This document shows positions 1 through 64,000 of a DNA stretch of 64,000 nt, piece by piece. Numbering within the stretch: the first letter of the stretch is position 1; each line of letters opens with the position of its first letter. Under the pieces are notes generated by a model. The model searched no databases. It was not told the origin of the DNA and was given only the letters and a program-made list of their open reading frames with translations. The translations under genes and the position numbers were made by a program. This DNA is from Polaromonas sp. (GTDB taxonomy: Bacteria; Pseudomonadota; Gammaproteobacteria; Burkholderiales; Burkholderiaceae_C): NCBI GenBank assembly GCA_028291985.1, contig JAQGNE010000063.1, positions 1-64,000 of the forward strand, read 5' to 3'.

Positions 1-14
1 CAACAAGGAAATCC

Positions 15-1217
15 ATGCTCAGCCTGACCGATATCGAACAAGCCGCCCAGCGCCTGCATGGCCATTTGCTGAACACGCCGTGCGTCGAATCGCGCACCCT
101 GTCGCAGCTCACCGGGGCGCAAATTTACCTGAAATTTGAAAACCTGCAGTACACCGCTTCGTTCAAGGAGCGCGGCGCCTGCAACAAGCTGGCGCAGCTG
201 TCGGCAGACGAGCGCGCGCGCGGCGTGATTGCGATGAGCGCAGGCAACCATGCGCAGGGCGTGGCCTATCACGCGCAGCGCCTGGGCGTACGGGCGGTGA
301 TCGTGATGCCGCGGTTCACGCCGGGTGTGAAGATCGAGCGCACCAAAGGCTTCAATGCCGAGGTGGTGCTGCATGGCAACACGCTGGACGAATCCCGCAC
401 GCATGCCCTGCAACTGGCCGCCGAGCAAGGCCTGGTGTTTGTGCATCCGTATGACGATGAAGCCATCGTGGCGGGCCAGGGCACCACTGCGCTGGAGATG
501 CTGGCCGAGGTGCCGGAGCTGGACACCCTGGTGATTGCCGTGGGTGGCGGCGGCCTGATTGCGGGCATGGCAACCGCGGCAAAGGCCATCAAACCGGGCA
601 TTGAAATCATCGGGGTGCAGACCTCGCGCTTTCCGGCGATGGTCAATGCGGTCAAGGGCACTCACCATCCACAAGGCGTAAGCACGATTGCAGAAGGCAT
701 CGCGGTCGGCACGCCGGGCGAGATCACCCGCGCCATCATCACGCGGCTGGTGGACGACCTGGTGCTGGTGGATGAAGGCGACATCGAGCAGGCCATGGTG
801 ATGCTGCTTGAGATTGAAAAAACGCTCGTCGAAGGCGCTGGCGCAGCAGGGCTGGCGGCGATGCTGAAGTACCCCGAACGCTTTGCCGGCAAGACGGTGG
901 GGCTGGTGCTGTGCGGGGGCAATATCGACCCGCTGCTGCTGGCCGCCATCATCGAGCGCGGCATGGTGCGCGCCGGGCGGCTGGCACGCATCCGGGTCAG
1001 CGTGCGCGATGTGCCCGGCGCGCTGGCCAGCATCACCGCAACGGTGGCCGATGCCGGCGCGAACATCGACGAGGTTCATCACCAGCGCGCGTTCACCATG
1101 CTGTCGGCACAAAACGTCGACATCGAACTGGTAATCCAGACCCGTGGGCCCGAGCATATTCGCCAGGTGCTGGCAGCGTTGGGCGAAGCGGGCTTTGAGG
1201 CCTGCGAGCAGCATTGA
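15..1217 (+). CDS. ilvA: Threonine ammonia-lyase (threonine deaminase)
   Basis: PLP enzyme that converts L-threonine to 2-oxobutanoate and ammonia, the entry to isoleucine synthesis. The 400-residue protein has the fold-type II catalytic domain first: Lys51 in the TASFKERGA context binds PLP, and the glycine loop VGGGGLIAG lies near residues 176-185. A single ACT-type regulatory domain follows at about 325-395 (VRDVPGALASITATV). This length fits the short one-ACT form rather than the E. coli IlvA form of about 514 residues with two ACT-like repeats, so it could be the biosynthetic or the catabolic type. An AAGGA ribosome site lies 5 bases before the ATG. The promoter is outside the window. 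Confidence 0.93.
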   Translation: MLSLTDIEQAAQRLHGHLLNTPCVESRTLSQLTGAQIYLKFENLQYTASFKERGACNKLAQLSADERARGVIAMSAGNHAQGVAYHAQRLGVRAVIVMPRFTPGVKIERTKGFNAEVVLHGNTLDESRTHALQLAAEQGLVFVHPYDDEAIVAGQGTTALEMLAEVPELDTLVIAVGGGGLIAGMATAAKAIKPGIEIIGVQTSRFPAMVNAVKGTHHPQGVSTIAEGIAVGTPGEITRAIITRLVDDLVLVDEGDIEQAMVMLLEIEKTLVEGAGAAGLAAMLKYPERFAGKTVGLVLCGGNIDPLLLAAIIERGMVRAGRLARIRVSVRDVPGALASITATVADAGANIDEVHHQRAFTMLSAQNVDIELVIQTRGPEHIRQVLAALGEAGFEACEQH

Positions 1218-1333
1218 CAGGATGCCTGCGAACGCGCACGTGATGGCTTGCGAATGCAATGCCACTGCCTGGTTTCGCAGGCCAGGCGTGCCTGCCGACG
1301 GACATGGCTTTCGCCAATGACTACCGCAAACAG

Positions 1334-1909
1334 CTAGCGCACATGCTTTGCCCTTTTCGCGGCAAAGAGCGTCGGAATGCCCACACTGCGCCGGCCTGCC
1401 ACCAGCTCGAACGCCTCGCCCGCCTGCAGCTTGCCGGGCTCCAGCACCGACAGGTAAAACCCGCAGTAACCGGTGTCGGCCATCAGGCGCGATGCGCGTG
1501 AAAACCCGATGGCGGCATTGAATTTGTAGCAGGGCTCGCGCGGCAGCGTTACCTTTAAAGCGCAGTTGGCAAAACTCAGCACATCGCCGGCCCAGACATC
1601 GGTTTCCAGCAAGCCTTGCAGGGTCAGGTTTTCGCCCAGCGCGCCGGGCAGCAGGCGATCATCCAGCGGGCTGATGCCGGCCTCGCATCTGGCGTTTTGC
1701 CAGAAGGCATAGTGCTCGGACGGGTAGGCATAGACGGCTTTTTCAAGGCCGCCGTGTATCGACAGGTCTGCCTGCTCATCACCCAGAATGCCCAGCGGCA
1801 TCACGGCAACCTCGCCCGCTACTGGCGCCTTGCCATACGCCGTCAGAATGCTGCGGTCGCCGATCCGGACACGCCGCGCGGCGCCGGTTTGCACGGACTG
1901 GACGCGCAT
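1334..1909 (-). CDS. MOSC domain-containing protein (YiiM-like)
   Basis: MOSC-domain protein related to YiiM, a family tied to molybdenum-cofactor chemistry and reductive detoxification. The reading frame has the family signature with GDEQADLSIHGG in the N-terminal third, a conserved Cys in LPREPCYKFN, and the FSRASRLMADTGYCGFY-type segment near the C-terminus. The frame can be extended to a TTG at 1933, but the ATG at 1909 starts MRVQSVQTGAARRV, the expected family N-terminus, so I chose it (191 residues). It is convergent with ilvA. The exact substrate cannot be told from sequence. Confidence 0.82.
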   Translation of the reverse strand: MRVQSVQTGAARRVRIGDRSILTAYGKAPVAGEVAVMPLGILGDEQADLSIHGGLEKAVYAYPSEHYAFWQNARCEAGISPLDDRLLPGALGENLTLQGLLETDVWAGDVLSFANCALKVTLPREPCYKFNAAIGFSRASRLMADTGYCGFYLSVLEPGKLQAGEAFELVAGRRSVGIPTLFAAKRAKHVR

Positions 1910-2154
1910 CACCACACCGCGACGGTTCGGCAAGGAAAGCCAGGGTACAAACCATCAGCACGCATAAAAGACTTTCCCATCTGCGATAAACAAGTTGAGA
2001 GGTGCCAACGGAAACAGCACGCCAGCGACAGGTGCTGGCTGCCGCCGTCGGCATTTTGCTGGGCGAAGGCTGCAAGCACCACAAGCCTTGACTTGAACCC
2101 GGCCAGGCCACAAAGGTAAAATCGGTCCAGTTCTAGACCATACCCAGGAATTCC

Positions 2155-2322
2155 ATGTCCAATTCGCCCGAGAGCACCACCAACGCCGCCCATACCAGCC
2201 CAACCGTGCAGGCAGAAGCCGATGCTGTGGAGTCTATTGCCCACTCAGCGCCTATCGTGCTGCCCATCGTCGGCGCGGTGTTGATGTTCCTGCTGGCGTT
2301 CATTGCTGTTTTTCTGGCCTGA
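2155..2322 (+). CDS. Small single-span membrane protein, hypothetical
   Basis: A 55-residue frame with a Ser/Thr/Ala-rich, acidic hydrophilic N-terminal half and one C-terminal hydrophobic helix (IVLPIVGAVLMFLLAFIAVF, about residues 35-54) that ends almost at the stop. This is a tail-anchor-like layout. Third codon positions are rich in G and C, as in neighbouring genes. A good hairpin terminator lies 70 bases downstream on the same strand. I do not recognise a family and assign no function. Confidence 0.6.
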   Translation: MSNSPESTTNAAHTSPTVQAEADAVESIAHSAPIVLPIVGAVLMFLLAFIAVFLA

Positions 2323-2393
2323 TGCCGTTTTGCTGGGCCTCCCGCAGACTGGATCGCCAACTGCGCGTTAAACCTCCAGGAACTGAGCTAACG

Positions 2394-2419
2394 AAAAACC
2401 CGCCGAGGCGGGTTTTTTT
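2394..2419 (+). terminator. Rho-independent terminator
   Basis: An inverted repeat AAAAACCCGCC-GA-GGCGGGTTTTTTT with a perfect GC stem and a run of seven T follows the small membrane-protein gene at 2155-2322. Confidence 0.85.
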
Positions 2420-2427
2420 CCGTCCGC

Positions 2428-2765
2428 AGCGTCCCGGCAGCTGTCTATAACGCTATCAGGCGTCTATACCAGCTTGCATAACTTCATGCTGTTTTTGCAT
2501 ACATTTAGGACTTATCTGTCAGGTGGTGTTGGCCGAAGTTTCTAAAATGACCGGCCGGCTGGTGCTTTGCAAGCTCTTCAAGAAGCGGTTGTTTTTTCTG
2601 TGTTTGCGGCATTACAAGCTGGTGCCTGGCGTGACAGCGAGTTCGGGCTTTATCAGGTTAAGACGGGTTCTATTTCGAAAAACGTTGGGGCGGCGGCAAA
2701 TGATGGCCAGCTTGGACCACGGACTTTTTCCGAAATCGCACTTTTCTTAACTTTGGAGTATTTCG
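2428..2765 (+). promoter_or_regulatory. Upstream region of pckG
   Basis: About 340 bases without a convincing gene. The frames here lack a start and codon pattern that would make them credible. It must hold the pckG promoter and leader, because a terminator closes off the gene before it. The stretch around 2440-2530 is AT-richer than its surroundings, but no boxes are clear enough to name. Confidence 0.4.
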
Positions 2766-4643
2766 ATGAATCAACCTGTCATGCCGGGCCTGGCAGCCTT
2801 GGGGCTGAACACCCCCAGCTACGTCAAGAACGCGAAACTGGTGGCCTGGGTGGCCGACATGGTGGCCCTCTGCAAGCCCGACAACGTGTACTGGTGCGAT
2901 GGCAGCGATGCGGAATACCAGCGCCTGTGCCAGCAACTGGTGGACGCCGGCACCTTCATCAAGCTGAACGAGGCCAAGCGGCCGAACAGCTTCCTGGCGC
3001 AAAGCGACCCGACCGACGTGGCCCGGGTTGAAGACCGCACCTATATCTGCTCGGCCACGAAGGAAGCTGCAGGCCCTACCAACAACTGGATGGCGCCCGC
3101 CGAAATGCGTAGCACGCTGCAGCCGCTGTTTGACGGTTCGATGCGTGGCCGCACCATGTATGTGGTGCCGTTCAGCATGGGCCCGCTGGGCTCGCCGATT
3201 GCGCATATCGGCGTCGAGCTCTCAGACAGCCCATATGTGGCGGTCAACATGAAGATCATGACCCGCATGGGCAAGGCTGTGTTTGACGTGCTGGGCGTTG
3301 ATGGCGACTTTGTGCCTTGCGTACACACGGTAGGTGCGCCGCTTGCAGCTGGCCAGGCGGATGTGAAATGGCCTTGCAACAGCACCAAATACATCGTGCA
3401 TTACCCCGAGACCCGTGAAATCTGGTCTTACGGTTCAGGTTATGGCGGCAACGCCCTTTTGGGCAAAAAATGCTTTGCCTTGCGCATTGCGTCGAACATG
3501 GGCCGCGACGAAGGCTGGCTGGCCGAGCACATGCTGATCCTGGGCGTCAGCAACCCTGAAGGCAAAAAATACCATGTCGCGGCAGCTTTCCCCAGCGCCT
3601 GCGGCAAGACCAATTTCTCGATGCTGGTGCCGCCGGCCGGTTTTGAAGGCTGGAAAGTCACCACCATTGGCGACGACATTGCGTGGATCAAGCCGTCGGC
3701 CGATGGCAAGCTGTATGCCATCAACCCCGAGGCCGGCTATTTCGGCGTGGCGCCTGGCACCAACATGCTGACCAATCCGAACTGCATGAAGAGCCTTGAC
3801 AAAGGCACCATCTTCACCAATGTGGCCCTGACCGACGACGGCGACGTGTGGTGGGAAGGCATGGAGCAGGACGCGCCAGGCAAGGCCTTGCCTGCGCATT
3901 TGATCGACTGGCAGGGCAAGGACTGGACGCCGGAAATTGCCAAGGCAACCGGCGCCAAGGCTGCGCATCCCAATGCGCGCTTTACCGTGGCAGCCACCAA
4001 CAACCCGGCGCTTGACGAAGCCTGGGATGACCCCAAAGGCGTGGCTATCGATGCCTTCATCTTTGGCGGCCGTCGCTCCACCACTGTGCCGCTGGTGACG
4101 GAAGCGCGCAACTGGGTGGAAGGTGTCTACATGGCCGCCACCATGGGTTCGGAAACCACTGCCGCCGCCACCGGCCAGGCCGGTGTCGTGCGCCGCGATC
4201 CGTTCGCGATGCTGCCGTTTGCCGGCTACAACATGAGCGACTACTTCCAGCACTGGCTGAACCTGGGTGAAAAGTTGGCGGCATCGGGCGCGACCCTGCC
4301 CAAGATCTACACGACCAACTGGTTCCGCAAGGGCGCGGATGGCAAGTTCGTCTGGCCAGGCTATGGCGAAAACATGCGTGTGCTGAAGTGGATGATCGAC
4401 CGCATTGAAGGCAGCGGCAAAGGCAATGAGCACTTGACAGGCGTCAGCCCGAACTATGAAGACCTCAACTGGACCGGCCTTGATTTCAGCGCCGAGCAAT
4501 ACGAAACCGTCACCAGCATCGACAAGGCCGCCTGGCTGAAAGAGCTGGAATTGCACACCGAACTCTTCCAGCAGCTGGCGCACCATTTGCCCCAAGCCCT
4601 GAGCGACACGCAGGCAGCTATTCACAAGCGCCTGGCTGCCTGA
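2766..4643 (+). CDS. pckG: Phosphoenolpyruvate carboxykinase (GTP)
   Basis: Converts oxaloacetate and GTP to phosphoenolpyruvate, GDP and CO2, the first committed step of gluconeogenesis, in the cytosol. The 625-residue length is that of the GTP-dependent family; the ATP-dependent bacterial enzyme is shorter, about 540. The P-loop [14 protein letters not shown] contains the reactive Cys279 and Lys281; DDIAWIK and FGGRRS are further family signatures. The start is fixed by GGAG 8 bases upstream and by the family N-terminus. It is a single-gene unit between two strong terminators. Confidence 0.97.
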
Positions 4644-4683
4644 GGCGATGGCCGACACAGCGCCAACGCGCTGCTGCCCCATG

Positions 4684-4712
4684 AAAAAGCCACCCGTCGG
4701 GGTGGCTTTTTT
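4684..4712 (+). terminator. Rho-independent terminator after pckG
   Basis: The stem AAAAAGCCACCC-GTC-GGGGTGGCTTTTTT has a perfect GC-rich core and T and A tracts on both sides, so it could also stop transcripts from the minus-strand gene at 4764-5300. Confidence 0.88.
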
Positions 4713-4763
4713 ATCGTTAGTGCCAGCTATGCGGCGGCCGCGACGGCCAGGCTGGCAGCAGCA

Positions 4764-5300
4764 TCAGACGTAATAGCGGATGTCGCGTCCATCATATGAA
4801 CCATTTCCGGCGCGTTGTGCGGCTTTTAGCAACACCTTTGCAGCATGCCGGTCGCGCTGCGCGTTGCGGTCTTCGCTGCTGAAGTCTTCTGCACGGCTTG
4901 CGGCGGCCTGCAGATCAGCCATGACGCGAGGGTCGGTTTTGGCGGTTTTCCAAAGGCGTTCGTCGGCTTTGGCCTCAGCCACGCGGCGTGACCAGCCGTC
5001 TAGGCTGCGCCTGATGCCGGTTGCGGCACGCCTGGCGGTGCCTGCAAACAGGGCAAGCGCCGCAAATGCGACGGCCCACAGACTGGTCCAGAGCACCAGC
5101 AGATGGCCTTCAGCTACTGTGTCCATCACCTCATAAGCCACCACCAGAACGGCAGCGACAAGGGCCGACAACAGGAGTTTGGCCAGACCGCGGCCACCAC
5201 TGAAGCCACGGCGCATATGTTGGGCAGCGCCTACCGCGGCCTCGATACGGGCCACGCCCGGGTGCGTTGTTGAATGGTGTACCTGAACAAAGCTGGTCAT
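4764..5300 (-). CDS. Two-span membrane protein, hypothetical
   Basis: A 178-residue protein. A short soluble N-terminus (MTSFVQVHHSTTHPG) is followed by two adjacent hydrophobic helices, about residues 41-60 (LLLSALVAAVLVVAYEV) and 68-88 (LLVLWTSLWAVAFAALALF), then a charged, Arg/Ala-rich cytoplasmic tail of some 85 residues that looks helical. The frame is open to 5348, but AAGGGGAAAAAATC just before the ATG at 5300 makes that the start. It is divergent from the LysR gene at 5473. I do not recognise a named domain. Confidence 0.72.
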   Translation of the reverse strand: MTSFVQVHHSTTHPGVARIEAAVGAAQHMRRGFSGGRGLAKLLLSALVAAVLVVAYEVMDTVAEGHLLVLWTSLWAVAFAALALFAGTARRAATGIRRSLDGWSRRVAEAKADERLWKTAKTDPRVMADLQAAASRAEDFSSEDRNAQRDRHAAKVLLKAAQRAGNGSYDGRDIRYYV

Positions 5301-5472
5301 GATTTTTTCCCCTTGATAAAGACGGCGAGCCTTCTTGCCGTGGTTCACATATTAGGGTTAACACTTATGCTATTCAAATTTATCTTTATGATTATCGTCA
5401 TTCATGAACGTGATGAATCGGCCGCGCTCACATCAGCTGGCCTCTCACTGCTTGACACCGGAACTCCCAGCC

Positions 5473-6429
5473 ATGAACGCCTTGAACTTTCGCACCTTTG
5501 ACCTGAACCTGTTGCGCGTTTTTGACGAGGTCATGGCCGAACGCAGCCTGACCCGTGCGGCACGCAACCTGTCATTGACCCAGCCGGCGGTGAGCAATGC
5601 GCTGCGGCGGTTGCGCGAAACCCTGGGCGACGAGCTGGTGCAGCGCAGCGGTCAGGGCATGGCGCCCACGCCGCGTGCGCTGGCCCTGTGGCCTGCGGTG
5701 CAGGACGCGCTGCAACTGCTGCAGGCATCGCTGGCGCCCAGTGCGTTCGACCCGGGGACGGCCAGTTCGGTCTTTGTGCTGGCGATGGCCGATGCCACTG
5801 CTGCCGAACTGATTCCCGGGCTGGTTGACACGCTGGAGCGCGATGCGCCCGGCGTGTCGCTTCGTGTGGTGCCACTCAGCACGCGTGACCCGCGAAAAAT
5901 GCTGGACGAGCAGGGCTGCGACTTGGCGGTCGGGCATTTTCCGGCGGTGCTGGCGGACCTGACAGCGCGCGCGCAAACCGACGCCGCAGTGGGTTTTTCA
6001 CACCAGCGGCTGTATGACGGCGAGTATGTGTGCGTGATGCGCGCCGGCCATCCTCTGGCCAGTGGGCCGCTCAGCCTGAACCGCTTTTGTGCAGCGCGGC
6101 ATATGCTGGTGAGCTTTTCAGGCCGCCCGTATGGTTTTATTGACGAATCACTCGCCTCACTGGGTCGCCGGCGCCAGGTGGTGCTGACGGTGAATCAGTT
6201 CTTCACCGCCGGGCGCGTCGTGGCCACATCAAACCTGCTGACCGTGCTGCCGCGCCACTTTGTCAACGTGACCGGCATCGCCGAGCAACTGGTGCTGAGG
6301 CAGCTGCCGTTTGAGGTGTCGCCGGTGCATGTGGACGCGCTCTGGCATCGACGAAACGAGCAGAACACCAGCCATGTCTGGTTGCGAAAAGCGGTGCTTC
6401 GAGCAGCGGAGAAAGCTTTTTCGCTGTGA
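5473..6429 (+). CDS. LysR-family transcriptional regulator
   Basis: DNA-binding regulator of 318 residues. The N-terminal winged helix-turn-helix begins FRTFDLNLLRVFDEVM, with the recognition segment AARNLSLTQPAVSNALRRLR at about 30-49. The rest is a periplasmic-binding-protein-like effector domain. The N-terminus FDLNLLRVFDEVMAERSLTRAA is the pattern of the NahR/NodD/LinR branch. The upstream ATG at 5404 is in frame, but the homologous start MNALNFRTFDLN is at 5473. The divergent neighbour is a membrane protein of unknown role, so targets are unknown. Confidence 0.9.
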   Translation: MNALNFRTFDLNLLRVFDEVMAERSLTRAARNLSLTQPAVSNALRRLRETLGDELVQRSGQGMAPTPRALALWPAVQDALQLLQASLAPSAFDPGTASSVFVLAMADATAAELIPGLVDTLERDAPGVSLRVVPLSTRDPRKMLDEQGCDLAVGHFPAVLADLTARAQTDAAVGFSHQRLYDGEYVCVMRAGHPLASGPLSLNRFCAARHMLVSFSGRPYGFIDESLASLGRRRQVVLTVNQFFTAGRVVATSNLLTVLPRHFVNVTGIAEQLVLRQLPFEVSPVHVDALWHRRNEQNTSHVWLRKAVLRAAEKAFSL

Positions 6430-6494
6430 TCCCGTAGAGGGCGGCGCACCATCAGGCGCTTTCGAACGCTGCATCCGAGCGCATCGATGCTGCC

Positions 6495-6545
6495 TTTTTA
6501 ATAGCTGCAAGTCCCCGTACCTATTGGGCTAGAGGCCGATTTGAT
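6495..6545 (+). repeat. Dispersed short repeat, copy 1
   Basis: The right two thirds of the element are well kept: TTTTTAATAGCTGCAAG, a CCCCGTACCTAT spacer, then GGGCTAGAGGCCGATTTGAT. The same final block occurs inverted at 41544-41615. It lies directly after the LysR stop region. Confidence 0.75.
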
Positions 6546-6642
6546 CGATAAACAGGCTAGGTCACAGCTGGGCAAAAGCCGCGGCGTTGGAGCCAGCGAG
6601 CAGGCGGGCAGAAGGCAGAGCCGCGGGGCTGACCGTTGCAGG

Positions 6643-6828
6643 TCAGCGAACGACGCTCAGATAGGCGCAAGCGGCGCTGCGCAGCTCTTGTGCATGATGC
6701 GGGTCCCGACCGGCATCGGCCTCGGCGCGCTCCATCAGATTCTTGGCCACGCCTTCAACTGCATGGGTATCGCCAGAAGCCACAGAGGCGTGAATGAAAT
6801 GGGCGATATGGGAGAAGATGCTGCGCAT
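6643..6828 (-). CDS. Small hypothetical protein (61 residues)
   Basis: Frame encoding an amphipathic, His/Ala-rich peptide beginning MRSIFSHIAHFIHASVAS and ending CAYLSVVR. The residue pattern looks like two or three helices, and the frame has better codon statistics than the overlapping plus-strand frame at 6541-6855. There is no clear ribosome site; upstream is an AT-richer stretch with AGGGAAAACCCTTATTC that could be promoter. I believe similar short proteins occur in related bacteria, but that is memory and not shown here. Confidence 0.5.
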   Translation of the reverse strand: MRSIFSHIAHFIHASVASGDTHAVEGVAKNLMERAEADAGRDPHHAQELRSAACAYLSVVR

Positions 6829-7118
6829 GTAGAAGTCACTGCAACAATGCGGTGAAAAGTTAGGGTTCTTGGAGAATAAGGGTTTTCCCTAGTTTTACAA
6901 GGCGCCCTCGCCCCTACTACGCGAAATGACGATGCAAAAGAAACATAAACCCTTGCGGATGGGACAAAAACCACCGATGTGGTGCGGAAGGTGGCATCGT
7001 CAAGGGTCTATGCTGGCAAGTCTGGATGCCGCGCGTAACACCAGAAGAGGCGACCGCTTGTTCTACAAGCCCGGCAGATCATCCCCACACCGTGTTTCCG
7101 GCATCACCGTCAAGAACC

Positions 7119-7970
7119 ATGAAGATCCAGCTTTATTCCGACCTGCACCTGGAGTCCAACCCGCATTTCATGGGACGGCCTCTTGCCGGAGCTGATGTGC
7201 TGGTGCTCGCGGGTGATATCGGCTCTTACCAGCCGGGCTCGCAACTGCTGGACCTGCAGGTGCCCGATTTCGGCCTTGCGCGGTTTTCACCGTTGCCCGC
7301 TGGGCAGGGCGGAGCCGGCTGGCCGACGCCAGTGCTGTTTGTGCCGGGCAACCACGAATATGACGGGCTCGACATGGACGAGGCCCACGCCCGGCTGCAG
7401 CAGACCTGCCAGCGCCTGGGCATCATCTGGCTGGAGCGACAAACCGCAGTGCTGCACGGCGTGCGCTTTGTCGGGAGCACGCTGTGGGCCGACTTTGACG
7501 CGCTGACAGCGGAGCAAGCCTTCACTGCCGAAGTCACGCTGGGGGAGCAGTTGAAGGCGCGAGAAAAGGCGTTTCGGGCGGCCAATTTTTACCTGAAGAA
7601 AAACCATTCGCTGCGCGGCGGCGAGCCGATGCTGGCAGAAGCCATGCGGGACGAAAGCCTGGCCAGCCAGCGCTGGTTGCGAGAGGCACTGCTAGCACCC
7701 TTCGAAGGCCCAACGGTAGTAGTCACACACTTCGCACCCAGCTTGTCGAGCGCCGACCCGCGCTACGGCGTAACGCCAAGCACGGCAGGCTTTTGCAATT
7801 CGCTGGATGACCTGCTGCCCCGGGCGCAGTTATGGCTGCATGGGCACCTGCACTGCCCGGTGAATTACATCAAGCACGGTTGCCGGGTCATGGCCAATCC
7901 GCTGGGTTATGCGCGCAAGGGAGAGCAGGAGGCCTTCAAACCCGATTTACTGATTGAAATTGGCAGCTAG
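7119..7970 (+). CDS. Metallophosphoesterase
   Basis: Calcineurin-like phosphoesterase of 283 residues. All five family blocks are visible in order: DLHLE near the N-terminus, GDIG, GNHEYD at about 75-80, THFAPS in the C-terminal third, and HGHLHCP. These supply the ligands for the two-metal centre. The frame is open upstream to 7026, but MKIQLYSDLHLES is the standard beginning, so the ATG at 7119 was chosen. Substrate is unknown. No signal peptide, so cytosolic. Confidence 0.88.
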   Translation: MKIQLYSDLHLESNPHFMGRPLAGADVLVLAGDIGSYQPGSQLLDLQVPDFGLARFSPLPAGQGGAGWPTPVLFVPGNHEYDGLDMDEAHARLQQTCQRLGIIWLERQTAVLHGVRFVGSTLWADFDALTAEQAFTAEVTLGEQLKAREKAFRAANFYLKKNHSLRGGEPMLAEAMRDESLASQRWLREALLAPFEGPTVVVTHFAPSLSSADPRYGVTPSTAGFCNSLDDLLPRAQLWLHGHLHCPVNYIKHGCRVMANPLGYARKGEQEAFKPDLLIEIGS

Positions 7971-7990
7971 CCCTTGCAGAATAAAGGGAT

Positions 7991-8012
7991 GTAGCTATTA
8001 TTTCAATAGCAT
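7991..8012 (+). repeat. Dispersed short repeat, truncated copy 2
   Basis: TAGCTATTATTTCAATAGC is the AT-rich inverted repeat that starts the element. The GGGCT...AGGC half is missing. It sits in the 48-base gap between two convergent genes. Confidence 0.55.
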
Positions 8013-8018
8013 TTTCGG

Positions 8019-8795
8019 TCAATGGCCTTGCCGGGTGTTGAGACCATCAAAACAGGTGCCCATGACCAGCTCAACGATATCGTCATCGTTGTACAGGCCG
8101 CTGGCTTTCAGGAATTCAAGCACGGGGTCGCACGCACGGGAGTACAGCGTGTACATCACCACCAGCGGCGGCACTTTGGCGCTCAGGGAGCCGTCTTGCT
8201 GCGCGGCCTCGATCCATGCACCCATGCGGTCGCTGACCTGCATCAGCCCGTCCAGATAGGCGGCGTTGTTCATCAGATTGGACCGCAGGGTGGAATTCTG
8301 ACTGGGCAGCGATGGCATTTCCCCTGCCAGTTGCAGCTGCATCATCCAGCGGGTCAGTGCGCGCAGCTGGTCCAGCGGCCGGCCATCGGCCGGCAACGAG
8401 GCCAGGAACGCCAGCGCACGGCCGAGTACCCGCACCATGGCGGCGGCTGCCAGGTCTTCCTTGCTGGAGAAATGCTTGTAGAGGCTGGCTTTTGCGATGC
8501 CGACCTCGGCGGCAACCTCGTCGACCGTCATCAGGTCAAACCCTTTTTCGGCCAGCAGGCGGTTGACTGCCTGCACGATGGCATCCTCGCGCGCCTTGAG
8601 CATCTGCGCCTTGAAGGAAACCTTGGCGGTCACGCCATGGCCGGCTTTCAGCGCGCTCCTCAAGGCAGGCTTTTGAACGGTGGCATCCGGTGCCAGCGCT
8701 TCCGGCGTCAAGGCCAGCGCTTCTGGCTGGGCGGCCAGGTCGGGCGTGGATGTGGATGGGCTGAAGACGCTGGAGCTGGCGCTGGACGTGGGCAT
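8019..8795 (-). CDS. TetR-family transcriptional regulator
   Basis: A 258-residue regulator. A disordered Ala/Pro/Ser-rich extension of about 75 residues precedes a TetR DNA-binding domain: ILEAVNRLLAEKG-like helix, then MTVDEVAAEVGIAKASLYKH, the helix-turn-helix, followed by FSSKEDL. The remaining residues are a helical ligand domain. The frame runs back to 9041, but the ATG at 8795 (MPTSSASSSVF) removes an implausible Arg/Cys-rich leader. The ligand is not predictable. It is convergent with the phosphoesterase gene. Confidence 0.85.
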   Translation of the reverse strand: MPTSSASSSVFSPSTSTPDLAAQPEALALTPEALAPDATVQKPALRSALKAGHGVTAKVSFKAQMLKAREDAIVQAVNRLLAEKGFDLMTVDEVAAEVGIAKASLYKHFSSKEDLAAAAMVRVLGRALAFLASLPADGRPLDQLRALTRWMMQLQLAGEMPSLPSQNSTLRSNLMNNAAYLDGLMQVSDRMGAWIEAAQQDGSLSAKVPPLVVMYTLYSRACDPVLEFLKASGLYNDDDIVELVMGTCFDGLNTRQGH

Positions 8796-8988
8796 GGCCC
8801 ATTCTAGCCAGCGACAAAGCCGCAGCGCCTGATTTATGTAGCATCGACCTATTTCGTGCGCGCATCGTCCAGATTGCGACTGATGAGTAAGCCGTCGCCC
8901 AGCCCTACAAGCGAAGCGGCCATGCCTACCGGGCCTGGCACATGGCCCCGATGGCGTGCGTTGCTGCCTGTACTCATACTGCTTGCTT

Positions 8989-10248
8989 TTATTGCTTGCG
9001 CTGTACGAACAGGTTGCGCTTGGCGTCTTCCGGATAGGCAAAGGTCACGGCGCCATTTTTGACCATGCCCATGACCAGCATGTTCTGCGTGGTCGCGTCC
9101 TTGTCCAGCTTGGTAAACGGTTGCTCGTAGGTCGCCACCACGCCATAGTAGGTGCGTGACTTGCCCTCCAGTGCGGCCTTGACGGCTGGGCCGGTCAGAT
9201 TGCCGTCCCGGATACCGAACAGCGAATACACCAGGATGTACACCGCGTCATAGCCCTGCGCGGCAGCCATCGGCACCGGAATTTTCTTGACATTGAACTT
9301 GCGCGCGTAGCTGGTCAGAAAGGAAGCGCGGCGCTCGTTGCTCGGCTCGGCAATGAAGGTCTGCGCCATCAGCGCGCCGTCGGCTGCCTCCTTGCCGCCA
9401 TCAATAAAAAAGGGAAACGACAGCGGCCAGGCGCCGACTTGCGGCACCTTCCAGTTGAGCGCCTGCCGGCCGCGCGCGATAACCGCGTTTTCAGGGCCAA
9501 CCGTGTAGCTGAACACCACATTGGCGCCAGCGGCTTTTGCGGCCTTGAGCTCTTCACTGAGGTCCTTCACGCCCAGTGCGAAGCGGGCGACGTGAACCGG
9601 CTTCAGTTTCCTGGCTCCCAGCGCGGCTTCAACGTCCTTCAGGCCGGCTTCCCCGTAGCCGCTGGTATCGGCAAAAATAGCCACCTTGTCCCAGCCGCGC
9701 TTGACGATGTCGTCCACCACAAAAGGAGCCTGGATGGCGTCTTTGGCAGAGGTGCGAAAGATGTAGCTTTCCGGCGCAGGGTATTTGGTGGTCAGCGGCG
9801 TGCCAGTCGCGCAGGGAATGATCAGCGGCGTCTTCGCGTTCTGATAGGCCTCGATGGATTTCATGCCGACACCGGTGTTGCAAAAGCCCAGCGTGGCCAC
9901 GACTTTTTCGGCGATCAGTTCCTGTGACATTTTCAGGCCCACATCGGGGTTGGCCTGGTCGTCGCGGCGCACGATTTCAATCTTGCGTCCCAGGTATCCG
10001 CCGACCGCATTGATTTCATCAACCGCCTGCTGGATGCCATTGAGCATCGGCACACCGAAGTCGGCAGAAGCGCCGGTGAAGGGGCCGATCACGCCAATCT
10101 TGACCGTCGATGCATTGGTCTGGGGTGCGGCTGGCGGCGTCGAGGCTGCTGGAACCACTGCCGTGCCTTGGGTCAATACTGCGCCGCTCGAGGCGCCCAG
10201 CCAGATGGCCAGCGCCAGGCCGATACGTCGTTTGATCGAGAGTGTCAT
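8989..10248 (-). CDS. Branched-chain amino-acid-type ABC transporter substrate-binding protein
   Basis: Periplasmic type I binding protein of the LivJ/LivK group (419 residues). It has a signal peptide (MTLSIKRRIGLALAIWLG, cleavage likely near residues 25-30), a Pro/Ala/Thr linker, then the mature start VKIGVIGPFTGASADFG and the hallmark INAVGGYLGRKIE. The in-frame ATG at 10311 lacks a signal; CAGGAG seven bases before the ATG at 10248 decides the start. No permease or ATPase genes are adjacent, so it is an orphan component; ligand unknown. Confidence 0.9.
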   Translation of the reverse strand: MTLSIKRRIGLALAIWLGASSGAVLTQGTAVVPAASTPPAAPQTNASTVKIGVIGPFTGASADFGVPMLNGIQQAVDEINAVGGYLGRKIEIVRRDDQANPDVGLKMSQELIAEKVVATLGFCNTGVGMKSIEAYQNAKTPLIIPCATGTPLTTKYPAPESYIFRTSAKDAIQAPFVVDDIVKRGWDKVAIFADTSGYGEAGLKDVEAALGARKLKPVHVARFALGVKDLSEELKAAKAAGANVVFSYTVGPENAVIARGRQALNWKVPQVGAWPLSFPFFIDGGKEAADGALMAQTFIAEPSNERRASFLTSYARKFNVKKIPVPMAAAQGYDAVYILVYSLFGIRDGNLTGPAVKAALEGKSRTYYGVVATYEQPFTKLDKDATTQNMLVMGMVKNGAVTFAYPEDAKRNLFVQRKQ

Positions 10249-10396
10249 GCCGTCGGCTCCTGGAGAGTTGCCGGCCACGCCGACTGTTGTTCTTACTCCA
10301 AGGATAGTCACCTCGCCCGCGCGCCAGCCTCATGAATTCCCCTAGAGGCCGGGCAATAAGTCACTGATTGAAATGAATCTGTCAGCTTGGGGCCGC

Positions 10397-11323
10397 TCAG
10401 GCTATGTGAACCGGCAACTTCAGCGCGCTCGCGGCCGCCTGCATCAATGCCGCAGACAGGGCATCCAGCACATCCGACTCCAGGTTCCAGCAATGCCAGT
10501 ACAGCTGCACCGGCAAGGCGTGACTGGGCGCCAGGTTGACCAGCTCGCCCCTGTCGATGAGCGGGCGCACCAGCAATTCGGGCAGGATGCTGACGCCCCA
10601 CCCGGCCAGCAGGGCGCGGACCTGGCCTTCGGAGCTGGGCACAAAAAGCTGGTTCAGCGTGACCCGTTTCAAACCAAAGGCCTTTGACACAAACTCTGCC
10701 TGGCCATCGTCCTTCCGGTTGAAGGCAATAAAGGGCACCTCGCGAAAATTGTGCGGGCTCAAGCCCTTGGGCAGGCGGGCTTCGGCATAAGCCGTCTGCG
10801 CCACCGCGATGTAGTCCATAGCGCCCAGCGTCACCACCTTGCAGCCGCGCAATGCCTGCTTGAGCGTGGTAACGCAGCCCAGCACCTGGCCTTCACGCAG
10901 CCATTCATGGGTGAAGTCCTGGTCATCGGTGATGATTTCCATCGGCAGGCCCTGGCGCGCCAGGTCGGTCAGCGCGGGCAAGGCCCAAGTTGCGATGCTG
11001 TCGGCATTGATGGCAATCGAGATGCGCTCCTCTTCCCGCGCGCCACCCAGTGAGCTGGGCGCGAGCTCTTTCAGGTCGCGCTCCAGATCGGCGCGGAGCA
11101 GGCGCAGCATCTTGGTGTGCTTGAGCAGCAGCTGGCCGGCCGATGTGGGCTTGAGCGGGCGGCTGCGCACGATGAGCACCGTGCCCACCTGTGCTTCCAG
11201 CGCACGCAGACGCTGGGACACCGCTGACTGCGTGATCGACAGGCGCTGCGCGGCGCGCTCGAAGCCGCCCTCCTCCACGATGGCGGCCAGGCATTCCAGG
11301 GCGTCAGGATCAAAAGTGCTCAT
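10397..11323 (-). CDS. argP: LysR-family regulator, ArgP/IciA type
   Basis: A 308-residue LysR protein of the ArgP branch, which in known cases activates amino-acid exporter genes in response to arginine or lysine. The helix-turn-helix is AAQRLSITQSAVSQRLRALE near residues 24-43, and the long conserved effector-domain segments (NADSIATWALPAL, GCVTTLKQALRGCKV) are typical of ArgP. It is divergent from dadA across 148 bases, not from an exporter gene, so dadA is a candidate target. The ArgP assignment is by motif pattern; the target is inference. Confidence 0.82.
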   Translation of the reverse strand: MSTFDPDALECLAAIVEEGGFERAAQRLSITQSAVSQRLRALEAQVGTVLIVRSRPLKPTSAGQLLLKHTKMLRLLRADLERDLKELAPSSLGGAREEERISIAINADSIATWALPALTDLARQGLPMEIITDDQDFTHEWLREGQVLGCVTTLKQALRGCKVVTLGAMDYIAVAQTAYAEARLPKGLSPHNFREVPFIAFNRKDDGQAEFVSKAFGLKRVTLNQLFVPSSEGQVRALLAGWGVSILPELLVRPLIDRGELVNLAPSHALPVQLYWHCWNLESDVLDALSAALMQAAASALKLPVHIA

Positions 11324-11471
11324 GTTGCTTACCTTGGAAACGCAGACGCAAAGAAGGGGGCCGCTGTATTAGCCTAGCTGATGAATTTCGAGAGAGTTTA
11401 ATTTTTGTTTTATTCAAACGAAACATCACGCACACTTCGGCGGTGTCAGGACAAACCCGGGAATCGCTCAC

Positions 11472-12848
11472 ATGAAAGTCATTGTTTTAGGCGCAGGCAT
11501 CATCGGTGTCAGCACCGCCTGGCATCTGCTGGAGCGCGGCCACGAGGTCACCGTGGTTGACCGCCAGCCCGATGCTGCGCTCGAAACCAGCTTTGCCAAC
11601 GCGGCCCAGATATCGGTGAGCTACTGCGAGCCTTGGGCGAACCGCGACGCGCCGCTCAAGGTCCTGAAATGGATGTTTCGCAACGACGCACCGCTGCTGT
11701 TCAGGCCCACACTCGACCCGCACCAGTGGGTCTGGGGGCTGAAGTTTCTGGCGCAGTGCAACGACACCGCGTTTGAGCGCAATGTGCAGCAACTGGTGGC
11801 ATTGGGCGCCTACAGCCACGCTGCTTTGAAAGACGTGGTGAACGCCACCGGCATTGAATACAGCCGCCTGGAGCGCGGCATTGCGCATTACTACACCGAC
11901 CAGAAATCATTCGACACCGCGGGCGAGGCTGCCGCGCTGATGCGCCGTTATGGGGTTGACCGCCGCGTCGTGAGCCGCGACGAGTTGTTCCAGATCGAGC
12001 CGGCTTTCAAGTCGTTTGCGCACCGCATCGTCGGGGGTACCTACACCTCCAGCGACGAAAGCGGCGATGCACGTGTCTTCACACAGGCGCTGGCGCGGCA
12101 CTGCGCCGGCCTGGGCGCCAAATTTTTATACAACCACGACATCGAGCGCCTTGACAAGGTAGGCAATGCTATCGAATCAATAGCAGTAAACCAGCGCAAT
12201 ACAAGGGCTGGAAGCACAAAAGGCTTGAAACAGACCTTGTTGAAGGCCGATGCGGTGGTGGTGGCCTGCGGCTCTTTCAGTGCGCCGCTGCTGCGTGCCG
12301 TGGGCGTGAGTTTGCCGATCTACCCCGGCAAAGGGTACAGCGCCAGCTTCAAGCTGTTGCAACCCGAGCGTGCGCCCTATGTCAGCACCATTGATGATGA
12401 AGTCAAATGCGCGATGAGCCGTTTGACTGGCGCAGGCAACGGCGGTCAAAACGGCGCCAGTTTCCTGCGAGTGGCCGGCACGATTGAGGTCGGGGGCTAC
12501 GACCTGTCGCTCGACACACCCCTGGCCAGAGCGCGCTGCAAGATGCTGGCTGACCGCATCGAGGAGGTCCTGCCCGGGGTCTGCGATACACGGCTGGAAG
12601 AAGAAGGCGGTTCGCCGAACTTCTGGACCGGCCTGCGCCCCGCCACGCCGACCAACATTCCCTACATCGGCAAGACGAAGGTGGACAGGCTGTGGGTGAA
12701 TGCCGGCCATGGCACCCTGGGCTGGACCCACGGCGCTGGGTCTGGCAAGGCCATGGCAGAACTGATTTCTGGCGAGCGGCCAAGCATGGACTTCCATTTT
12801 TACGGCGTCGAAAGTGGCGCTTCTGCGCCGCGCGCGCATGCCGCCTGA
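11472..12848 (+). CDS. dadA: D-amino acid dehydrogenase (small subunit type)
   Basis: FAD enzyme that oxidises D-amino acids to 2-oxo acids and ammonia, passing electrons to the respiratory chain. The N-terminal Rossmann motif is VIVLGAGIIGVSTAWHL, the second FAD contact is VVVACGSFSAPLL, and the C-terminal TPTNIPYIGKT and NAGHGTLGWTHGAGSG blocks are typical. At 458 residues it is longer than the usual 415-435. The surplus is at about residues 233-253, where DNA of the dispersed repeat family is read in frame. No alanine racemase gene (dadX) follows. Confidence 0.92.
   Translation: MKVIVLGAGIIGVSTAWHLLERGHEVTVVDRQPDAALETSFANAAQISVSYCEPWANRDAPLKVLKWMFRNDAPLLFRPTLDPHQWVWGLKFLAQCNDTAFERNVQQLVALGAYSHAALKDVVNATGIEYSRLERGIAHYYTDQKSFDTAGEAAALMRRYGVDRRVVSRDELFQIEPAFKSFAHRIVGGTYTSSDESGDARVFTQALARHCAGLGAKFLYNHDIERLDKVGNAIESIAVNQRNTRAGSTKGLKQTLLKADAVVVACGSFSAPLLRAVGVSLPIYPGKGYSASFKLLQPERAPYVSTIDDEVKCAMSRLTGAGNGGQNGASFLRVAGTIEVGGYDLSLDTPLARARCKMLADRIEEVLPGVCDTRLEEEGGSPNFWTGLRPATPTNIPYIGKTKVDRLWVNAGHGTLGWTHGAGSGKAMAELISGERPSMDFHFYGVESGASAPRAHAA
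12168..12230 (+). repeat. Dispersed short repeat inside dadA, copy 3
   Basis: GCTATCGAATCAATAGC, then a spacer, AAGGGCTGGAAGC and a following A-rich stretch match the layout of the other copies (AT inverted repeat, 18-25 base spacer, GGGCT..AG block). It is read in frame as residues 233-253 of DadA, between the strand of the FAD domain that ends HDIERLDKVGN and the next block LLKADAVVVACG. Confidence 0.7.
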
Positions 12849-12946
12849 GCGCGCGTGCGGGTGCATCGACGAGCGGACACGTGCCGTAGGTTCTGCGCTT
12901 TACGCCGCGACCCCGAATGAACGCAATGCCGCCCCGTTCGCCGATT

Positions 12947-13459
12947 TCAAGCCACCAATTCGACCGTCCGCGCTGAAACCTCACGGCCCTGAACCAGCAG
13001 TTCACCTATCGTCACCGGCAGTCTGAATCGCCTTGGCCCGGCACTGCCGGGATTGACAAACAGCACGCCGTTTCGCTCGGCAATCAGGGGCTTGTGCGAA
13101 TGCCCTGACACCACCACCCGGATGGCTTCACCCGCTTGCTTGATGTCGAGCTGCGCCAGGTCATGGATGACATACAGCCACAACGCGCCGGCCCGAATGC
13201 GTGCGGTCTCGCTGAGTTGCTCGGCCCACGCGCCCTTGTCGTTGTTGCCCCGCACGGCAAACACAGGCGCCACCTGCGCCAACTGTTCCAGGACATTGGC
13301 GCTGCAGATATCGCCAGCATGCACGATGAAGTCGCTGCCGCGCAGGAAAGCCTCGGCTTCCGGCCGCAACAGGCCGTGCGTGTCCGAGATCAGTCCAACA
13401 CGGATAGCGGGCAGACCTGCGGGAGCGTTGGCGCAGGCATGCGGCATCGGGTCGACCAC
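12947..13459 (-). CDS. YfcE/MJ0936-type metallophosphodiesterase
   Basis: A 170-residue phosphodiesterase of the YfcE family. Motifs in order: ISDTHG near residue 26, HAGDI near 46, RGNND near 72, then the GHSHKP block and NPGSAGPRR. These are the metal ligands and the family end signature. A slightly later in-frame ATG at 13447 is also possible. It lies 51 bases downstream of the thiolase gene on the same strand and may share its transcript, though no functional link is known. Confidence 0.88.
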   Translation of the reverse strand: MVDPMPHACANAPAGLPAIRVGLISDTHGLLRPEAEAFLRGSDFIVHAGDICSANVLEQLAQVAPVFAVRGNNDKGAWAEQLSETARIRAGALWLYVIHDLAQLDIKQAGEAIRVVVSGHSHKPLIAERNGVLFVNPGSAGPRRFRLPVTIGELLVQGREVSARTVELVA

Positions 13460-13510
13460 TCCTGTCTATGAACCTGATGCGACCTGATTTGCCTTGATCC
13501 GGCCGTGGGG

Positions 13511-14695
13511 TTACGTGCGCTCGAAAATCGCAGCAATGCCCTGACCGCCCCCGATGCACATGGTCACCAGCGCATAACGGCCCTGGATTCTTTCCAGCTC
13601 ATACAGCGCCTTGACGGTAATCAGTGCGCCGGTTGCACCTATCGGATGGCCCAGGGAGATGCCCGAGCCATTGGGGTTGACCTTGGCCGGGTCCAGCCCC
13701 AGGTCACGCGTGACGGCGCACGCCTGCGCGGCGAAGGCTTCGTTGGCCTCGATCACGTCCAGGTCGTTGACGCTCAAACCCGCCTTTTGCAGCGCCAGGC
13801 GGCTGGCCGGTACCGGGCCAATGCCCATGTATTTCGGGTCCACGCCCGCATGCGCGTACGCCACCAGCCGGGCCATGGGCCTGATACCACGTGCCTTCGC
13901 GGTGCCCGCTTCCATCAGCACCACAGCGGCTGCAGCATCGTTGATGCCTGACGCGTTGCCAGCGGTGACGGTGCCGTTTTCCTTCATGAAGGCCGGCTTG
14001 AGCTTGGCCAGATCGGCAGCGCTGACGTTGGGGCGAAAGTGCTCGTCGGTGGCATAGGCTACGTCACCCTTTTTGCTTTTCAGCATCACCGGCATGATCT
14101 GCGCGGTGAAGTAACCGGCCTCGGTGGCACGCTGGGCGCGGTTGTGGCTTTCCACCGCGAGCGCGTCCTGCTCGTCACGGGTGATGCCCCACTTCGCGGC
14201 GATGTTTTCGGCTGTCATGCCCATGTGGATGCCGTGAAACGGGTCGTGCAGCGCGCCCAGCATCATGTCCACCATTTTGGTGTCGCCCATGCGTGCGCCC
14301 CAGCGCATGTTGAGGCTGGCAAACGGCGCGCGGCTCATGTTTTCTGCGCCGCCGCCAATCGCAATGTCGGCATCGCCCAGCAGGATCGACTGGCTGGCAT
14401 TGACGATGGCCTGCAGGCCCGAGCCGCACAGGCGGTTGACGTTGTAGGCCGGTGTGCCCTCGCCGCAGCCACCGTTGATAGCGGCCACACGGCTCAGGTA
14501 CATGTCCCTGGGCTCGGTGTTGACGACGTGGCCAAACACCACATGACCGACATCGCTGCCATCCACGGCCACACGCTGGAGTGCCTCACGCACCACCTGC
14601 GCGGCCAGCTCGGTGGGCGGGATGTCCTTCAGGCTGCCGCCATAGGTACCAATGGCGGTACGCACACCGCAGACAACAACAACTTCACGGGTCAT
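13511..14695 (-). CDS. bktB: Beta-ketothiolase, BktB-like
   Basis: Thiolase of 394 residues that condenses acyl-CoA with acetyl-CoA or runs the reverse cleavage; in this subgroup it commonly supplies longer-chain precursors for polyhydroxyalkanoate or short-chain fatty acid turnover. Catalytic residues are visible: Cys90 in NRLCGSG, His in GHPIGATG, and Cys in CIGGGQG near the C-terminus. The N-terminus MTREVVVV.GVRTAIG and the block VVNTEPRDMYLSRVAA agree closely with my memory of Cupriavidus BktB rather than PhaA. The start has an AGGAGA ribosome site. Confidence 0.92.
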   Translation of the reverse strand: MTREVVVVCGVRTAIGTYGGSLKDIPPTELAAQVVREALQRVAVDGSDVGHVVFGHVVNTEPRDMYLSRVAAINGGCGEGTPAYNVNRLCGSGLQAIVNASQSILLGDADIAIGGGAENMSRAPFASLNMRWGARMGDTKMVDMMLGALHDPFHGIHMGMTAENIAAKWGITRDEQDALAVESHNRAQRATEAGYFTAQIMPVMLKSKKGDVAYATDEHFRPNVSAADLAKLKPAFMKENGTVTAGNASGINDAAAAVVLMEAGTAKARGIRPMARLVAYAHAGVDPKYMGIGPVPASRLALQKAGLSVNDLDVIEANEAFAAQACAVTRDLGLDPAKVNPNGSGISLGHPIGATGALITVKALYELERIQGRYALVTMCIGGGQGIAAIFERT

Positions 14696-14810
14696 GGCAA
14701 GCTCTCCTGATGGGTAAACAAGGTGTGGCCGGGCGGACCGAAGGCCATGGTGAAGCGATCATACGAGGACCGGAACACCCGGCGTAAGCAGGCGTTGCAG
14801 GTCATATTTA

Positions 14811-14870
14811 TGCTATGTTTTACATAGCGTTTAGCCTCTGTTTATAAAGGGCTAGCGCCGGTTTTTATCT
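14811..14870 (+). repeat. Dispersed short repeat, copy 4
   Basis: TGCTATGTTTTACATAGCG inverted repeat, a spacer, then AAAGGGCTAGCGCCGG and a TTTTT run. It lies in the 332-base gap between the divergent thiolase gene and the gene at 15028. Nothing else in this gap is recognisable apart from presumed promoters. Confidence 0.75.
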
Positions 14871-15027
14871 ATAAATGGTGTCAATTGAACCCATCTTGTC
14901 CTACGTCCGCTGATTTGATGTGCCGACGGCGAGACCGCAGCACGACGCGCAAAGTCAGGCGCTAGCTGGCGGTGGGGCCTTCATGCTGAAGGCCCACAGG
15001 CGCCGCTGGACCACCAGGAGCCCCCGG

Positions 15028-15399
15028 ATGACCGACAACAACAGCATAGAAACGCCAGACCAGACGGCAGAGCGCACATTGGACCGCAGCGCCAAACATT
15101 CACCTGAAAACTCTCGCACTGAAAAAATCGAGAGCAAATCGGAGGTCGGTACCAGCGGCAAGGGCATGCCTACGCCCACGCCGCCCGCCGGTGGCGGCCA
15201 GCTGGGAACCAGCGAACATGAACCGCGCGATGCAAAAGACGCCAACATGGCGTTGCCGCATGAGCGCGACCAATGGACCGACATGACGGCAGAGGCGCCC
15301 GACCCGATGATCGAGCAAGCCAGCCGCGATGTGAACAACGGGCTGAAGGACACCAGCAAGGCAGCCGAAACCGACAAAACTTATGAGAAGTTTAGGTAG
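15028..15399 (+). CDS. Hydrophilic, probably disordered protein, hypothetical
   Basis: A 123-residue protein with no hydrophobic segment, rich in Asp, Glu, Lys, Thr, Ser and Pro, beginning MTDNNSIETPDQTAERTLD. A Pro/Gly patch (PTPTPPAGGGQLGTS) sits in the middle and an acidic helical tail at the end. CAGGAG eight bases before the ATG supports the start and rules out the longer upstream extension from 14920. The composition resembles stress-related hydrophilic proteins, but I recognise no family and claim no function. Confidence 0.62.
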   Translation: MTDNNSIETPDQTAERTLDRSAKHSPENSRTEKIESKSEVGTSGKGMPTPTPPAGGGQLGTSEHEPRDAKDANMALPHERDQWTDMTAEAPDPMIEQASRDVNNGLKDTSKAAETDKTYEKFR

Positions 15400-15548
15400 C
15401 TGAAAACAATCATTTTCCCGTTGTTCTTGATGCCCGGCGCGGTAGCCGTATGAGCACGCCAGTCGCACACCGGTCAGCGTCAAGCCCATGCAGCCTGGTC
15501 GGCATAACGCAGTTTGCCTACGGCTGACGCGGCGTCATGGGCAACGCA

Positions 15549-16423
15549 TCAAGCACGCCAAACCCCTGGGCTGGTGCGGTCTGCCCGCCCCGCGCTGAAT
15601 CCCGCGCCGGCACCATCCGCTTGCTCATCCAGCGCAGCAGGTCCAGCCACATCTGTCAGTTCTCGGCATCCAGTGATGTGCGGTCGAGTTGGCAGTTCTA
15701 TCGTGACGGCCGGCACGCCCCTGTGCACACCGCCGTAGTTGCCTATCGAGCCCGGAAAGATGTCCGTCTGGTCCAGATACAGCCTGCCCAATCGGGAAGG
15801 CGGTACGGTGGGGCCGTCAAAGTCAAGCACGCCCTAAGACGCATGAATGCTGACGATCAGTTGCGGCTTGAAGCAGACCATCTGCTCATGCAAAAAACGC
15901 GATTACGGCTCTGACAGCGGATGCGTGCCGGGGTAGCGGCGCGGGTCCTTGCCGGTGCGCCTTTCTCAGTTGGCCTTTGCGTCGCGCTGCCAGCGGGGTG
16001 TGGGAAATTACGGTTCAAGTCAACCCCGCTGGCGTTGACGCGGCGCGGCGGCTGGTTGAAAAGCCCATCCGGTTTCAGCGCGGGAATGAATCGCCAGTGC
16101 ACCACCTGCGGCGTGTCCGAAGGTGCCTGCCGCGCCAGCCCGATCCAGCGCAGGGCTACCGATGTGGCTGAAGGCTTGTCACCATGAATGCCGCCCACCA
16201 CCAACAACCGGAGCGTCGGGTTGTCGGGCTTGATGTCACGCACCCAGATGGTTCTCCCCTGCACTGACCGGGCGCTGCTGGCCTGCAGCCCCGCCGCCTC
16301 GCAAATGGCGCGCTGCACATTCGGCAGTCGGGCAATGAAATCATCGCAATGGCTGGCAGAATGGGCGCCTGGGACTATAGAAAACATAGCGCCAGCCAGC
16401 AGCGCGTGCGAACGGATGAGCAT
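15549..16423 (-). pseudogene. Decayed M14-family zinc carboxypeptidase
   Basis: Remnant of a secreted M14 carboxypeptidase / murein peptide amidase-like gene. It opens with a signal peptide (MLIRSHALLAGAMFSIV) and keeps VVGGIHGDKPSAT, where the zinc-ligand Glu of HGDE is now Lys, and SGVDLNRNFP. Just after NFP (near 16000) the frame shifts. In the correct downstream frame, TPRWQRDAKAN is followed by TGA (15966-15968), SEP by TAA (15903-15905) where Glu is expected, and SIHAS by TAG (15834-15836). The frame then continues GVLDFDGP... to VTIELP, which holds the catalytic Glu. With one frameshift, three stops and a lost ligand it cannot be functional. Confidence 0.85.
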
Positions 16424-16519
16424 GAACCAGCTTATGCGCCCGGTGCGCGGCCGCTGCAGCCGCCGGGGGCATCGGGCGCGCAGCGCAGCTGCTGCCCGGC
16501 CTTCGGGTAAATTAGCCGC

Positions 16520-17071
16520 ATGCTGCCCATTGCCCAGAACGAAACCATCAGCGCCAGCAAGGGTGCGGGCGCCCTCAGAGCCGGCGCACCGCGCTTTTCG
16601 CCGCGAGAGTTTCGAGCGTCACTGGCCATGTTTGCGACCGGCGTCACCATCGTCACCGCGCGCACCGCCACCGGCGAACTGGTGGGTCTGACGGCCAACT
16701 CCTTCAATTCCGTGTCGCTGTCGCCGCCGCTGGTGCTCTGGAGCCTGGCGCAAGCAGCAGGTTCGATGGGCGCGCTGGCCGCCGGCTCGCACTACGCGAT
16801 CAACATTCTGGCGGCCGACCAGAAGCCGCTGGCCGAGCGCTTTGCCAGCCGGCGTGAGGACCGCTGGACCGACGTTGCCTTTGTCGATGGCGTCACTGGT
16901 GCACCGCTGCTGGCCGGCGCTGCCGCAAGCTTTGAGTGCTTCAACCGAAGCCGCTACCAGGAAGGCGACCACGTGATTTTTGTCGGTGAGGTTGAAAGCT
17001 GCAGTTACCGCGAAGGCGCGTCGCCACTGCTGTTTCACGGCGGGCGCTTTTATACCGAGCATCCATTGTGA
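16520..17071 (+). CDS. Flavin reductase-like FMN-binding protein
   Basis: A 183-residue flavin reductase of the HpaC/NtaB group, which supplies reduced FMN or FAD to a partner monooxygenase or acts alone. Visible features: FRASLAMFATGVTIVTA near residues 31-48, the flavin-contact LTANSFNSVSLSPPLVLWSL at 64-83, and HYAINILAADQ. No monooxygenase gene is next to it, so the partner is unknown. It is divergent from the decayed carboxypeptidase. Confidence 0.87.
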   Translation: MLPIAQNETISASKGAGALRAGAPRFSPREFRASLAMFATGVTIVTARTATGELVGLTANSFNSVSLSPPLVLWSLAQAAGSMGALAAGSHYAINILAADQKPLAERFASRREDRWTDVAFVDGVTGAPLLAGAAASFECFNRSRYQEGDHVIFVGEVESCSYREGASPLLFHGGRFYTEHPL

Positions 17072-17283
17072 GCAGCGGCTTGCTGTTGCCAGGGCCGGGG
17101 CCAGGGGCCGCCCGGCGATAGACGATGCGGCCCGACCTTGATCGGGCATTCGCACGAATCCCACGTGAAACAGCTTAAAGCGCACTGCACCTTTTGGGCT
17201 CCGTTCCTGCTTGCTTTTGGTGCGCGCCGTATCTACAAGACTGGCCGCACCGCTTCAACCCTTTTCGCGCGAGGGTTCAGGTT

Positions 17284-17543
17284 ATGGAAGCACTAAAACA
17301 GGGCGCGGACGCCTTGTTCATTCTGCTGGGCGGCATCATGGTGCTTGCCGGGCATGCGGGGTTCGCGTTTCTGGAACCGGGCGCGGTTCGACAAAAGAAC
17401 CAGGTCAACGCGCTGTCAAAATTCTGGTGGATTTTTCAGTGTCCACCGTGGGCTATTTCATGATCGGTTATGGGGTGGCTTATGGCACCCATTTTTTTGT
17501 GGGCGCGGAGCAACTGGCCGCGCGCAATCGGCGCCACCCCTGA
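17284..17543 (+). pseudogene. Ammonium transporter (Amt) remnant
   Basis: Frame one gives MEALKQGADALFILLGGIMV followed by an Amt-type first helix and a NQVNALSKF segment. It then drops out near 17420; a neighbouring frame continues ILVDFSVSTVGYFMIGYGVA and YGTHFFVGAEQLAARN before a stop at 17543. Both halves belong to the N-terminal two helices of one Amt-family protein. The remaining nine or so helices are absent, so this is a frameshifted and truncated remnant. No glnK gene is nearby. Confidence 0.8.
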
Positions 17544-17668
17544 CCGTGACCTGAACTGGTAGCACACAGCGAGCGGGCAGGCACGGCCCGCTACCCACTC
17601 ATGCCCTGGCGACCAGGTCTGCTGCCTGATCGGACAACCAACGCTTGTGCTTTGGCTACCATCAGCAC

Positions 17669-18625
17669 ATGCTGACCGCGCGCAAAGCCCATCTCGACAC
17701 CCTGGCCGTGTCATTGCTTTTGGGCTGCTGCCTGTTCTGGGGCTTTCAGCAGGTGCTGATCAAGGCCACTATCTCCGAGGTGCCGCCCATGTTCCAGGCG
17801 TCGCTGCGGCTGCTAGGCGCAACGGCGTTGCTAGGGGCCTGGTGCCTGTGGCGAGGGGTTGCGCTGTTCAAACAGGATGGCTCGCTCAAGGCCGGCCTGC
17901 TGGCTGGCGGCCTTTTTGCGGCGGAATTTGCAGCGATTTACCTCGGGCTGGGCTACACCACCGCATCGCGCTTGACGGTGTTTTTGTACACCTCACCTTT
18001 CTGGGTGGCGATCTTGCTGCCGTTCTGGGTGACGTCCGAAAGGCTGCGCGGGCTGCAGTGGGCCGGCTTGCTCTGCGCCTTTGTGGCGGTGGTGTTTGCG
18101 CTGCGTGACGGGTTTGCCGCTGACCAGGCTTCGACGCTGCGCGGCGACCTGCTCGGGCTGCTGGCCGGCATGCTCTGGGGCCTGACGACGGTGGTGATAC
18201 GGTCCAGCGCACTGGTCAGGATTGCTGCCGAGAAGCTGCTGTTTTACCAGTTGGCGGTCAGCGCGCTGGTGTTTCCCATGATGTCGGCCGGCCTGGGCGA
18301 GGCCTGGGTCTGGCAGTTTTCAAGCTTTGCGCTGACCTCGCTGGCGCTGCAAACGGTTGTGGGTGCGTTTGTCAGTTACCTGGCATGGATGTGGATGCTG
18401 GGCCGTTACCCGGCCACCAAGATTTCAGTGTTTGTTTTCTTCACGCCGCTTTTCGCGCTGCTGTTTGGCGCGCTGTGGCTGAAAGAGCCCGTCACGCCCA
18501 GCCTGCTGGTGGCGCTGGTACTGGTGGCAATTGGCATGGTGCTGGTCAACCGCCAGCCGGCGGCCGCGCCGCTTTCGAACGACACCCGACCCCATACCGG
18601 CCCTGGCGGCACCACCCCTTCCTGA
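17669..18625 (+). CDS. DMT/EamA-family transporter
   Basis: Inner-membrane transporter of 318 residues with about ten hydrophobic helices arranged as two EamA repeats: the first from about LDTLAVSLLLGCCLFWGFQQ, the second after GDLLGLLAGMLWGLTTVV. The family usually exports amino acids, metabolites or drugs; the substrate cannot be inferred. The start was set at MLTARKAHL, dropping an 8-residue leader. The stop lies 14 bases before the aminotransferase start, so the two are probably one operon. Confidence 0.88.
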   Translation: MLTARKAHLDTLAVSLLLGCCLFWGFQQVLIKATISEVPPMFQASLRLLGATALLGAWCLWRGVALFKQDGSLKAGLLAGGLFAAEFAAIYLGLGYTTASRLTVFLYTSPFWVAILLPFWVTSERLRGLQWAGLLCAFVAVVFALRDGFAADQASTLRGDLLGLLAGMLWGLTTVVIRSSALVRIAAEKLLFYQLAVSALVFPMMSAGLGEAWVWQFSSFALTSLALQTVVGAFVSYLAWMWMLGRYPATKISVFVFFTPLFALLFGALWLKEPVTPSLLVALVLVAIGMVLVNRQPAAAPLSNDTRPHTGPGGTTPS

Positions 18626-18639
18626 GCGAGCGACTGAAC

Positions 18640-19833
18640 ATGAACGCGACCCCTCGTATCCCCGGCCACCGGTTTCTTCACTCGCCCGGCCCCACGCGCG
18701 TGCCCGACGAGGTGCTGAACGCCATGCACCGGCAACCGATGGACCTGGCCGACCCGCGTGTTGACGAGCTGATCGCCAGTTGCGAGCAAGGCCTGAAAGC
18801 GCTGCTGCAGACCAAGGATGCCGACCTTTTTATGTACGCGGCCAACGGCCACGGCGTCTGGGAAGCAGTGATTGCCAATGTTGCGGCACCGGGCCAGACG
18901 GTGCTGGTGCCGGGAACCGGTCACTTTTCAGAATCATGGGCCGTGCAGGCCGAGGCCATGGGCGTGCAGGTCTTGCGCACACCCTGGCGGGAAGGCTGGC
19001 CGATGGACATTGATGCCATCGAGCAGGCCCTGCGCGCCGATGCCGGACAAGCGATCGTCGCGGTGTTTGCGGTGCACACCGACACCGCCAGCGGCATGAC
19101 CAGCGACCTGGCCGCGGTGCGCCGCGCGATCGACGCCGCGGCCCACCCTGCCCTGCTGGTGGTGGATGTGGTCGCTTCGCTGGCGGCCGAGCCGTTTGCC
19201 ATGGATGCACTGGGAGCCAATGTGGTGCTGGGCGCCTCACAAAAAGGCCTGATGACGCCACCGGGCCTGGGCTTTGTGGCGGTTGACGCGCATGCCATGG
19301 CCGTGGCCCGGCGCAACACCGCGCCACGCTACTACTGGGACTGGACACGACGCCAGGGCCCGTTGAGCTACCGCAAGTTTTGTGGCACGCCGCCGATGAA
19401 CCTGCTGATGGGTTTACAGGCGTCGCTCGGTTTGATTTTTCACGAAGGGCTGCCACAGGTGCTGGCCCGGCACCAGCTGATGGCACGCACGGTGCACGCC
19501 GCCGTCAACGGCTGGAGCGAAGGTGGCGGTGTGCGACTGTTTGCCAGGGATGCGCGGGCGCTGTCGGTGTCGGTGACAACGGTGGCGGTGGGTGCGGACG
19601 TCGACCCGGAAGCGCTGCGCACCATCGCCCGCGAGCGTTTTCAGGTAGCTGTGGCCGGCGGACTGGGCCCGCTTGCGGGGCGGGCCTTTCGTATCGGGCA
19701 TCTGGGTGACCTGAACCCGGCCATGATCATGGGCTGCCTTGCGGGCGTGGAAGCGGCCCTTCTGGTCCAAGGCGTTGCCATCGGTGGCGGCGGCCTTGCG
19801 GCCGCCATTCGTGTGCTGGCAAACAGCTCCTGA
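18640..19833 (+). CDS. Class V aminotransferase (alanine/serine-glyoxylate type)
   Basis: PLP-dependent aminotransferase of 397 residues, fold type I class V. It has the N-terminal HSPGPTRVPDEVLNAM, the AANGHGVWEAV block near 67-77, VVDVVAS (PLP-contact Asp near 176), and the Schiff-base Lys202 in LGASQKGLMTPPG. The long upstream extension overlapping the transporter gene is not homologous; the ATG at 18640 fits the family N-terminus. Likely donors are alanine or serine with glyoxylate as acceptor, but specificity is inference. Confidence 0.88.
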   Translation: MNATPRIPGHRFLHSPGPTRVPDEVLNAMHRQPMDLADPRVDELIASCEQGLKALLQTKDADLFMYAANGHGVWEAVIANVAAPGQTVLVPGTGHFSESWAVQAEAMGVQVLRTPWREGWPMDIDAIEQALRADAGQAIVAVFAVHTDTASGMTSDLAAVRRAIDAAAHPALLVVDVVASLAAEPFAMDALGANVVLGASQKGLMTPPGLGFVAVDAHAMAVARRNTAPRYYWDWTRRQGPLSYRKFCGTPPMNLLMGLQASLGLIFHEGLPQVLARHQLMARTVHAAVNGWSEGGGVRLFARDARALSVSVTTVAVGADVDPEALRTIARERFQVAVAGGLGPLAGRAFRIGHLGDLNPAMIMGCLAGVEAALLVQGVAIGGGGLAAAIRVLANSS

Positions 19834-20112
19834 AGCCAGTTTCCAGACCCCCAGCGCTTGCCATCCGGGCAAGGCGCAGGGTTTGTTGCCAGGCCATGTG
19901 TAAAAGCTACCTTGCCTGATGCCCGGTGCTGCCCACGTCCTACACGGGCGCGCAGGCGCATGCGTAAGGTCATCTAGCGTGTCGTCGCCCCGGGGCCAGC
20001 GGTATGAATGCCGCCGGTATCGGTCACGCACACTGAAGCAGTTGCTGCCGGGCCCGGCCTGGCGCAAGTTCGCATATCGAAGGTACAACCAGAACAACAC
20101 CCGCAGTTCCCG

Positions 20113-21309
20113 ATGACCGACCCTATTGCCGACCCCTCCGCCAGCAGCGGCCATTCTGACGCGCCCCAGGTTGCGCACACCGCGCGTGAAAGCCATGCCG
20201 GTCCCGGCGACAGGCGTGGGTCTCATGACAGCGCCCATAAACCGCCCCCCCACGCCGAGGCACCTTCAGGCCACCGGCCGACGGTTTCGGCGTCTGCCTC
20301 ACAGGCTGCAGAGCTGGCCCGGCTGTCCCTGGGTATTGCCGGGTTTGTGCTGATCATGCTGATGGGGTGGCTGATGTTCAGCTCCAGCTCGTCGCCCTGG
20401 GTAAAACCGATACCCGGCACGGTAGAGGGCAGTGCCGCATGGTTGCCAGCGGACCCTGTGACCATGGCCCGGCAGGCGGGCAGCTGCGGCGCGCCGGTCA
20501 CGATGGCTGCAGCGCCTGGCGATGGCAAGCTGCCGCTGAAAGCCGACGTCACCGGTCTGTTGGAAGCGGATATCGAGTCCTTTGTGGTTATCGGCAAGGA
20601 AGCCGCGGCATCCGGGCGGCCACGTGATGCAGAGTCGGCCTTTCTGATGTCCTGCCGGGTTGCCGGGCAGCTCAAGGGTGCGGAGTCCCTGGACTCGGCG
20701 CGGGCCAAATACCAGCTGGGCTGGCTTTACGCGCAGCTTGCGGTGACCGGCGGAACCGGCATGGACGGCGCGCGTGAGGAAATGATGGGTCGCGCTGCAC
20801 AGCTGTATGCGGAAAGCCTGCGGCTCTTTGTTGTGCATGCCGACCAAGCGGGCAAAAAGCCGCAGCTGGTGGTGGAAACCACCATGCCGTTTACACCTGC
20901 TACACCGTCTATACCCCCTGCGGCTCGTTCGTCCGCCGCAGCTGATTCATCGGTTACAGCTGCATCGGGCGCCTTGGCCCCTGTTGCGTTGAATGCAACG
21001 GCACAGGTTGCGACGCCGCCCGCAGAGCCTGCGTCTGCAGGCTCTGAAACCCAGCCTACATTGGCATCGGCATCGCTGGCGTCCGACAACGCCGCGCCAG
21101 CGCCGGCTGAGGCCGCTTCCCGCTCGCAAAAAAGCCCTGCTGCAACCGCATTGGCAGCACCGCCGGCGGTTGCGCAGGCGCGCGTTGCCACTTCCGGCCG
21201 GGCCCGGGCCTCGCTGGTCAAGCGCTCCGATCGCCGGGTTCGTGCCGAACGCAAGGTGATCAGCGCCAGCGCTGCAGCCAATTTAGCGGAGCTGTACCGC
21301 GGGCGTTAG
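20113..21309 (+). CDS. Membrane-anchored protein with Ala/Pro-rich tail, hypothetical
   Basis: A 398-residue protein: disordered His/Ser/Pro-rich N-terminus, one membrane helix at about residues 72-90 (LGIAGFVLIMLMGWLMF), then an extracytoplasmic region. Residues 130-240 look alpha-helical and resemble a short TPR-like repeat pair (ESFVVIGKEAAASGRPRDAE, AKYQLGWLYAQLA). The last 150 residues are low-complexity Ala/Ser/Pro/Thr with a basic end (SLVKRSDRRVRAERK). I chose the start at MTDPIADPSAS over the frame's first ATG at 20008. Function unknown. Confidence 0.68.
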   Translation: MTDPIADPSASSGHSDAPQVAHTARESHAGPGDRRGSHDSAHKPPPHAEAPSGHRPTVSASASQAAELARLSLGIAGFVLIMLMGWLMFSSSSSPWVKPIPGTVEGSAAWLPADPVTMARQAGSCGAPVTMAAAPGDGKLPLKADVTGLLEADIESFVVIGKEAAASGRPRDAESAFLMSCRVAGQLKGAESLDSARAKYQLGWLYAQLAVTGGTGMDGAREEMMGRAAQLYAESLRLFVVHADQAGKKPQLVVETTMPFTPATPSIPPAARSSAAADSSVTAASGALAPVALNATAQVATPPAEPASAGSETQPTLASASLASDNAAPAPAEAASRSQKSPAATALAAPPAVAQARVATSGRARASLVKRSDRRVRAERKVISASAAANLAELYRGR

Positions 21310-21365
21310 GAGCCTGGGCGGCAACGCCTTGCGCCCATCAGCCTGTGTGTGCGCCGCTTCAGCCT

Positions 21366-23528
21366 TCAGGCAGTGCGCGCTTTCGCAAAATTCACATACC
21401 AGTCCAGGCAGGCTGGGTTGGTCATGGCATCGCGGTTTACCACCTTGTCGATGGGCTGGCCGAGCAGCAGCTTCTTGATCGGCAGCTCCTGCTTCTTGCC
21501 AGACAGGGTGCGCGGCACCTCCGGCACCTGAAAGATGTCATTGGGCACAAAGCGCGGCGACAAGGCCGTCCTGACCGCATCGTTCAACCGCGCCTTCATG
21601 GCGTCATCCAGGGCCTGCCCGGGTTGGAGCACCACGAAGAGCGGCATGTAACTGTCCCGGCCGAGGTATTCCAGGTCGACGACCAGCGAATCAAGCACCT
21701 CGGGCAGCGCCTCAATGGCGCTGTACAGCTCGCTGGTGCCCATGCGCAGGCCATGCCGGTTGATAGTAGCGTCGCTGCGGCCATAGATGATGCAGCTGCC
21801 TGACGGTGTGACCTTGAGCCAGTCGCCGTGGCGCCAGACGTTGGGGTACATGTCGAAGTAGCTCGACAGGTAACGGGCGCTGTCCTCGTCACCCCACAGG
21901 TAGAGCGGCATGGACGGAATCGGCTGGGTGCATACCAGCTCGCCCACCTCGCCGATGACGGCCTGGCCCGATTCGTTCCAGGCTTCCACCGCGCAGCCCA
22001 GCAGACGGCACTGCATCTCGCCAGGCACCAAGGGCAGCTCACGGTTGCCGCCGATGAAAGCGCCTGCAAAGTCGGTGCCGCCCGAGATGTTGCACCACCA
22101 AATTGGTGCCCCCACGCTTGTCGCTTCTGAATTCCGATTGTCCTGAGCCTGTCGAAGGATGTCCCCCGGGGGGGCCGTGCCTTTCTCGGGGCGGCCTGGC
22201 GCGGCGGCCTGTGGATCGGTATCGACCTGCCTGCGTAGCTTGGCGAACTGCGCGCTTCCCCACAGCTGCGCCTCGGGCGAAAGCGGTGAGCCGGTCGAGC
22301 CCAGGGCGCGCACCGGGCTCAGGTCGCCGCAGGCAGACAGGTCAACCCCGGCCTTCAGGCAGTTGGCGTAGAAGGCAGCGCCAGCGCCAAAAAAAGTGAC
22401 GCCGGTTCGCGCAGCAAACCGCCACAGGGTGGTCCAGTCGGGCCGCTCCTTGCTGCCACCTGGGTTGCCATCAAAGATGCAGCAGGTGGTGCCGTTGAGC
22501 AGCCCGCTGAGTTGCGCGTTCCACATCACCCAGCCGGTGGAGCTGTACCAGTGGTAGCGCTCGCCGAAGTTGTTGCTGCTGTAGCTGCAGCCGATATCGT
22601 TGTGCAGCCCCTTGAGCGCCAGCGCCACCAGCACGGTGCCGCCATGGCCGTGAACAATCGGCTTGGGCAGGCCCGTGGTGCCGCTGGAATAGACGATCCA
22701 GAGCGGATGGTCAAACGGTAGCCACAGCGGCTCGAATGCATCCGTCCCAGCATCATTTCGGCCTCCAGCCCAATCGAATCGCTTGGTATCAGCTATTAAT
22801 TCAGCAGCATTCAGGTGGTAGTGGATGACGGTGTGCCGCACGCTGGGCAACGCGCTGCGCAACTGCGCAACCACGTCCCGCCGGTCGATGTCCTTGCCGC
22901 CGTAGCTGACGCCGTCGCAGGCGATCAGCACCTTGGGCTCGATCTGCCGGAAGCGGTCCAGCACGGCGCTGGTCCCCATGTCGGGCGCGCAGATGCTCCA
23001 TACCGCGCCCAGGCTGACAGTGGCCAGAAACGCCACCATCGCTTCGGCAATATTGGGCAGGTAAGCCGCCACCCGGTCGCCGGGCTCGATGCCCTGTGCC
23101 TTCAGATGCAGCGCCAGCGAGGCCACCTGCTGGCGCAGCGCGGGCCAGCTCAATTCTTTCGCCGGGCCAGAAGCCAGCGTTTTTTCATCATGGCTGATGA
23201 TGGCCATCATGCCCGCGGCATGGGCTGCGTCCGCATGCTTCAAAACCTGCTGCGCGTAGTTGATCTGGGCGCCCGGAAACCAGACCGCGCCGGGCATGCG
23301 CCTTTCCAGCAGCACCGCGCTGTGCGGCGTGGGCGAGTGCAGCTCGAAGTAATCCCAGAGGCTTTGCCAGAAGGCTTCAAGATCAGTCACCGACCACTGG
23401 CGCAGCGCCTCATAGTCGTCGAACCGCAGCCCACGGTTTACAGCCAGCCAGTTCTGGTACAGGCGAATCTGGGGCGTGTGCGGCACTGTGCGCGCAGGAT
23501 GGTCCGGTGTGGTGTCAGGCGTTTGCAT
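21366..23528 (-). CDS. Acetoacetyl-CoA synthetase with two repeat-derived insertions
   Basis: ATP-dependent ligase that activates acetoacetate to acetoacetyl-CoA, used in ketone body and poly-3-hydroxybutyrate turnover. AMP-forming motifs are present: YSSGTTGLPKPI at 280-291, YHWYSSTGWVMWN near 325-337, GGTDFAGAF, GDWLKV and SGKKQELPIKK with the catalytic Lys near the C-terminus. Length is 720 residues against a usual 650-670. The excess is two in-frame blocks: residues 241-260, translated from the dispersed repeat, and residues 432-475, carrying a different repeat. All core motifs are intact, so it may still be active. Confidence 0.92.
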   Translation of the reverse strand: MQTPDTTPDHPARTVPHTPQIRLYQNWLAVNRGLRFDDYEALRQWSVTDLEAFWQSLWDYFELHSPTPHSAVLLERRMPGAVWFPGAQINYAQQVLKHADAAHAAGMMAIISHDEKTLASGPAKELSWPALRQQVASLALHLKAQGIEPGDRVAAYLPNIAEAMVAFLATVSLGAVWSICAPDMGTSAVLDRFRQIEPKVLIACDGVSYGGKDIDRRDVVAQLRSALPSVRHTVIHYHLNAAELIADTKRFDWAGGRNDAGTDAFEPLWLPFDHPLWIVYSSGTTGLPKPIVHGHGGTVLVALALKGLHNDIGCSYSSNNFGERYHWYSSTGWVMWNAQLSGLLNGTTCCIFDGNPGGSKERPDWTTLWRFAARTGVTFFGAGAAFYANCLKAGVDLSACGDLSPVRALGSTGSPLSPEAQLWGSAQFAKLRRQVDTDPQAAAPGRPEKGTAPPGDILRQAQDNRNSEATSVGAPIWWCNISGGTDFAGAFIGGNRELPLVPGEMQCRLLGCAVEAWNESGQAVIGEVGELVCTQPIPSMPLYLWGDEDSARYLSSYFDMYPNVWRHGDWLKVTPSGSCIIYGRSDATINRHGLRMGTSELYSAIEALPEVLDSLVVDLEYLGRDSYMPLFVVLQPGQALDDAMKARLNDAVRTALSPRFVPNDIFQVPEVPRTLSGKKQELPIKKLLLGQPIDKVVNRDAMTNPACLDWYVNFAKARTA
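22104..22235 (-). repeat. Second repeat type inserted in the synthetase gene
   Basis: Encodes residues 432-475, ahead of the conserved IWWCNISGGTD. It contains TCCTTCGACAGGCTCAGGAC (minus strand; plus-strand 22141-22160), a REP-like word I know from many proteobacterial genomes, next to a GGGGGGCC/CCCCCGGGGG-type GC palindrome. The core GCCTGTCGAAGG is shared with the thiG-thiS gap at 60440-60473. Confidence 0.7.
22749..22808 (-). repeat. Dispersed short repeat inside the synthetase gene, copy 5
   Basis: Read on the minus strand: GCTGCTGAATTAATAGCTG, spacer, then GGGCTGGAGGCCGAAATGAT. It encodes residues 241-260 (AAELIADTKRFDWAGGRNDA) in frame between HTVIHYHLN and the conserved PLWLPFDHPLWIVYSSG region. 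Confidence 0.78.
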
Positions 23529-23672
23529 CCCGCAAGGTTACCGCCTGCGGCGCCAAATCGGTACTAGGGAACCACCACCGGGCATGTTGCTTTGAAAGGC
23601 GGCCCGAAGACTTGATCCTCCCTTCATGGGGCTACCGCATCAACGCGTCGCCGCGACACCACAAGGCAGGCC

Positions 23673-24330
23673 ATGGACACGCTGACCGTCCCCACCCTGG
23701 ATGCCTGCGACTTCGGCTGGTACTTGTCGCGCATGGTGGCGCATGGTGCATCGGATCTTTTTCTGTCCAGTGACACGCCGGCCTCGCTCAAGGTTCAGGG
23801 CGAGATACAGCCTCTTAACCGTGTGCCGCTGACCGGTGCGCATATCGAAAAAATGGCTTACTCGATGATGGGCAGATACGCGAGTTCGAAACATCACTCG
23901 AATCCGACCTGGCCATGGCGATCGAGGAGCTTGGGCGCTTTCGCATCAACGTGTATCACCAGCCGTATACCGACGATGGCATCGCTCAAGCTGCCGCCGG
24001 TAATGCAGTCGCTGGCGATGCTCAAGCGCGGGCTGGTGCCCATCGAGGCGCCGCTGGCTCGGCAAATCCACCTCGCTGGTCTCGATGCTGGACGACCGCC
24101 ACCAGATGGCGGCACACCATATTCTGACGATCGAAGACCCGATGGAGTTGAGCATGTGCACAAGCAGTCCATCATTGACCAGCGAGCAGTCGAGGAAGCG
24201 GTTGGCAGGCCGACTCCAAAACCGATGTGGCGCTACAGATCCGGCCGCCGTTACGCCACAGCCCCGACATCGAAAGCCTTTGCATGGAAGGCTGAGGCCA
24301 CGTCCCTGGCCCGGTCGATCTGCGCATGAC
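23673..24330 (+). pseudogene. Decayed PilU/PilT-type twitching ATPase
   Basis: Starts as MDTLTVPTLDACDFGWYLS and continues ASDLFLSSDTPASLKVQGEI, the PilU/PilT N-terminal domain. It then breaks into other frames: EFETSLESDLAMAIEELGRF, next SLKLPPVMQSLAMLKRGLVP, then the Walker A part GKSTSLVSMLDDRHQ, the HHILTIEDPME Walker B-like segment, HKQSIIDQRAV, and finally VALQIRPPLRHSPDI. At least four frame changes are needed, the Gly-rich start of the P-loop is lost, and the C-terminal half is missing. No other pilus genes are nearby. Confidence 0.82.
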
Positions 24331-24404
24331 CTGCGCCGCGTTCTTGTGCGGGCTGCTTTTTGCCCCTAGCATTGCGCTCACTTTAAACACAAGGGGAGGC
24401 GGCA

Positions 24405-25703
24405 ATGGGGATGTTCAGCTGGACAACGAAAAGCAGCGCAGTGCTGCTGCAACAGGGCGGCGTGATTGCACCCGATGAGCGACTGCCATGGCCGCAAACC
24501 GCCATCATGGGCGTGCAGCATGTGATTGCGATGTTTGGCGCGACGGTGCTGGCGCCCATCCTGATGGGGTTTGACCCGAACATTGCGATTTTGATGAGCG
24601 GCATCGGCACGCTGATCTTTTTTGCCCTCACCGGCGGCAAGGTACCGAGCTACCTGGGCTCCAGTTTCGCGTTCATTGGCGTGGTGATTGCTGCTACCGC
24701 CTATGCGGGCAAAGGTCCCAATGCCAACCTCGGTGTTGCGCTCGGCGGCATCATCGCCTGCGGGGCCTTGTACACCCTGCTTGGCTTTGTGGTGCAGGCT
24801 ATCGGCACCGGGTGGATCGAGCGTCTGATGCCACCGGTGGTGACGGGCGCCGTGGTTGCGGTGATCGGCCTGAACCTCGCGGGCATTCCGGTCAAGAACA
24901 TGGCAGCCGGCAATTTTGATGCGTGGATGCAGCTGGTGACATTTGTCAGCGTGGCCCTGGTGGCGGTGCTGACGCGCGGCATGCTGCAGCGGCTCCTGAT
25001 TCTGGTGGGCCTGGTGGTGTCAACGCTTATTTACGCGGTGCTGACCAATGGCCTGGGCCTGGGCAAACCGGTGGATGTGTCTGGCATTGCCAGCGCCGCA
25101 TGGGTCGGCCTGCCAGGCTTCACCACGCCGGTGTTCAGCGCCAGCGCGATGCTCCTGATCGCGCCGGTGGCGATCATCCTGATGGCTGAGAACCTGGGCC
25201 ATATCAAGGCCGTGACCGCCATGACCGGCAGGAACCTCGACCCCTACCTGGGCCGGGCCTTCATCGGCGACGGTATCGCCACCATGGTGTCTGGCAGCGC
25301 GGGCGGCACCGGCGTCACCACCTATGCCGAAAACATCGGCGTGATGGCGGCGACCAAGATTTATTCAACGGCGGTTTTTGTGGTGGCGGCGCTGATGGCG
25401 ATTGCCATGGGCTTCAGCCCCAAGTTCGGCGCGGTGATTCAGGCGATTCCGCTGCCGGTGATGGGCGGCATCAGCATTGTGGTGTTTGGCCTGATTGCCG
25501 TGGCGGGCGCCAAGATCTGGGTCGACAACAAGGTGGATTTTTCAGACAACCGCAACCTGCTGGTGGCGGCCATCACGCTGGTTCTGGGCACCGGTGACTT
25601 CACGCTGAAGTTCGGGCAGTTTGCGCTGGGCGGTATCGGTACCGCCACCTTCGGCGCCATCCTGCTGTGGGCCTTGATAGGCCGCCGTAACGGGCGCATC
25701 TGA
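24405..25703 (+). CDS. Uracil/pyrimidine permease (NCS2 family, UraA/RutG-like)
   Basis: Inner-membrane nucleobase:cation symporter of 432 residues with the expected dozen-plus hydrophobic helices. Motifs: ATVLAPILMGFDPNIAILMS near 46-65, YLGSSFAFIG, MPPVVTGAVVAVIGLNL, the AENLGHIKAV signature with its key Glu, and GDGIATMVSGSAGG. The pattern fits uracil transporters (UraA, RutG) better than xanthine ones. AGGGGAGG before the ATG makes the start firm. No rut or pyrimidine genes are adjacent. Confidence 0.9.
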   Translation: MGMFSWTTKSSAVLLQQGGVIAPDERLPWPQTAIMGVQHVIAMFGATVLAPILMGFDPNIAILMSGIGTLIFFALTGGKVPSYLGSSFAFIGVVIAATAYAGKGPNANLGVALGGIIACGALYTLLGFVVQAIGTGWIERLMPPVVTGAVVAVIGLNLAGIPVKNMAAGNFDAWMQLVTFVSVALVAVLTRGMLQRLLILVGLVVSTLIYAVLTNGLGLGKPVDVSGIASAAWVGLPGFTTPVFSASAMLLIAPVAIILMAENLGHIKAVTAMTGRNLDPYLGRAFIGDGIATMVSGSAGGTGVTTYAENIGVMAATKIYSTAVFVVAALMAIAMGFSPKFGAVIQAIPLPVMGGISIVVFGLIAVAGAKIWVDNKVDFSDNRNLLVAAITLVLGTGDFTLKFGQFALGGIGTATFGAILLWALIGRRNGRI

Positions 25704-25792
25704 AGCGCTTCATGCCGCTTGCCGGCTCGGGCCTGGCGCGCGCATGACATGCGCCAGAAAGCCCTGGCCCGGCTGCGGGCACTGCGCCAGGG

Positions 25793-26146
25793 TCAGCCGG
25801 CTGCTTCGCTGGCTTCCACCAGCGCGGTCTTGACCTCGGCGAGTTCCCGCTCCAGGCTGCGGCGCTGCTCGACCTCTTCGGCCAGCACCTTGTTGACTTC
25901 TTCCAGCTCTTGTGCTGCTTCGTTGATCTTGATTTCCAGCAGGTCTGTTTTTTCAAGGGCCTGCGCCACATCGCCGGTTTGCACCTCGGGAGGAACTTCC
26001 TGCTTGAGCACCGCGTTGATGACCACCAGCTCGGCCGCCGAATGCTCGACCTTTTCCTTGACCGCCTCGTTCATGTCGATGGCCTCCGCCAGTGGTGAGG
26101 TTTGAGTAGCAGTCAGTGTGGTAGCGCTTGTAGGCTGATGGGGCAT
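25793..26146 (-). CDS. Coiled-coil protein, hypothetical
   Basis: A 117-residue frame whose last 90 residues form a charged heptad-rich coiled coil (EKTDLLEIKINEAAQELEEV, EVEQRRSLERELAEVK). Start is uncertain: the first ATG at 26146 has no visible ribosome site, while an internal ATG at 26074 (MNEAVKEKVEHSAAE) has GGAGG eight bases before it and is a good alternative, giving 93 residues. No membrane segment. Family not recognised. Confidence 0.62.
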   Translation of the reverse strand: MPHQPTSATTLTATQTSPLAEAIDMNEAVKEKVEHSAAELVVINAVLKQEVPPEVQTGDVAQALEKTDLLEIKINEAAQELEEVNKVLAEEVEQRRSLERELAEVKTALVEASEAAG

Positions 26147-26227
26147 GGTGGCGTCAGAGTAGATAGGCCGCAGAGGATAGCGTCAAACATACCTGCCGAC
26201 AACCCGGCGGGGCATGCCCTAGCTATG

Positions 26228-27592
26228 TCAGGGGCTTATGCGCTGCAGTGGCTTTGCTGTAGAGCCTGGCCTCTTGCCTGGCGGTGCCGGCGTGCCGCCA
26301 AACGCCTTGCCCAACCCGCCGATGGCGGCCCCGATACGCGCGCCAATCGCCGTGCCGACGCCGGGCAACACGGCAGTTCCCACTACCGCGCCAGACACTG
26401 CGCCGGCTGGCATGCTGACCACGACATTGGCAAGCGGCCCGCTGATGGTCAGGGGAACACCCACCACACCTTCCACCAGGTCAACCGCCACTTCTGCCTG
26501 GAGGCGCTGGTTCTGCAGGCGCGCGCTGCCGGTTGCGGTCAGCGCGCCGGATTCGGCCTTCAGGGCGGTAAACGCCAGCGCCATGCCGCTGGCACTGTTT
26601 TGCGTGACCAGCTGGCCGGTCAGTGAATTCAGCGGCGTGTGGCCCGCGTGCTCGCGCCCCAGCGTTTTGACGGCCCGGTCCAGGTCAAAACGTAGCAGGC
26701 TGCTGGCGCCCATCGCAAAACCGGTCTGCGTGCGCAGCGACCGCACCAGCTCGGCCAGGTTGGCCCCATCGGCCGACAGCAGGGTCTGGCCAGACACCTT
26801 GCCGGCGACCAGCGGCCGGCGGTTGAAGGCCTGCAGCATGCGGGACACTTCAATGCCCTGCGGCTTGAGCTTGCCGGCCAGGCGCAACAAACCGTTTTGC
26901 GTGGTGTCCAGCCGGAGCTGCCCGTTCAGGGTGCCGCCGCCGATGCTGCTGGTCAGGGACCACTGGTCGCCATCCTCATGGCGCTGCAGTTCAAAGGTGG
27001 TGGTGTCTTTGGCTGCGGGAAGCCGCAGCAGCGCATGCCGCGGCCGCCAGCCGGCATCAAACAAAACCTCGCCTGCATAGGTGACAGCCAGGCCGCGGCG
27101 CGACACCCAGGACAGCTCTTCCAGCACCAGCTTTGCCAGCGGCAGACGGTCCAGCCTGAAGCCCGATGCGTCGGGCGCGCTTTTTCGCCCCAGCCCCGCC
27201 AGCGAGGCTTGCGGCACCACCGCGCCTTGCACGCGGATTTCTTTGAACCGTATGCGTTTTTGCATCAGCAACATGAGGTCCGGGTGCAGCACCAGGGCTT
27301 TGGCAGTGACCGGTGCGGGCTGATCAGTTGCTACCTCACGCAGGATGATGGCCGGGCGTGGCAACAGCCGCCAGTCCAGCGCGACCAGTGCGACATTCAC
27401 GCCCAGTGCCTCAGCAAGCTCTGCCTCGGCGCGGCGTGCCAGCTCATCATTTGACGGCAGCAGAACCGCTACTGTCCCGGCCGCAAGCAGCAGCATCAGC
27501 AAGAGCAAGCCTGCCAGCCCGGCTGCCCGGCGCTGGCGCCAGAACGGCTTGCGCAGGACGGCGTTCGTAGCGGGTGGTTCAGCGGCGGGCAT
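26228..27592 (-). CDS. AsmA-like membrane-anchored protein
   Basis: A 454-residue protein: one N-terminal membrane helix (AGLAGLLLLMLLLAAGTVAVL), then LPSNDELARRAEAELAEALG and beta-rich repeats resembling the AsmA family, which acts in outer-membrane lipid or protein homeostasis. The C-terminus is Gly/Ala/Val-rich (GAVVGTAVLPGVGTAIGARI), typical of AsmA-like proteins. The frame is open to 27625, but the ATG at 27592 gives a better N-terminus. The family call rests on architecture rather than a diagnostic motif. Confidence 0.65.
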   Translation of the reverse strand: MPAAEPPATNAVLRKPFWRQRRAAGLAGLLLLMLLLAAGTVAVLLPSNDELARRAEAELAEALGVNVALVALDWRLLPRPAIILREVATDQPAPVTAKALVLHPDLMLLMQKRIRFKEIRVQGAVVPQASLAGLGRKSAPDASGFRLDRLPLAKLVLEELSWVSRRGLAVTYAGEVLFDAGWRPRHALLRLPAAKDTTTFELQRHEDGDQWSLTSSIGGGTLNGQLRLDTTQNGLLRLAGKLKPQGIEVSRMLQAFNRRPLVAGKVSGQTLLSADGANLAELVRSLRTQTGFAMGASSLLRFDLDRAVKTLGREHAGHTPLNSLTGQLVTQNSASGMALAFTALKAESGALTATGSARLQNQRLQAEVAVDLVEGVVGVPLTISGPLANVVVSMPAGAVSGAVVGTAVLPGVGTAIGARIGAAIGGLGKAFGGTPAPPGKRPGSTAKPLQRISP

Positions 27593-27747
27593 GACGCCAA
27601 GCTTAGTGCAGCCGCGGCTGTGCACAGCGCGACAACCTATGCACAGGGTGTAGGCCCGGGGCTCACCTGCAGACCACCGGGCGCTTTATAGTGGTTGCCT
27701 GGCGCCGCCGCTCCCATGGCGGCGCCCCACTTTTGCAGGCCAACCTC

Positions 27748-28170
27748 ATGCGTATCTGGAAGCAGGCTGTTTCGGTAGAGCAGTTGACAGCGTCAGGCAC
27801 TGACACGGCGGTCTCCCACCTCGGCATCGAGTTTCTGGAGGTAGGTGACGATTTCATCCGCGCCCGGGTGCCGGTCGACAGCCGCACCATCCAGCCGTAC
27901 GGCCTGTTGCATGGCGGCGTGTCGGTGGTGCTGGCCGAAACCCTGGGCTCATGCGGCGCGGCGTACGCGGCGCCAGCGGGCCACCGGGTGGTGGGCCTGG
28001 ACATCAACGCCAACCACCTGAAGGGCGCCAAAAGCGGCTGGGTCACCGGCACAACCCGGCCGGTTCACATCGGAAAAACAACCCAGGTCTGGCACATCGA
28101 CATCACCAATGAAGCCGGCGAGCTGGTGTGTGTGTCGCGCATCACGATGGCGGTTTTGCAGCCGCGCTAG
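27748..28170 (+). CDS. Hotdog-fold acyl-CoA thioesterase, MenI/YdiI-like
   Basis: A 140-residue thioesterase. It aligns through its length with E. coli YdiI/MenI: IWKQ start, VPVDSRTIQPYGLLHGG at 41-57, catalytic Glu64 in VVLAETLGS, VVGLDINANHLKGA and a final SRITMAVL. YdiI hydrolyses 1,4-dihydroxy-2-naphthoyl-CoA and other aromatic acyl-CoAs; this lineage normally uses ubiquinone, so the true substrate may differ. The upstream 19-residue extension is not homologous. Confidence 0.88.
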   Translation: MRIWKQAVSVEQLTASGTDTAVSHLGIEFLEVGDDFIRARVPVDSRTIQPYGLLHGGVSVVLAETLGSCGAAYAAPAGHRVVGLDINANHLKGAKSGWVTGTTRPVHIGKTTQVWHIDITNEAGELVCVSRITMAVLQPR

Positions 28171-28217
28171 GTTGTTTTCAGCGTTTCATGGCTGCAGCCC
28201 AATGAATATGCGAGTTA

Positions 28218-28249
28218 TTTGCTATTATTTAAATAGCACTTTGAAGCAC
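28218..28249 (+). repeat. Dispersed short repeat, truncated copy 6
   Basis: TTTGCTATTATTTAAATAGC, the AT-rich inverted repeat of the family, without a clear GGGCT half. It lies between the thioesterase gene and the decayed phosphatase. Confidence 0.6.
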
Positions 28250-28311
28250 GAACCGTCTCGACGTGGAGCTTTGTCTTCGCGCCGGCTGTCAGCTTCTGCC
28301 TGCGAACACGC

Positions 28312-28927
28312 TTGAACCTGGGCTTCGGGCTTCTGCTGGCCGCCAGCTCTGCCATCGCGCAACCCGCCGCCCGGCCGGAAGCTCGTCTTTGGCGCTGCCA
28401 ACCATCGCGTCGGCCACCTCATCTGCGCCTGCCGAAGCGAGTGCCCTGGCGCGCAGTGAGGTAGCCATCTCGCTGCGCAAGGGCGGCTATGTCATTTACT
28501 TTCGCCATGCGGCCACCGACTTTTCAAAAAACGACGCCCGCATGACCAGCTATGCCGACTGCGCCAACCAGCGGCTGCTCTCAAGGGCAGGCCGCAGCAG
28601 CGCACGCCAGGTCGGGCGGCATATCGCCAGACTGGGCGTGCCGATTGGCGAGTCCTTTGCCCGCCCGCTGTGCCGCACCCCGGAAACCGATGTTAGGGCG
28701 CGCCACGCCACGCAACGAGATGTGCGAAGGAGACAGCGGTGACTGCCCAGGGCTCAAGCAACTGCTGGCGCTGCCGGTAGCCGCTGGTCGGGCATGGCAC
28801 GCCTTTCAGGGCCATTGCCGGCGCCCCGCATCTGGCGGATGGCGAGCCCGCGGTCATCAGGCCTGAGGGCTCGCGCTGGACGGTAGTGGCGCGTGTGCTA
28901 CCCGAGGACTGGGCCTCGCTTCGATGA
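28312..28927 (+). pseudogene. Decayed histidine phosphatase-family gene
   Basis: Three frames together give one secreted histidine phosphatase-like protein: a signal peptide starting with TTG (LNLGFGLLLAASSAIAQP), then in a second frame ISLRKGGYVIYFRHAATDFS with the phospho-acceptor RHA, CANQRLLSRAGR, ESFARPLCRTPE; a third frame MLGRATPRNEMCEGDSGDCP; and a fourth stretch GHGTPFRAIAGAPHLADGEP ending PEDWASLR. The frame changes near 28375, 28690 and 28790 separate otherwise continuous homology, so the gene is broken. Confidence 0.8.
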
Positions 28928-29364
28928 CCCTGCAAGATGGACGCGGCGCTGCCAGACGCACTGACTGGCAATGAGCGGAAAGCAGGTTCGAGCGGGACAC
29001 GAAGACCGGGTCAAGGCGATGCGTCAGTCAACCAGAACAGCGACAACTTGACAATTTCAATCAAACAGGGCCCTGGCCCTCTCAATCAGACCGTTGGTAG
29101 CTATGGAGTTAGTAGCGCCTCCAGTTTTGATGGGTCGCGAATTCGACAGCCCGTGACTGCAACCGCGTAACTGCAACATTGCTTTCGGCCGCGACAGGTG
29201 CCCGCACATATGGCTTTGCAGTGGTTCGCCCAGCGGCATTCCCTCAGGTTGCAAGCGGTTGTCCTACAGAGGTGAGCTCATCAGGCTTGCGCATTTTTCA
29301 GCAATAGTCCCTTACCCTTCTTATTAGTTCTTAATCATTAAGCCCCACGGGCACAGGGAAACCA
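28928..29364. other. Gap with no recognisable gene
   Basis: About 440 bases after the broken phosphatase. Short frames exist but lack ribosome sites and coherent residue patterns. A stretch near 29097-29140 (TAGCTATGGAGTTAGTAGC, then CCTCCAG) looks like a badly eroded copy of the dispersed repeat, but the match is too weak to list as one. The last 80 bases are AT-rich and probably hold the promoter of the receiver gene at 29365. Confidence 0.4.
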
Positions 29365-29754
29365 ATGGCTTTGCGGGTTTTTGTAGTGGAGGACGACTGC
29401 GTCACCCAAACCTGGCTGGACCAGTTCCTGACGGCGCATGTCGGCGCCACGGTGGTGGGGTGCGCTGAAACCGAACTTGACGCGAAACGCTGGCTTGACG
29501 AACATCCCCATGCATGGGACCTGGCCATCGTTGATATCTTTTTGAAGGCGGGCACCGGTGCGGGTGTTACCCGGCACTGCCGCAGCCGGGCTGTCAACCA
29601 GAGCGTCATTGTTATCACCAGCCACCCGATTGAAAGCCTGGTCAAACATTGCCTCGCACTGGGCGCGGATGCGGTTTACGAGAAGACAACGCAGACCCAA
29701 CAGCTGCTCGAGCATTGCCAACGGCTCGCGGCTTCGTTGCCAGACCCCTCGTAG
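29365..29754 (+). CDS. Stand-alone response regulator receiver
   Basis: A 129-residue CheY-like receiver without output domain. The acidic pair VVEDD is at residues 8-11, the phospho-acceptor is Asp57 in LAIVDIFLK, a Thr in VVITSHP precedes the switch region, and the conserved Lys is in VYEKTTQ near residue 107. No kinase gene adjoins it; the nearest kinases are those at 42-51 kb. It could act by protein-protein contact or as a phosphate sink. Confidence 0.85.
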   Translation: MALRVFVVEDDCVTQTWLDQFLTAHVGATVVGCAETELDAKRWLDEHPHAWDLAIVDIFLKAGTGAGVTRHCRSRAVNQSVIVITSHPIESLVKHCLALGADAVYEKTTQTQQLLEHCQRLAASLPDPS

Positions 29755-29989
29755 GCAGCCGCCAAGGCAGGCGACGGGGGTTTTCTTGCTATTTATGTTG
29801 CCTGGTCTGGGAATCGAAGCGCCGCACCGGTGACGCGATTCATAACCGGATTGCAGATAACGCGGCTGCGCATGATGAACCGGCCAATCCAGCGAGAACG
29901 ATGGCGGTGCTATCGCTGCAGTATCAACGACCCCCTTGACGCCCCAAGCGGGCAGGTGGTTCAGTCCACTCCAGATCGCCAACCAGGTG

Positions 29990-30078
29990 CCAGGCGCCCC
30001 AGCAGGCCAAACCCCGGCCAGGTCCTGTAGTTGCAGAACCTCAGGCGGCCCATAGCGCATGCAAACATGAGCCTTCAG
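29990..30078 (-). pseudogene. Possible zinc/NADPH dehydrogenase (MDR) 5' scrap
   Basis: The minus strand reads LKAHVCMRYGPPEVLQLQDL, which is the start pattern of medium-chain quinone oxidoreductases, with CTG where ATG is expected. After this, homology fades and frames break down over 29760-29990. It explains part of the 410-base gap between the receiver gene and the gene at 30166, but the evidence is only about 20 residues. Confidence 0.4.
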
Positions 30079-30165
30079 GCTTTCGTCCATGGAATCGACA
30101 AGACGGCGCAGGCATATGAGCAAGGCGCAATTTGGGGCCGGCTCCTGGCTCACAAGGGCCGGTGT

Positions 30166-30555
30166 TCAAAGGCAGGCGACGCTTGCGGCATGGCAGGCAG
30201 AAGGCTCCCCTTTCGCTGGCGCGGCGGAGCCAGCACCCTTGACCATCCTTGTGCAGATGGCATCCGAGTGCGGTGTATTGCCAAACGACATGACCCTCTG
30301 AAAACCAGTGGCGGAATACAAATAGCACTGGTACTGCAGGCCGTCATTTGTCTTGACGCTGTAGTCGATACATCCACCGGTATCCGGCCGCTGGTCTGCA
30401 ATGGTGAAGCTTCCCAGCTCGCGTCCGATAGCAACGGAGGTACGTTGTGCCAGTCCGTCCTGACCGATGGTGGCTGCGCAACCTGTCCCGACACGTATCA
30501 ACATGGCAGCCGCCGCTCGCTGCGGTGTGGGCGGCATCGTCCGTTCGAGCGTCAT
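30166..30555 (-). CDS. Putative lipoprotein, hypothetical
   Basis: A 129-residue frame with CGGAG before its ATG. The N-terminus has a basic then hydrophobic stretch (RAAAAMLIRVGTGCAAT) with a Cys in a near-lipobox context, followed by IGQDGLAQRTSVAIGRELGS and FTIADQRPD, then a Cys-containing domain (YQCYLYSATGFQRVMSFGN). The lipobox is imperfect (GTGC) and the basic residue inside the hydrophobic core is unusual, so secretion is uncertain; the Ala/Lys-rich end may reflect a late frameshift. Family not recognised. Confidence 0.55.
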   Translation of the reverse strand: MTLERTMPPTPQRAAAAMLIRVGTGCAATIGQDGLAQRTSVAIGRELGSFTIADQRPDTGGCIDYSVKTNDGLQYQCYLYSATGFQRVMSFGNTPHSDAICTRMVKGAGSAAPAKGEPSACHAASVACL

Positions 30556-30612
30556 GTTGTTCTCCGAGTTGTGGTGTTCGTCAGACTCTGGCCTGCTTCC
30601 CTGCAGACGTGA

Positions 30613-30630
30613 ACCCTACTCAAGTAGGGT
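30613..30630. promoter_or_regulatory. 18-bp inverted repeat between divergent genes
   Basis: ACCCTACT-CA-AGTAGGGT is a perfect 8-base inverted repeat with a 2-base centre. It lies 58 bases upstream of the minus-strand gene that starts at 30555 and 181 bases upstream of the lipoprotein start at 30811. The short centre argues for a protein-binding site rather than a terminator hairpin. The binding protein is unknown. Confidence 0.5.
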
Positions 30631-30810
30631 GTGATGGAGCCCGGTTCTCCGACCAAGCTCTGCCTACAGTTTTCCAGGGCTCTGCCTTACACCGGTAGCG
30701 ATGAGACTGCCAAGAGAATAAATGTGGGGTTTCAGGCTACTGCTCTCGGGGGAGAAGCTGGTGGCACCCCCTGTTTCGCTCCATCACATCAACTATCGAT
30801 AGGCCCATCC

Positions 30811-31086
30811 ATGTTTACAAAATCCGCTTTGACAATCGCTGCTGTTTCGCTTGCTACTCTGGGACTTTCAGCCTGTGACGTGAAAAAAACGCAGGAAGGA
30901 AATGTGACGGTGCCGAAAGTGGAGGTTCAAAAAACACAGGAGGGCGACGTTACCTTGCCCAAGTACGATGTCACCGCACCGTCCGTCAGCGTGTCGACAA
31001 CCGAGAAAACAGTCACCGTGCCTACCGTCAAGACGGAAGAAAAGACGGTTGAAGTGCCGAAGGTTACGGTTACGCCAGCCAAGTAG
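30811..31086 (+). CDS. Small repeat-containing lipoprotein
   Basis: A 91-residue protein with a signal peptide (MFTKSALTIAAVSLATLG) and lipobox LSAC, so the mature chain should begin at lipidated Cys22. The mature part is built of imperfect tandem repeats: KKTQEGNVTVPKVEV then QKTQEGDVTLPKYDV, followed by Val/Thr/Lys beta-like strings (TEKTVTVPTV, EEKTVEVPKV). The alternating pattern suggests an extended beta structure. The in-frame ATG at 30631 adds an implausible leader. Function unknown. Confidence 0.8.
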   Translation: MFTKSALTIAAVSLATLGLSACDVKKTQEGNVTVPKVEVQKTQEGDVTLPKYDVTAPSVSVSTTEKTVTVPTVKTEEKTVEVPKVTVTPAK

Positions 31087-31226
31087 CAGGCGTGCGGCTG
31101 CCCCGGCCGGATGGACCTGCAGGACGCAGCAGCTCGTCAGCAGTGGAACCAACGTCTGGGCCTGAGCGCCAGACCGCTATGAGTTCAGCCCGGGTTGGGA
31201 GCGTCTTGCAGGCGTGTCGCGCCTCC

Positions 31227-31802
31227 TCACCCAGCGGCTGCAGCGCCAGACTGCGCGAGGCGCTCGCTTTTCCAGTACACATCATCACCCCCATTCATGC
31301 GGTTCAGTACGCGGGACAGTACAAACAGCAAGTCGCTCAGGCGGTTCAGGTAATGGCGCGGCGCGGCATTGAGTTGTTCTGCACTTTCCAGCGCAACCAC
31401 CGATCGTTCTGCCCGGCGTGCCACCGTACGGCAGACATGGGCCAGCGCAGCAGCACGTGAGCCTGCAGGCAGGATGAATTCAGCCAGGCGGGGCAAAGTG
31501 GCGTTATGCGTCTGCAGCGCTGTATCCAGCACCGCCACCGCCTCTGCCTTGAGCAGCTCAAACCCTGGAATACTGAGTTCACCACCGAGGTTGAAAAGCT
31601 GGTGTTGCACCTCGACCAGCAGCTCGCGCACGCCACTGGGTAATTCTTCGCACAGCAGCAAACCGATGCTGGAATTGAGCTCATCCACGTCGCCCATGGC
31701 ATGCACCCGCAGGCTGTTTTTCGATACCCGTGTGTTGTCGCCCAGTCCGGTAGTTCCATCGTCACCGGTGCGGGTGGCGATTTGGGTCAGTCGATTGGCC
31801 AT
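31227..31802 (-). CDS. Cob(I)alamin adenosyltransferase, PduO type
   Basis: Transfers the 5'-deoxyadenosyl group of ATP to cob(I)alamin to give adenosylcobalamin. The 191-residue protein has the PduO signature: TRTGDDGTTGLGDNTRVSKN at 11-30 for ATP binding, HAMGDVDELNSSIG, then RRAERSVVAL and YLNRLSDLLFVLSR near the C-terminus. No other cobalamin genes are in the window, so it probably acts in salvage of cobalamin for enzymes encoded elsewhere. Confidence 0.93.
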   Translation of the reverse strand: MANRLTQIATRTGDDGTTGLGDNTRVSKNSLRVHAMGDVDELNSSIGLLLCEELPSGVRELLVEVQHQLFNLGGELSIPGFELLKAEAVAVLDTALQTHNATLPRLAEFILPAGSRAAALAHVCRTVARRAERSVVALESAEQLNAAPRHYLNRLSDLLFVLSRVLNRMNGGDDVYWKSERLAQSGAAAAG

Positions 31803-31987
31803 GGTGTTGTCCCGTCAGCGTTAAAAAAATGTGGTGTGGCCGGTTGCCTTGCGGCAAGCAAACGTGAAACCTTGCTACCGGTTGTGTGCCCACGAAACCT
31901 GCTGCAAGAGTGCTGGTCAGGCAGCAGTGACGGCTTTCCAATCAAGGCGATTGCCTGTACCTGGCAACCAACGACGAAAGACATTGC

Positions 31988-32395
31988 ATGACACCACGCG
32001 CCAGCTTCATGCTTGGGCAAACTGCCCAGGCAGCCAAACATTCTAGGGTCAACTTTGAAAGGCAGAGCGTGCTGCTGATGGGCGCCCTGGTCATGGCGAT
32101 GAGCTTGGCGGTGCACGCGCAGTCGGCGGCACCAGCGGCTGAAGAGCGCAACAGTCCGGCCTCGCAGATCAGTCCGCAAACCGCCACCGGCATAGCACCT
32201 GCCGGTACGGGCGGCAAGCCCGCCGCACAGGACATCGACACTGCATTCGAGCGCGCCGATATCAACCGTGATGGCAAGCTGGACCGCCGGGAGGCGGAGT
32301 TGTTCTCACCGGTCGGCCAGCGATTTGAGGCGCTTGACAGCAACCGGGACAACTTTGTTTCGCGCCAGGAGCTGCGCAAGATGTCCGGCTCCTGA
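31988..32395 (+). CDS. Secreted EF-hand protein
   Basis: A 135-residue protein with a long N-terminal signal region (basic start, then LLMGALVMAMSLAVHAQS, cleavage likely after HAQ), a Pro/Ala-rich linker, and two EF-hand loops: DINRDGKLDRREAE and DSNRDNFVSRQEL. The first loop has the Asp-x-Asn-x-Asp-Gly pattern intact; in the second the usual Gly at position 6 is Asn, so calcium binding there may be weak. Probably a periplasmic calcium-binding protein. Confidence 0.8.
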   Translation: MTPRASFMLGQTAQAAKHSRVNFERQSVLLMGALVMAMSLAVHAQSAAPAAEERNSPASQISPQTATGIAPAGTGGKPAAQDIDTAFERADINRDGKLDRREAELFSPVGQRFEALDSNRDNFVSRQELRKMSGS

Positions 32396-32598
32396 GCGCT
32401 CGCCGCCAGCCGCCCGGCGCTGTAAGCGCTTGGCCAAGTGCTGCCATACCGCACAGGTGGGCATACAGGATGGCTGTCTGCTTTAAACCGGCGACTACTT
32501 CATAATGTTCCATCGGGTGCAGGCATCCTGGCTGCCGGGCCACGCGGCCTTGATCAGCACCGCCGCCGCTGACCTGCCAAGCTATCTGGAGAAACATC

Positions 32599-34020
32599 AT
32601 GAATGCCCCGCTTCCCTCTCACCTGCTGCCCGAAATTGCCCAGCGCGACACACCGACAGCGCTGATCGATGCGCTGAAGGCGCATTTTTCAGAACGTTGC
32701 TCGACGGCGATGGTGGTACGCGAGCAGCACGGCCGCGACGAATCATCATTTGCAGTGCCGCCGCCAGCCGCAGTGGTGTTTGCCGAAAGCACCGCGGATG
32801 TGGCGCTGGCGGTCTCGCTGGCAGACCGGTATAGCGTTCCCGTGATTCCGTTTGGCGTGGGCACCTCGCTCGAAGGCCATCTGCTGGCTGTACAAGGCGG
32901 CATCAGCATTGACGTGAGCCGCATGAACCGGGTGTTGCAGGTCAATGCGGAAGACCTCACCGTTACCGTGCAGCCCGGCGTCACGCGCAAGCAACTCAAT
33001 GAAGAGATCAAGAGCACCGGGCTCTTCTTTCCGATTGACCCCGGCGCCGACGCAACGCTTGGCGGCATGAGCGCAACCCGCGCCAGCGGCACCAACGCCG
33101 TGCGCTACGGCACCATGCGCGAGAACGTGCTGGCCCTGGAAGTGGTGACAGCCGACGGCAGCGTGATTCGTACCGGCACGCGCGCGAAAAAATCATCTGC
33201 GGGCTACGACCTGACGCGGCTCATGGTGGGCAGCGAAGGCACGCTGGGCGTGATCACTGAAGTGACGGTCAGGCTTTACCCCTTGCCTGAGGCGATTTCG
33301 GCAGCGATCTGCTCATTCCCGAGCATCGAGGCGGCGGTGCGCACCACCATAGAGATCATCCAGCTGGGCGTGCCAATTGCCCGCGTCGAATTGATCGACC
33401 ATAACGCAGTGCGCATGGTGAACGCGCACAGCAAGCTGGGCCTGCGTGAAGAGCCGATGCTATTGATGGAGTTTCATGGCTCGCCGAGCAGCGTGAAAGA
33501 GCAGGCCGAACTGGTGCAAGAGCTTGCCAGCGGCCACGGCGGCAACGCTTTTGAATGGGCCAGCACGCCGGAAGAACGCACACGGCTATGGACGGCCCGG
33601 CACAACGCCTACTTTGCCGCCATCCAGTCGAGGCCCGGCTGCCGCGCAATTTCCACCGATACCTGCGTGCCGATTTCACGCCTGGCCGATTGCCTGCTGG
33701 AGTCCGTGGCCGAGGTCGACGCTAGCGGCATTCCCTATTTCCTGGTCGGCCATGTCGGTGACGGTAATTTTCACTTCGGTTACCTGATAGACCCTGACAT
33801 TCCGGCCGAGCGTGAAGTGGCCGAGGCTCTGAACCACAAGCTGGTGTCACGGGCGCTGGCGCTGGAGGGCACCTGCACCGGGGAGCACGGGGTCGGGCTG
33901 CACAAGATGGATTTTCTGGTGACAGAAGCGGGCGCGGGCGCGGTGCAGATGATGCGGACCATCAAGCAGGCGCTGGACCCGAAGAACATCATGAACCCGG
34001 GCAAGATATTCTCAATGTGA
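32599..34020 (+). CDS. FAD-linked D-lactate dehydrogenase (GlcD/Dld type)
   Basis: A 473-residue flavoprotein of the VAO/PCMH family that oxidises D-lactate (or glycolate-like 2-hydroxy acids) with transfer to cytochrome or quinone. FAD domain blocks are VPVIPFGVGTSLEGH, VQPGVTRKQLNEE, PGADATLGGMSATRASGTNA and VGSEGTLGVITE; the C-terminal domain has GHVGDGNFHF and CTGEHGVGLHK with metal-binding His residues. D-lactate dehydrogenase is the best guess; glcE/glcF partners are absent, which argues against glycolate oxidase. Confidence 0.9.
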   Translation: MNAPLPSHLLPEIAQRDTPTALIDALKAHFSERCSTAMVVREQHGRDESSFAVPPPAAVVFAESTADVALAVSLADRYSVPVIPFGVGTSLEGHLLAVQGGISIDVSRMNRVLQVNAEDLTVTVQPGVTRKQLNEEIKSTGLFFPIDPGADATLGGMSATRASGTNAVRYGTMRENVLALEVVTADGSVIRTGTRAKKSSAGYDLTRLMVGSEGTLGVITEVTVRLYPLPEAISAAICSFPSIEAAVRTTIEIIQLGVPIARVELIDHNAVRMVNAHSKLGLREEPMLLMEFHGSPSSVKEQAELVQELASGHGGNAFEWASTPEERTRLWTARHNAYFAAIQSRPGCRAISTDTCVPISRLADCLLESVAEVDASGIPYFLVGHVGDGNFHFGYLIDPDIPAEREVAEALNHKLVSRALALEGTCTGEHGVGLHKMDFLVTEAGAGAVQMMRTIKQALDPKNIMNPGKIFSM

Positions 34021-34075
34021 CGCTGGCCAGGTGGACGCAAGCCGGGCTTCCTGGCGAGCCCTGCCATGGCGCAAA

Positions 34076-35008
34076 TCAGCCGCGCAGACGGTCAATCAGC
34101 CCTTGCAGTTCATCCATGGACGAGAAATGGATAGCGACCTCGCCGGTTTCCTCGCGCTTGCCATTGCGCTTGATCTGCTTTTTGACACGCACTTCCACCT
34201 CCGCCATCAACAGGTCAGCCAGTTCTTCCTCGATGCGGCGCGTGTCGCGCGGCTTTTCCTTGGCCTGCTTTAGCGGGGTCAACGAAAATTCGGCGCTTAG
34301 CTTCTTGACCAATCCCTCCGCCTCACGCACTGACATTTTTCGGGCCGTGATCTGGTTGGCAGCCGTGATCTGCTCGGCCCGCTCCAGACCCAGCAGCGCA
34401 CGGGCATGGCCCATGTCGAGGTCCCCGGCCATCAGCATGGTTTGCACCGGGCCTGCCAGATTGAGGAGACGCAGCAGGTTGGATGCGGCGCTGCGTGAGC
34501 GGCCCACGGCTTGGGCGGCAAGTTCATGAGTGAGCCCAAACTCTTTCACCAGGCGTTGCAGGCCTTGGGCCTCTTCCAGTGGATTGAGGTCTTCGCGCTG
34601 GATATTTTCGATCAGCGACATGGCCGCGGCTGACTCGTCTGGCACATCGCGCACCAGCACCGGCACGCTGTCCAGCCCGGCAAGCCTGGCGGCCCGAAAG
34701 CGCCGCTCACCCGCGATGATCTCGTACTTGCCGTCATTCGGCCCGCTGGTGAGGCGGCGCACCAGGATCGGCTGCATGATGCCCTGCGCCTTGATGGACT
34801 CGGCCAGTTCGTAGAGCGCGCCTTCATCCATGCGGGTACGGGGCTGGTATTTGCCGGCGACCATATCGACCAGCCGAAGCGACGCTGGCAAGCCGGGACC
34901 GGTGGCGCTGCTGTTGGCGTTTTCCGCGTCGGTGGCACCTTCGCTGACTTTCGGACCAAGCAAGGCCTCGAGCCCCCGCCCCAGCCCTTTGGGTTTCTTC
35001 GTGACCAT
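34076..35008 (-). CDS. parB: Chromosome-partitioning protein ParB
   Basis: Centromere-binding CTPase of 310 residues. It begins KKPKGLGRGLEALLG, the ParA-interaction segment; then the CTP-binding N-domain with YQPRTRMDEGALYELAESI and GERRFRAARLAG; the helix-turn-helix LTHELAAQAVGRSRSAASN; and a C-terminal dimerisation domain. It works with ParA at 35771-36541 and with the parS sites at 37366, 38454 and 38679. It is separated from parA by a hydrolase gene. Confidence 0.97.
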   Translation of the reverse strand: MVTKKPKGLGRGLEALLGPKVSEGATDAENANSSATGPGLPASLRLVDMVAGKYQPRTRMDEGALYELAESIKAQGIMQPILVRRLTSGPNDGKYEIIAGERRFRAARLAGLDSVPVLVRDVPDESAAAMSLIENIQREDLNPLEEAQGLQRLVKEFGLTHELAAQAVGRSRSAASNLLRLLNLAGPVQTMLMAGDLDMGHARALLGLERAEQITAANQITARKMSVREAEGLVKKLSAEFSLTPLKQAKEKPRDTRRIEEELADLLMAEVEVRVKKQIKRNGKREETGEVAIHFSSMDELQGLIDRLRG

Positions 35009-35099
35009 GCGGTGTAGTTTCCTTTTTATCTCTGGCTAGTTGACGGGTGGCGTAAAAGGTGACCGCGCGTGTTAGGGGCTGCTGGCACCTTGGTGGCGA

Positions 35100-35684
35100 T
35101 CATGGCGTCGGCGTCGTGCCGTGGGACGGGATGATGGCTGGCGAGGTCAATTCCTTGAGCTGCAGCAGGCGCAGGTAGGCCTCAGGCCAATCGGCCAGAG
35201 CACTCTCGGCATTGAGATGACCGTGAGGACCGGCATCGACACAAGATGAGCCCCAGGCACTGGCAAACTGCCGCGCGCGCTGAGCAGTGCAGAAAGGATC
35301 GTCGCTGCTGGCGAAGACCACGCTTTCAAACGGAAACCGGGTCATCGGAACTGGCGCCCAGCTGGGCAGCATGTCCCGCACATCGTCCCGCTCGACATCG
35401 GGCGGGGCGGCCAGTAGCGCCCCTTTCACCCGATGAATGTTTCGGGAGTGGCTGGCCCAGGCCGCAACCAGTATGCAGCCCAGGCTGTGCGCCACCAGAA
35501 CGGCGGGCTCCTCGCAAGCCAGCACAACATCCTCGAGCCGGGCCGTCCAGTCACCACGCAGCGGATGCAGCCAGCTGTGCTGCTCCACGCGCGTGTAGCC
35601 ATCGGCCGCTTCCCACAGCGTTTGCCAATGGTCGGGACCGCTGTTTTTCCAGCCGGGAAGTATCAGGACATGTGCGGGATTCAT
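35100..35684 (-). CDS. RBBP9/YdeN-family alpha/beta hydrolase
   Basis: A 194-residue serine hydrolase of the RBBP9 family. VLILPGWKNSGPDHWQ is the family start, the nucleophile Ser lies in LVAHSLGC near residue 67, an Asp is in ASSDDPFC, and the His in GPHGHLNAES closes the triad. It lies between parA and parB on the same strand; I see no link to partitioning beyond position. Substrate unknown. Confidence 0.88.
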   Translation of the reverse strand: MNPAHVLILPGWKNSGPDHWQTLWEAADGYTRVEQHSWLHPLRGDWTARLEDVVLACEEPAVLVAHSLGCILVAAWASHSRNIHRVKGALLAAPPDVERDDVRDMLPSWAPVPMTRFPFESVVFASSDDPFCTAQRARQFASAWGSSCVDAGPHGHLNAESALADWPEAYLRLLQLKELTSPAIIPSHGTTPTP

Positions 35685-35698
35685 GGAAAATCGACTTT

Positions 35699-35758
35699 TG
35701 CTACAAATTTAATAGCTTTACTTGCAAACAAACATTGGGCTGCAGCCACTTTTTTCTT
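35699..35758 (+). repeat. Dispersed short repeat, copy 7
   Basis: TGCTACAAATTTAATAGC, a spacer, then ATTGGGCTGCAGCCACTTTT. It fills the 86-base gap between the parA stop and the hydrolase start and so separates parA from the genes downstream. Confidence 0.78.
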
Positions 35759-35770
35759 AAAAAAGTGTTT

Positions 35771-36541
35771 TCACATGGTTTTGATGCGTTGCACCATTTC
35801 TTCGGCAAAAGTGATGAATGCCTGTGCACCTTTGGACGATGGATCGAAAACCACACCCGGCAAACCGTAGCTGGGCGCTTCGGCCAGTCGTACATTGCGC
35901 GGGATCACGGTGTTGAATACCTTCTCGCCAAAATGCCCCTTGAGTTGCTCGCTGACCTGCTGCTGCAAGGTGATGCGAGGGTCGAACATCACGCGAAGCA
36001 GGCCAATGATCTTCAGGTCCTTGTTCAGGTTGGCATGCACCTGCTTGATGGTGTTGACCAGATCGGTCAGGCCTTCCAGCGCAAAGTATTCGCATTGCAT
36101 CGGTACGATCACCCCGTGGGCGCAGCACAAGCCGTTGAGGGTCAGCATGCTGAGCGACGGCGGGCAATCGATCAGGATGAAATCGTAGTCGGCGTCGATG
36201 CTGGCCAGCGCCAGCTTGAGGCGCTTTTCCCGGCGCTCGACCTCCACCAGTTCGACCTCTGCGCCAGCCAGTTCGCGGTTGGCACCCAAAATATCGTAGC
36301 CGCACTTTTCGCTGTGTACCCTGGCCTCGGCTACGGATGAGGACTCCAGCAGGACGTCGTACACCGTCATGTCGAGCTTGCGCTTGTCGATGCCTGAACC
36401 CATGGTGGCGTTGCCCTGGGGGTCCAGATCGACCATCAACACACGCTGGCCGACCTTTGCCAGACCGGCAGCGAGGTTGACAGCCGTCGTGGTTTTGCCG
36501 ACCCCGCCCTTCTGGTTGGCAATACAAAAAATCTTGGCCAT
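35771..36541 (-). CDS. parA: Chromosome-partitioning ATPase ParA (Soj)
   Basis: A 256-residue MinD/ParA-type ATPase. The deviant Walker A is CIANQKGGVGKTTTAVNL near the N-terminus with Lys11 and Lys16; the DLDPQGNATMGSG block and the LIDCPPSLSMLT Walker B follow. Drives segregation of parS-bound ParB. It sits 41 bases downstream of the LysE-type gene and 86 bases upstream of the hydrolase gene. Confidence 0.97.
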   Translation of the reverse strand: MAKIFCIANQKGGVGKTTTAVNLAAGLAKVGQRVLMVDLDPQGNATMGSGIDKRKLDMTVYDVLLESSSVAEARVHSEKCGYDILGANRELAGAEVELVEVERREKRLKLALASIDADYDFILIDCPPSLSMLTLNGLCCAHGVIVPMQCEYFALEGLTDLVNTIKQVHANLNKDLKIIGLLRVMFDPRITLQQQVSEQLKGHFGEKVFNTVIPRNVRLAEAPSYGLPGVVFDPSSKGAQAFITFAEEMVQRIKTM

Positions 36542-36582
36542 GCTTGTTCTGTTCTTTTGAGGTGAAGGTCGTACAGGTCGGA

Positions 36583-37209
36583 TTACCGCGACAGGGCAAG
36601 CTTGATACCAAAAGCGATCAGAAATACGCCAGCGGCTTTTTCAAGCGTGACCGAAATTTTTGGGCTGGCTTTCAACCGCTCTGCCAGAAAGTAGGTCAGC
36701 AACACTGCAGCCAACCCGTAGAAAAAGGTCAACGCAGCAATCGTGACCGCCATCACACCAAAGGTTTTCAGTCCCTGATGCTGTGCAGGGTCCACAAACA
36801 GCGGGAAAAAAGCCATGTAAAAGACAATTGCCTTCGGGTTGAGCAAGGTGATCAGCAACGCCTGGCGAAAGTAATGGCGTGGTCGTATCTGCAGAATGGG
36901 TGCATCGCCCGGCTTTGCCAGCAGCATTTTTGCGCCCAGCCACGCCAGATACGCTGCACCCAGCCACTGCACCACATGAAAAGCCGCAGGGTAAGCCAGC
37001 ATCACGGCTGAAACACCGGCCACTGCGGCCCATAGCAGGACCTGGTCGCCCGCAATCACGCCAAAAGTTGCTCCCATGCCGCCGGCAACACCTCCCTTGC
37101 CGGTAGACGTGATCAACGCCAAATTGCCAGGGCCGGGTATCAGCAAAAAAACGATGGTGGCCGCTACGAAAGCGCCATAGTCCGCGACACCGACAAATGA
37201 ACCCAGCAT
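36583..37209 (-). CDS. LysE-family amino-acid exporter
   Basis: Inner-membrane exporter of 208 residues with six hydrophobic helices. LLIPGPGNLALITSTGKGG is the RhtB/LysE signature in the first helix region, followed by GATFGVIAGDQVLL, and TLLNPKAIVFYMAFFPLFV in the middle. Exports an amino acid or derivative; which one is unknown. It lies between rsmG and parA in a run of same-strand genes. Confidence 0.92.
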   Translation of the reverse strand: MLGSFVGVADYGAFVAATIVFLLIPGPGNLALITSTGKGGVAGGMGATFGVIAGDQVLLWAAVAGVSAVMLAYPAAFHVVQWLGAAYLAWLGAKMLLAKPGDAPILQIRPRHYFRQALLITLLNPKAIVFYMAFFPLFVDPAQHQGLKTFGVMAVTIAALTFFYGLAAVLLTYFLAERLKASPKISVTLEKAAGVFLIAFGIKLALSR

Positions 37210-37292
37210 GAAGCGCCCTGAAAGTTAGGTTGTGAGTTTACGACAGGGCTCTGCAGCCGGACGCCGCACCAGCGCAGCGGGTTGATACCCCG

Positions 37293-38030
37293 TTATGACG
37301 CGACAGCGGCTTTACGCCTCATCCAGACAAGGCACCGTTCGGCGCCCAGCCCGGGCACAGCGAGGGGTTCCACGTGAAACACCTCGACTGCAGGATTTAG
37401 CACGTCGATCTCCCCGGCCGGATGCTTGCCTTTCATCGCCATCCACACGCCCTGCTCCGCCAAGGCGCTAGCCGACCACTCTGTGAAGTCCGCCAGTGAC
37501 GCAAATGCGCGCGAGCAGACCACGTCGAAAGGCGTGCGGACGCTCTCAACCCGGGCGTGCAACCCTATCAGACGGGGCAGCTTAAGGGCCAGTGCTGCCT
37601 GCTTTATGAAGGCGACCTTCTTGGCCACCGTATCGACGCAGGTGACGGACAAGCCTGGAAAGCAGATCGCGATGACCACGCCGGGCAGCCCGGCGCCAGA
37701 TCCGACATCCAGCAATCTGCCGCTTGCTTCGGCGCCTCCGCCGGCCTGCCTCAGGCGTTCAAGATGCCTGCGCAACGGCGCCATCGCGGCCAAGCTATCC
37801 AGCAGATGGTGGGTCAGCATGTCCGCCGGGTCACGCACCGCCGTCAGGTTGTAGACCTTGGTCCATTTGCCGATGAGCGATATATAGGCCAACAGGGTAT
37901 CAATCTGCTCGTCGGACAGCGCCAGGTCAAGCAGCGGCGCTGCATTCACGATAGTCTGGCGAGCCGAGGCGTTCGCCTGCTTGTCAATATCGCTCACATC
38001 AAAGACCACAGGTAGACACGACGCCAGCAT
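37293..38030 (-). CDS. rsmG: 16S rRNA (guanine-527-N7) methyltransferase
   Basis: Methylates G527 of 16S rRNA using S-adenosylmethionine. The 245-residue frame has the RsmG core: LIGKWTKVYNLTAVRDPADM at about 52-71, the SAM loop LLDVGSGAGLPGVVIAICFPG and VVCSRAFASLADF. The ATG lies 10 bases after the mnmG stop; alternative GTG starts a few codons inside are possible. The gene body carries a parS-like site at 37366-37381. Confidence 0.95.
   Translation of the reverse strand: MLASCLPVVFDVSDIDKQANASARQTIVNAAPLLDLALSDEQIDTLLAYISLIGKWTKVYNLTAVRDPADMLTHHLLDSLAAMAPLRRHLERLRQAGGGAEASGRLLDVGSGAGLPGVVIAICFPGLSVTCVDTVAKKVAFIKQAALALKLPRLIGLHARVESVRTPFDVVCSRAFASLADFTEWSASALAEQGVWMAMKGKHPAGEIDVLNPAVEVFHVEPLAVPGLGAERCLVWMRRKAAVAS
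37366..37381. other. parS-like site in rsmG
   Basis: GGTTCCACGTGAAACA matches the parS consensus TGTTTCACGTGAAACA at 14 of 16 positions and keeps the CACGTG core and the right arm fully. It lies within the 3' part of rsmG. Confidence 0.7.
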
Positions 38031-38039
38031 CAGGCGTCA

Positions 38040-40130
38040 TCATGATGTGCGATCGGAAACAACCGCTTCAGCCTGGCGACCCGCCGTCTCTTGGGTAGAC
38101 GATGCAAGGGCCGGTTTCGATGCATCCGATGGCAGCGTGTTTTTCCACAAATTCTTTTTGAGGTGCACCAGCAGCAAAGACACTGTCGCGGGCGTGATCC
38201 CTGAGATACGTGATGCGATTCCCAGTGTCTCCGGGCGATGTTTGGCCAGCTTTTGCCTGGCCTCGAAGCTCAGTGCCGACACCTGCAAATAATCCAGATC
38301 CGGCGGAAGCTTCAGATTTTCATAATGCGTGGCCCGCTCGACCTCAACCTTTTGAAGGTCGATATAGCCCGCGTACTTGGCAGTAATTTCAATCTGTTCA
38401 ATGACACTTTTGGCCATTGCTGCGTCCAGCGCGGCAAGCTCATTCGCGCCGGTGGTTTCACGTGAAACATCCTCCACGCTTTGTGTCGACGGTTTAAGGA
38501 AGGTCTCGGCAGCAGCGTATTTGCCACCGCCCAACGACATCAGCCCGGCATAGGTCACATCTGGCCGGCGCAGCAAATCGGAAAAGTTGTATTCACGTTC
38601 AATAGCCTTGCCCAGCACCCGCTCGGCCTCAGCCGCTGGCAGGGTTGTGGGGTTGACCCATATGGCGCGCAGCCGCTGTGTTTCACGTGAAACAGCGTCG
38701 CGCTTCCGGTTGAAGGCATCCCAGCGGGCATCATCAACCAACCCAAGCTCCCTGCCCTTTTCCGTCAGGCGCATGTCGGCATTGTCTTCGCGCAGCATCA
38801 GGCGGTACTCCGCGCGGCTGGTAAACATTCGGTACGGCTCCGTCACGCCCTTGGTGATCAGGTCGTCGACCAGCACGCCCAGGTAAGCCTCGTCGCGCTT
38901 CGGTACCCAGGCGTCTTTGGCCTGGCACTGCAAGGCGGCATTGATGCCTGCAAACATGCCCTGGGCTGCAGCCTCTTCATAACCGGTTGTGCCATTGATC
39001 TGGCCCGCGAAAAACAGCCCGCCGATAGCGCGGGTTTCAAAGTTCGACCTGAGGCCGCGCGGATCAAAATAGTCGTATTCGATGGCATACCCAGGCCGCA
39101 AGATGTGGGCGTTTTCCATGCCCGCCATCGATCTCACCAGCGCATACTGAATGTCAAACGGCAGACTGGTCGAGATGCCGTTGGGGTAGATTTCGTGGGT
39201 GGTCAGGCCCTCGGGTTCCAGGAAAATCTGGTGGCTGTCCTTGTCCGCAAAGCGGTTGACCTTGTCTTCCACGCTAGGGCAATAGCGCGGACCGACGCCA
39301 TCAATCTTGCCGGTGAACATCGGGCTACGGTCGAAGCCCGAGCGAATGATGTCGTGGGTTTTCTCATTGGTATGGGTAATCCAGCACGACACCTGCCGCG
39401 GGTGCGCAATGTTGCCGCCCATGAAGCTGAATACCGGCACGCTGCCCCCGACGCCGCCCGGCATGCCGTCACCTGGCTGCTCCGTGCATTTCGTGAAGTC
39501 AATCGAGCGTCCATCGATGCGTGGAGGCGTTCCGGTTTTCAGACGGCCCTGGGGAAGCTTCAATTCCTTCAGGCGCGCAGACAAGGACACGGCTGGCGGG
39601 TCGCCCGCACGGCCAGCTGAATAATTTTGCAGGCCCACATGAATCTTGCCGTCCAGGAAAGTACCCGCCGTCAGCACCACCGTGCGAGCCCGAAATTTGA
39701 TGCCCACCTGCGTGACTGCACCGGTAACGCGGTCGCCCTCCACCATCAGGTCATCAACAGCCTGCTGAAACAGCCACAGGTTGGGCTGGTTTTCCAGCAT
39801 TCGGCGAACGGCCGCCTTGTACAAGATGCGGTCCGCCTGCGCCCGGGTGGCGCGTACCGCCGGGCCCTTGGAGCTGTTCAAGATACGAAACTGGATGCCC
39901 GCCTCGTCCGTGGCCAGCGCCATCGCGCCGCCCATTGCGTCTACCTCCTTGACGAGATGGCCCTTGCCAATGCCTCCGATGGAGGGGTTGCAGCTCATCT
40001 GGCCTAGCGTTTCGATGTTGTGCGACAGCAGCAGTGTCTTGCAGCCCATGCGTGCAGCTGCCAGCGCAGCCTCGGTTCCGGCATGGCCGCCGCCGACCAC
40101 GATCACGTCAAATTCCTGGGGGTAGAACAT
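38040..40130 (-). CDS. mnmG: tRNA uridine-34 5-carboxymethylaminomethyl synthesis enzyme
   Basis: FAD protein (696 residues) that with MnmE forms cmnm5U34 in tRNA. It opens with [20 protein letters not shown], then [28 protein letters not shown] and the [16 protein letters not shown] block. The C-terminal helical domain is extended by a Ser/Pro-rich tail of about 30 residues. The ATG has AGAGG five bases upstream and directly abuts the stop of the toxin gene at 40131 with no spacer. Two parS sites lie inside it. Confidence 0.97.
38454..38469. other. parS-like site in mnmG
   Basis: GGTTTCACGTGAAACA matches the consensus at 15 of 16 positions; only the outermost left base differs. It lies in the 3' third of mnmG, 225 bases from the perfect site. 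Confidence 0.85.
38679..38694. other. Perfect parS site in mnmG
   Basis: TGTTTCACGTGAAACA is a perfect 16-base palindrome identical to the canonical bacterial parS. It lies about 3.7 kb from parB, inside mnmG, and should be the primary ParB loading site of this cluster. Confidence 0.95.
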
Positions 40131-40550
40131 TCAAGCCTCTATCAATTCAGTTTTCAAGCCCATCGCTTGGGCTGCTGCGGCCTGGCGCCTGTCAGCAGTG
40201 ACAAACAGGTCCACACGCGCAGACTGGGCCGTTCCGATATGCAGCGCATCCATTGCCCGCAGCACCGACAGGCGCACGGCGGCAATTGCGCTGCGCTCCG
40301 CGTAGGCAGACAGCGGCATGACCGTCAGCGCCGCAAAATCGTCATCAATGGCATTCATGACCCGGTGATATTCCTCGTCGGTAAAGGAACCCTCACGCCA
40401 TTGCCGCGTCAACGCAGACGCCAATTCCACCTTGCAATGCACCGCGGCGGTAATCTCGCTGGCTTGCGACTGCAACTGCAGCACCCGCTCCACGCCCGAC
40501 TCGCCGCTGTAGCGCTTGAACAAGGCGGACGCATCAAACAGCACATTCAT
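40131..40550 (-). CDS. PIN-domain toxin, VapC-like
   Basis: A 139-residue PIN-domain protein, presumably a Mg2+-dependent ribonuclease toxin. All four acidic active-site residues are visible: Asp6 in LFDASAL, Glu42 in CKVELASAL, Asp101 in RAMDALHIGTA and Asp120 in FVTADRRQ. Its ATG overlaps the antitoxin stop (ATGA, 40547-40550), the usual coupling of such pairs. Its own stop at 40131 is immediately followed by the mnmG ATG. VapC toxins of known function cut tRNA or rRNA, but the target here is unknown. Confidence 0.88.
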   Translation of the reverse strand: MNVLFDASALFKRYSGESGVERVLQLQSQASEITAAVHCKVELASALTRQWREGSFTDEEYHRVMNAIDDDFAALTVMPLSAYAERSAIAAVRLSVLRAMDALHIGTAQSARVDLFVTADRRQAAAAQAMGLKTELIEA

Positions 40551-40795
40551 AACGACCCGCCTTCACGCTCTTCAATGATGAGTTGAGCGCCCGTTTTCGA
40601 AGGAGGCTTCAGGTACTTTACGGGCTCGAACGGCCGTTTCCAACTGGGCGGCGGCGCGGCTACTTCGGCTTTTACCGGCACCAGGTCAGCGACCGGCCTG
40701 CCGTGGCGCATGATGCGAACGATTTCACCGCGCTCAACCAGGTCCAGCGTGGCTGATGCATTGGCCCTGAATTCACTGAGGGGAAGAAAGTGCAT
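40547..40795 (-). CDS. Phd/YefM-type antitoxin
   Basis: An 82-residue antitoxin: N-terminal Phd-like DNA-binding fold (MHFLPLSEFRANASATLDLV, then RIMRHGRPVADLVPV) and a C-terminal toxin-binding tail (PPSWKRPFEPVKYLKPPS). The frame could start at a TTG at 40810, but ATG at 40795 fits the family start and is preferred. The start codon sits in the palindrome ATTTTGTACAAAAT, so autorepression is likely. Confidence 0.85.
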   Translation of the reverse strand: MHFLPLSEFRANASATLDLVERGEIVRIMRHGRPVADLVPVKAEVAAPPPSWKRPFEPVKYLKPPSKTGAQLIIEEREGGSL

Positions 40796-40823
40796 TTTGT
40801 ACAAAATCAAGTAATTGTGTACA
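40794..40823 (-). promoter_or_regulatory. Probable autoregulatory operator of the toxin-antitoxin pair
   Basis: Two TGTACA cores at 40798-40803 and 40818-40823 lie exactly 20 bases apart, two turns of the helix. The first is inside a perfect 14-base palindrome ATTTTGTACAAAAT that overlaps the antitoxin start codon. On the minus strand a possible -10 TAGAAT (40828-40823) and -35 TTCAAC (40850-40845) with a 16-base spacer adjoin it. Promoter boxes are a guess; the spaced repeat is seen directly. Confidence 0.65.
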
Positions 40824-40858
40824 TTCTACCCGGCTGCTTGACGTGTTGAAATAAAGGC

Positions 40859-41512
40859 ATGACGCCCTCAGCCAACTCTTTCGCCCCGACCCTTGAAACG
40901 CCAGCGCCCTCCGGCGCCCCACCCGGCAAGCTGCTGGTATTTGCTGGCAGCACCCGGCAGGCATCGTTTAACCGTAAGCTGGCTCATGCGGCCGCACAGA
41001 TGGCCAAAAACCAGGGCACCGAGGTCACACTGCTCGAACTGGGCGACCTCGACATACCCCTATACAACGCTGACCTGGAAGCGCAGGGAACCCCGCCAGA
41101 CGTCATCAGGCTGAAACAGCTGATGTTTGAGCATTCGGGCTGGCTTATCTGTTCACCCGAATACAACGGCAGCTACACCGCGCTGCTTAAAAATACGATC
41201 GACTGGGCTTCCAGCGGTGTCAAGTCAGATCCGGTTTGGCAGGACGGTTTCAAGCCCTTCAGCGGTAAGGTTGTTGGCATGCTCAGTGCCTCGCCTGGCG
41301 CGCTGGGCGGATTGCGCTCGCAAAGCCATCTCGCGCCACTGCTGCTGAATCTGCACTGCTGGGTGGCACCTCGGGCGTTTGCACTGGGCCGCGCGGGCGA
41401 CGCTTTTAGCCCTGACGGGCAACTCGTCAACGAGACGCACCGGAGCAGCGTACAGGCGGTGATTGAGCAGGTGCTGTTTGCGGCAGCGCGGCTGAACGCG
41501 CTTGCCGCCTGA
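40859..41512 (+). CDS. NADPH-dependent FMN reductase
   Basis: A 217-residue flavodoxin-fold reductase of the ArsH/ChrR/YieF group. The FMN-phosphate loop is FAGSTRQASFNRKLAHAA, and the second contact is SPEYNGSYTALLKNTIDW; GGLRSQSHLAPLLL is also typical. A Pro/Ala-rich stretch of about 20 residues precedes the fold. It is divergent from the toxin-antitoxin module, with which it shares a 63-base promoter region. Likely a quinone, chromate or azo reductase; substrate not predictable. Confidence 0.88.
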   Translation: MTPSANSFAPTLETPAPSGAPPGKLLVFAGSTRQASFNRKLAHAAAQMAKNQGTEVTLLELGDLDIPLYNADLEAQGTPPDVIRLKQLMFEHSGWLICSPEYNGSYTALLKNTIDWASSGVKSDPVWQDGFKPFSGKVVGMLSASPGALGGLRSQSHLAPLLLNLHCWVAPRAFALGRAGDAFSPDGQLVNETHRSSVQAVIEQVLFAAARLNALAA

Positions 41513-41543
41513 TGCGCGAAAAAACACCTTCAACGCATCACAG

Positions 41544-41615
41544 TGATGGCTTTATGCATCAAATCGGCCTCTAGCCCAAGCGTTGCTTGGTCTTATAGCT
41601 ATATTTATCATAGCA
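41544..41615 (-). repeat. Dispersed short repeat, best full-length copy 8
   Basis: Minus strand: TGCTATGATAAATATAGCT, a spacer of about 17, CGCTTGGGCTAGAGGCCGAT then TTGATGCATAAAGCCATC. The final block is nearly identical to copy 1 at 6495-6545 and defines the element's right end. Confidence 0.82.
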
Positions 41616-41625
41616 GGCAGGCTTT

Positions 41626-41904
41626 ATGAACTGTCGGCCCGGCTGCGGCGCCTGCTGTATTGCGCCGTCCATCAGCTCGCCGATTCCCGGCATGCCGCTG
41701 GGCAAACCCGCTGGCGTGCGCTGCGTCCAGCTGAGCGATGCCAACCGCTGCATGATCTTTGGCCAGCCAGATCGGCCGCAAGTCTGTGGCAGGCTCAAGC
41801 CGTCGACAGAAATGTGCGGGACAAACGCCAGCGCGGCGCTGGCCTGGCTGAGGCGATTGGAACGGGCGACCTGCCCTGCCGAAGCGCCTTGCAGCCGTAG
41901 CTGA
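41626..41904 (+). CDS. YkgJ-family cysteine cluster protein
   Basis: A 92-residue protein with the UPF0153/YkgJ cysteine pattern: [16 protein letters not shown] at the N-terminus, [14 protein letters not shown] in the middle and [13 protein letters not shown] near the end. The cysteines probably bind zinc or an iron-sulphur cluster. The promoter and ribosome site (GCAGGCAGG) lie just after the repeat element at 41544-41615. Function of the family is unclear. Confidence 0.88.
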
Positions 41905-42167
41905 GATGCAGCGCGGCCGGGACATTGGCAAGCGCTGCAAAAACACTGCCGCATCCCGTCGGCGGTAGAAACTGCTGGCGACAAATCGGACGCTGCGGTC
42001 ACTGCCATCGCTTTCGACCGTCAAGCTCAACAGGCGTGCAGGCGTACACCCGATTAGCGCAAGGCACTACACAGGGATGAGCGGGGAAAGTTAGTATGCA
42101 CTAGCGACATTTCCGCGCTCACCAGAGACATTGCCACGATGAACACCTTTCAACCCTTGCCCCGTCC

Positions 42168-45100
42168 ATGAGCGCCGACCACAGGTCTTCAGTCGTGCCG
42201 GAGGTTTCTACAGAGGAAAGCCGCTGGCCGCTGGAAGCAGTTCTGTGTACTACCGAGCTTCATCAACGGCCCCCCCGCCCGCCGGATTACGAAACTGAAA
42301 ACCGCGCGCTGGTAGCCATGGCGCACGTTCTTGCAGAGGAGCCACATCGGGTGCTGCAAGCGCTGAGCGACATGGCGCTGGAGATATTCAAGGTTGATTC
42401 GGCCGGCATCAGCCTGCTCAGCGACGACCAGTCGTCTTTTTTCTGGCCGGCTATCTCTGGCGGCTGGCAGGCGCATATCGGCAGCGGCGTGGCGCGCCAC
42501 GCCAGCCCTTGCGGCACCGTGCTGGAGCACAATGCCGGGCTCCTGTTCATACGGTTTGACCGGCATTACGCGGTGCCAGAAGGCACGCCCCTACCTGAGG
42601 AAGCCCTGCTGGTTCCATTCGGCATGGACGGCAGCGCCATTGGCACTCTCTGGCTGATCACCCACGGCCCGGACCGCCATTTCGATGCCGAGGACTTGCG
42701 GCAGCTCCAAAGCCTCGCGCGTTTCGCCTCTGCGGCTTACCGCGTTGTCAAATCGGCTGAGGCCATTCAGATCAAGAGCCAGCTGACCATGCTGTTGCTC
42801 GACAAAGCCACCGAATCCAGTAACGCCCTGCGGGTTCTCCATGGACAGTTTCAGGAAAGCGAAGAGCGCTACCGTACCGTTTTTGAAGCGCTTGACGACA
42901 GTTTCTGCATCTTTGAGAAAGTTGCCGGCAGGCCTAGTGACGCGATAGATTTTCGTTACCTTGACGTCAACCCCGCGTTTGTGGCACAGGCTGGGTCTTG
43001 CGACGCCTCTAGCGTGGTAGGCCGGACCCTTCGCCAAATGTATCCGGGCATCAGCGAAGAATGGTACCTGGCCTATGACGCGGTGCTGAACAGCGGAGAG
43101 CCGCTCCGCTTTGAACATGAAATGACAGCGGGCACTCTCTGGGTTGAGCTTCATGCTTTCCGGATGCCTGGCAAAAGTCGTGACCGGCTGGCCGTCATCT
43201 TCAAAAATATCACCCAGCGCAATCTGGCAGAACTTGCCACGCGAAAAAGCGAAGCATTCAACCGAAGCATCATCGACGGCAGCCCCGACTGCATCAAGGT
43301 GCTCGACCTTCAGGGTAACTTGCTGCGCATGCTGAGCGGGCAGACCTTGTTGGGCATTGAAGACATCAGCCCCTTTCTGAACAAACCGTGGCTGGGGTTT
43401 TGGACCGGAGAAGACCGTTGTGCTGCCGAGGCGGCCGTAACAGCGGGAGCGAGCGGAAACAAGGCCGGTTTTGGCGGCTTTTTCAAAACATTCAAAGGAG
43501 AGCCGAAGTGGTGGGATGTGGCAGTCACGCCCATCCAGGGGCCTGGCGGTGAGCCGAACCGGCTGCTGGTCGTTTCGCGCGACGTAACACACCGCAAAGC
43601 AGCGGAAGACGCCTTGCAGTACCGCACGGTGCAGTTCGAGCAGCTTGTCAATGAAGCGCCGCTGGGCGTTTATATGGTGGATGCTGACTTCCGCGTATGG
43701 CACGTCAACCCGGTCGCCCTCCCCAGCTTCGGCCCCATAGAGGCGCTTATCGGGATGGACTTCGAGCAGGTCATGTATACCTTATGGCCCAAAGCAGAGG
43801 CTGTAGAGATCGTTCGCAAATTTCGCCATACGCTAGCCACAGGCGAGTCCTTTGTTGTTCCAGAGCTTATTTCCAGACGCGAGGACAAGGACGGCGAAGA
43901 TTATTTCGAGTGGCAGATTCACCGCTTGCCGTTACAGGACGGCCGCTATGGCGTGGTCTGCTATTTCAGCGATATTTCCAAGCGCGTGAATGCGGCGCGG
44001 CAGGCGCTGGCCGCCAGCGAGCGCTACCGCAACCTGCTGGCGTCGATCAACGAGGGTTATTGCGTCGTCGAACTTGTCTTTGATGCGCAGAACAAACCCA
44101 TTGATTTTGTCTACCTGGAAACCAATCCTGCGTTTGAAAAGCTCACCGGCATGCGCCAAGCACTCGGCAAACGGGTGCGCGAGCTGGTCCCTGATCTGGA
44201 AGACCACTGGTTCGAAACGCTTGGGCAGGTTGTGCTGACCGGCAAGCCCATCCGGATGACGAACGAAGCCAGGGCGATGGACCGCTGGTTCGATATGTAC
44301 GCCTTTCGCATGGGCGAGACCAGTAGCCGCAAGGCAGTGATGCTGTTCAACAACATCACCGAGCAAAAGAAGACGGAAGTCGCACTGCGCGATTCGGAAG
44401 CGCTGTACCGCAGCCTGTTCAGTTCAATGGATGAGGGTTTCTGCGTCATCGAGATGGTTTTCAGCGATGACAACGTAGCATTGGATTACCGGTTCCTGGA
44501 GGTCAATCCAATTTTTGAAAAGCAAACCGGACTGGTCGATGCGACAGGCAGGTTAATGCGCGAGTTGGCGCCAGACCACGAGCAGTCCTGGTTCGACCTG
44601 TATGGCCAGGTAGCGCTGACGGGTGAACCGGTGCGGATTCAACTGGAAGGCAAAGCACTGCAGCGCTGGTTTGATATTCAGGCCTTCAGAATAGGCGGTC
44701 CCGGTAGCCTCAAGGTTGCGATCATTTTCAACAACGTCACGAATCGCATACAAGCTGAACAGACCATGAAGGCGCAGGCCATGGCACTGATTGATATCGA
44801 CCGGCGCAAAGACGAATTTCTGGCCATGCTCAGCCATGAACTGCGCAACCCGCTGGCTGCCATTTCCAACGCCACCCATCTGTTGCAGCTGAAAAAAGAC
44901 GACGACCCCTTGCTCAAGCAGGCGCGCGGCATCATCGAGCGGCAGGTCGGGCAGCTCACCCACCTGGTTAACGACCTGCTGGAAATCTCACGCATCACCA
45001 CGGGCCGGGTGCAGCTCAGGCTGGAACAGGTGGCTGTTCAGGGCATCGTCGAGCGGGCGCTGGAAACAACGCAGCCACTGATGCTGCAGCGCGGGCACAA

Positions 45101-45953
45101 ACTGACAGTGTCTCTGCCGCCTGCACCGCTGTGGTTGTATGCAGATGCCGCGCGGCTTGAGCAGGTACTGGTCAACCTGGTAACCAATGCCGCCAAGTAC
45201 ACCGAAGAGCGCGGCCAGATTGCGGTTACCGTGCAGCAGGAAGGTGCGATCATGGTGCTGCGCGTGTCCGACACTGGCCTGGGTATTCCAGCGGAACTGC
45301 TGCCCAAGATTTTTGATTTGTTCACCCAGGCAGAGCGGTCGCTGGACAGATCGGACGGCGGGCTAGGCATCGGCCTGTGCCTGGTACAACGCCTGGTCGA
45401 GCTGCACGGCGGTGAGGTCGAGGCGCACAGCGTGCTGGGCAAAGGGAGCGAATTCGTGGTGCGGCTGCCAATGATGGCTGCGATTACCGAGCCCAGGGTT
45501 TCGCCCAATTCTGCGCTTGCCATCGGCGACAGCCCTCCGCTCAGGCTGCTTGTGGTTGATGACAATGTTGATGCAGCCCGCAGCCTGGGCGATATTTTGA
45601 GCCTCGTCGGCCATGAGGTTCGCCTGTCGCACGACGGCCTGCACGCGCTGAAGGCGGCTCTGGACTGGCGGCCTGATGTGGTGCTGCTGGACATCGGCCT
45701 TCCGCTGATGAACGGCCTGGAAGTCGCCCGCCGCATTCGCGCCCAGCCCGGGCTGCCGCCCATGGTGCTGGTCGCCCTGACCGGCTACGGTCAGGAGGCC
45801 GACCGCCAGCTGTCGCTGGAAGCCGGCTTTGAACATCATCTGGTCAAGCCAGCGGACTTCAGGGAAGTGGAGTTGATTCTTGGCTCGGTGTCGCAGTCAG
45901 AAAGTGTGCGACGTACAGCACTTTCACCGAGCACTGCGTTGGATATCGAATGA
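42168..45953 (+). CDS. GAF/multi-PAS hybrid sensor histidine kinase
   Basis: A 1261-residue cytosolic hybrid kinase. Order: GAF about 45-195; five PAS domains at roughly 235-355, 370-480, 490-610, 620-740 and 750-870; HisKA with phospho-acceptor His890 in MLSHELRNPLAA; HATPase about 995-1110 (NAAKYTEERG, DTGLGIPAELL, GGLGIGLCLVQRLV); receiver with Asp1175 in VLLDIGLPL. PAS 1, 4 and 5 resemble one another (IDFRYLDVNPAF, IDFVYLETNPAF, LDYRFLEVNPIF). There is no membrane segment. It precedes the phytochrome genes on the same strand, and its kinase core closely resembles that of the gene at 49551. Confidence 0.93.
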   Translation: MSADHRSSVVPEVSTEESRWPLEAVLCTTELHQRPPRPPDYETENRALVAMAHVLAEEPHRVLQALSDMALEIFKVDSAGISLLSDDQSSFFWPAISGGWQAHIGSGVARHASPCGTVLEHNAGLLFIRFDRHYAVPEGTPLPEEALLVPFGMDGSAIGTLWLITHGPDRHFDAEDLRQLQSLARFASAAYRVVKSAEAIQIKSQLTMLLLDKATESSNALRVLHGQFQESEERYRTVFEALDDSFCIFEKVAGRPSDAIDFRYLDVNPAFVAQAGSCDASSVVGRTLRQMYPGISEEWYLAYDAVLNSGEPLRFEHEMTAGTLWVELHAFRMPGKSRDRLAVIFKNITQRNLAELATRKSEAFNRSIIDGSPDCIKVLDLQGNLLRMLSGQTLLGIEDISPFLNKPWLGFWTGEDRCAAEAAVTAGASGNKAGFGGFFKTFKGEPKWWDVAVTPIQGPGGEPNRLLVVSRDVTHRKAAEDALQYRTVQFEQLVNEAPLGVYMVDADFRVWHVNPVALPSFGPIEALIGMDFEQVMYTLWPKAEAVEIVRKFRHTLATGESFVVPELISRREDKDGEDYFEWQIHRLPLQDGRYGVVCYFSDISKRVNAARQALAASERYRNLLASINEGYCVVELVFDAQNKPIDFVYLETNPAFEKLTGMRQALGKRVRELVPDLEDHWFETLGQVVLTGKPIRMTNEARAMDRWFDMYAFRMGETSSRKAVMLFNNITEQKKTEVALRDSEALYRSLFSSMDEGFCVIEMVFSDDNVALDYRFLEVNPIFEKQTGLVDATGRLMRELAPDHEQSWFDLYGQVALTGEPVRIQLEGKALQRWFDIQAFRIGGPGSLKVAIIFNNVTNRIQAEQTMKAQAMALIDIDRRKDEFLAMLSHELRNPLAAISNATHLLQLKKDDDPLLKQARGIIERQVGQLTHLVNDLLEISRITTGRVQLRLEQVAVQGIVERALETTQPLMLQRGHKLTVSLPPAPLWLYADAARLEQVLVNLVTNAAKYTEERGQIAVTVQQEGAIMVLRVSDTGLGIPAELLPKIFDLFTQAERSLDRSDGGLGIGLCLVQRLVELHGGEVEAHSVLGKGSEFVVRLPMMAAITEPRVSPNSALAIGDSPPLRLLVVDDNVDAARSLGDILSLVGHEVRLSHDGLHALKAALDWRPDVVLLDIGLPLMNGLEVARRIRAQPGLPPMVLVALTGYGQEADRQLSLEAGFEHHLVKPADFREVELILGSVSQSESVRRTALSPSTALDIE

Positions 45954-46052
45954 ATAACTGGCCCGCCCAATAACTTCCTCAAGTTTTAGCTGTACTCGCC
46001 GCCGCAAACTGGTAGCCTTGGCAAACTCGGCAAACAACTTGTGGCAATTCGC

Positions 46053-46694
46053 ATGGTCCTTCAGCTACTCAAGGAATCTACGCAGACCCGCCATGCAGCG
46101 ATTGAGGCCAGGCTGCCGCTGATGCGCGCGGACTTGTCTTTGCCCGGTTACCGTGCAGTATTGCGCCGCTTCCTCGGTTTCTATGAACCGCTCGAAACGC
46201 AATTGCTGACGCGTCGGTTTTCGGGCGCCTTTGGTTTTGACTATGCGCCCCGCCGCAAGACGCCGCAATTGCGGCAAGACCTGCTGGCGCTGGGCGAGAC
46301 ACCCGCCGCTGTAGACGCGCTGGCCCGGTGCCCGGCGCTGCCAGCCCTGGCCACCGCAGAACAGGCATGGGGTTGCCTCTATGTGATCGAAGGCGCTACG
46401 CTGGGTGGGCAGATCATCACCCGCCAGCTTCACGCCAGGCTGGGACTGACGCCGTCAAGAGGCGTATCATTTTTCGCCGGCTATGGCGCCGAAACAGGTT
46501 CCCGTTGGAAGGTTTTTTGCGCGTTGCTCAACGCGCATGCCGAGCGCTGCGGTGGCGGTGGCATAGACGAGACCGTAGCCAGTGCGAACCTGACCTTTTC
46601 AAGCCTGGACCGGTGGCTGTTTCCGGCTGGTGCCGCGCCAGCGCCAGGCTGGCAAAGCCCCTCGGCAGGACTCTTGGTGCCTGGCAGCGCCTGA
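46053..46694 (+). CDS. bphO: Biliverdin-producing heme oxygenase, BphO type
   Basis: Opens heme to biliverdin, the phytochrome chromophore. The 213-residue protein starts MVLQLLKESTQTRHAAIEAR, where the His in TRHA is the proximal heme ligand. LYVIEGATLGGQIITRQL is the distal helix with the Gly-rich kink. A GTG four codons upstream (46041) is an alternative start. It lies 26 bases before bphP, so the two are almost certainly co-transcribed. Confidence 0.9.
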   Translation: MVLQLLKESTQTRHAAIEARLPLMRADLSLPGYRAVLRRFLGFYEPLETQLLTRRFSGAFGFDYAPRRKTPQLRQDLLALGETPAAVDALARCPALPALATAEQAWGCLYVIEGATLGGQIITRQLHARLGLTPSRGVSFFAGYGAETGSRWKVFCALLNAHAERCGGGGIDETVASANLTFSSLDRWLFPAGAAPAPGWQSPSAGLLVPGSA

Positions 46695-46720
46695 GCCGAT
46701 TCGCATCCACCGTTCACCCC

Positions 46721-49111
46721 ATGAACCAGACCATGGACCACGCCGCCTCTTCGAATGTGCCGGTATGGGCCAGCTGGCCCTACAGCATCAAACGCTACGG
46801 CACCAGCCTCACCACCTGCGAAAGCGAGCCTGTGCAGACGCCCGGCTGCATTCAGGCGCACGGGGTTCTGGTGACGGCCCGGCTGCCCGAACTAACCGTG
46901 CTGCAGATCAGCGAAAACAGCGCCCGCTATTTTGATGAAGCCCCCGAGCAGCTGCTGGGCCAGCCACTGCAGCATTTAATAGGCGCGGACCACATGGCGG
47001 GCCTTCGGGCCATGCTGGCGGGCGATGCGATGGAGCGCAATGTGCGCTTTGCCTTCACGCTGGCGGCCCGTGGCGTGCTGCCAGCGCTGGATGTCTGCGT
47101 GCATACCGTCGACGGCATGCTGGTTCTGGAGTGTGAGCCAACAGACCGCACGGCAAGCCTGGCAGCCGTGAACGACACCGCAACCTTTGCCCAGGTACGC
47201 ACGGCAATCAACCGGCTGCAGCAGGTCACCGGCCTGGTTGCGTTTTGCCAGCAGCTCACTGTCGAGGTGCAGGCACTTACCAGGCTGGACCGCGTGATGG
47301 TTTACCGCTTTCATGCAGACCATCATGGCGAAGTGGTGGCTGAAACCAAACGCGACGGCATGCCGCCCTGGCTGGGCCTGCATTACCCCGAGGGCGATAT
47401 TCCAAAGCCAGCGCGTGACATGTACAAGCGCATGTGGATCAGGCCGCTACCCGACGCGGCCGGACCTCTGATCGAGATGGTGCCGCTGGCCAACCCCGAC
47501 ACCGGCAAGCCTTTGGACATGACGCACTGCAGCCTGCGCGGTGCATCGGTGATGTACACCGAATACCTGGCCAACATGGGCGTGAGCGCATCGCTGACGC
47601 TGTCGATACTGCTCGAGGGCGAGCTCTGGGGCATGATCGCCTGCCACCACAACACCCCCACCTGTTTCCCGCATGCGGTGCGGGCAGCGTGCGAGCTGCT
47701 GGCGCAGGTTGCCTCGCAGCAGCTCAAATCCAGCGAGCGCATCGAGCAGTTGGCCTGCCAGGCGAAGGTCGAGCATATGCACCAGCAGCTGGTCGCCAAG
47801 GCCACCCGTGAAAGTGACCTGCTCGCCCTGTCGGACCTGCAGCCCTCGCTGCTTGACGCGATGGATGCCGAAGGCGCGGCGCTCTACCACCTGGACTGCT
47901 GGTGGTGCGCGGGCAAGACGCCCAACGAACAGCAACTTGACGCCCTGGCCGGCTGGCTCTTGGAGCGCCCGGAGTTCAGCTCGCTTACCCGCCCGGTGTT
48001 TGCGACCGATGCACTGTCAACGCTGTATCCGCCGGGCGTCGAATTTGTTGACTGTGCCAGCGGCGTGATCGCGGTATGTGTTTCGCGCGTCCGGCGCGAC
48101 ATGATCATGTGGTTTCGCCCGGAGACCATCCAGACGGTGAATTGGGCCGGCAACCCCCACGACCAACCCATGGTGCCCGGCCCTCACGGCCCGCGGCTGA
48201 CGCCACGCCGCTCGTTCGAGCTGTTTGTCGAATCGGTGCGTGCCCGCTCGCTGCCCTGGTCGCGCATGGAGGTTGACTCGGCGTTGCGCCTGCGCCTGCT
48301 GGTGATGGACCTTGCCACCTCCGCCGGCGAGCGCATGCAGGACCTGAACACCGACCTGGCCAGCAGCAACGAAGAGCTCGACGCCTTTGCATATGTGGCG
48401 TCGCACGACCTCAAGGAGCCCCTGCGCGGCATTCACCGCTACGCCTACCAGATCCTGGAAAGCCCCGAGCAGATTGGCCCTGAAAACCGCGCGCGGCTGA
48501 AGAGCGTGATGCGCCTGACCCTGCGCATGGACAGCCTGCTCGACTCGCTGATGCACTACTCTCGCGTCGGCCGTACCAACCTCGAGTTTGAAGAATTTGA
48601 TCTTAACGAGGTGGTGGCCGAGGCCGCCGAGATGGTGGGCGTCAGGGAAAGCGACGACCACTGCAGCATCAATTTTGCGAGGCCGTTGCCCACGGTGCCG
48701 TGTGACCGGGTACGGGTGCGCGAGATCTTCAGCAACCTGATCAGTAACGCCCTGAAATACACCCGCCAGAGGCATCCGCGCATCGACATCGGCCATGTTG
48801 CGCCCGAAGAGGAAGGCCCGCGCGCCAAGGCACCCGCCGAGGCGGCCGGACAGACTATTTACTTTGTGCGTGATGACGGCATCGGCATCGACGAGCGGCA
48901 TTTCGAGCATATCTTTCGCATGTTCAAGCGCCTCAATGACCGTGACGAATTTGGCGGTGGTGTGGGTGCCGGGCTGACAGTGGTGAAAAAAGTGGTGCAG
49001 CGCCATGGCGGCGTGGTCTGGCTGGAGTCCTTCCCGAACCGGGGCAGCACCTTTTATTTCACGCTTCCCTGCTCACTGGAGCCCGGGCGCAGCCCGCGCA
49101 GACATCCATGA
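46721..49111 (+). CDS. bphP: Bacteriophytochrome sensor kinase
   Basis: Red/far-red photoreceptor kinase of 796 residues: PAS-GAF-PHY-HisKA-HATPase. Biliverdin should attach to Cys33 (TTCESEPVQTPG). The GAF motif, usually PASDIP, is YPEGDIPKPARDMY with Asp226 kept. The tongue has PRRSFELFVE. The kinase acceptor is His562 in VASHDLKEPLRG. Where known bacteriophytochromes have the pocket His (His260 of Deinococcus BphP, in SPMH.QYL), this protein has Tyr279 (SVMYTEYLANMGV). The frame is open far upstream, overlapping bphO, but the ATG at 46721 fits the family start. The stop overlaps the next gene by 4 bases. Confidence 0.95.
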   Translation: MNQTMDHAASSNVPVWASWPYSIKRYGTSLTTCESEPVQTPGCIQAHGVLVTARLPELTVLQISENSARYFDEAPEQLLGQPLQHLIGADHMAGLRAMLAGDAMERNVRFAFTLAARGVLPALDVCVHTVDGMLVLECEPTDRTASLAAVNDTATFAQVRTAINRLQQVTGLVAFCQQLTVEVQALTRLDRVMVYRFHADHHGEVVAETKRDGMPPWLGLHYPEGDIPKPARDMYKRMWIRPLPDAAGPLIEMVPLANPDTGKPLDMTHCSLRGASVMYTEYLANMGVSASLTLSILLEGELWGMIACHHNTPTCFPHAVRAACELLAQVASQQLKSSERIEQLACQAKVEHMHQQLVAKATRESDLLALSDLQPSLLDAMDAEGAALYHLDCWWCAGKTPNEQQLDALAGWLLERPEFSSLTRPVFATDALSTLYPPGVEFVDCASGVIAVCVSRVRRDMIMWFRPETIQTVNWAGNPHDQPMVPGPHGPRLTPRRSFELFVESVRARSLPWSRMEVDSALRLRLLVMDLATSAGERMQDLNTDLASSNEELDAFAYVASHDLKEPLRGIHRYAYQILESPEQIGPENRARLKSVMRLTLRMDSLLDSLMHYSRVGRTNLEFEEFDLNEVVAEAAEMVGVRESDDHCSINFARPLPTVPCDRVRVREIFSNLISNALKYTRQRHPRIDIGHVAPEEEGPRAKAPAEAAGQTIYFVRDDGIGIDERHFEHIFRMFKRLNDRDEFGGGVGAGLTVVKKVVQRHGGVVWLESFPNRGSTFYFTLPCSLEPGRSPRRHP

Positions 49112-49554
49112 CCCGAACCCATCACTTGCTGGTCGTCGAAGACACGGACGAGGATTTTGAGACCGTCACCGATGCGGCACGTCGGGCATCCATACCCAAC
49201 CTGATACGCCGCACCGCAACCGGCGGTGAATGCCTGGCGCTGCTCCGCGCATCGGCTCAAAACAGCACCGCCCTGCCCGCATTTGTGCTGCTGGACCTCA
49301 ACACCCCTGGCGATGACGGGCGTCATGCACTGACCCATCTCAAAAAAGACAGCCAGCTCAGCGCCATACCGATCATCGTCCTCAGCACATCGGCCAATCC
49401 GCGTGATGTGGCGTACTGCTATGCCAATGGCGCCAACGCGTACCACATCAAACCGGTCAACCACGTCATGCACCTGCAGATGCTTCAGGGCATCTTCACC
49501 TATTGGCTGGGCAGCGCACTGCTGCCTACCGAACGGCCGCTGGAGCGACGATGA
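49108..49554 (+). CDS. Phytochrome-associated response regulator (Rcp1-like)
   Basis: A 148-residue single-domain receiver. The acidic cluster is VVEDTDEDFE, the phospho-acceptor is Asp63 in VLLDLNTPGDDG, followed by VLSTSANPRDV and Lys in YHIKPVNH. The last 20 residues extend past the fold, as in Rcp1-type phytochrome partners. ATGA overlaps at both ends couple it to bphP and to the next kinase, so it is the likely direct target of BphP. Confidence 0.92.
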   Translation: MTRTHHLLVVEDTDEDFETVTDAARRASIPNLIRRTATGGECLALLRASAQNSTALPAFVLLDLNTPGDDGRHALTHLKKDSQLSAIPIIVLSTSANPRDVAYCYANGANAYHIKPVNHVMHLQMLQGIFTYWLGSALLPTERPLERR

Positions 49555-51224
49555 AAGAGCCGTATCGCCTGCTGCTGGTCGATGACAACACCGACGATAT
49601 TGCCGACTTCCGGCAGATGCTGCTGCGCGGCTCGGCCCGGCGCTATGAGTTCGTCGAGGCCCACCTCGGCAGCGTAGCGCTGCAAAAGGTGCGTGACACC
49701 CGGCAAGCGCGTATTGCGGGCGCGGACGACGACACCGCCCTCTACCCCTTCGACTGCATCCTCCTGGACTTTCAGCTGCCCGACATGAACGCACATGAGG
49801 TGCTGGCCGCCCTGCGCGGCAGCGCCGAACTGCCTCCCTGCCCGGTGGTGGTGGTGACCGGATGGAAGGGCGCTGGCAATGATGACGGCTCCAGGCTGCT
49901 GCGAGCCGGTGCGCAGGACTACATCGGCAAAAGCTGGACCAGCCCTGAAAGCCTGACGCGTGCCATTGAAAACGCGACCGACCGCTACGCCCTGCTCAGC
50001 CAGCGCCAGCACATGCGAACCCAGTTGCATGAGGCAGATGAGCGCTACCGCCTGCTGTTCAACGCTGCTGACGAGTGCCTGTGCGTGCTGGAGAAAGTGG
50101 AGTCCACCGCCGAACAGCCCATTGACTTCCGCTTTGTGGATCTCAATCCTGCGTTCCGGTCACAGTGCGGCATGGCGGGCGAAATTGGCGCCACCATCCG
50201 GCAGCTGGTGCCCGACGCACCCGACGACTGGTTTGCCGACTACGACCGCGTGTGCAGCAGCGGCCTGCCCCTGCACCTGGAGCGCGACACCTTGACCCAG
50301 GGGCGCGTGCTGGAATTGCGCGTGTTCAGGATCACCAGCGCCGGCAGTTGCCAGATCGCCATTTTCTTCAACGACATCACCGAGCGAAAAACGCTTGAAC
50401 GCCAGCTCAGGGAGCATGCTGACGCACTGGCCGAACTGGACCGGCGCAAGAATGAGTTTCTTGCGGTGCTGAGCCATGAACTGCGCAACCCGCTGGCGCC
50501 GATCTTCAACGCCCTGCACCTGCTGCGCCTGCAAAAAGACGAGGCCCCTATCCCGCGCAAGGCCCGCAACATCATCGAGCGACAAGTGGCGCAGCTCAAT
50601 CATCTGGTGGACGACCTGCTCGAAATTTCGCGCATCAACACCGGCAGCGTCAGGTTGCGTATAGAGCAGATTGCGCTCGACAGTGTTATCGAGCGGGCGG
50701 TTGAAACCGTTCACCCGCTGATGCTGCAGCGCGGGCATGAGCTGATCGTGTCAGCGCCTGAAGGCCCGGTGTGGCTTCGCGCCGATCCGGCAAGGCTGGA
50801 GCAGGTGGTGGTCAACCTGCTGACCAATGCTGCCAAGTACACCGACGAAGGTGGCCGCATCACACTGATGACGTCGCAAGAAGGCGAAGGCGTGTCGGCC
50901 GAGGTTGTGCTGCGGGTGCGGGACACCGGCATCGGTATCGCACCCGATGTGCTACCGCGTATTTTTGATTTGTTCACGCAGGCCGAGCGTTCGCTGGACC
51001 GGTCGCAAGGCGGACTGGGTATTGGCCTGTGCCTGGTTCAGCGAATGGTCAGCCTGCATGGCGGGCAGGTAGAAGCGCATAGCGTGCCCGGCCAGGGCAG
51101 CGAGTTTGTGGTGCGGCTGCCAGGGCTGCAAGCCGCCGCCCTCATGCCTGCGCTGCAGGGCGAAACGCGAGAAGACGAGACTCCTCCCGCAACAGCAGGC
51201 CCGGAGAGCCCGGCAGCGCTATAG
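49551..51224 (+). CDS. REC-PAS-histidine kinase (hybrid)
   Basis: A 557-residue kinase: receiver at about 5-135 with Asp73 in CILLDFQLPDMN, PAS at about 165-285 (IDFRFVDLNPAF), HisKA with His309 in VLSHELRNPLAP, then HATPase (NAAKYTDEGGR, DTGIGIAPDVL, GGLGIGLCLVQRMV). The frame is open to 49503, but the ATG at 49551 overlaps the preceding stop by 4 bases and gives MKEPYRLLLVDDN. The receiver-first order suggests that input phosphorylation controls the kinase output. No membrane segment. Confidence 0.93.
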   Translation: MKEPYRLLLVDDNTDDIADFRQMLLRGSARRYEFVEAHLGSVALQKVRDTRQARIAGADDDTALYPFDCILLDFQLPDMNAHEVLAALRGSAELPPCPVVVVTGWKGAGNDDGSRLLRAGAQDYIGKSWTSPESLTRAIENATDRYALLSQRQHMRTQLHEADERYRLLFNAADECLCVLEKVESTAEQPIDFRFVDLNPAFRSQCGMAGEIGATIRQLVPDAPDDWFADYDRVCSSGLPLHLERDTLTQGRVLELRVFRITSAGSCQIAIFFNDITERKTLERQLREHADALAELDRRKNEFLAVLSHELRNPLAPIFNALHLLRLQKDEAPIPRKARNIIERQVAQLNHLVDDLLEISRINTGSVRLRIEQIALDSVIERAVETVHPLMLQRGHELIVSAPEGPVWLRADPARLEQVVVNLLTNAAKYTDEGGRITLMTSQEGEGVSAEVVLRVRDTGIGIAPDVLPRIFDLFTQAERSLDRSQGGLGIGLCLVQRMVSLHGGQVEAHSVPGQGSEFVVRLPGLQAAALMPALQGETREDETPPATAGPESPAAL

Positions 51225-51240
51225 GTGCCTCACCTGTGGT

Positions 51241-51313
51241 TTGATGGCTTTCAAGCATCAAATATCGCTCCAGCCTACGTATACAAAGGGCAGTAGCTCC
51301 TTATTTTATAGCA
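51241..51313 (-). repeat. Dispersed short repeat, copy 9
   Basis: Minus strand: TGCTATAAAATAAGGAGC, spacer, GTAGGCTGGAGCGATATTTG and ATGCTTGAAAGCCATCAA, the same right end as copy 8. It directly follows the stop of the REC-PAS kinase gene. Confidence 0.72.
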
Positions 51314-51453
51314 AGCATCAGGTGTACTGCTGGTTAGGCAGCCAGGCCCGCATGCTGTCAAGCGGCGGACAGCCCCACGCGGCAAGCTGGCGTATGGTGC
51401 CCCAAGGCACGCACTGCCCGACGTCGTCAATACCTGAACCACCGGAGATTCCC

Positions 51454-52224
51454 ATGCACATACCCTCACTCAAGGAAGTCGTCAGCGCTGAAGAATGGCA
51501 ACTGCGCTGCGACCTGGCCGCCTGCTACCGCCTGGTGGCGCTGTATGGCTGGAGCGATCTGGTCTTTACCCACATCACCGCCAAGCTGCCCGCATCGGTC
51601 AGCGGAAGCGCCGGCCACCAGTTTCTGATCAACCCCTATGGTCTGATGTTTGACGAGATCACCGCATCCAGCCTGGTCAAGGTGGACAGCCAGTGCAACA
51701 AGGTCATTGCCTCCCCCTTCCCCGTCAACCCGGCCGGCTTTGTGATTCACAGCGCAGTGCATGCGGCGCGCGAAGACGCCGGCTGTGTGCTGCACACCCA
51801 CACCCGTGCGGGCGTAGCCGTCAGCGCGCAAAAGTGCGGCGTACTGCCCATCAGCCAGCAGTCAACCTTCGTGCTGGCATCGCTGGCATATCACGCGTAC
51901 GAAGGCGTCGCTTTCAAGGAAGAAGAAAAGCCGCGCCTGCAGGCCCACCTGGGCCGCGCCAACTTTCTGATGCTGCGCAACCATGGCCTATTGGTGGCCG
52001 GCAAAACGATTGCCGATGCGTTCCTGTCCATGTATACCTTCGAGAACACCTGCCGCATCCAGATCGACGCACAGGCCGGCGGCGATCTGACCGAGGTCAA
52101 TCCGCAAATCATCCAAGGTGTGTCGGAAGCCATGCGTGTCCAGACCGGCGGCATGGGCGGCGCATTTGTGTGGCCGTCGCTGATTCGCAAGCTGGACAAG
52201 CTGGATGCCAGCTACCGCGATTGA
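51454..52224 (+). CDS. Class II aldolase/adducin-family protein
   Basis: A 256-residue class II aldolase-like protein. The zinc site is given by VLHTHTRAGVAVS near residues 111-123 and RNHGLLVAG further on; a phosphate or substrate loop appears in LVFTHITAKLP and NPYGLMFDEI. Such proteins act as sugar-phosphate aldolases, epimerases or dehydratases, and the substrate cannot be inferred. The frame is open to 51106, but the family N-terminus SAEEWQLRCDLAACYRL and the ATG at 51454 with a GGAG site fix the start. Confidence 0.88.
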   Translation: MHIPSLKEVVSAEEWQLRCDLAACYRLVALYGWSDLVFTHITAKLPASVSGSAGHQFLINPYGLMFDEITASSLVKVDSQCNKVIASPFPVNPAGFVIHSAVHAAREDAGCVLHTHTRAGVAVSAQKCGVLPISQQSTFVLASLAYHAYEGVAFKEEEKPRLQAHLGRANFLMLRNHGLLVAGKTIADAFLSMYTFENTCRIQIDAQAGGDLTEVNPQIIQGVSEAMRVQTGGMGGAFVWPSLIRKLDKLDASYRD

Positions 52225-52467
52225 CACGCGTGGCCGCCTTGCCTGGCGGCATGCACCAACCGTAGTGAAGACTAAGCGCCGGAAAGGTCAGCATCACACA
52301 AACGCCTCCGCGACCCGCTCCACCGGGCGGAGCCATGTGGACCGTACGCGGGGGCCACCCACTACGCCATTTTTTGCAGATCGCTGCAACGCTATCGAGG
52401 CTGCCGACGCTGTTGCGCACAGCCTGCGAGCAACACCCCTGTTGAAAACGTCCAACGGCGTGGTCAG

Positions 52468-53328
52468 TTACCGGCTCACTGCACCTGCCAGCGCCGCCAC
52501 AGGCCGTGCTGCGGCATCCGGCTCTGTCACTGCGGATGGGATATCTCCCTCGTCAACCACGATCTCCTTGCGCGTCATCTGCACATTGCCAAAAATGGTG
52601 GCAAAAGCCACGTCCTTGGCATCGCGGCCTGTGCCTACCCTGACCAATCGATCAATCGGCGCCATGCGGGTGGGGTCAAACAGCACCCAGCGGTCGTCCA
52701 GCCAGGCCTCGAACACCGCATGAAAGTCCTGCGGCGGCTCGTCAAAGTTGACATAGCCCACCACCAGCCGGGCGGGAATGTTCAGCGCCCGGCACAAGGT
52801 GATGCCCAGGTGCGCAAAGTCGCGGCACACACCGGCACGCTGCACGAACACCTCTTGCGCGGTTGTCGTTGAGTTGCTGATGCCGCCAATGTAGTCAATC
52901 GATTCGTGGATCCAGGTTTCCACCGCGCGTACCCGGCTGATGCCTTGCGGCAAATGGCCAAACAGCTGCTGTGCGGCTCGGCTCATCACATCGGATTCGC
53001 AATAACGGCTGGGCATGAGGTAGTGCAGCACCTGGTCTGGTACGGCGGTCACCGGGGATTCGTCCAGATGCAGCGGAACTGTGAATGGGGTGAGCTCCAC
53101 CTTGGCGTGGTAGTTGATCGACAGCACCCCGCGTGGCGCATCGAGGCGAAAAAAGCGGTTGCCATAGCGCTCGTCGGTAAAGGTGCGTACCTTCATGCTG
53201 GGCGTGATGGTCAGTCGCTCTTCAACAATGTTGTGGCCCTCATGAAACGCTGACTCGATATGAAAAAGAAAATGCGAGGGATGCCCTACCTGGTAGTCCA
53301 GCTGGAGATCAATGGCGGAGTTGTGCAT
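52468..53328 (-). CDS. Transglutaminase-like protein
   Basis: A 286-residue transglutaminase-fold protein with no signal peptide. The catalytic triad is visible: Cys in QRAGVCRDFAH, His in PPQDFHAVFEAWL and Asp in VLFDPTRMAP. The N-terminal beta region (IDLQLDYQVGHPSHFLFHIE) is usual for this class. The frame reaches 53385, but MHNSAIDLQ at 53328 is preferred. Possibly a cysteine protease or peptide-crosslinking enzyme. It is convergent with the aldolase gene across a 243-base gap in which I see nothing. Confidence 0.87.
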   Translation of the reverse strand: MHNSAIDLQLDYQVGHPSHFLFHIESAFHEGHNIVEERLTITPSMKVRTFTDERYGNRFFRLDAPRGVLSINYHAKVELTPFTVPLHLDESPVTAVPDQVLHYLMPSRYCESDVMSRAAQQLFGHLPQGISRVRAVETWIHESIDYIGGISNSTTTAQEVFVQRAGVCRDFAHLGITLCRALNIPARLVVGYVNFDEPPQDFHAVFEAWLDDRWVLFDPTRMAPIDRLVRVGTGRDAKDVAFATIFGNVQMTRKEIVVDEGDIPSAVTEPDAAARPVAALAGAVSR

Positions 53329-53547
53329 GGCGTGAGGAAGTAAGGCAACGTGTGCCGTAGAACGCCAGGAGCGGCGTGAATACATGCGCGGGACATGTGG
53401 AAGTCAACGTCGCATCAGACGCTGGTGGTTGCACGCCACGCCAGTCATATGAAGGCGGCACGGAATCACAAAAACGATTGGACACCTCTACCTTGGCTGA
53501 GCAACCACGGCTGGCAGCCAAGCGTCGACGCGGTTCAGGCCTGGCCA

Positions 53548-53937
53548 TCAAAGCCGCGTTTCATGCCGACTGGATTCTTTGCCAGGGTGAGCAAACCAGT
53601 GCTGGCAGGTCACAAAAATAATGTGGGTGGCTCGCTCCAGTATTCTTGCAGAAGGGTCACGCTGGGCGCGGGCTTTCAAACGGTTCACCAGCAACAGCTC
53701 GGCAATACTGGCCTGCAGCCCAACCTTCTGCTTGACGGTGACCGGCATGTCCTTGAGCGCCGGACGCACCGAGGGCTTGTCGCTGTCTGTACACGCATCG
53801 GCATCCGGCAAGGAAGGCGGAAAAAGCCGTTGCCGCACACGCGCCACCAAGCTGGCAGATGGCGCGATCGTGGTTGCCCGATCAACTGGCATGTCGTGCC
53901 GACCCTGGCCGGTGTCAGATGCGCGATGCTCAAGCAT
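53548..53937 (-). CDS. Hypothetical protein overlapping the DUF1328 stop
   Basis: A 129-residue frame. Its ATG overlaps the stop of the upstream small membrane-protein gene (TAATG). The central part (KDMPVTVKQKVGLQASIAEL, LLVNRLKARAQRD) has high GC at third positions and a helical pattern, so it looks coding; the two ends are less convincing. No motif recognised. It may be real, or an older gene partly eroded. The rest of the 600-base interval around it (53329-53547) shows nothing. Confidence 0.4.
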   Translation of the reverse strand: MLEHRASDTGQGRHDMPVDRATTIAPSASLVARVRQRLFPPSLPDADACTDSDKPSVRPALKDMPVTVKQKVGLQASIAELLLVNRLKARAQRDPSARILERATHIIFVTCQHWFAHPGKESSRHETRL

Positions 53938-54122
53938 TACTTGAGCGCTTTCCGGGCAACGCCCACGCCCAAGGCTGCCAGCACCACAAACACCACCGCA
54001 AGTATCAGGAACAGCCCGAACAAAATCTTCGCAATGCCCGCAAATCCCGTTGCCAGGCTACCGTATCCCAACGCACCCGCAACCAGTGAAACCAGTGCGA
54101 AAATAATGGCGTACTTGAGCAT
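53937..54122 (-). CDS. DUF1328 small membrane protein (YtjA-like)
   Basis: A 61-residue protein with two membrane helices: MLKYAIIFALVSLVAGALGY and KILFGLFLILAVVFVVLAAL, with GFAGIA between. It matches the UPF0391/DUF1328 pattern throughout. AGAAGGAGA before the ATG makes the start firm. Members are often stress-induced in enterobacteria, but the role is unknown. Confidence 0.9.
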   Translation of the reverse strand: MLKYAIIFALVSLVAGALGYGSLATGFAGIAKILFGLFLILAVVFVVLAALGVGVARKALK

Positions 54123-54367
54123 ACCCGTCTCCTTCTCAGATGCGCACTCGAGCGTATGGCACCTTTCGTTTTATGATAAAACCATGTTAGATGGCAGCCT
54201 TCTGAGGTGGCATCAGCAGCCCACGCGACGCCCTGTAGGACAAGTCACATCGGCCATCAAGCCAGGCTTTTTGGGCCTTGGCATGGCGCTTCAATACTGC
54301 CGGTCCCGCGGGCATTTCAATACACCATCAAAACCCGGGCCTTATCCGAACAGCCCCTGAAAGAACC

Positions 54368-54976
54368 ATGAAGCTTTACTACTCGCCCGGCGCCTGTTCG
54401 CTGTCGCCCCACATCACCTTGCACGAGGCGGGCATCGGCTTTGACGCTATTGCCGCGCCGACCAAAACCCACAAGCTGCCTGACGGCACCGATTACTACA
54501 GCATCAATCCGCTGGGCTATGTGCCGCTTCTGGAGCTGGACGATGGCACCCGTATCACCGAAGGCCCGGCCATCGTGCAGTACATCGCGGACCAGGTGCC
54601 GCTTAAAAATCTGGCCCCGGCCAATGGCACCGTGGCCCGAGCCCAGTTGCAATCGTGGCTCAACTTCATCAGCACGGAACTGCACAAAGGGTTCTCACCC
54701 CTTTTTAATGCCGCCACGCCAGCCGATTACAAGGTCATCGTCATCGACAGACTCATGTCGCGCCTGAAGTGGGTGGATGCGCAGCTGGACGGCAAGGATT
54801 ACCTGATGGGCAACGCCTTCAGCGTGGCAGATCCCTATCTTTTTACCGTGACCAACTGGGCGCCTATTGTCAATGTCGACATTTCGTCCTTTGCCAAGAT
54901 AGCTGCTTTCCGCGCGCGCATGGCGTCACGCCCATCGGTGCAGGCAGCCATGAAGGCTGAAGGCCTGATCAAGTAA
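54368..54976 (+). CDS. Glutathione S-transferase
   Basis: A 202-residue beta-class GST. The N-terminal thioredoxin fold begins MKLYYSPGACSLSPHITLHE, with the conserved Cys10 and the beta-class ACS motif; cis-Pro is in YVPLLELDDG, and the TEGPAIVQYIAD block binds the glutathione gamma-Glu. The C-terminal all-helical domain contains SVADPYLFTVTNW. The frame is open to 54278, but the family start is at 54368. A terminator follows. Confidence 0.93.
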   Translation: MKLYYSPGACSLSPHITLHEAGIGFDAIAAPTKTHKLPDGTDYYSINPLGYVPLLELDDGTRITEGPAIVQYIADQVPLKNLAPANGTVARAQLQSWLNFISTELHKGFSPLFNAATPADYKVIVIDRLMSRLKWVDAQLDGKDYLMGNAFSVADPYLFTVTNWAPIVNVDISSFAKIAAFRARMASRPSVQAAMKAEGLIK

Positions 54977-55006
54977 ACAGTTGGCGCAAGCGGCGCCGGC
55001 ACCCAT

Positions 55007-55035
55007 AAAAAAAGGGCTCCGTGAGCCCTTTTTTC
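55007..55035. terminator. Bidirectional rho-independent terminator
   Basis: AAAAAAAGGGCTC-CGT-GAGCCCTTTTTTC: perfect 7-base GC-rich stem with A and T tracts on both sides, placed between the convergent GST gene and the gene at 55059-55256. Confidence 0.9.
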
Positions 55036-55058
55036 TTGTCAGCCGGAGCTGAGCGAAT

Positions 55059-55256
55059 TTATTTTTTGGCTTCCATAGCCTTGCACTCGGCCTTCATCTT
55101 GTCGTCCATCTTGGGGTCGGCTTTCTTGCAGGCGGCTTTCATTTCTTCCGTTTTCTTGTCGTCCTTCATCGGAGCGCCCGCGTGCGATGCAGCAAAAGCG
55201 GCGCCGGAAACCATGGCAAACGAAACAACAACCAGACTGGACAGCAACTTTTTCAT
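55059..55256 (-). CDS. Small secreted Lys/Met/Cys-containing protein
   Basis: A 65-residue protein: signal peptide MKKLLSSLVVVSFAMVSG with cleavage probably after AFA, then a short hydrophilic mature chain rich in Lys, Met, Glu and Asp with two Cys (MKAACKKADPKMDDKMKAE, CKAMEAKK). An ATG 12 codons upstream is in frame, but the signal peptide start is clear. The composition suggests a periplasmic helical peptide; the two Cys and many Met could bind metal, which is speculation. Confidence 0.78.
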   Translation of the reverse strand: MKKLLSSLVVVSFAMVSGAAFAASHAGAPMKDDKKTEEMKAACKKADPKMDDKMKAECKAMEAKK

Positions 55257-55583
55257 ATGGGGCTCCATTTGAAACATTTTGTAATGCCACATGGCTTACC
55301 GCGCCACTGTATACGTTGTGCGCCGCGAGGCCGAGCAGGAAAACCCTCATCCGGTGACGCCCCCTAAGCGTTCACGCGCACGACCTTTCCCCATGGCGCG
55401 TTGGTGTCCCGCCAGCGAAAAGCTGCAGATGTCCCCTGCCGACGATGCAAGTGACGCAGGCCACCGGGTGTCTTGTGCTTTCAGGCGTCGCACACATATA
55501 GGTCTTGCGCTCCCGCGCGGGCCCGTTGCTAGCCGCCCGGTTTTTCCTTCAACGTCTTTCCAAACAACACCTGAGCCATCTTC

Positions 55584-56687
55584 ATGCCTACCTTGTTCGA
55601 CCCCGTCACCGCCGGCGATCTGCAGCTTTCCAACCGTATCGTCATGGCACCCCTGACACGCAACCGCTCGCCCGATGCCGTGCCGCCTGCCATGGCCGCC
55701 ACCTATTACGCTCAGCGTGCCAGCGCCGGCCTCTTGATCACCGAAGCCACGGCCATCAGCCACCAAGGCCAGGGCTATTCCGATGTGCCGGGCCTGTACG
55801 GCACCGAGCAGCTTGACAGCTGGAAGCGCGTGACCGAGGCGGTGCACGCCGAAAACGGCAAGATCGTCGTTCAGCTGTGGCATGTGGGCCGCGTGTCCCA
55901 CACCGCGCTTCAGCCCGACGGCGGCAAACCGGTGGCGCCATCAGCCATCACTGCAAAAACCAAGACCGTGCTGATCAAAAACGGCGCAGCCGAATTTGTC
56001 GACACCTCCGAGCCGCGTGCGCTGGATGCGGCCGAGCTCCCCGGCATCGTGCACACCTACCAGGCAGCCGCCCGCAATGCGGTTGAGACAGCAGGCTTCG
56101 ACGGGGTCGAGATTCACGGGGCAAACGGCTACCTGCTTGACCAGTTCCTCAAAAGGGGCTCCAACCAGCGCACCGACGACTACGGCGGCAGTCTGGAAAA
56201 CCGCGCCCGCCTGTTGCTGGAAGTCACCCGCATGGTGGCGGATGCGGTTGGCGGCGGCCGCACTGGCATACGCCTGTCGCCCGTCACGCCCGCCAACGAC
56301 GCGCACGACCCCAACCCGCAGCCGCTCTTTGAATACATCATGCGCGAGCTGGCGCCGCTCAACCTGGCCTATATCCACATCATCGAAGGCGCCACCGGTG
56401 GCCCACGGCTGCTGGACGACCGCCCGTTCGACTATCCCGCGCTCAAAACGGCATACCGGCAAGCCGGCGGGAAGGGTGCCTGGATGGTCAACAACGGCTA
56501 TGACAAGGCGCTGGCTGAAAAAGCGGTAGCCGATGGCGCCGACCTGGTGGCATTCGGTCGCCCCTACATTGCCAACCCTGACCTGGTGGAACGCCTGCGC
56601 CAGGGCGCAGCCCTAAACACGCCTGACGAGGCCACGTTTTATGGCGGCGGTGAAAAAGGCTATACCGACTATCCGGTAATGGCCTGA
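55584..56687 (+). CDS. Alkene reductase, Old Yellow Enzyme family (NemA-like)
   Basis: FMN-dependent ene-reductase of 367 residues. FDPVTAGDLQLSNRIVMAPL starts the barrel with the FMN-contact Thr in MAPLTRNRS, QLWHVGRVSH is the next FMN strand, EIHGANGYLLDQFL has the substrate-binding His and Asn, and AFGRPYIANPDL is the phosphate site. NRIVMAPLTRNRSPDAVP is the NemA/XenB pattern. Reduces activated C=C bonds and nitro compounds; the natural substrate is unknown. Confidence 0.93.
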   Translation: MPTLFDPVTAGDLQLSNRIVMAPLTRNRSPDAVPPAMAATYYAQRASAGLLITEATAISHQGQGYSDVPGLYGTEQLDSWKRVTEAVHAENGKIVVQLWHVGRVSHTALQPDGGKPVAPSAITAKTKTVLIKNGAAEFVDTSEPRALDAAELPGIVHTYQAAARNAVETAGFDGVEIHGANGYLLDQFLKRGSNQRTDDYGGSLENRARLLLEVTRMVADAVGGGRTGIRLSPVTPANDAHDPNPQPLFEYIMRELAPLNLAYIHIIEGATGGPRLLDDRPFDYPALKTAYRQAGGKGAWMVNNGYDKALAEKAVADGADLVAFGRPYIANPDLVERLRQGAALNTPDEATFYGGGEKGYTDYPVMA

Positions 56688-56824
56688 CCGATGCCCTGTG
56701 AAAGCGGCCGGCGCGGCAGTGCTCTGCGGTGACACCACACCGCCGCCGTGACGGCAGCGGGGCGGAGTCGGCGGCTGGCCTTGCAACGCCTCAGCAAAAC
56801 CTGCGCAGCACAGGCACGACGGAT

Positions 56825-56880
56825 ACTATGATATTAATAGCTAAGACTCCTTGTATTCATTGGGCTACAGGCACTTTTTG
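56825..56880 (+). repeat. Dispersed short repeat, copy 10
   Basis: ACTATGATATTAATAGCT, spacer, ATTGGGCTACAGGCACTTTT. It lies in the 228-base gap between the alkene reductase and the next gene, whose ATG is 35 bases beyond its end. Confidence 0.8.
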
Positions 56881-56915
56881 CTTAATAATGCCGTGTCCGC
56901 GCTAAGCTCCACCGC

Positions 56916-57950
56916 ATGGATTCACTTACCCAGATTGCGCTAGGTTCGGCAGTCACCGTGGCTGTCATGGGGCGGCGAACCGCGGTGTGGAAGGCGGCTC
57001 TGTGGGGCGCAGTGGCCGGCACGCTGCCCGACCTCGACACCTTCATCGACCATGGCGACGCGGTGCTCAACATGACGCGCCACCGGGCGGAAAGCCATGC
57101 GCTGTTCTACCTGACGCTGGCGGCGCCCCTGCTGGCCTGGCTGGCCAGGCGGTTTCCGCGCGACACCGCCAGCTTCAGCCGGTGGTGGCTGGCCCTGTGG
57201 CTGGTACTGGTCACCCATCCGCTGCTGGACACGTTCACGGTGTATGGCACCCAACTGCTGCAGCCTTTCAGCGCCTACCCTTTTGGAGTGGGCAGCGTGT
57301 TTGTCATTGACCCCGCCTACACCCTGCCATTGATTGCGGGCGTGGTGGCGGCCTGGTGGCTTGGCAGCCCGCGCGGCTTGCGCTGGAACACGGTGGGGCT
57401 TGTCATCAGCACGCTGTATCTGGGGCTGGGCATGGTGGCACAGCAACACGCCACCCGGGTCGCCAGGCAATCCCTGCAGACGCAAGGCGTTGCCGCGGAA
57501 AGCCTGCTGGTGACACCCACTGCGTTCAACGCTGTGCTGTGGCGCCTGGTTGCGACCACGCCCACCACCTATCTGGAAGGCTATTACTCGCTGCTGGACG
57601 AGTCGCCGAACATCCGCTGGACCACCCACGACCGTGGCGCGGCGTGGATGGCGTCTCACGGCAACGAGCCGTCGGTGCGGCGCATCGCCGCTTTCAGCCA
57701 TGGGTTTTATCGCTTGTCCGAATCCGGCGGACGCCTGTTCGTGACCGATCTGCGCATGGGCATGGAACCCGCCTACACCTTTCACTTTGACCTGGGCCCG
57801 CTGACACGCTTGAGCGCCGACACCACAGCCCCGACCCTGCAAAGCCAGCGCCCTGACCTCTCGACCGCGCTGCCCTGGCTGTGGCGACGCATCCGCGGAC
57901 ACGACATGCCGCCGCTGGCACAAGCGCGGCACAACGCAAGCCCCACTTAG
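56916..57950 (+). CDS. Membrane-bound metal-dependent hydrolase (YdjM/DUF457 family)
   Basis: A 344-residue inner-membrane protein. MDSLTQIALGSAVTVAVMGR is the family start; GAVAGTLPDLDTFIDHGD carries the conserved Asp pair, HRAESHALFY the His residues, and LVTHPLLDTFTVYGTQLL a second metal-binding block. Four or so hydrophobic helices occur in the N-terminal 200 residues; the C-terminal part is soluble and mixed alpha/beta. Members are annotated as phospholipase-like or LexA-regulated proteins, with no firm activity. Confidence 0.88.
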   Translation: MDSLTQIALGSAVTVAVMGRRTAVWKAALWGAVAGTLPDLDTFIDHGDAVLNMTRHRAESHALFYLTLAAPLLAWLARRFPRDTASFSRWWLALWLVLVTHPLLDTFTVYGTQLLQPFSAYPFGVGSVFVIDPAYTLPLIAGVVAAWWLGSPRGLRWNTVGLVISTLYLGLGMVAQQHATRVARQSLQTQGVAAESLLVTPTAFNAVLWRLVATTPTTYLEGYYSLLDESPNIRWTTHDRGAAWMASHGNEPSVRRIAAFSHGFYRLSESGGRLFVTDLRMGMEPAYTFHFDLGPLTRLSADTTAPTLQSQRPDLSTALPWLWRRIRGHDMPPLAQARHNASPT

Positions 57951-58200
57951 CCTGAGCAATGCCCGCAGCACAGCGCCGCCGTGCAGGGGCGGAGGCGGTG
58001 CCCTGACGCACTTGCCCACATGTCAACACGGCATTGACTGACCTGATGCGCATAGCGCCCGGTGAACGATGTTCTTTCTGCCGGGCCTTTGGCCTGCGCA
58101 GACTGCGCCTGCACCGCGCCTTCCATCCTGTCAGAGCGGCTGGCTCGCCAGTCGACTACCCGCTGACACCCCCCATCAACATTTCCAACGGATAAAAACC

Positions 58201-58707
58201 ATGCCGAAAATCGCAACCCTCAAAGAGCTTTATGTGGACGAACTGAAAGACCTGTGGTCGGCCAACGACCAGATGGCAAAGGCATTGCCAAAAATCCTGC
58301 CGCAGGCACAAAACCAGAAACTCATCGACATGCTGCAAGGCTCGCAAAAGGGCATTGCCAAGCACACCGAATTGCTCAAGGCCCTGATTCAGAAGCACGA
58401 CAACGAAGTCAAGAAAGAACACTGCAAGGGCATGGAAGGCCTGGTTCAGGAGGCAATAAAGCACACGATCGACGAGGCCCCTGAAGACGGACCGGTGCTG
58501 GACGCTGCCATCATTGCGCAGTACCAGCGCATGACGCATTACGGCATCACCGGCTTTGGCACCGTCATGGCTTTTGCCCAGGCCTTGAAGCTTGGCGACG
58601 ACGCGAAGAAGCTCGAAGCCGCGGTCAAGGACATGTACACCAATGATGAACTGATGACCGAACTGGCTGAGTCAGCCGTCAACGTCAGCGCAGCAAGTCA
58701 GTCGTAA
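58201..58707 (+). CDS. Ferritin-like DUF892 protein (YciE/YciF type)
   Basis: A 168-residue four-helix protein of the YciF family. It opens TLKELYVDELKDLWSANDQM, the signature N-terminal helix with Glu and Asp residues, then HTELLKALIQKH and a second pair of helices with QYQRMTHYGITG. The residues form a putative di-iron site. Family members are induced by stress in enterobacteria; function is unsettled. The frame is open to 58069, but the ATG at 58201 is the family start. Confidence 0.92.
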   Translation: MPKIATLKELYVDELKDLWSANDQMAKALPKILPQAQNQKLIDMLQGSQKGIAKHTELLKALIQKHDNEVKKEHCKGMEGLVQEAIKHTIDEAPEDGPVLDAAIIAQYQRMTHYGITGFGTVMAFAQALKLGDDAKKLEAAVKDMYTNDELMTELAESAVNVSAASQS

Positions 58708-58731
58708 AACCGCACAGCCTCAACCGGCCCA

Positions 58732-59391
58732 TCAATGGGTATGGGGCGTGAAAAGTTTCATCCCGGCTCTTGCGGCCTGCCCCGGGTTTGCGGCCAGCGT
58801 CACCGCACTCACCACGGCCACCCCATCGACGCCGCATGACAGCACGCCGGGCAGACGCTCCAGTGAAATGCCGCCAATCGCCACCACCGGGTACGGCGCG
58901 GCCTGGCGCGCCCACTGTTTGAGCTGGACGAGCCCCACCGGCTCATACGGCATCACCTTGAGCGTGGTCGGATACACCGGACCAATGGCGAGATAGCTGG
59001 GGGCTACTGCATGCGCGCGCGCAAGCTCCGCGGGCGTGTGGGTGCTCAGACCCAGCCGCAGTCCCGCGCTGCGCAGCGCCTGGATGTCGGCGCCCGCCAC
59101 ACCGCTCAGGTCTTCCTGACCGAGGTGCACACCATAAGCGCCCGCAGCCAGGGCCAGTTGCCAGTGGTCATTGATGAACACCTGCGCACCCGGTACCGCA
59201 CGTCCCGCTTCCACCGCAGCCCTCACCTGCAAAGCGATGTCGGCACTGCTGTGGTCAGCCGGCTTGATGCGCAACTGGATGGTTCGCACGCCCCAATCCA
59301 GCAGGCGCTGCACCCAGTCGGCCGTCGGCACCACCGGGTAAAAACCAACAGGGCCGGTGAGTGGCGGAAAAGCGGTGGCTGGTGTAAGCAT
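58732..59391 (-). CDS. thiE: Thiamine phosphate synthase
   Basis: Joins HMP diphosphate and the thiazole phosphate to thiamine monophosphate. In the 219-residue TIM barrel, VRTIQLRIK begins the pyrimidine site, INDHWQLALAAGAYGVHLGQ carries the diphosphate contact, LGLSTHTPAELARAHAVAPS and YLAIGPVYPTTLK follow, and VAIGGISLER ends it. The frame runs to a TTG at 59412, but the ATG at 59391 is preferred. Last gene of the thiamine operon, 121 bases after thiG. Confidence 0.9.
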   Translation of the reverse strand: MLTPATAFPPLTGPVGFYPVVPTADWVQRLLDWGVRTIQLRIKPADHSSADIALQVRAAVEAGRAVPGAQVFINDHWQLALAAGAYGVHLGQEDLSGVAGADIQALRSAGLRLGLSTHTPAELARAHAVAPSYLAIGPVYPTTLKVMPYEPVGLVQLKQWARQAAPYPVVAIGGISLERLPGVLSCGVDGVAVVSAVTLAANPGQAARAGMKLFTPHTH

Positions 59392-59512
59392 GGTGAGATG
59401 GCCGTTAAACAAAAAAGGTTACACGCAAAGGCAGTCATCCACAGCATGGGGCTGCAAACAGCACGGTTGGACGGCAGCCGGCCTGTTGATGCCACCGCTG
59501 CCCGCCGAGCGT

Positions 59513-60391
59513 TCAGGGGTTGTGCCAGAACGGCATGCCTACCGTCGAGGTTGATGCCTGCGCCGCCGCGCGCTCCGGCATGGGTGTCGATACATAAGCC
59601 GCACGGCCTGCGGCCACGCCGTCTGCAAAGGCGCGCGCCATGCGCACCGGGTCACCGGCCTGCGCAACAGCTGTGTTCAACAGCACCGCATCAAAACCAA
59701 GCTCCATGACGGCCGCCGCATGCGAAGGCCGTCCCAGTCCGGCATCGACGATGAGCACCGCATCCGGCAGGCGCCGGCGCATGGTTTCAAGCGCATAGGG
59801 GTTCAGCGGGCCGCGGCCGGTGCCTATCGGCGCAGCCCAGGGCATCACCGCCGCGCAGCCCGCACCGGCCAGCTTTTGCGCAATCACCAGGTCATCGGTG
59901 GTGTAGGCAAATACATCGAAGCCGTCGCGGGCCAGTGCGGTTGCTGCCTCCAGCGTGGCATGGGTGTCAGGCTGCAAGGTGTAGTCATCGCCAATCACCT
60001 CCAGCTTGATCCATGAGGTGCCGAATATCTCGCGCGCCATCTGCGCCAGTGTGACGGCTTCTTCGGCACTGTGGCAGCCCGCTGTGTTGGGCAGGATGTG
60101 GCAGCCCAGCGACTGGATGCGCTGCCAGAAACTGTTGCCACCACCACTTTCAGGCTGCAGGCGGCGTAGCCCCACCGTGAGCACTTCCGTACCGCTGGCA
60201 GCCACCGCATCGCTCAGCACCTGTGGGGACGGGTAATGTGACGTGCCGAGAAAAAATCGGCTGTGCAGTTGGATACCGGCCACGCGCCAAGGGTTACCGT
60301 GAGCGATGGCGGTAGACACAGGGTTGACCAGGCCCGGCGGCTTGACCTCGGCAGCGACAGCAAGGGCGGTGTTGTTCACAGAATTTTCCAT
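59513..60391 (-). CDS. thiG: Thiazole synthase
   Basis: Makes the thiazole phosphate from deoxyxylulose phosphate, dehydroglycine and ThiS-thiocarboxylate. The 292-residue barrel has [20 protein letters not shown], where LGTSHYPS is the family loop, [19 protein letters not shown], and [10 protein letters not shown] with the catalytic Lys; [16 protein letters not shown] and [20 protein letters not shown] are the phosphate-binding loops. An N-terminal extension of about 35 residues is variable. It lies 148 bases after thiS, a gap holding a repeat. Confidence 0.95.
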
Positions 60392-60439
60392 AACGACATG
60401 AAGTGGATAACAAGTTCAAGGATGCCGTGGAACTGGCCT

Positions 60440-60473
60440 TGGCCTGTCCCGGGCCTGTCGAAGGGCCAGGCCA
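60440..60473. repeat. REP-like palindrome in the thiS-thiG gap
   Basis: GGCCTGTCCCGGGCCTGTCG then AAGGGCCAGGCC. It contains GCCTGTCGAAGG, identical to part of the insertion in the acetoacetyl-CoA synthetase gene at 22104-22235, and can fold into a GC-rich hairpin. It lies between coupled thiamine genes. Confidence 0.6.
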
Positions 60474-60539
60474 CTAGCATCGCCGTCTGCAAGGAAGGTT
60501 GGCTACACGAAGTGAACGCCGGCGGGGGTGTGCCATCCG

Positions 60540-60749
60540 TCAGCCCCCCGCAATCGGCGTAATCACGTCAATGCGGTCGCCAGCATGGAGCGGTTGCTCG
60601 GGCCAGCGCGCACGCGGCACAAAGCTGCTGTTGACAGCGCAGGCAAATGCATTGCCCAGCGCATAGCCCTGCGCCAGCAGCAGGGCCTGCAGCGTCGGCG
60701 CCTCGGTGTGCAGCGGCTTGCCGTTCAGGGAAATCATCAAGGTCGTCAT
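60540..60749 (-). CDS. thiS: Sulphur carrier protein ThiS
   Basis: A 69-residue ubiquitin-fold sulphur carrier ending in the essential Gly-Gly (DVITPIAGG). Its C-terminal Gly is made a thiocarboxylate that donates sulphur to ThiG. The ATG overlaps the thiO stop (ATGA, 60746-60749). The N-terminal MISLNGKPLHTEAPTLQALL is the normal first strand and helix. Confidence 0.93.
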   Translation of the reverse strand: MTTLMISLNGKPLHTEAPTLQALLLAQGYALGNAFACAVNSSFVPRARWPEQPLHAGDRIDVITPIAGG

Positions 60750-61843
60750 AAGGTAGGCGGGTTTGCAACGGCGTCATCGCCAGGCAGCAGTTTATGCATC
60801 AAATCTTCGACCAGAGCAGGTGCGCACAGATAACCATGCCGGTACAGGCCATTGATGTGCCACACGCCTGCGCGGCGGTCCACGGCTGGCCTGTGGTCAT
60901 TCAAAGCGGGGCGCAGTGCCGCGCTCATGCGCAGCACCCGCGCTTCTCCAAAGGCCGGGTGCAGGCTGTGCAGCGCACTGGCAAGCTCCAGCACCGAGCG
61001 CACCGTCACCGGGCCGGTATCCTCCGATTCCAGCTCGGTGGCGCCCACCACAAACTGGTTGCCGGGGCGCGGCGCCACATACAGCTGATAACGCGGATGC
61101 ATCAGCCGCACGGGCCGCTGCAATGTGACGCCGGCACAGGCCACCCGCAGCACCTCGCCGCGCACACCGCGCAGCGGGTTGGCGGCCGGCCAGTCGGCCT
61201 TGCTGCCCACGCCCCGCGCATCAACCGCAACATCAACCGCATGGCGCACGGCCCCGCAAACCACCTGCCGCTCATCCAGACAATCCACCGTCCGGCGTTC
61301 GTGCCATTGGCCGCCCAGCCGGTCGATGTCATGCGCAAGCGCGGCCATCAACTGGTCATTGGCCAGCTGCCCTTCACCCTGCAAAAACAAGCCACTGCCA
61401 AAGCGCCCGGCCAGCGCCGGCTCAAGCTGGGCGAGTTGCTGCGCATCCAGCGCCTGCACCTGGCCACGGCAGGCATCCGGCAATTTATGCGTCAGCAAGC
61501 GGGTGAAGTGCTCCAGCGACGCGCTATCCGGCCGGTGCGCAACCACCAGCGTGCCCTCGGTACGAAAGTACACCGGCTCGGCCCCATGCGCGGCCAGCTC
61601 GTTGATCCAATGCGGCCACAGCTGCATTGACCGCTGCCCGAGCTCAAACACGGCATCGTCCGACACCGCCAGCTCGGCCAGCGGCGACAGCATGGCCGCA
61701 GCCGTGTGTGATGCCGAAGCCAGGTCATCGCGCGTGTGCGCGTCGAAAAGGCTGACCCGGCAGTTGGCACGAAGCAGCCGCCAGGCCAGCAGGCGGCCGG
61801 CCAGCCCTGCACCTGCTATGCCGATATGAGGGCGCTTGGTCAT
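60746..61843 (-). CDS. thiO: Glycine oxidase ThiO
   Basis: FAD oxidase of 365 residues that converts glycine to dehydroglycine for the thiazole ring in aerobes, replacing ThiH. The Rossmann motif is IGIAGAGLAGRLLAWRLL; SHTAAAMLSPLAE is the FAD-contact block; GVRGEVLRVAC and VGATELESEDTGPVTV are typical, and the C-terminal HINGLYRHGYLCAPALVED binds FAD and substrate. It follows thiC by 76 bases and overlaps thiS. Confidence 0.92.
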   Translation of the reverse strand: MTKRPHIGIAGAGLAGRLLAWRLLRANCRVSLFDAHTRDDLASASHTAAAMLSPLAELAVSDDAVFELGQRSMQLWPHWINELAAHGAEPVYFRTEGTLVVAHRPDSASLEHFTRLLTHKLPDACRGQVQALDAQQLAQLEPALAGRFGSGLFLQGEGQLANDQLMAALAHDIDRLGGQWHERRTVDCLDERQVVCGAVRHAVDVAVDARGVGSKADWPAANPLRGVRGEVLRVACAGVTLQRPVRLMHPRYQLYVAPRPGNQFVVGATELESEDTGPVTVRSVLELASALHSLHPAFGEARVLRMSAALRPALNDHRPAVDRRAGVWHINGLYRHGYLCAPALVEDLMHKLLPGDDAVANPPTL

Positions 61844-61919
61844 GTCAGATGTACGGTTGAGAACCCGCTACCTTAACCGCAGGACGCGCCGCAGCAGCTG
61901 TCAATGGTTTGGGGAAACA

Positions 61920-63890
<1,971 letters not shown>

Positions 63891-63951
63891 TCATGGGCGG
63901 GCGGCGTCGAGGTTTGCCGCTGCGGTCAGAAATGCCGGAGCCAATTGCGTT

Positions 63952-64000
63952 GTTCCCTACGCGGGGATGACCCCGATCAGGTTCAGCGGGTCTCGCATCC
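63952..64000 (-). promoter_or_regulatory. TPP riboswitch (partial, cut by window end)
   Basis: On the minus strand the 3' half of a THI-box reads GACCCGCTGAACCTGATC then GGGGTCATCCCCGCGTAGGG. CTGAACCTGATC and GCGTAGGGAA are the conserved pyrophosphate-helix sequences. The 5' half lies beyond the window. It should lower expression of thiC-thiO-thiS-thiG-thiE when thiamine diphosphate is abundant. Confidence 0.9.

Follow-up and report, generated by a model that had tools for sequence, protein, structure and literature searches.

A long composite DNA motif of Polaromonas and related bacteria that may behave like a DNA uptake sequence

The systems closest to the repeat family described here are the DNA uptake sequences of the Neisseriaceae (DUS) and their counterparts in the Pasteurellaceae (USS). 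Their cores measure 9-10 bp, and a strong uptake preference was known from only two families as of 2020, according to the excerpted text of PMC7811141; mismatched forms occur in graded excess, as stated in excerpts of PMC1939737, and the core counts given in such excerpted sources are 1,892 for DUS and 1,465 for USS. For two Comamonadaceae, Verminephrobacter eiseniae and Acidovorax temperans, the excerpted text of PMC4212676 reports sequence-specific transformation, with a signal not identified there. Among short repeats, the Beta-proteobacterial repeat element (BRE; Hot et al., 2011) is described in excerpts of PMC3110155 as having Bordetella copies of 75-91 bp with 69% GC, often in tandem, and 29 copies in Polaromonas JS666. 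REP and REPIN sequences, with their RAYT transposases, are short palindrome-bearing repeats of high copy number, many of them in gaps between genes. In the open-licence literature searched, the exact strings of our motif occurred only in papers unrelated by title, no paper linked a DNA uptake sequence to natural transformation of Comamonadaceae, and a search for repeats returned BRE, with the motif not among the matches listed.

How does the Polaromonas family compare with these systems? Within the window, a contig stretch of 64,000 nucleotides (JAQGNE010000063.1), the motif consists of GCTAY-N7-RTAGC, a spacer of fixed length, GGGCTAGAGGCC and then ATTTGAT..AAAA. An earlier note on this DNA had described ten dispersed copies sharing one layout with a variable spacer of 15-25 bases. 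The layout is present at all ten positions; the spacer is not variable in length, the repeat being a unit of about 67 bp with fixed spacing, of which 36 copies align over 73 columns with zero gaps. These 36, including nine of the copies in the note, were the training set of R1, a sequence-only, ungapped model of 73 columns. The information in the motif, 47.8 bits, is distributed over about 67 columns, and the column profile reveals no conserved flanks around the copies. With USS the motif shares a core plus spaced AT-rich parts, whereas its fixed-spacing composite of about 67 bp is unlike the short cores of DUS and USS. Like BRE, as far as the excerpts describe it, it is a short repeat of Betaproteobacteria, mostly intergenic with some copies in genes; BRE's description sets it apart, however, as our motif is AT-rich and singly dispersed and lacks any JS666 match at E<=1e-5, where BRE has about 29 copies. 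An AT-rich inverted repeat and A/T runs are visible in the motif sequence.

R1 finds 11 copies in the window, at 25.9-59.3 bits, the next-best match reaching 12.6 bits. By simple gene calls, seven are gene-free: 6486..6553 (+, 59.3 bits), 14808..14876 (+, 43.4 bits), 28189..28241 (-, 35.6 bits, model columns 3-55), 29054..29117 (-, 26.6 bits), which is the eleventh copy added by R1, 35696..35764 (+, 35.4 bits), whose orthologous place in JS666 still shows an eroded first half, 41550..41615 (-, 56.9 bits) and 56821..56889 (+, 47.9 bits). The copy at 7946..8014 (-, 43.3 bits) overlaps the end of an ORF (7026-7970), and three are contained in called ORFs. The first, at 12162..12234 (+; R1 match 12165-12218, 34.8 bits), is in frame within the D-amino acid dehydrogenase gene (11472-12848, +); another, at 22750..22813 (-, 45.2 bits), is in frame within the acetoacetate-CoA ligase gene (21366-23528, -), in a linker of the same length as in motif-free JS666; the third, at 51249..51314 (-, 25.9 bits), contains a one-base gap and falls within a called ORF (51106-52224, +) near a doubtful TTG start.

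Beyond the window, 145 copies above 22 bits are found in 850 kb of this genome and none in the reversed sequence, a strong over-representation of the kind required of DUS and USS and a confirmation of the repeat described in the earlier note; by extrapolation, a genome would hold about 600. A 20-base core with up to three mismatches occurs at 34 places in the genome and at none in a backward control. Ten of the eleven window copies are among the 145; the copy at 51249 is missing because its one-base gap leaves it only 16.1 bits on the ungapped matrix. By gene calls from a simple in-house ORF script, 77 copies fall between genes, 21 run across a gene end and 47 are located within genes, so that the placement 'usually in gaps' claimed before is correct only in part. 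Like DUS and USS, the motif is present in hundreds of copies per chromosome, on either strand and both within and between genes; its density, one copy per 5.7 kb, is below that of USS (about one per 1 kb). Outside full copies there is no general excess of half-motifs (12 of the palindrome, 18 in the control), with a slight excess of narrower forms (6 against 0 and 12 against 4). The graded excess of mismatched forms that marks DUS and USS is therefore not found in this genome, a difference that adds to that of bacterial family, and this lack of partial sites makes a simple gradual drive as in DUS harder to uphold.

The copies are spaced more regularly than random placement allows (CV 0.75 vs 0.96 +/- 0.075, p 0.0005), in agreement with the even spread noted earlier. 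This regularity favours a rival reading, which we regard as rather unlikely, in which the motif binds an intracellular protein that organises the chromosome, as an architectural or a segregation site, and is under purifying selection at several hundred places. The strictly fixed composite geometry, the avoidance of divergent gaps (10/97, p 0.008) and the even distribution of the best 150 copies of one complete relative round its chromosome (KS p 0.74) all fit such a role. The same 150 copies, however, use both strands with no significant replichore bias: the best split gave p 0.021 and was matched by 15/100 shuffles, which used fewer split points than the real data, with the chromosome length entered as 4,511,511 instead of the actual 4,507,493. 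Moreover, while the motif is present across Polaromonas and related bacteria, its distribution is patchy, and 11 of the 37 genus members searched have no match at E<=1e-5, several of these genomes being incomplete; the absence from many relatives of the same genus indicates that the motif is dispensable, contrary to what a chromosome-organising site would suggest.

In co-directional gaps the copies show a mild antisense bias (42/65, p 0.025), which, together with the inverted repeat and the A/T runs, is what can be said for an RNA element, be it a terminator, a riboswitch or a small RNA. Against it, copies inside genes take both orientations (22 sense, 25 antisense), RNAalifold on 36 copies returned 0 pairs and no consensus fold, and there is no helical covariation, Watson-Crick z-scores reaching up to 3.0 with the best between neighbouring columns. 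At gathering thresholds Rfam gave 0 matches. The RNA signal with compensatory changes that the earlier note had envisaged is accordingly very improbable. A permissive Rfam search picked up a TPP riboswitch truncated at the edge of the window, plus a single match at chance level.

The hosts of the in-gene copies include DXR, LpxB, RarA, acetoacetate-CoA ligase and MoeA, whose protein lengths are changed little or not at all; since conserved enzymes carry the motif with so little change in length, these copies arose by substitution. Compared with E. coli, there is no gap at the motif in DXR (residues 72-94) or LpxB (residues 222-244), and RarA (residues 183-205) shows small gaps of 2 and 1 residues. 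The acetoacetate-CoA ligase linker counts 46 residues both here and in motif-free JS666; of its eight nearest homologues in other families of the same order, six have 45-47 residues and the remaining two 49 and 51. The alignment to JS666 runs base for base through the motif in MoeA2 and in a gene of the biotin-carboxylase type. Point-mutation origin in place, a trait of DUS and USS, is seen at all of these loci: DXR, LpxB, RarA, acetoacetate-CoA ligase, MoeA2 and the carboxylase gene. That the motif is imposed on conserved enzymes also speaks against a chromosome-organising site.

Such an origin is not universal. At 4 of 29 comparable places JS666 is shorter by 60-68 bp, as after an insertion here, the flanks having been found in 400 kb for 29/214 copies; MoeA1 has about 31 extra residues at the motif by alignment to E. 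coli; and in an NCBIfam length scan of 40 proteins, which carry 41 of the 47 in-gene copies with six outside the scan, ten hosts (MoeA1, NadE, KdtA, PgeF, HemD, MnmE, GpsA, WaaC, AceE and MetG) exceed a model by 21-34 residues. Seven host proteins were compared with solved structures. These loci argue for an old mobile element of the non-autonomous kind (MITE or REPIN-like) whose insertions predate the split of the genera and which has since lost its mobility, leaving copies that are kept or decay; full copies without a general excess of halves, and the patchy distribution, would fit as well. We nevertheless consider this origin improbable: other hosts (DXR, LpxB, FabD, RarA, MoeA2 and MATE) are near model length, within -7 to +9, the extra residues of GpsA overlap the motif only in part, and the copies in place with conserved protein length exclude insertion as the sole mode of origin, while a subset of loci may still be insertions.

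Comparisons between relatives speak against present mobility, which the earlier note had suggested in the form of a mobile palindrome. Between species about 90% identical, the motif occupies 23/23 and 22/22 comparable sites, reaching only 12 bits in a single case among the 22, and none has been emptied by clean deletion; non-comparable were 3/26 sites of G026 against G033 and 14/36 in the reverse direction, and in two pairs, with length differences of 71 and 1,138 bp, the matched copy may be a different one. Five of the 26 G026 sites were comparable in the G004 contig, 21 having no place there; length is kept in all five, and one motif was lost by substitution (51 to 9 bits). Conversely, 6/11 G004 sites were comparable, five with a copy at 29-61 bits, the remaining one being weak (14 bits) with no copy in G026 (7 bits). 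The outcome that the earlier note had named as refuting, orthologous gaps that are always filled and show no sign of insertion, is largely what close species present; in motif-free JS666, four places are shorter. Recent duplicates are also lacking, the top pair identity among the 145 copies, 0.761, equalling the 95% point of the null maximum, with a spread of pair identities slightly wider than the null. Neither the presence/absence polymorphism by insertion among close relatives nor the near-identical groups of recent copies that characterize REPIN/RAYT or MITE families was found.

Nor is linkage to a RAYT transposase supported, a possibility raised in the earlier note. Y1_Tnp occurs in 21/21 genomes tested, four motif-free ones included, and is uncorrelated with the motif; in motif-bearing genomes 6/18 Y1_Tnp loci have the motif no more than about 520 bp from their centre, where about 3.4 are expected by an estimate from one copy per 5.7 kb, so that proximity is not consistent. 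Unlike REP and REPIN, which it resembles in being short, numerous, palindrome-bearing and often placed in gaps, the motif combines an absence of recent copies with in-place sites in genes, no RAYT correlation and no covarying hairpin.

What changes is the sequence at fixed places. Over 26 pairs, conserved columns diverge by 8.7%, variable columns by 26% and 4-fold sites by 16.4%; conserved columns changing at about half the 4-fold rate are what purifying selection on a chromosome-organising site would also give. Between two lineages compared, 14 columns differ (p<1e-4), and leave-one-out assignment classifies 139/145 and 64/67 copies correctly. At matching or adjacent positions, four copies of the own lineage and eight of the trio all fall on their own dialect side, two of the eight weakly. 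Such lineage dialects are shared with DUS and USS, and a change at hundreds of sites tells against both a chromosome-organising protein and an ancient mobile element. The genome taken to be motif-free JS666 has 0 matches at E<=1e-5, and at E<=1e-4 a single match (4e-5) appears in the one that carries the JS666 locus; in 400 kb of JS666, 10 strand-wise half-site matches (about 5 places, control 0) show that this relative keeps eroded half-sites.

Altogether, the copies very probably form a family of long composite sites for DNA recognition that are kept and modified where they stand, in concert all over the chromosome, without present jumping, and the sequence evidence supports the protein-recognised DNA signal that the earlier note had offered as one possibility. 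By analogy, the mechanism we find likeliest, at close to an even chance, is that the sites act like DNA uptake sequences. This is suggested by their origin in place, positional stability, dialects and eroded half-sites in a motif-free relative, by the lack of duplicates, the use of both strands without replichore bias and the avoidance of divergent gaps, and by the selective transformation reported for two Comamonadaceae, one of which, A. temperans, carries at least 150 copies in strain DSM 7270. A DNA receptor on the cell surface, part of the type IV pilus machinery for transformation, would recognise the composite site when it meets free DNA; fragments with good sites would be preferentially taken up and recombined, and this biased transformation would keep hundreds of sites near the receptor's consensus. 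A drift in receptor preference would carry all sites along, yielding dialects, and after receptor loss the sites would erode through point mutation.

Several observations weigh against an uptake function: the length of about 67 bp and 48 bits, the absence of a general half-motif excess, the density below USS, the insertion-like loci and pair identities that vary slightly more than the null. Homology, and not uptake, may account for the species barrier of A. temperans; the three species whose DNA failed in A. temperans carry the motif too, in 115, at least 150 and at least 150 copies. With up to 150, 80 or 24 copies scored per genome, the counts in such genome lists are minimum values. ComEC is present in 23/23 genomes, motif-bearing or not, and is uninformative on the motif. 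GspH/FimT pilins occur in 24/24 genomes, with lower best scores where the motif is present (medians of 56 bits in 14 genomes and 68 bits in 8 motif-free ones, p 0.010, or p 0.004 if two low-copy genomes that were set aside are counted as motif-free); this comparison is post hoc with paralogues mixed, and we take it as a lead only. Phages carry the motif occasionally. A loose pattern matches at least 120 loci in the viral collection, and among the matches listed 43 hold a copy above 25 bits, with 0 in the reversed sequence; a strict pattern, which catches 22/212 host copies, finds 17 stretches in the whole collection, three from one identical phage stretch, a count that indicates rare carriage in the collection and implies no depletion factor.

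We infer a likeness to uptake signals in behaviour and do not class the motif as one. Should the sites prove architectural, they would be a new kind of chromosome landmark, several hundred in number, 67 bp long and differing in dialect. The fuller form of the uptake reading, which we put forward tentatively and a shade less firmly than the mechanism itself, is that Comamonadaceae capable of natural transformation use the motif as their uptake signal; they would be a third family with such signals and have by far the longest one known, a composite unit read by a pilus DNA receptor whose preference shifted between lineages and which was lost in others. If true, this would put a name to the target of the sequence-selective transformation reported for an earthworm symbiont and for Acidovorax, provide a case of receptor and site co-evolving across dialects, and help in practice with transforming these environmental bacteria; as a third uptake signal, independently evolved and much longer, it would show how the recognition of self-DNA arises.

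The dispersed repeat recognized in the earlier note, an AT-rich inverted repeat followed by a variable spacer and a second conserved block, is present with the layout described there at all ten of its places, and a scan of the window with R1, a 73-column profile, extends the set to 11 copies, each scoring at least 25.9 bits against 12.6 bits for the best background match. R1 derives from a gap-free alignment of 36 copies; the window copy at 51249, which carries a one-base gap, is not among them. The motif is about 67 bp long, and in the GCTAT-first orientation its consensus in the Polaromonas assembly that holds the window (hereafter the own genome) reads TTGCTATtaAATtAATAGCTAtaAgCCCTtGTAttaaaTGGGCTAGAGGCctATTTgaCTtAAAAA. 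Its 5′ part consists of the inverted repeat GCTAY-N7-RTAGC and a spacer that is variable in letters and constant in length, its 3′ part of GGGCTAGAGGCC, followed by ATTTGA and an A-run; immediately beyond these borders, column information drops to background, and conserved flanks were not seen. Scanned with a weight matrix, 850 kb of this genome, comprising the window and further stretches, hold 145 copies that score more than 22 bits, or one per 5.7 kb; the reversed sequence holds none. Genome-wide, the profile lists at least 150, and if this density holds elsewhere, extrapolation yields about 600 copies in the 3.58-Mb assembly. While 77 of the 145 are intergenic, 47 lie within called genes and 21 across a gene end. 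They occur on both strands, avoid divergent gaps (10/97, p 0.008) and are spaced more evenly than by random placement; in one complete relative, the 150 best copies show no significant replichore orientation bias. The window also holds diverged direct repeats (44920-45470 and 50560-51122, 72-77%) in a pair of long ORFs, some 5.6 kb from each other, which are probably paralogous genes.

What kind of element is this? A structured RNA, as one form of the RNA/protein signal entertained in the earlier note, is not supported: the motif alignment shows neither consensus base pairs nor helical covariation, and Rfam returns no match at gathering thresholds. Separately, the window ends in a sub-threshold TPP riboswitch match (63937-64000, minus strand; 34.8 bits, gathering threshold 54.3) that is clipped by the window end and may be a THI element running past the border.

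The other option, a non-autonomous mobile palindrome, is not supported as the present mode, as judged from three motif-bearing relatives, G026, G033 and G004, compared over 133, 200 and 60 kb and about 90% identical in a 2.8-kb test stretch. From G026 to G033, 23 of 26 sites were comparable; all 23 carry a copy of at least 34 bits, with lengths within 5 bp in 19. In the reverse direction, 22 of 36 sites were comparable and all are occupied, one at only 12 bits. Length is kept at all five sites comparable from G026 to G004, and the acetoacetate-CoA ligase site goes from 51 to 9 bits through substitutions; from G004 to G026, five of six comparable sites hold a copy, the sixth being a weak site without one. 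Two site pairs differ in length, by 71 and 1,138 bp, each with a copy on both sides, and no clean empty site was found in the trio comparisons. Nor are there close duplicates among the 145 copies, whose maximal pair identity equals the 95% point of the shuffled-column null (both 0.761), the spread of identities being somewhat broader than the null. Across 26 aligned pairs, divergence is 8.7% in conserved and 26% in variable columns; at fourfold sites of 61 ORFs it is 16.4%. In intergenic copies of G026 and G033 (loci L225-L244), the spacer evolves faster than its surroundings, with 21.7% divergence in variable columns against 13.2% in the gaps (p 0.001) and 6.1% in conserved columns.

How the copies arose may differ between sites. 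Comparison of 29 copies and their flanks with 400 kb of JS666, a motif-free Polaromonas relative, gave no net length change in six rows (four loci), a difference of 6-17 bp in seven, and a JS666 shorter by 30-42 bp in four, shorter by 60-68 bp in four and longer by 30 to 1,002 bp in eight. At the motif, MoeA1 has about 31 residues more than its E. coli counterpart; PgeF has extra length around it, being shorter by 66 bp in JS666; GpsA has additional residues that overlap it only partly; and ten host proteins exceed an NCBIfam model by 21-34 residues. A subset of copies may thus have started out as insertions or within loops specific to a lineage. Origin in place is seen elsewhere. The window's copy in the acetoacetate-CoA ligase gene sits in a 46-residue linker, which also measures 46 residues in JS666, 45-47 in six of the eight closest homologues from other families (49 and 51 in the others) and 42-53 across all rows displayed. 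Aligned to E. coli, DXR and LpxB are gap-free across the motif and RarA has small gaps; FabD shows six additional residues in its alignment. MoeA2 and a biotin-carboxylase-type gene align base for base to JS666 across the motif, of which partial resemblance is left there. The D-amino acid dehydrogenase motif is common to Polaromonas, Acidovorax, Diaphorobacter and Rhodoferax loci, and some motif-free relatives encode AIESVAV via other codons with only few residues missing; as the window protein exceeds its NCBIfam model by 33 residues, length alone is not decisive here.

The motif comes in dialects. Fourteen columns differ between the own genome and the trio (p<1e-4), such as column 31, with C in 69% of own-genome and G in 97% of trio copies, and leave-one-out assignment is correct for 139 of 145 own and 64 of 67 trio copies. 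Four own copies score as own dialect, and eight from matching or adjacent places in the trio score as trio dialect, two of these eight weakly; the sites of one genome thus alter in concert while their positions stay. In JS666, no match reaches E≤1e-5. Yet 400 kb of its genome contain ten strand-wise matches to the AT-rich half-site (control 0), which amount to about five places since the pattern is near-identical on both strands; one is orthologous to window copy 35696. Such remnants fit the loss of a trans-acting factor and subsequent erosion. In the own genome, half-motifs outside full copies show no general enrichment.

At E≤1e-5, 26 of 61 genomes bear the motif, all 26 within Polaromonas, and none of 24 from other families of the order (one genome per family). 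A draw of 200 genomes from the family contains 58 motif-bearing ones, spanning 46 of 141 genera (E≤1e-6). Among named genomes, 19 of 24 have a match at E≤1e-4: at least 150 copies each in Acidovorax temperans, A. facilis and A. defluvii (a record titled UNVERIFIED_CONTAM), 115 in A. delafieldii, and one match each in JS666, P. oryzae and one Hydrogenophaga; Paracidovorax citrulli, P. konjaci (Paracidovorax), Caenimonas soli, Caenimonas sp. SL110 and Ramlibacter terrae have none. The presence of ComEC, Y1_Tnp or GspH-type pilins does not track the motif across genomes. One or two RAYT-like Y1_Tnp genes occur in each of 21 Polaromonas genomes, with or without motif (C48:34021-34341 in the own genome). 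GspH/FimT-type pilin domains score a median of 56 bits in motif-bearing and 68 in motif-free genomes (p 0.010, exploratory), and this pilin (own-genome domain C4:13902-14249) is a possible receptor candidate. Viral contigs L308, L338, L344, L345, L356, L363, L366, L375 and L300 hold one copy each, that of L300 inside a methyltransferase-like phage ORF; neighbours on several phage contigs are replication-initiation, primosomal, anti-repressor, helicase or DNA methyltransferase genes.

No description of the motif was found in the open-licence literature searched. BRE repeats, in the available portion of their description (PMC3110155), are GC-rich in Bordetella, often tandem and present in 29 copies in JS666, whereas the motif lacks copies there at E≤1e-5; on the basis of this description, we therefore treat BRE and the motif as distinct. 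DNA uptake sequences, as described in the available parts of three papers (PMC1939737, PMC3630211, PMC7811141), resemble the motif in origin in place, dialects, occurrence on both strands, lack of significant replichore bias, avoidance of divergent gaps and erosion; they are, however, much shorter and denser. Poor fits, too, are the lack of general half-motif enrichment in the own genome and the distribution of ComEC, Y1_Tnp and GspH-type pilins, whose presence is independent of the motif. Even spacing is also compatible with an architectural site; for classical uptake sequences, uneven spacing was taken as an argument against compaction (PMC1939737, in part). In the same family, Verminephrobacter eiseniae is reported to require pili for transformation and to be transformed in a sequence-specific manner, and A. 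temperans to be transformed by own-species DNA only, the available text identifying no recognition signal for either (PMC4212676). We drew this connection only after characterizing the motif. With at least 150 copies in the selectively transformed A. temperans, a link is only suggestive, because the motif is likewise present in the other Acidovorax species, whose DNA did not transform it; the failures may stem from lack of homology or a different dialect. A non-mobile, composite recognition site that evolves in concert is well supported, and its leading mechanism, to which our analysis gives a roughly even chance, would be that of an uptake signal.
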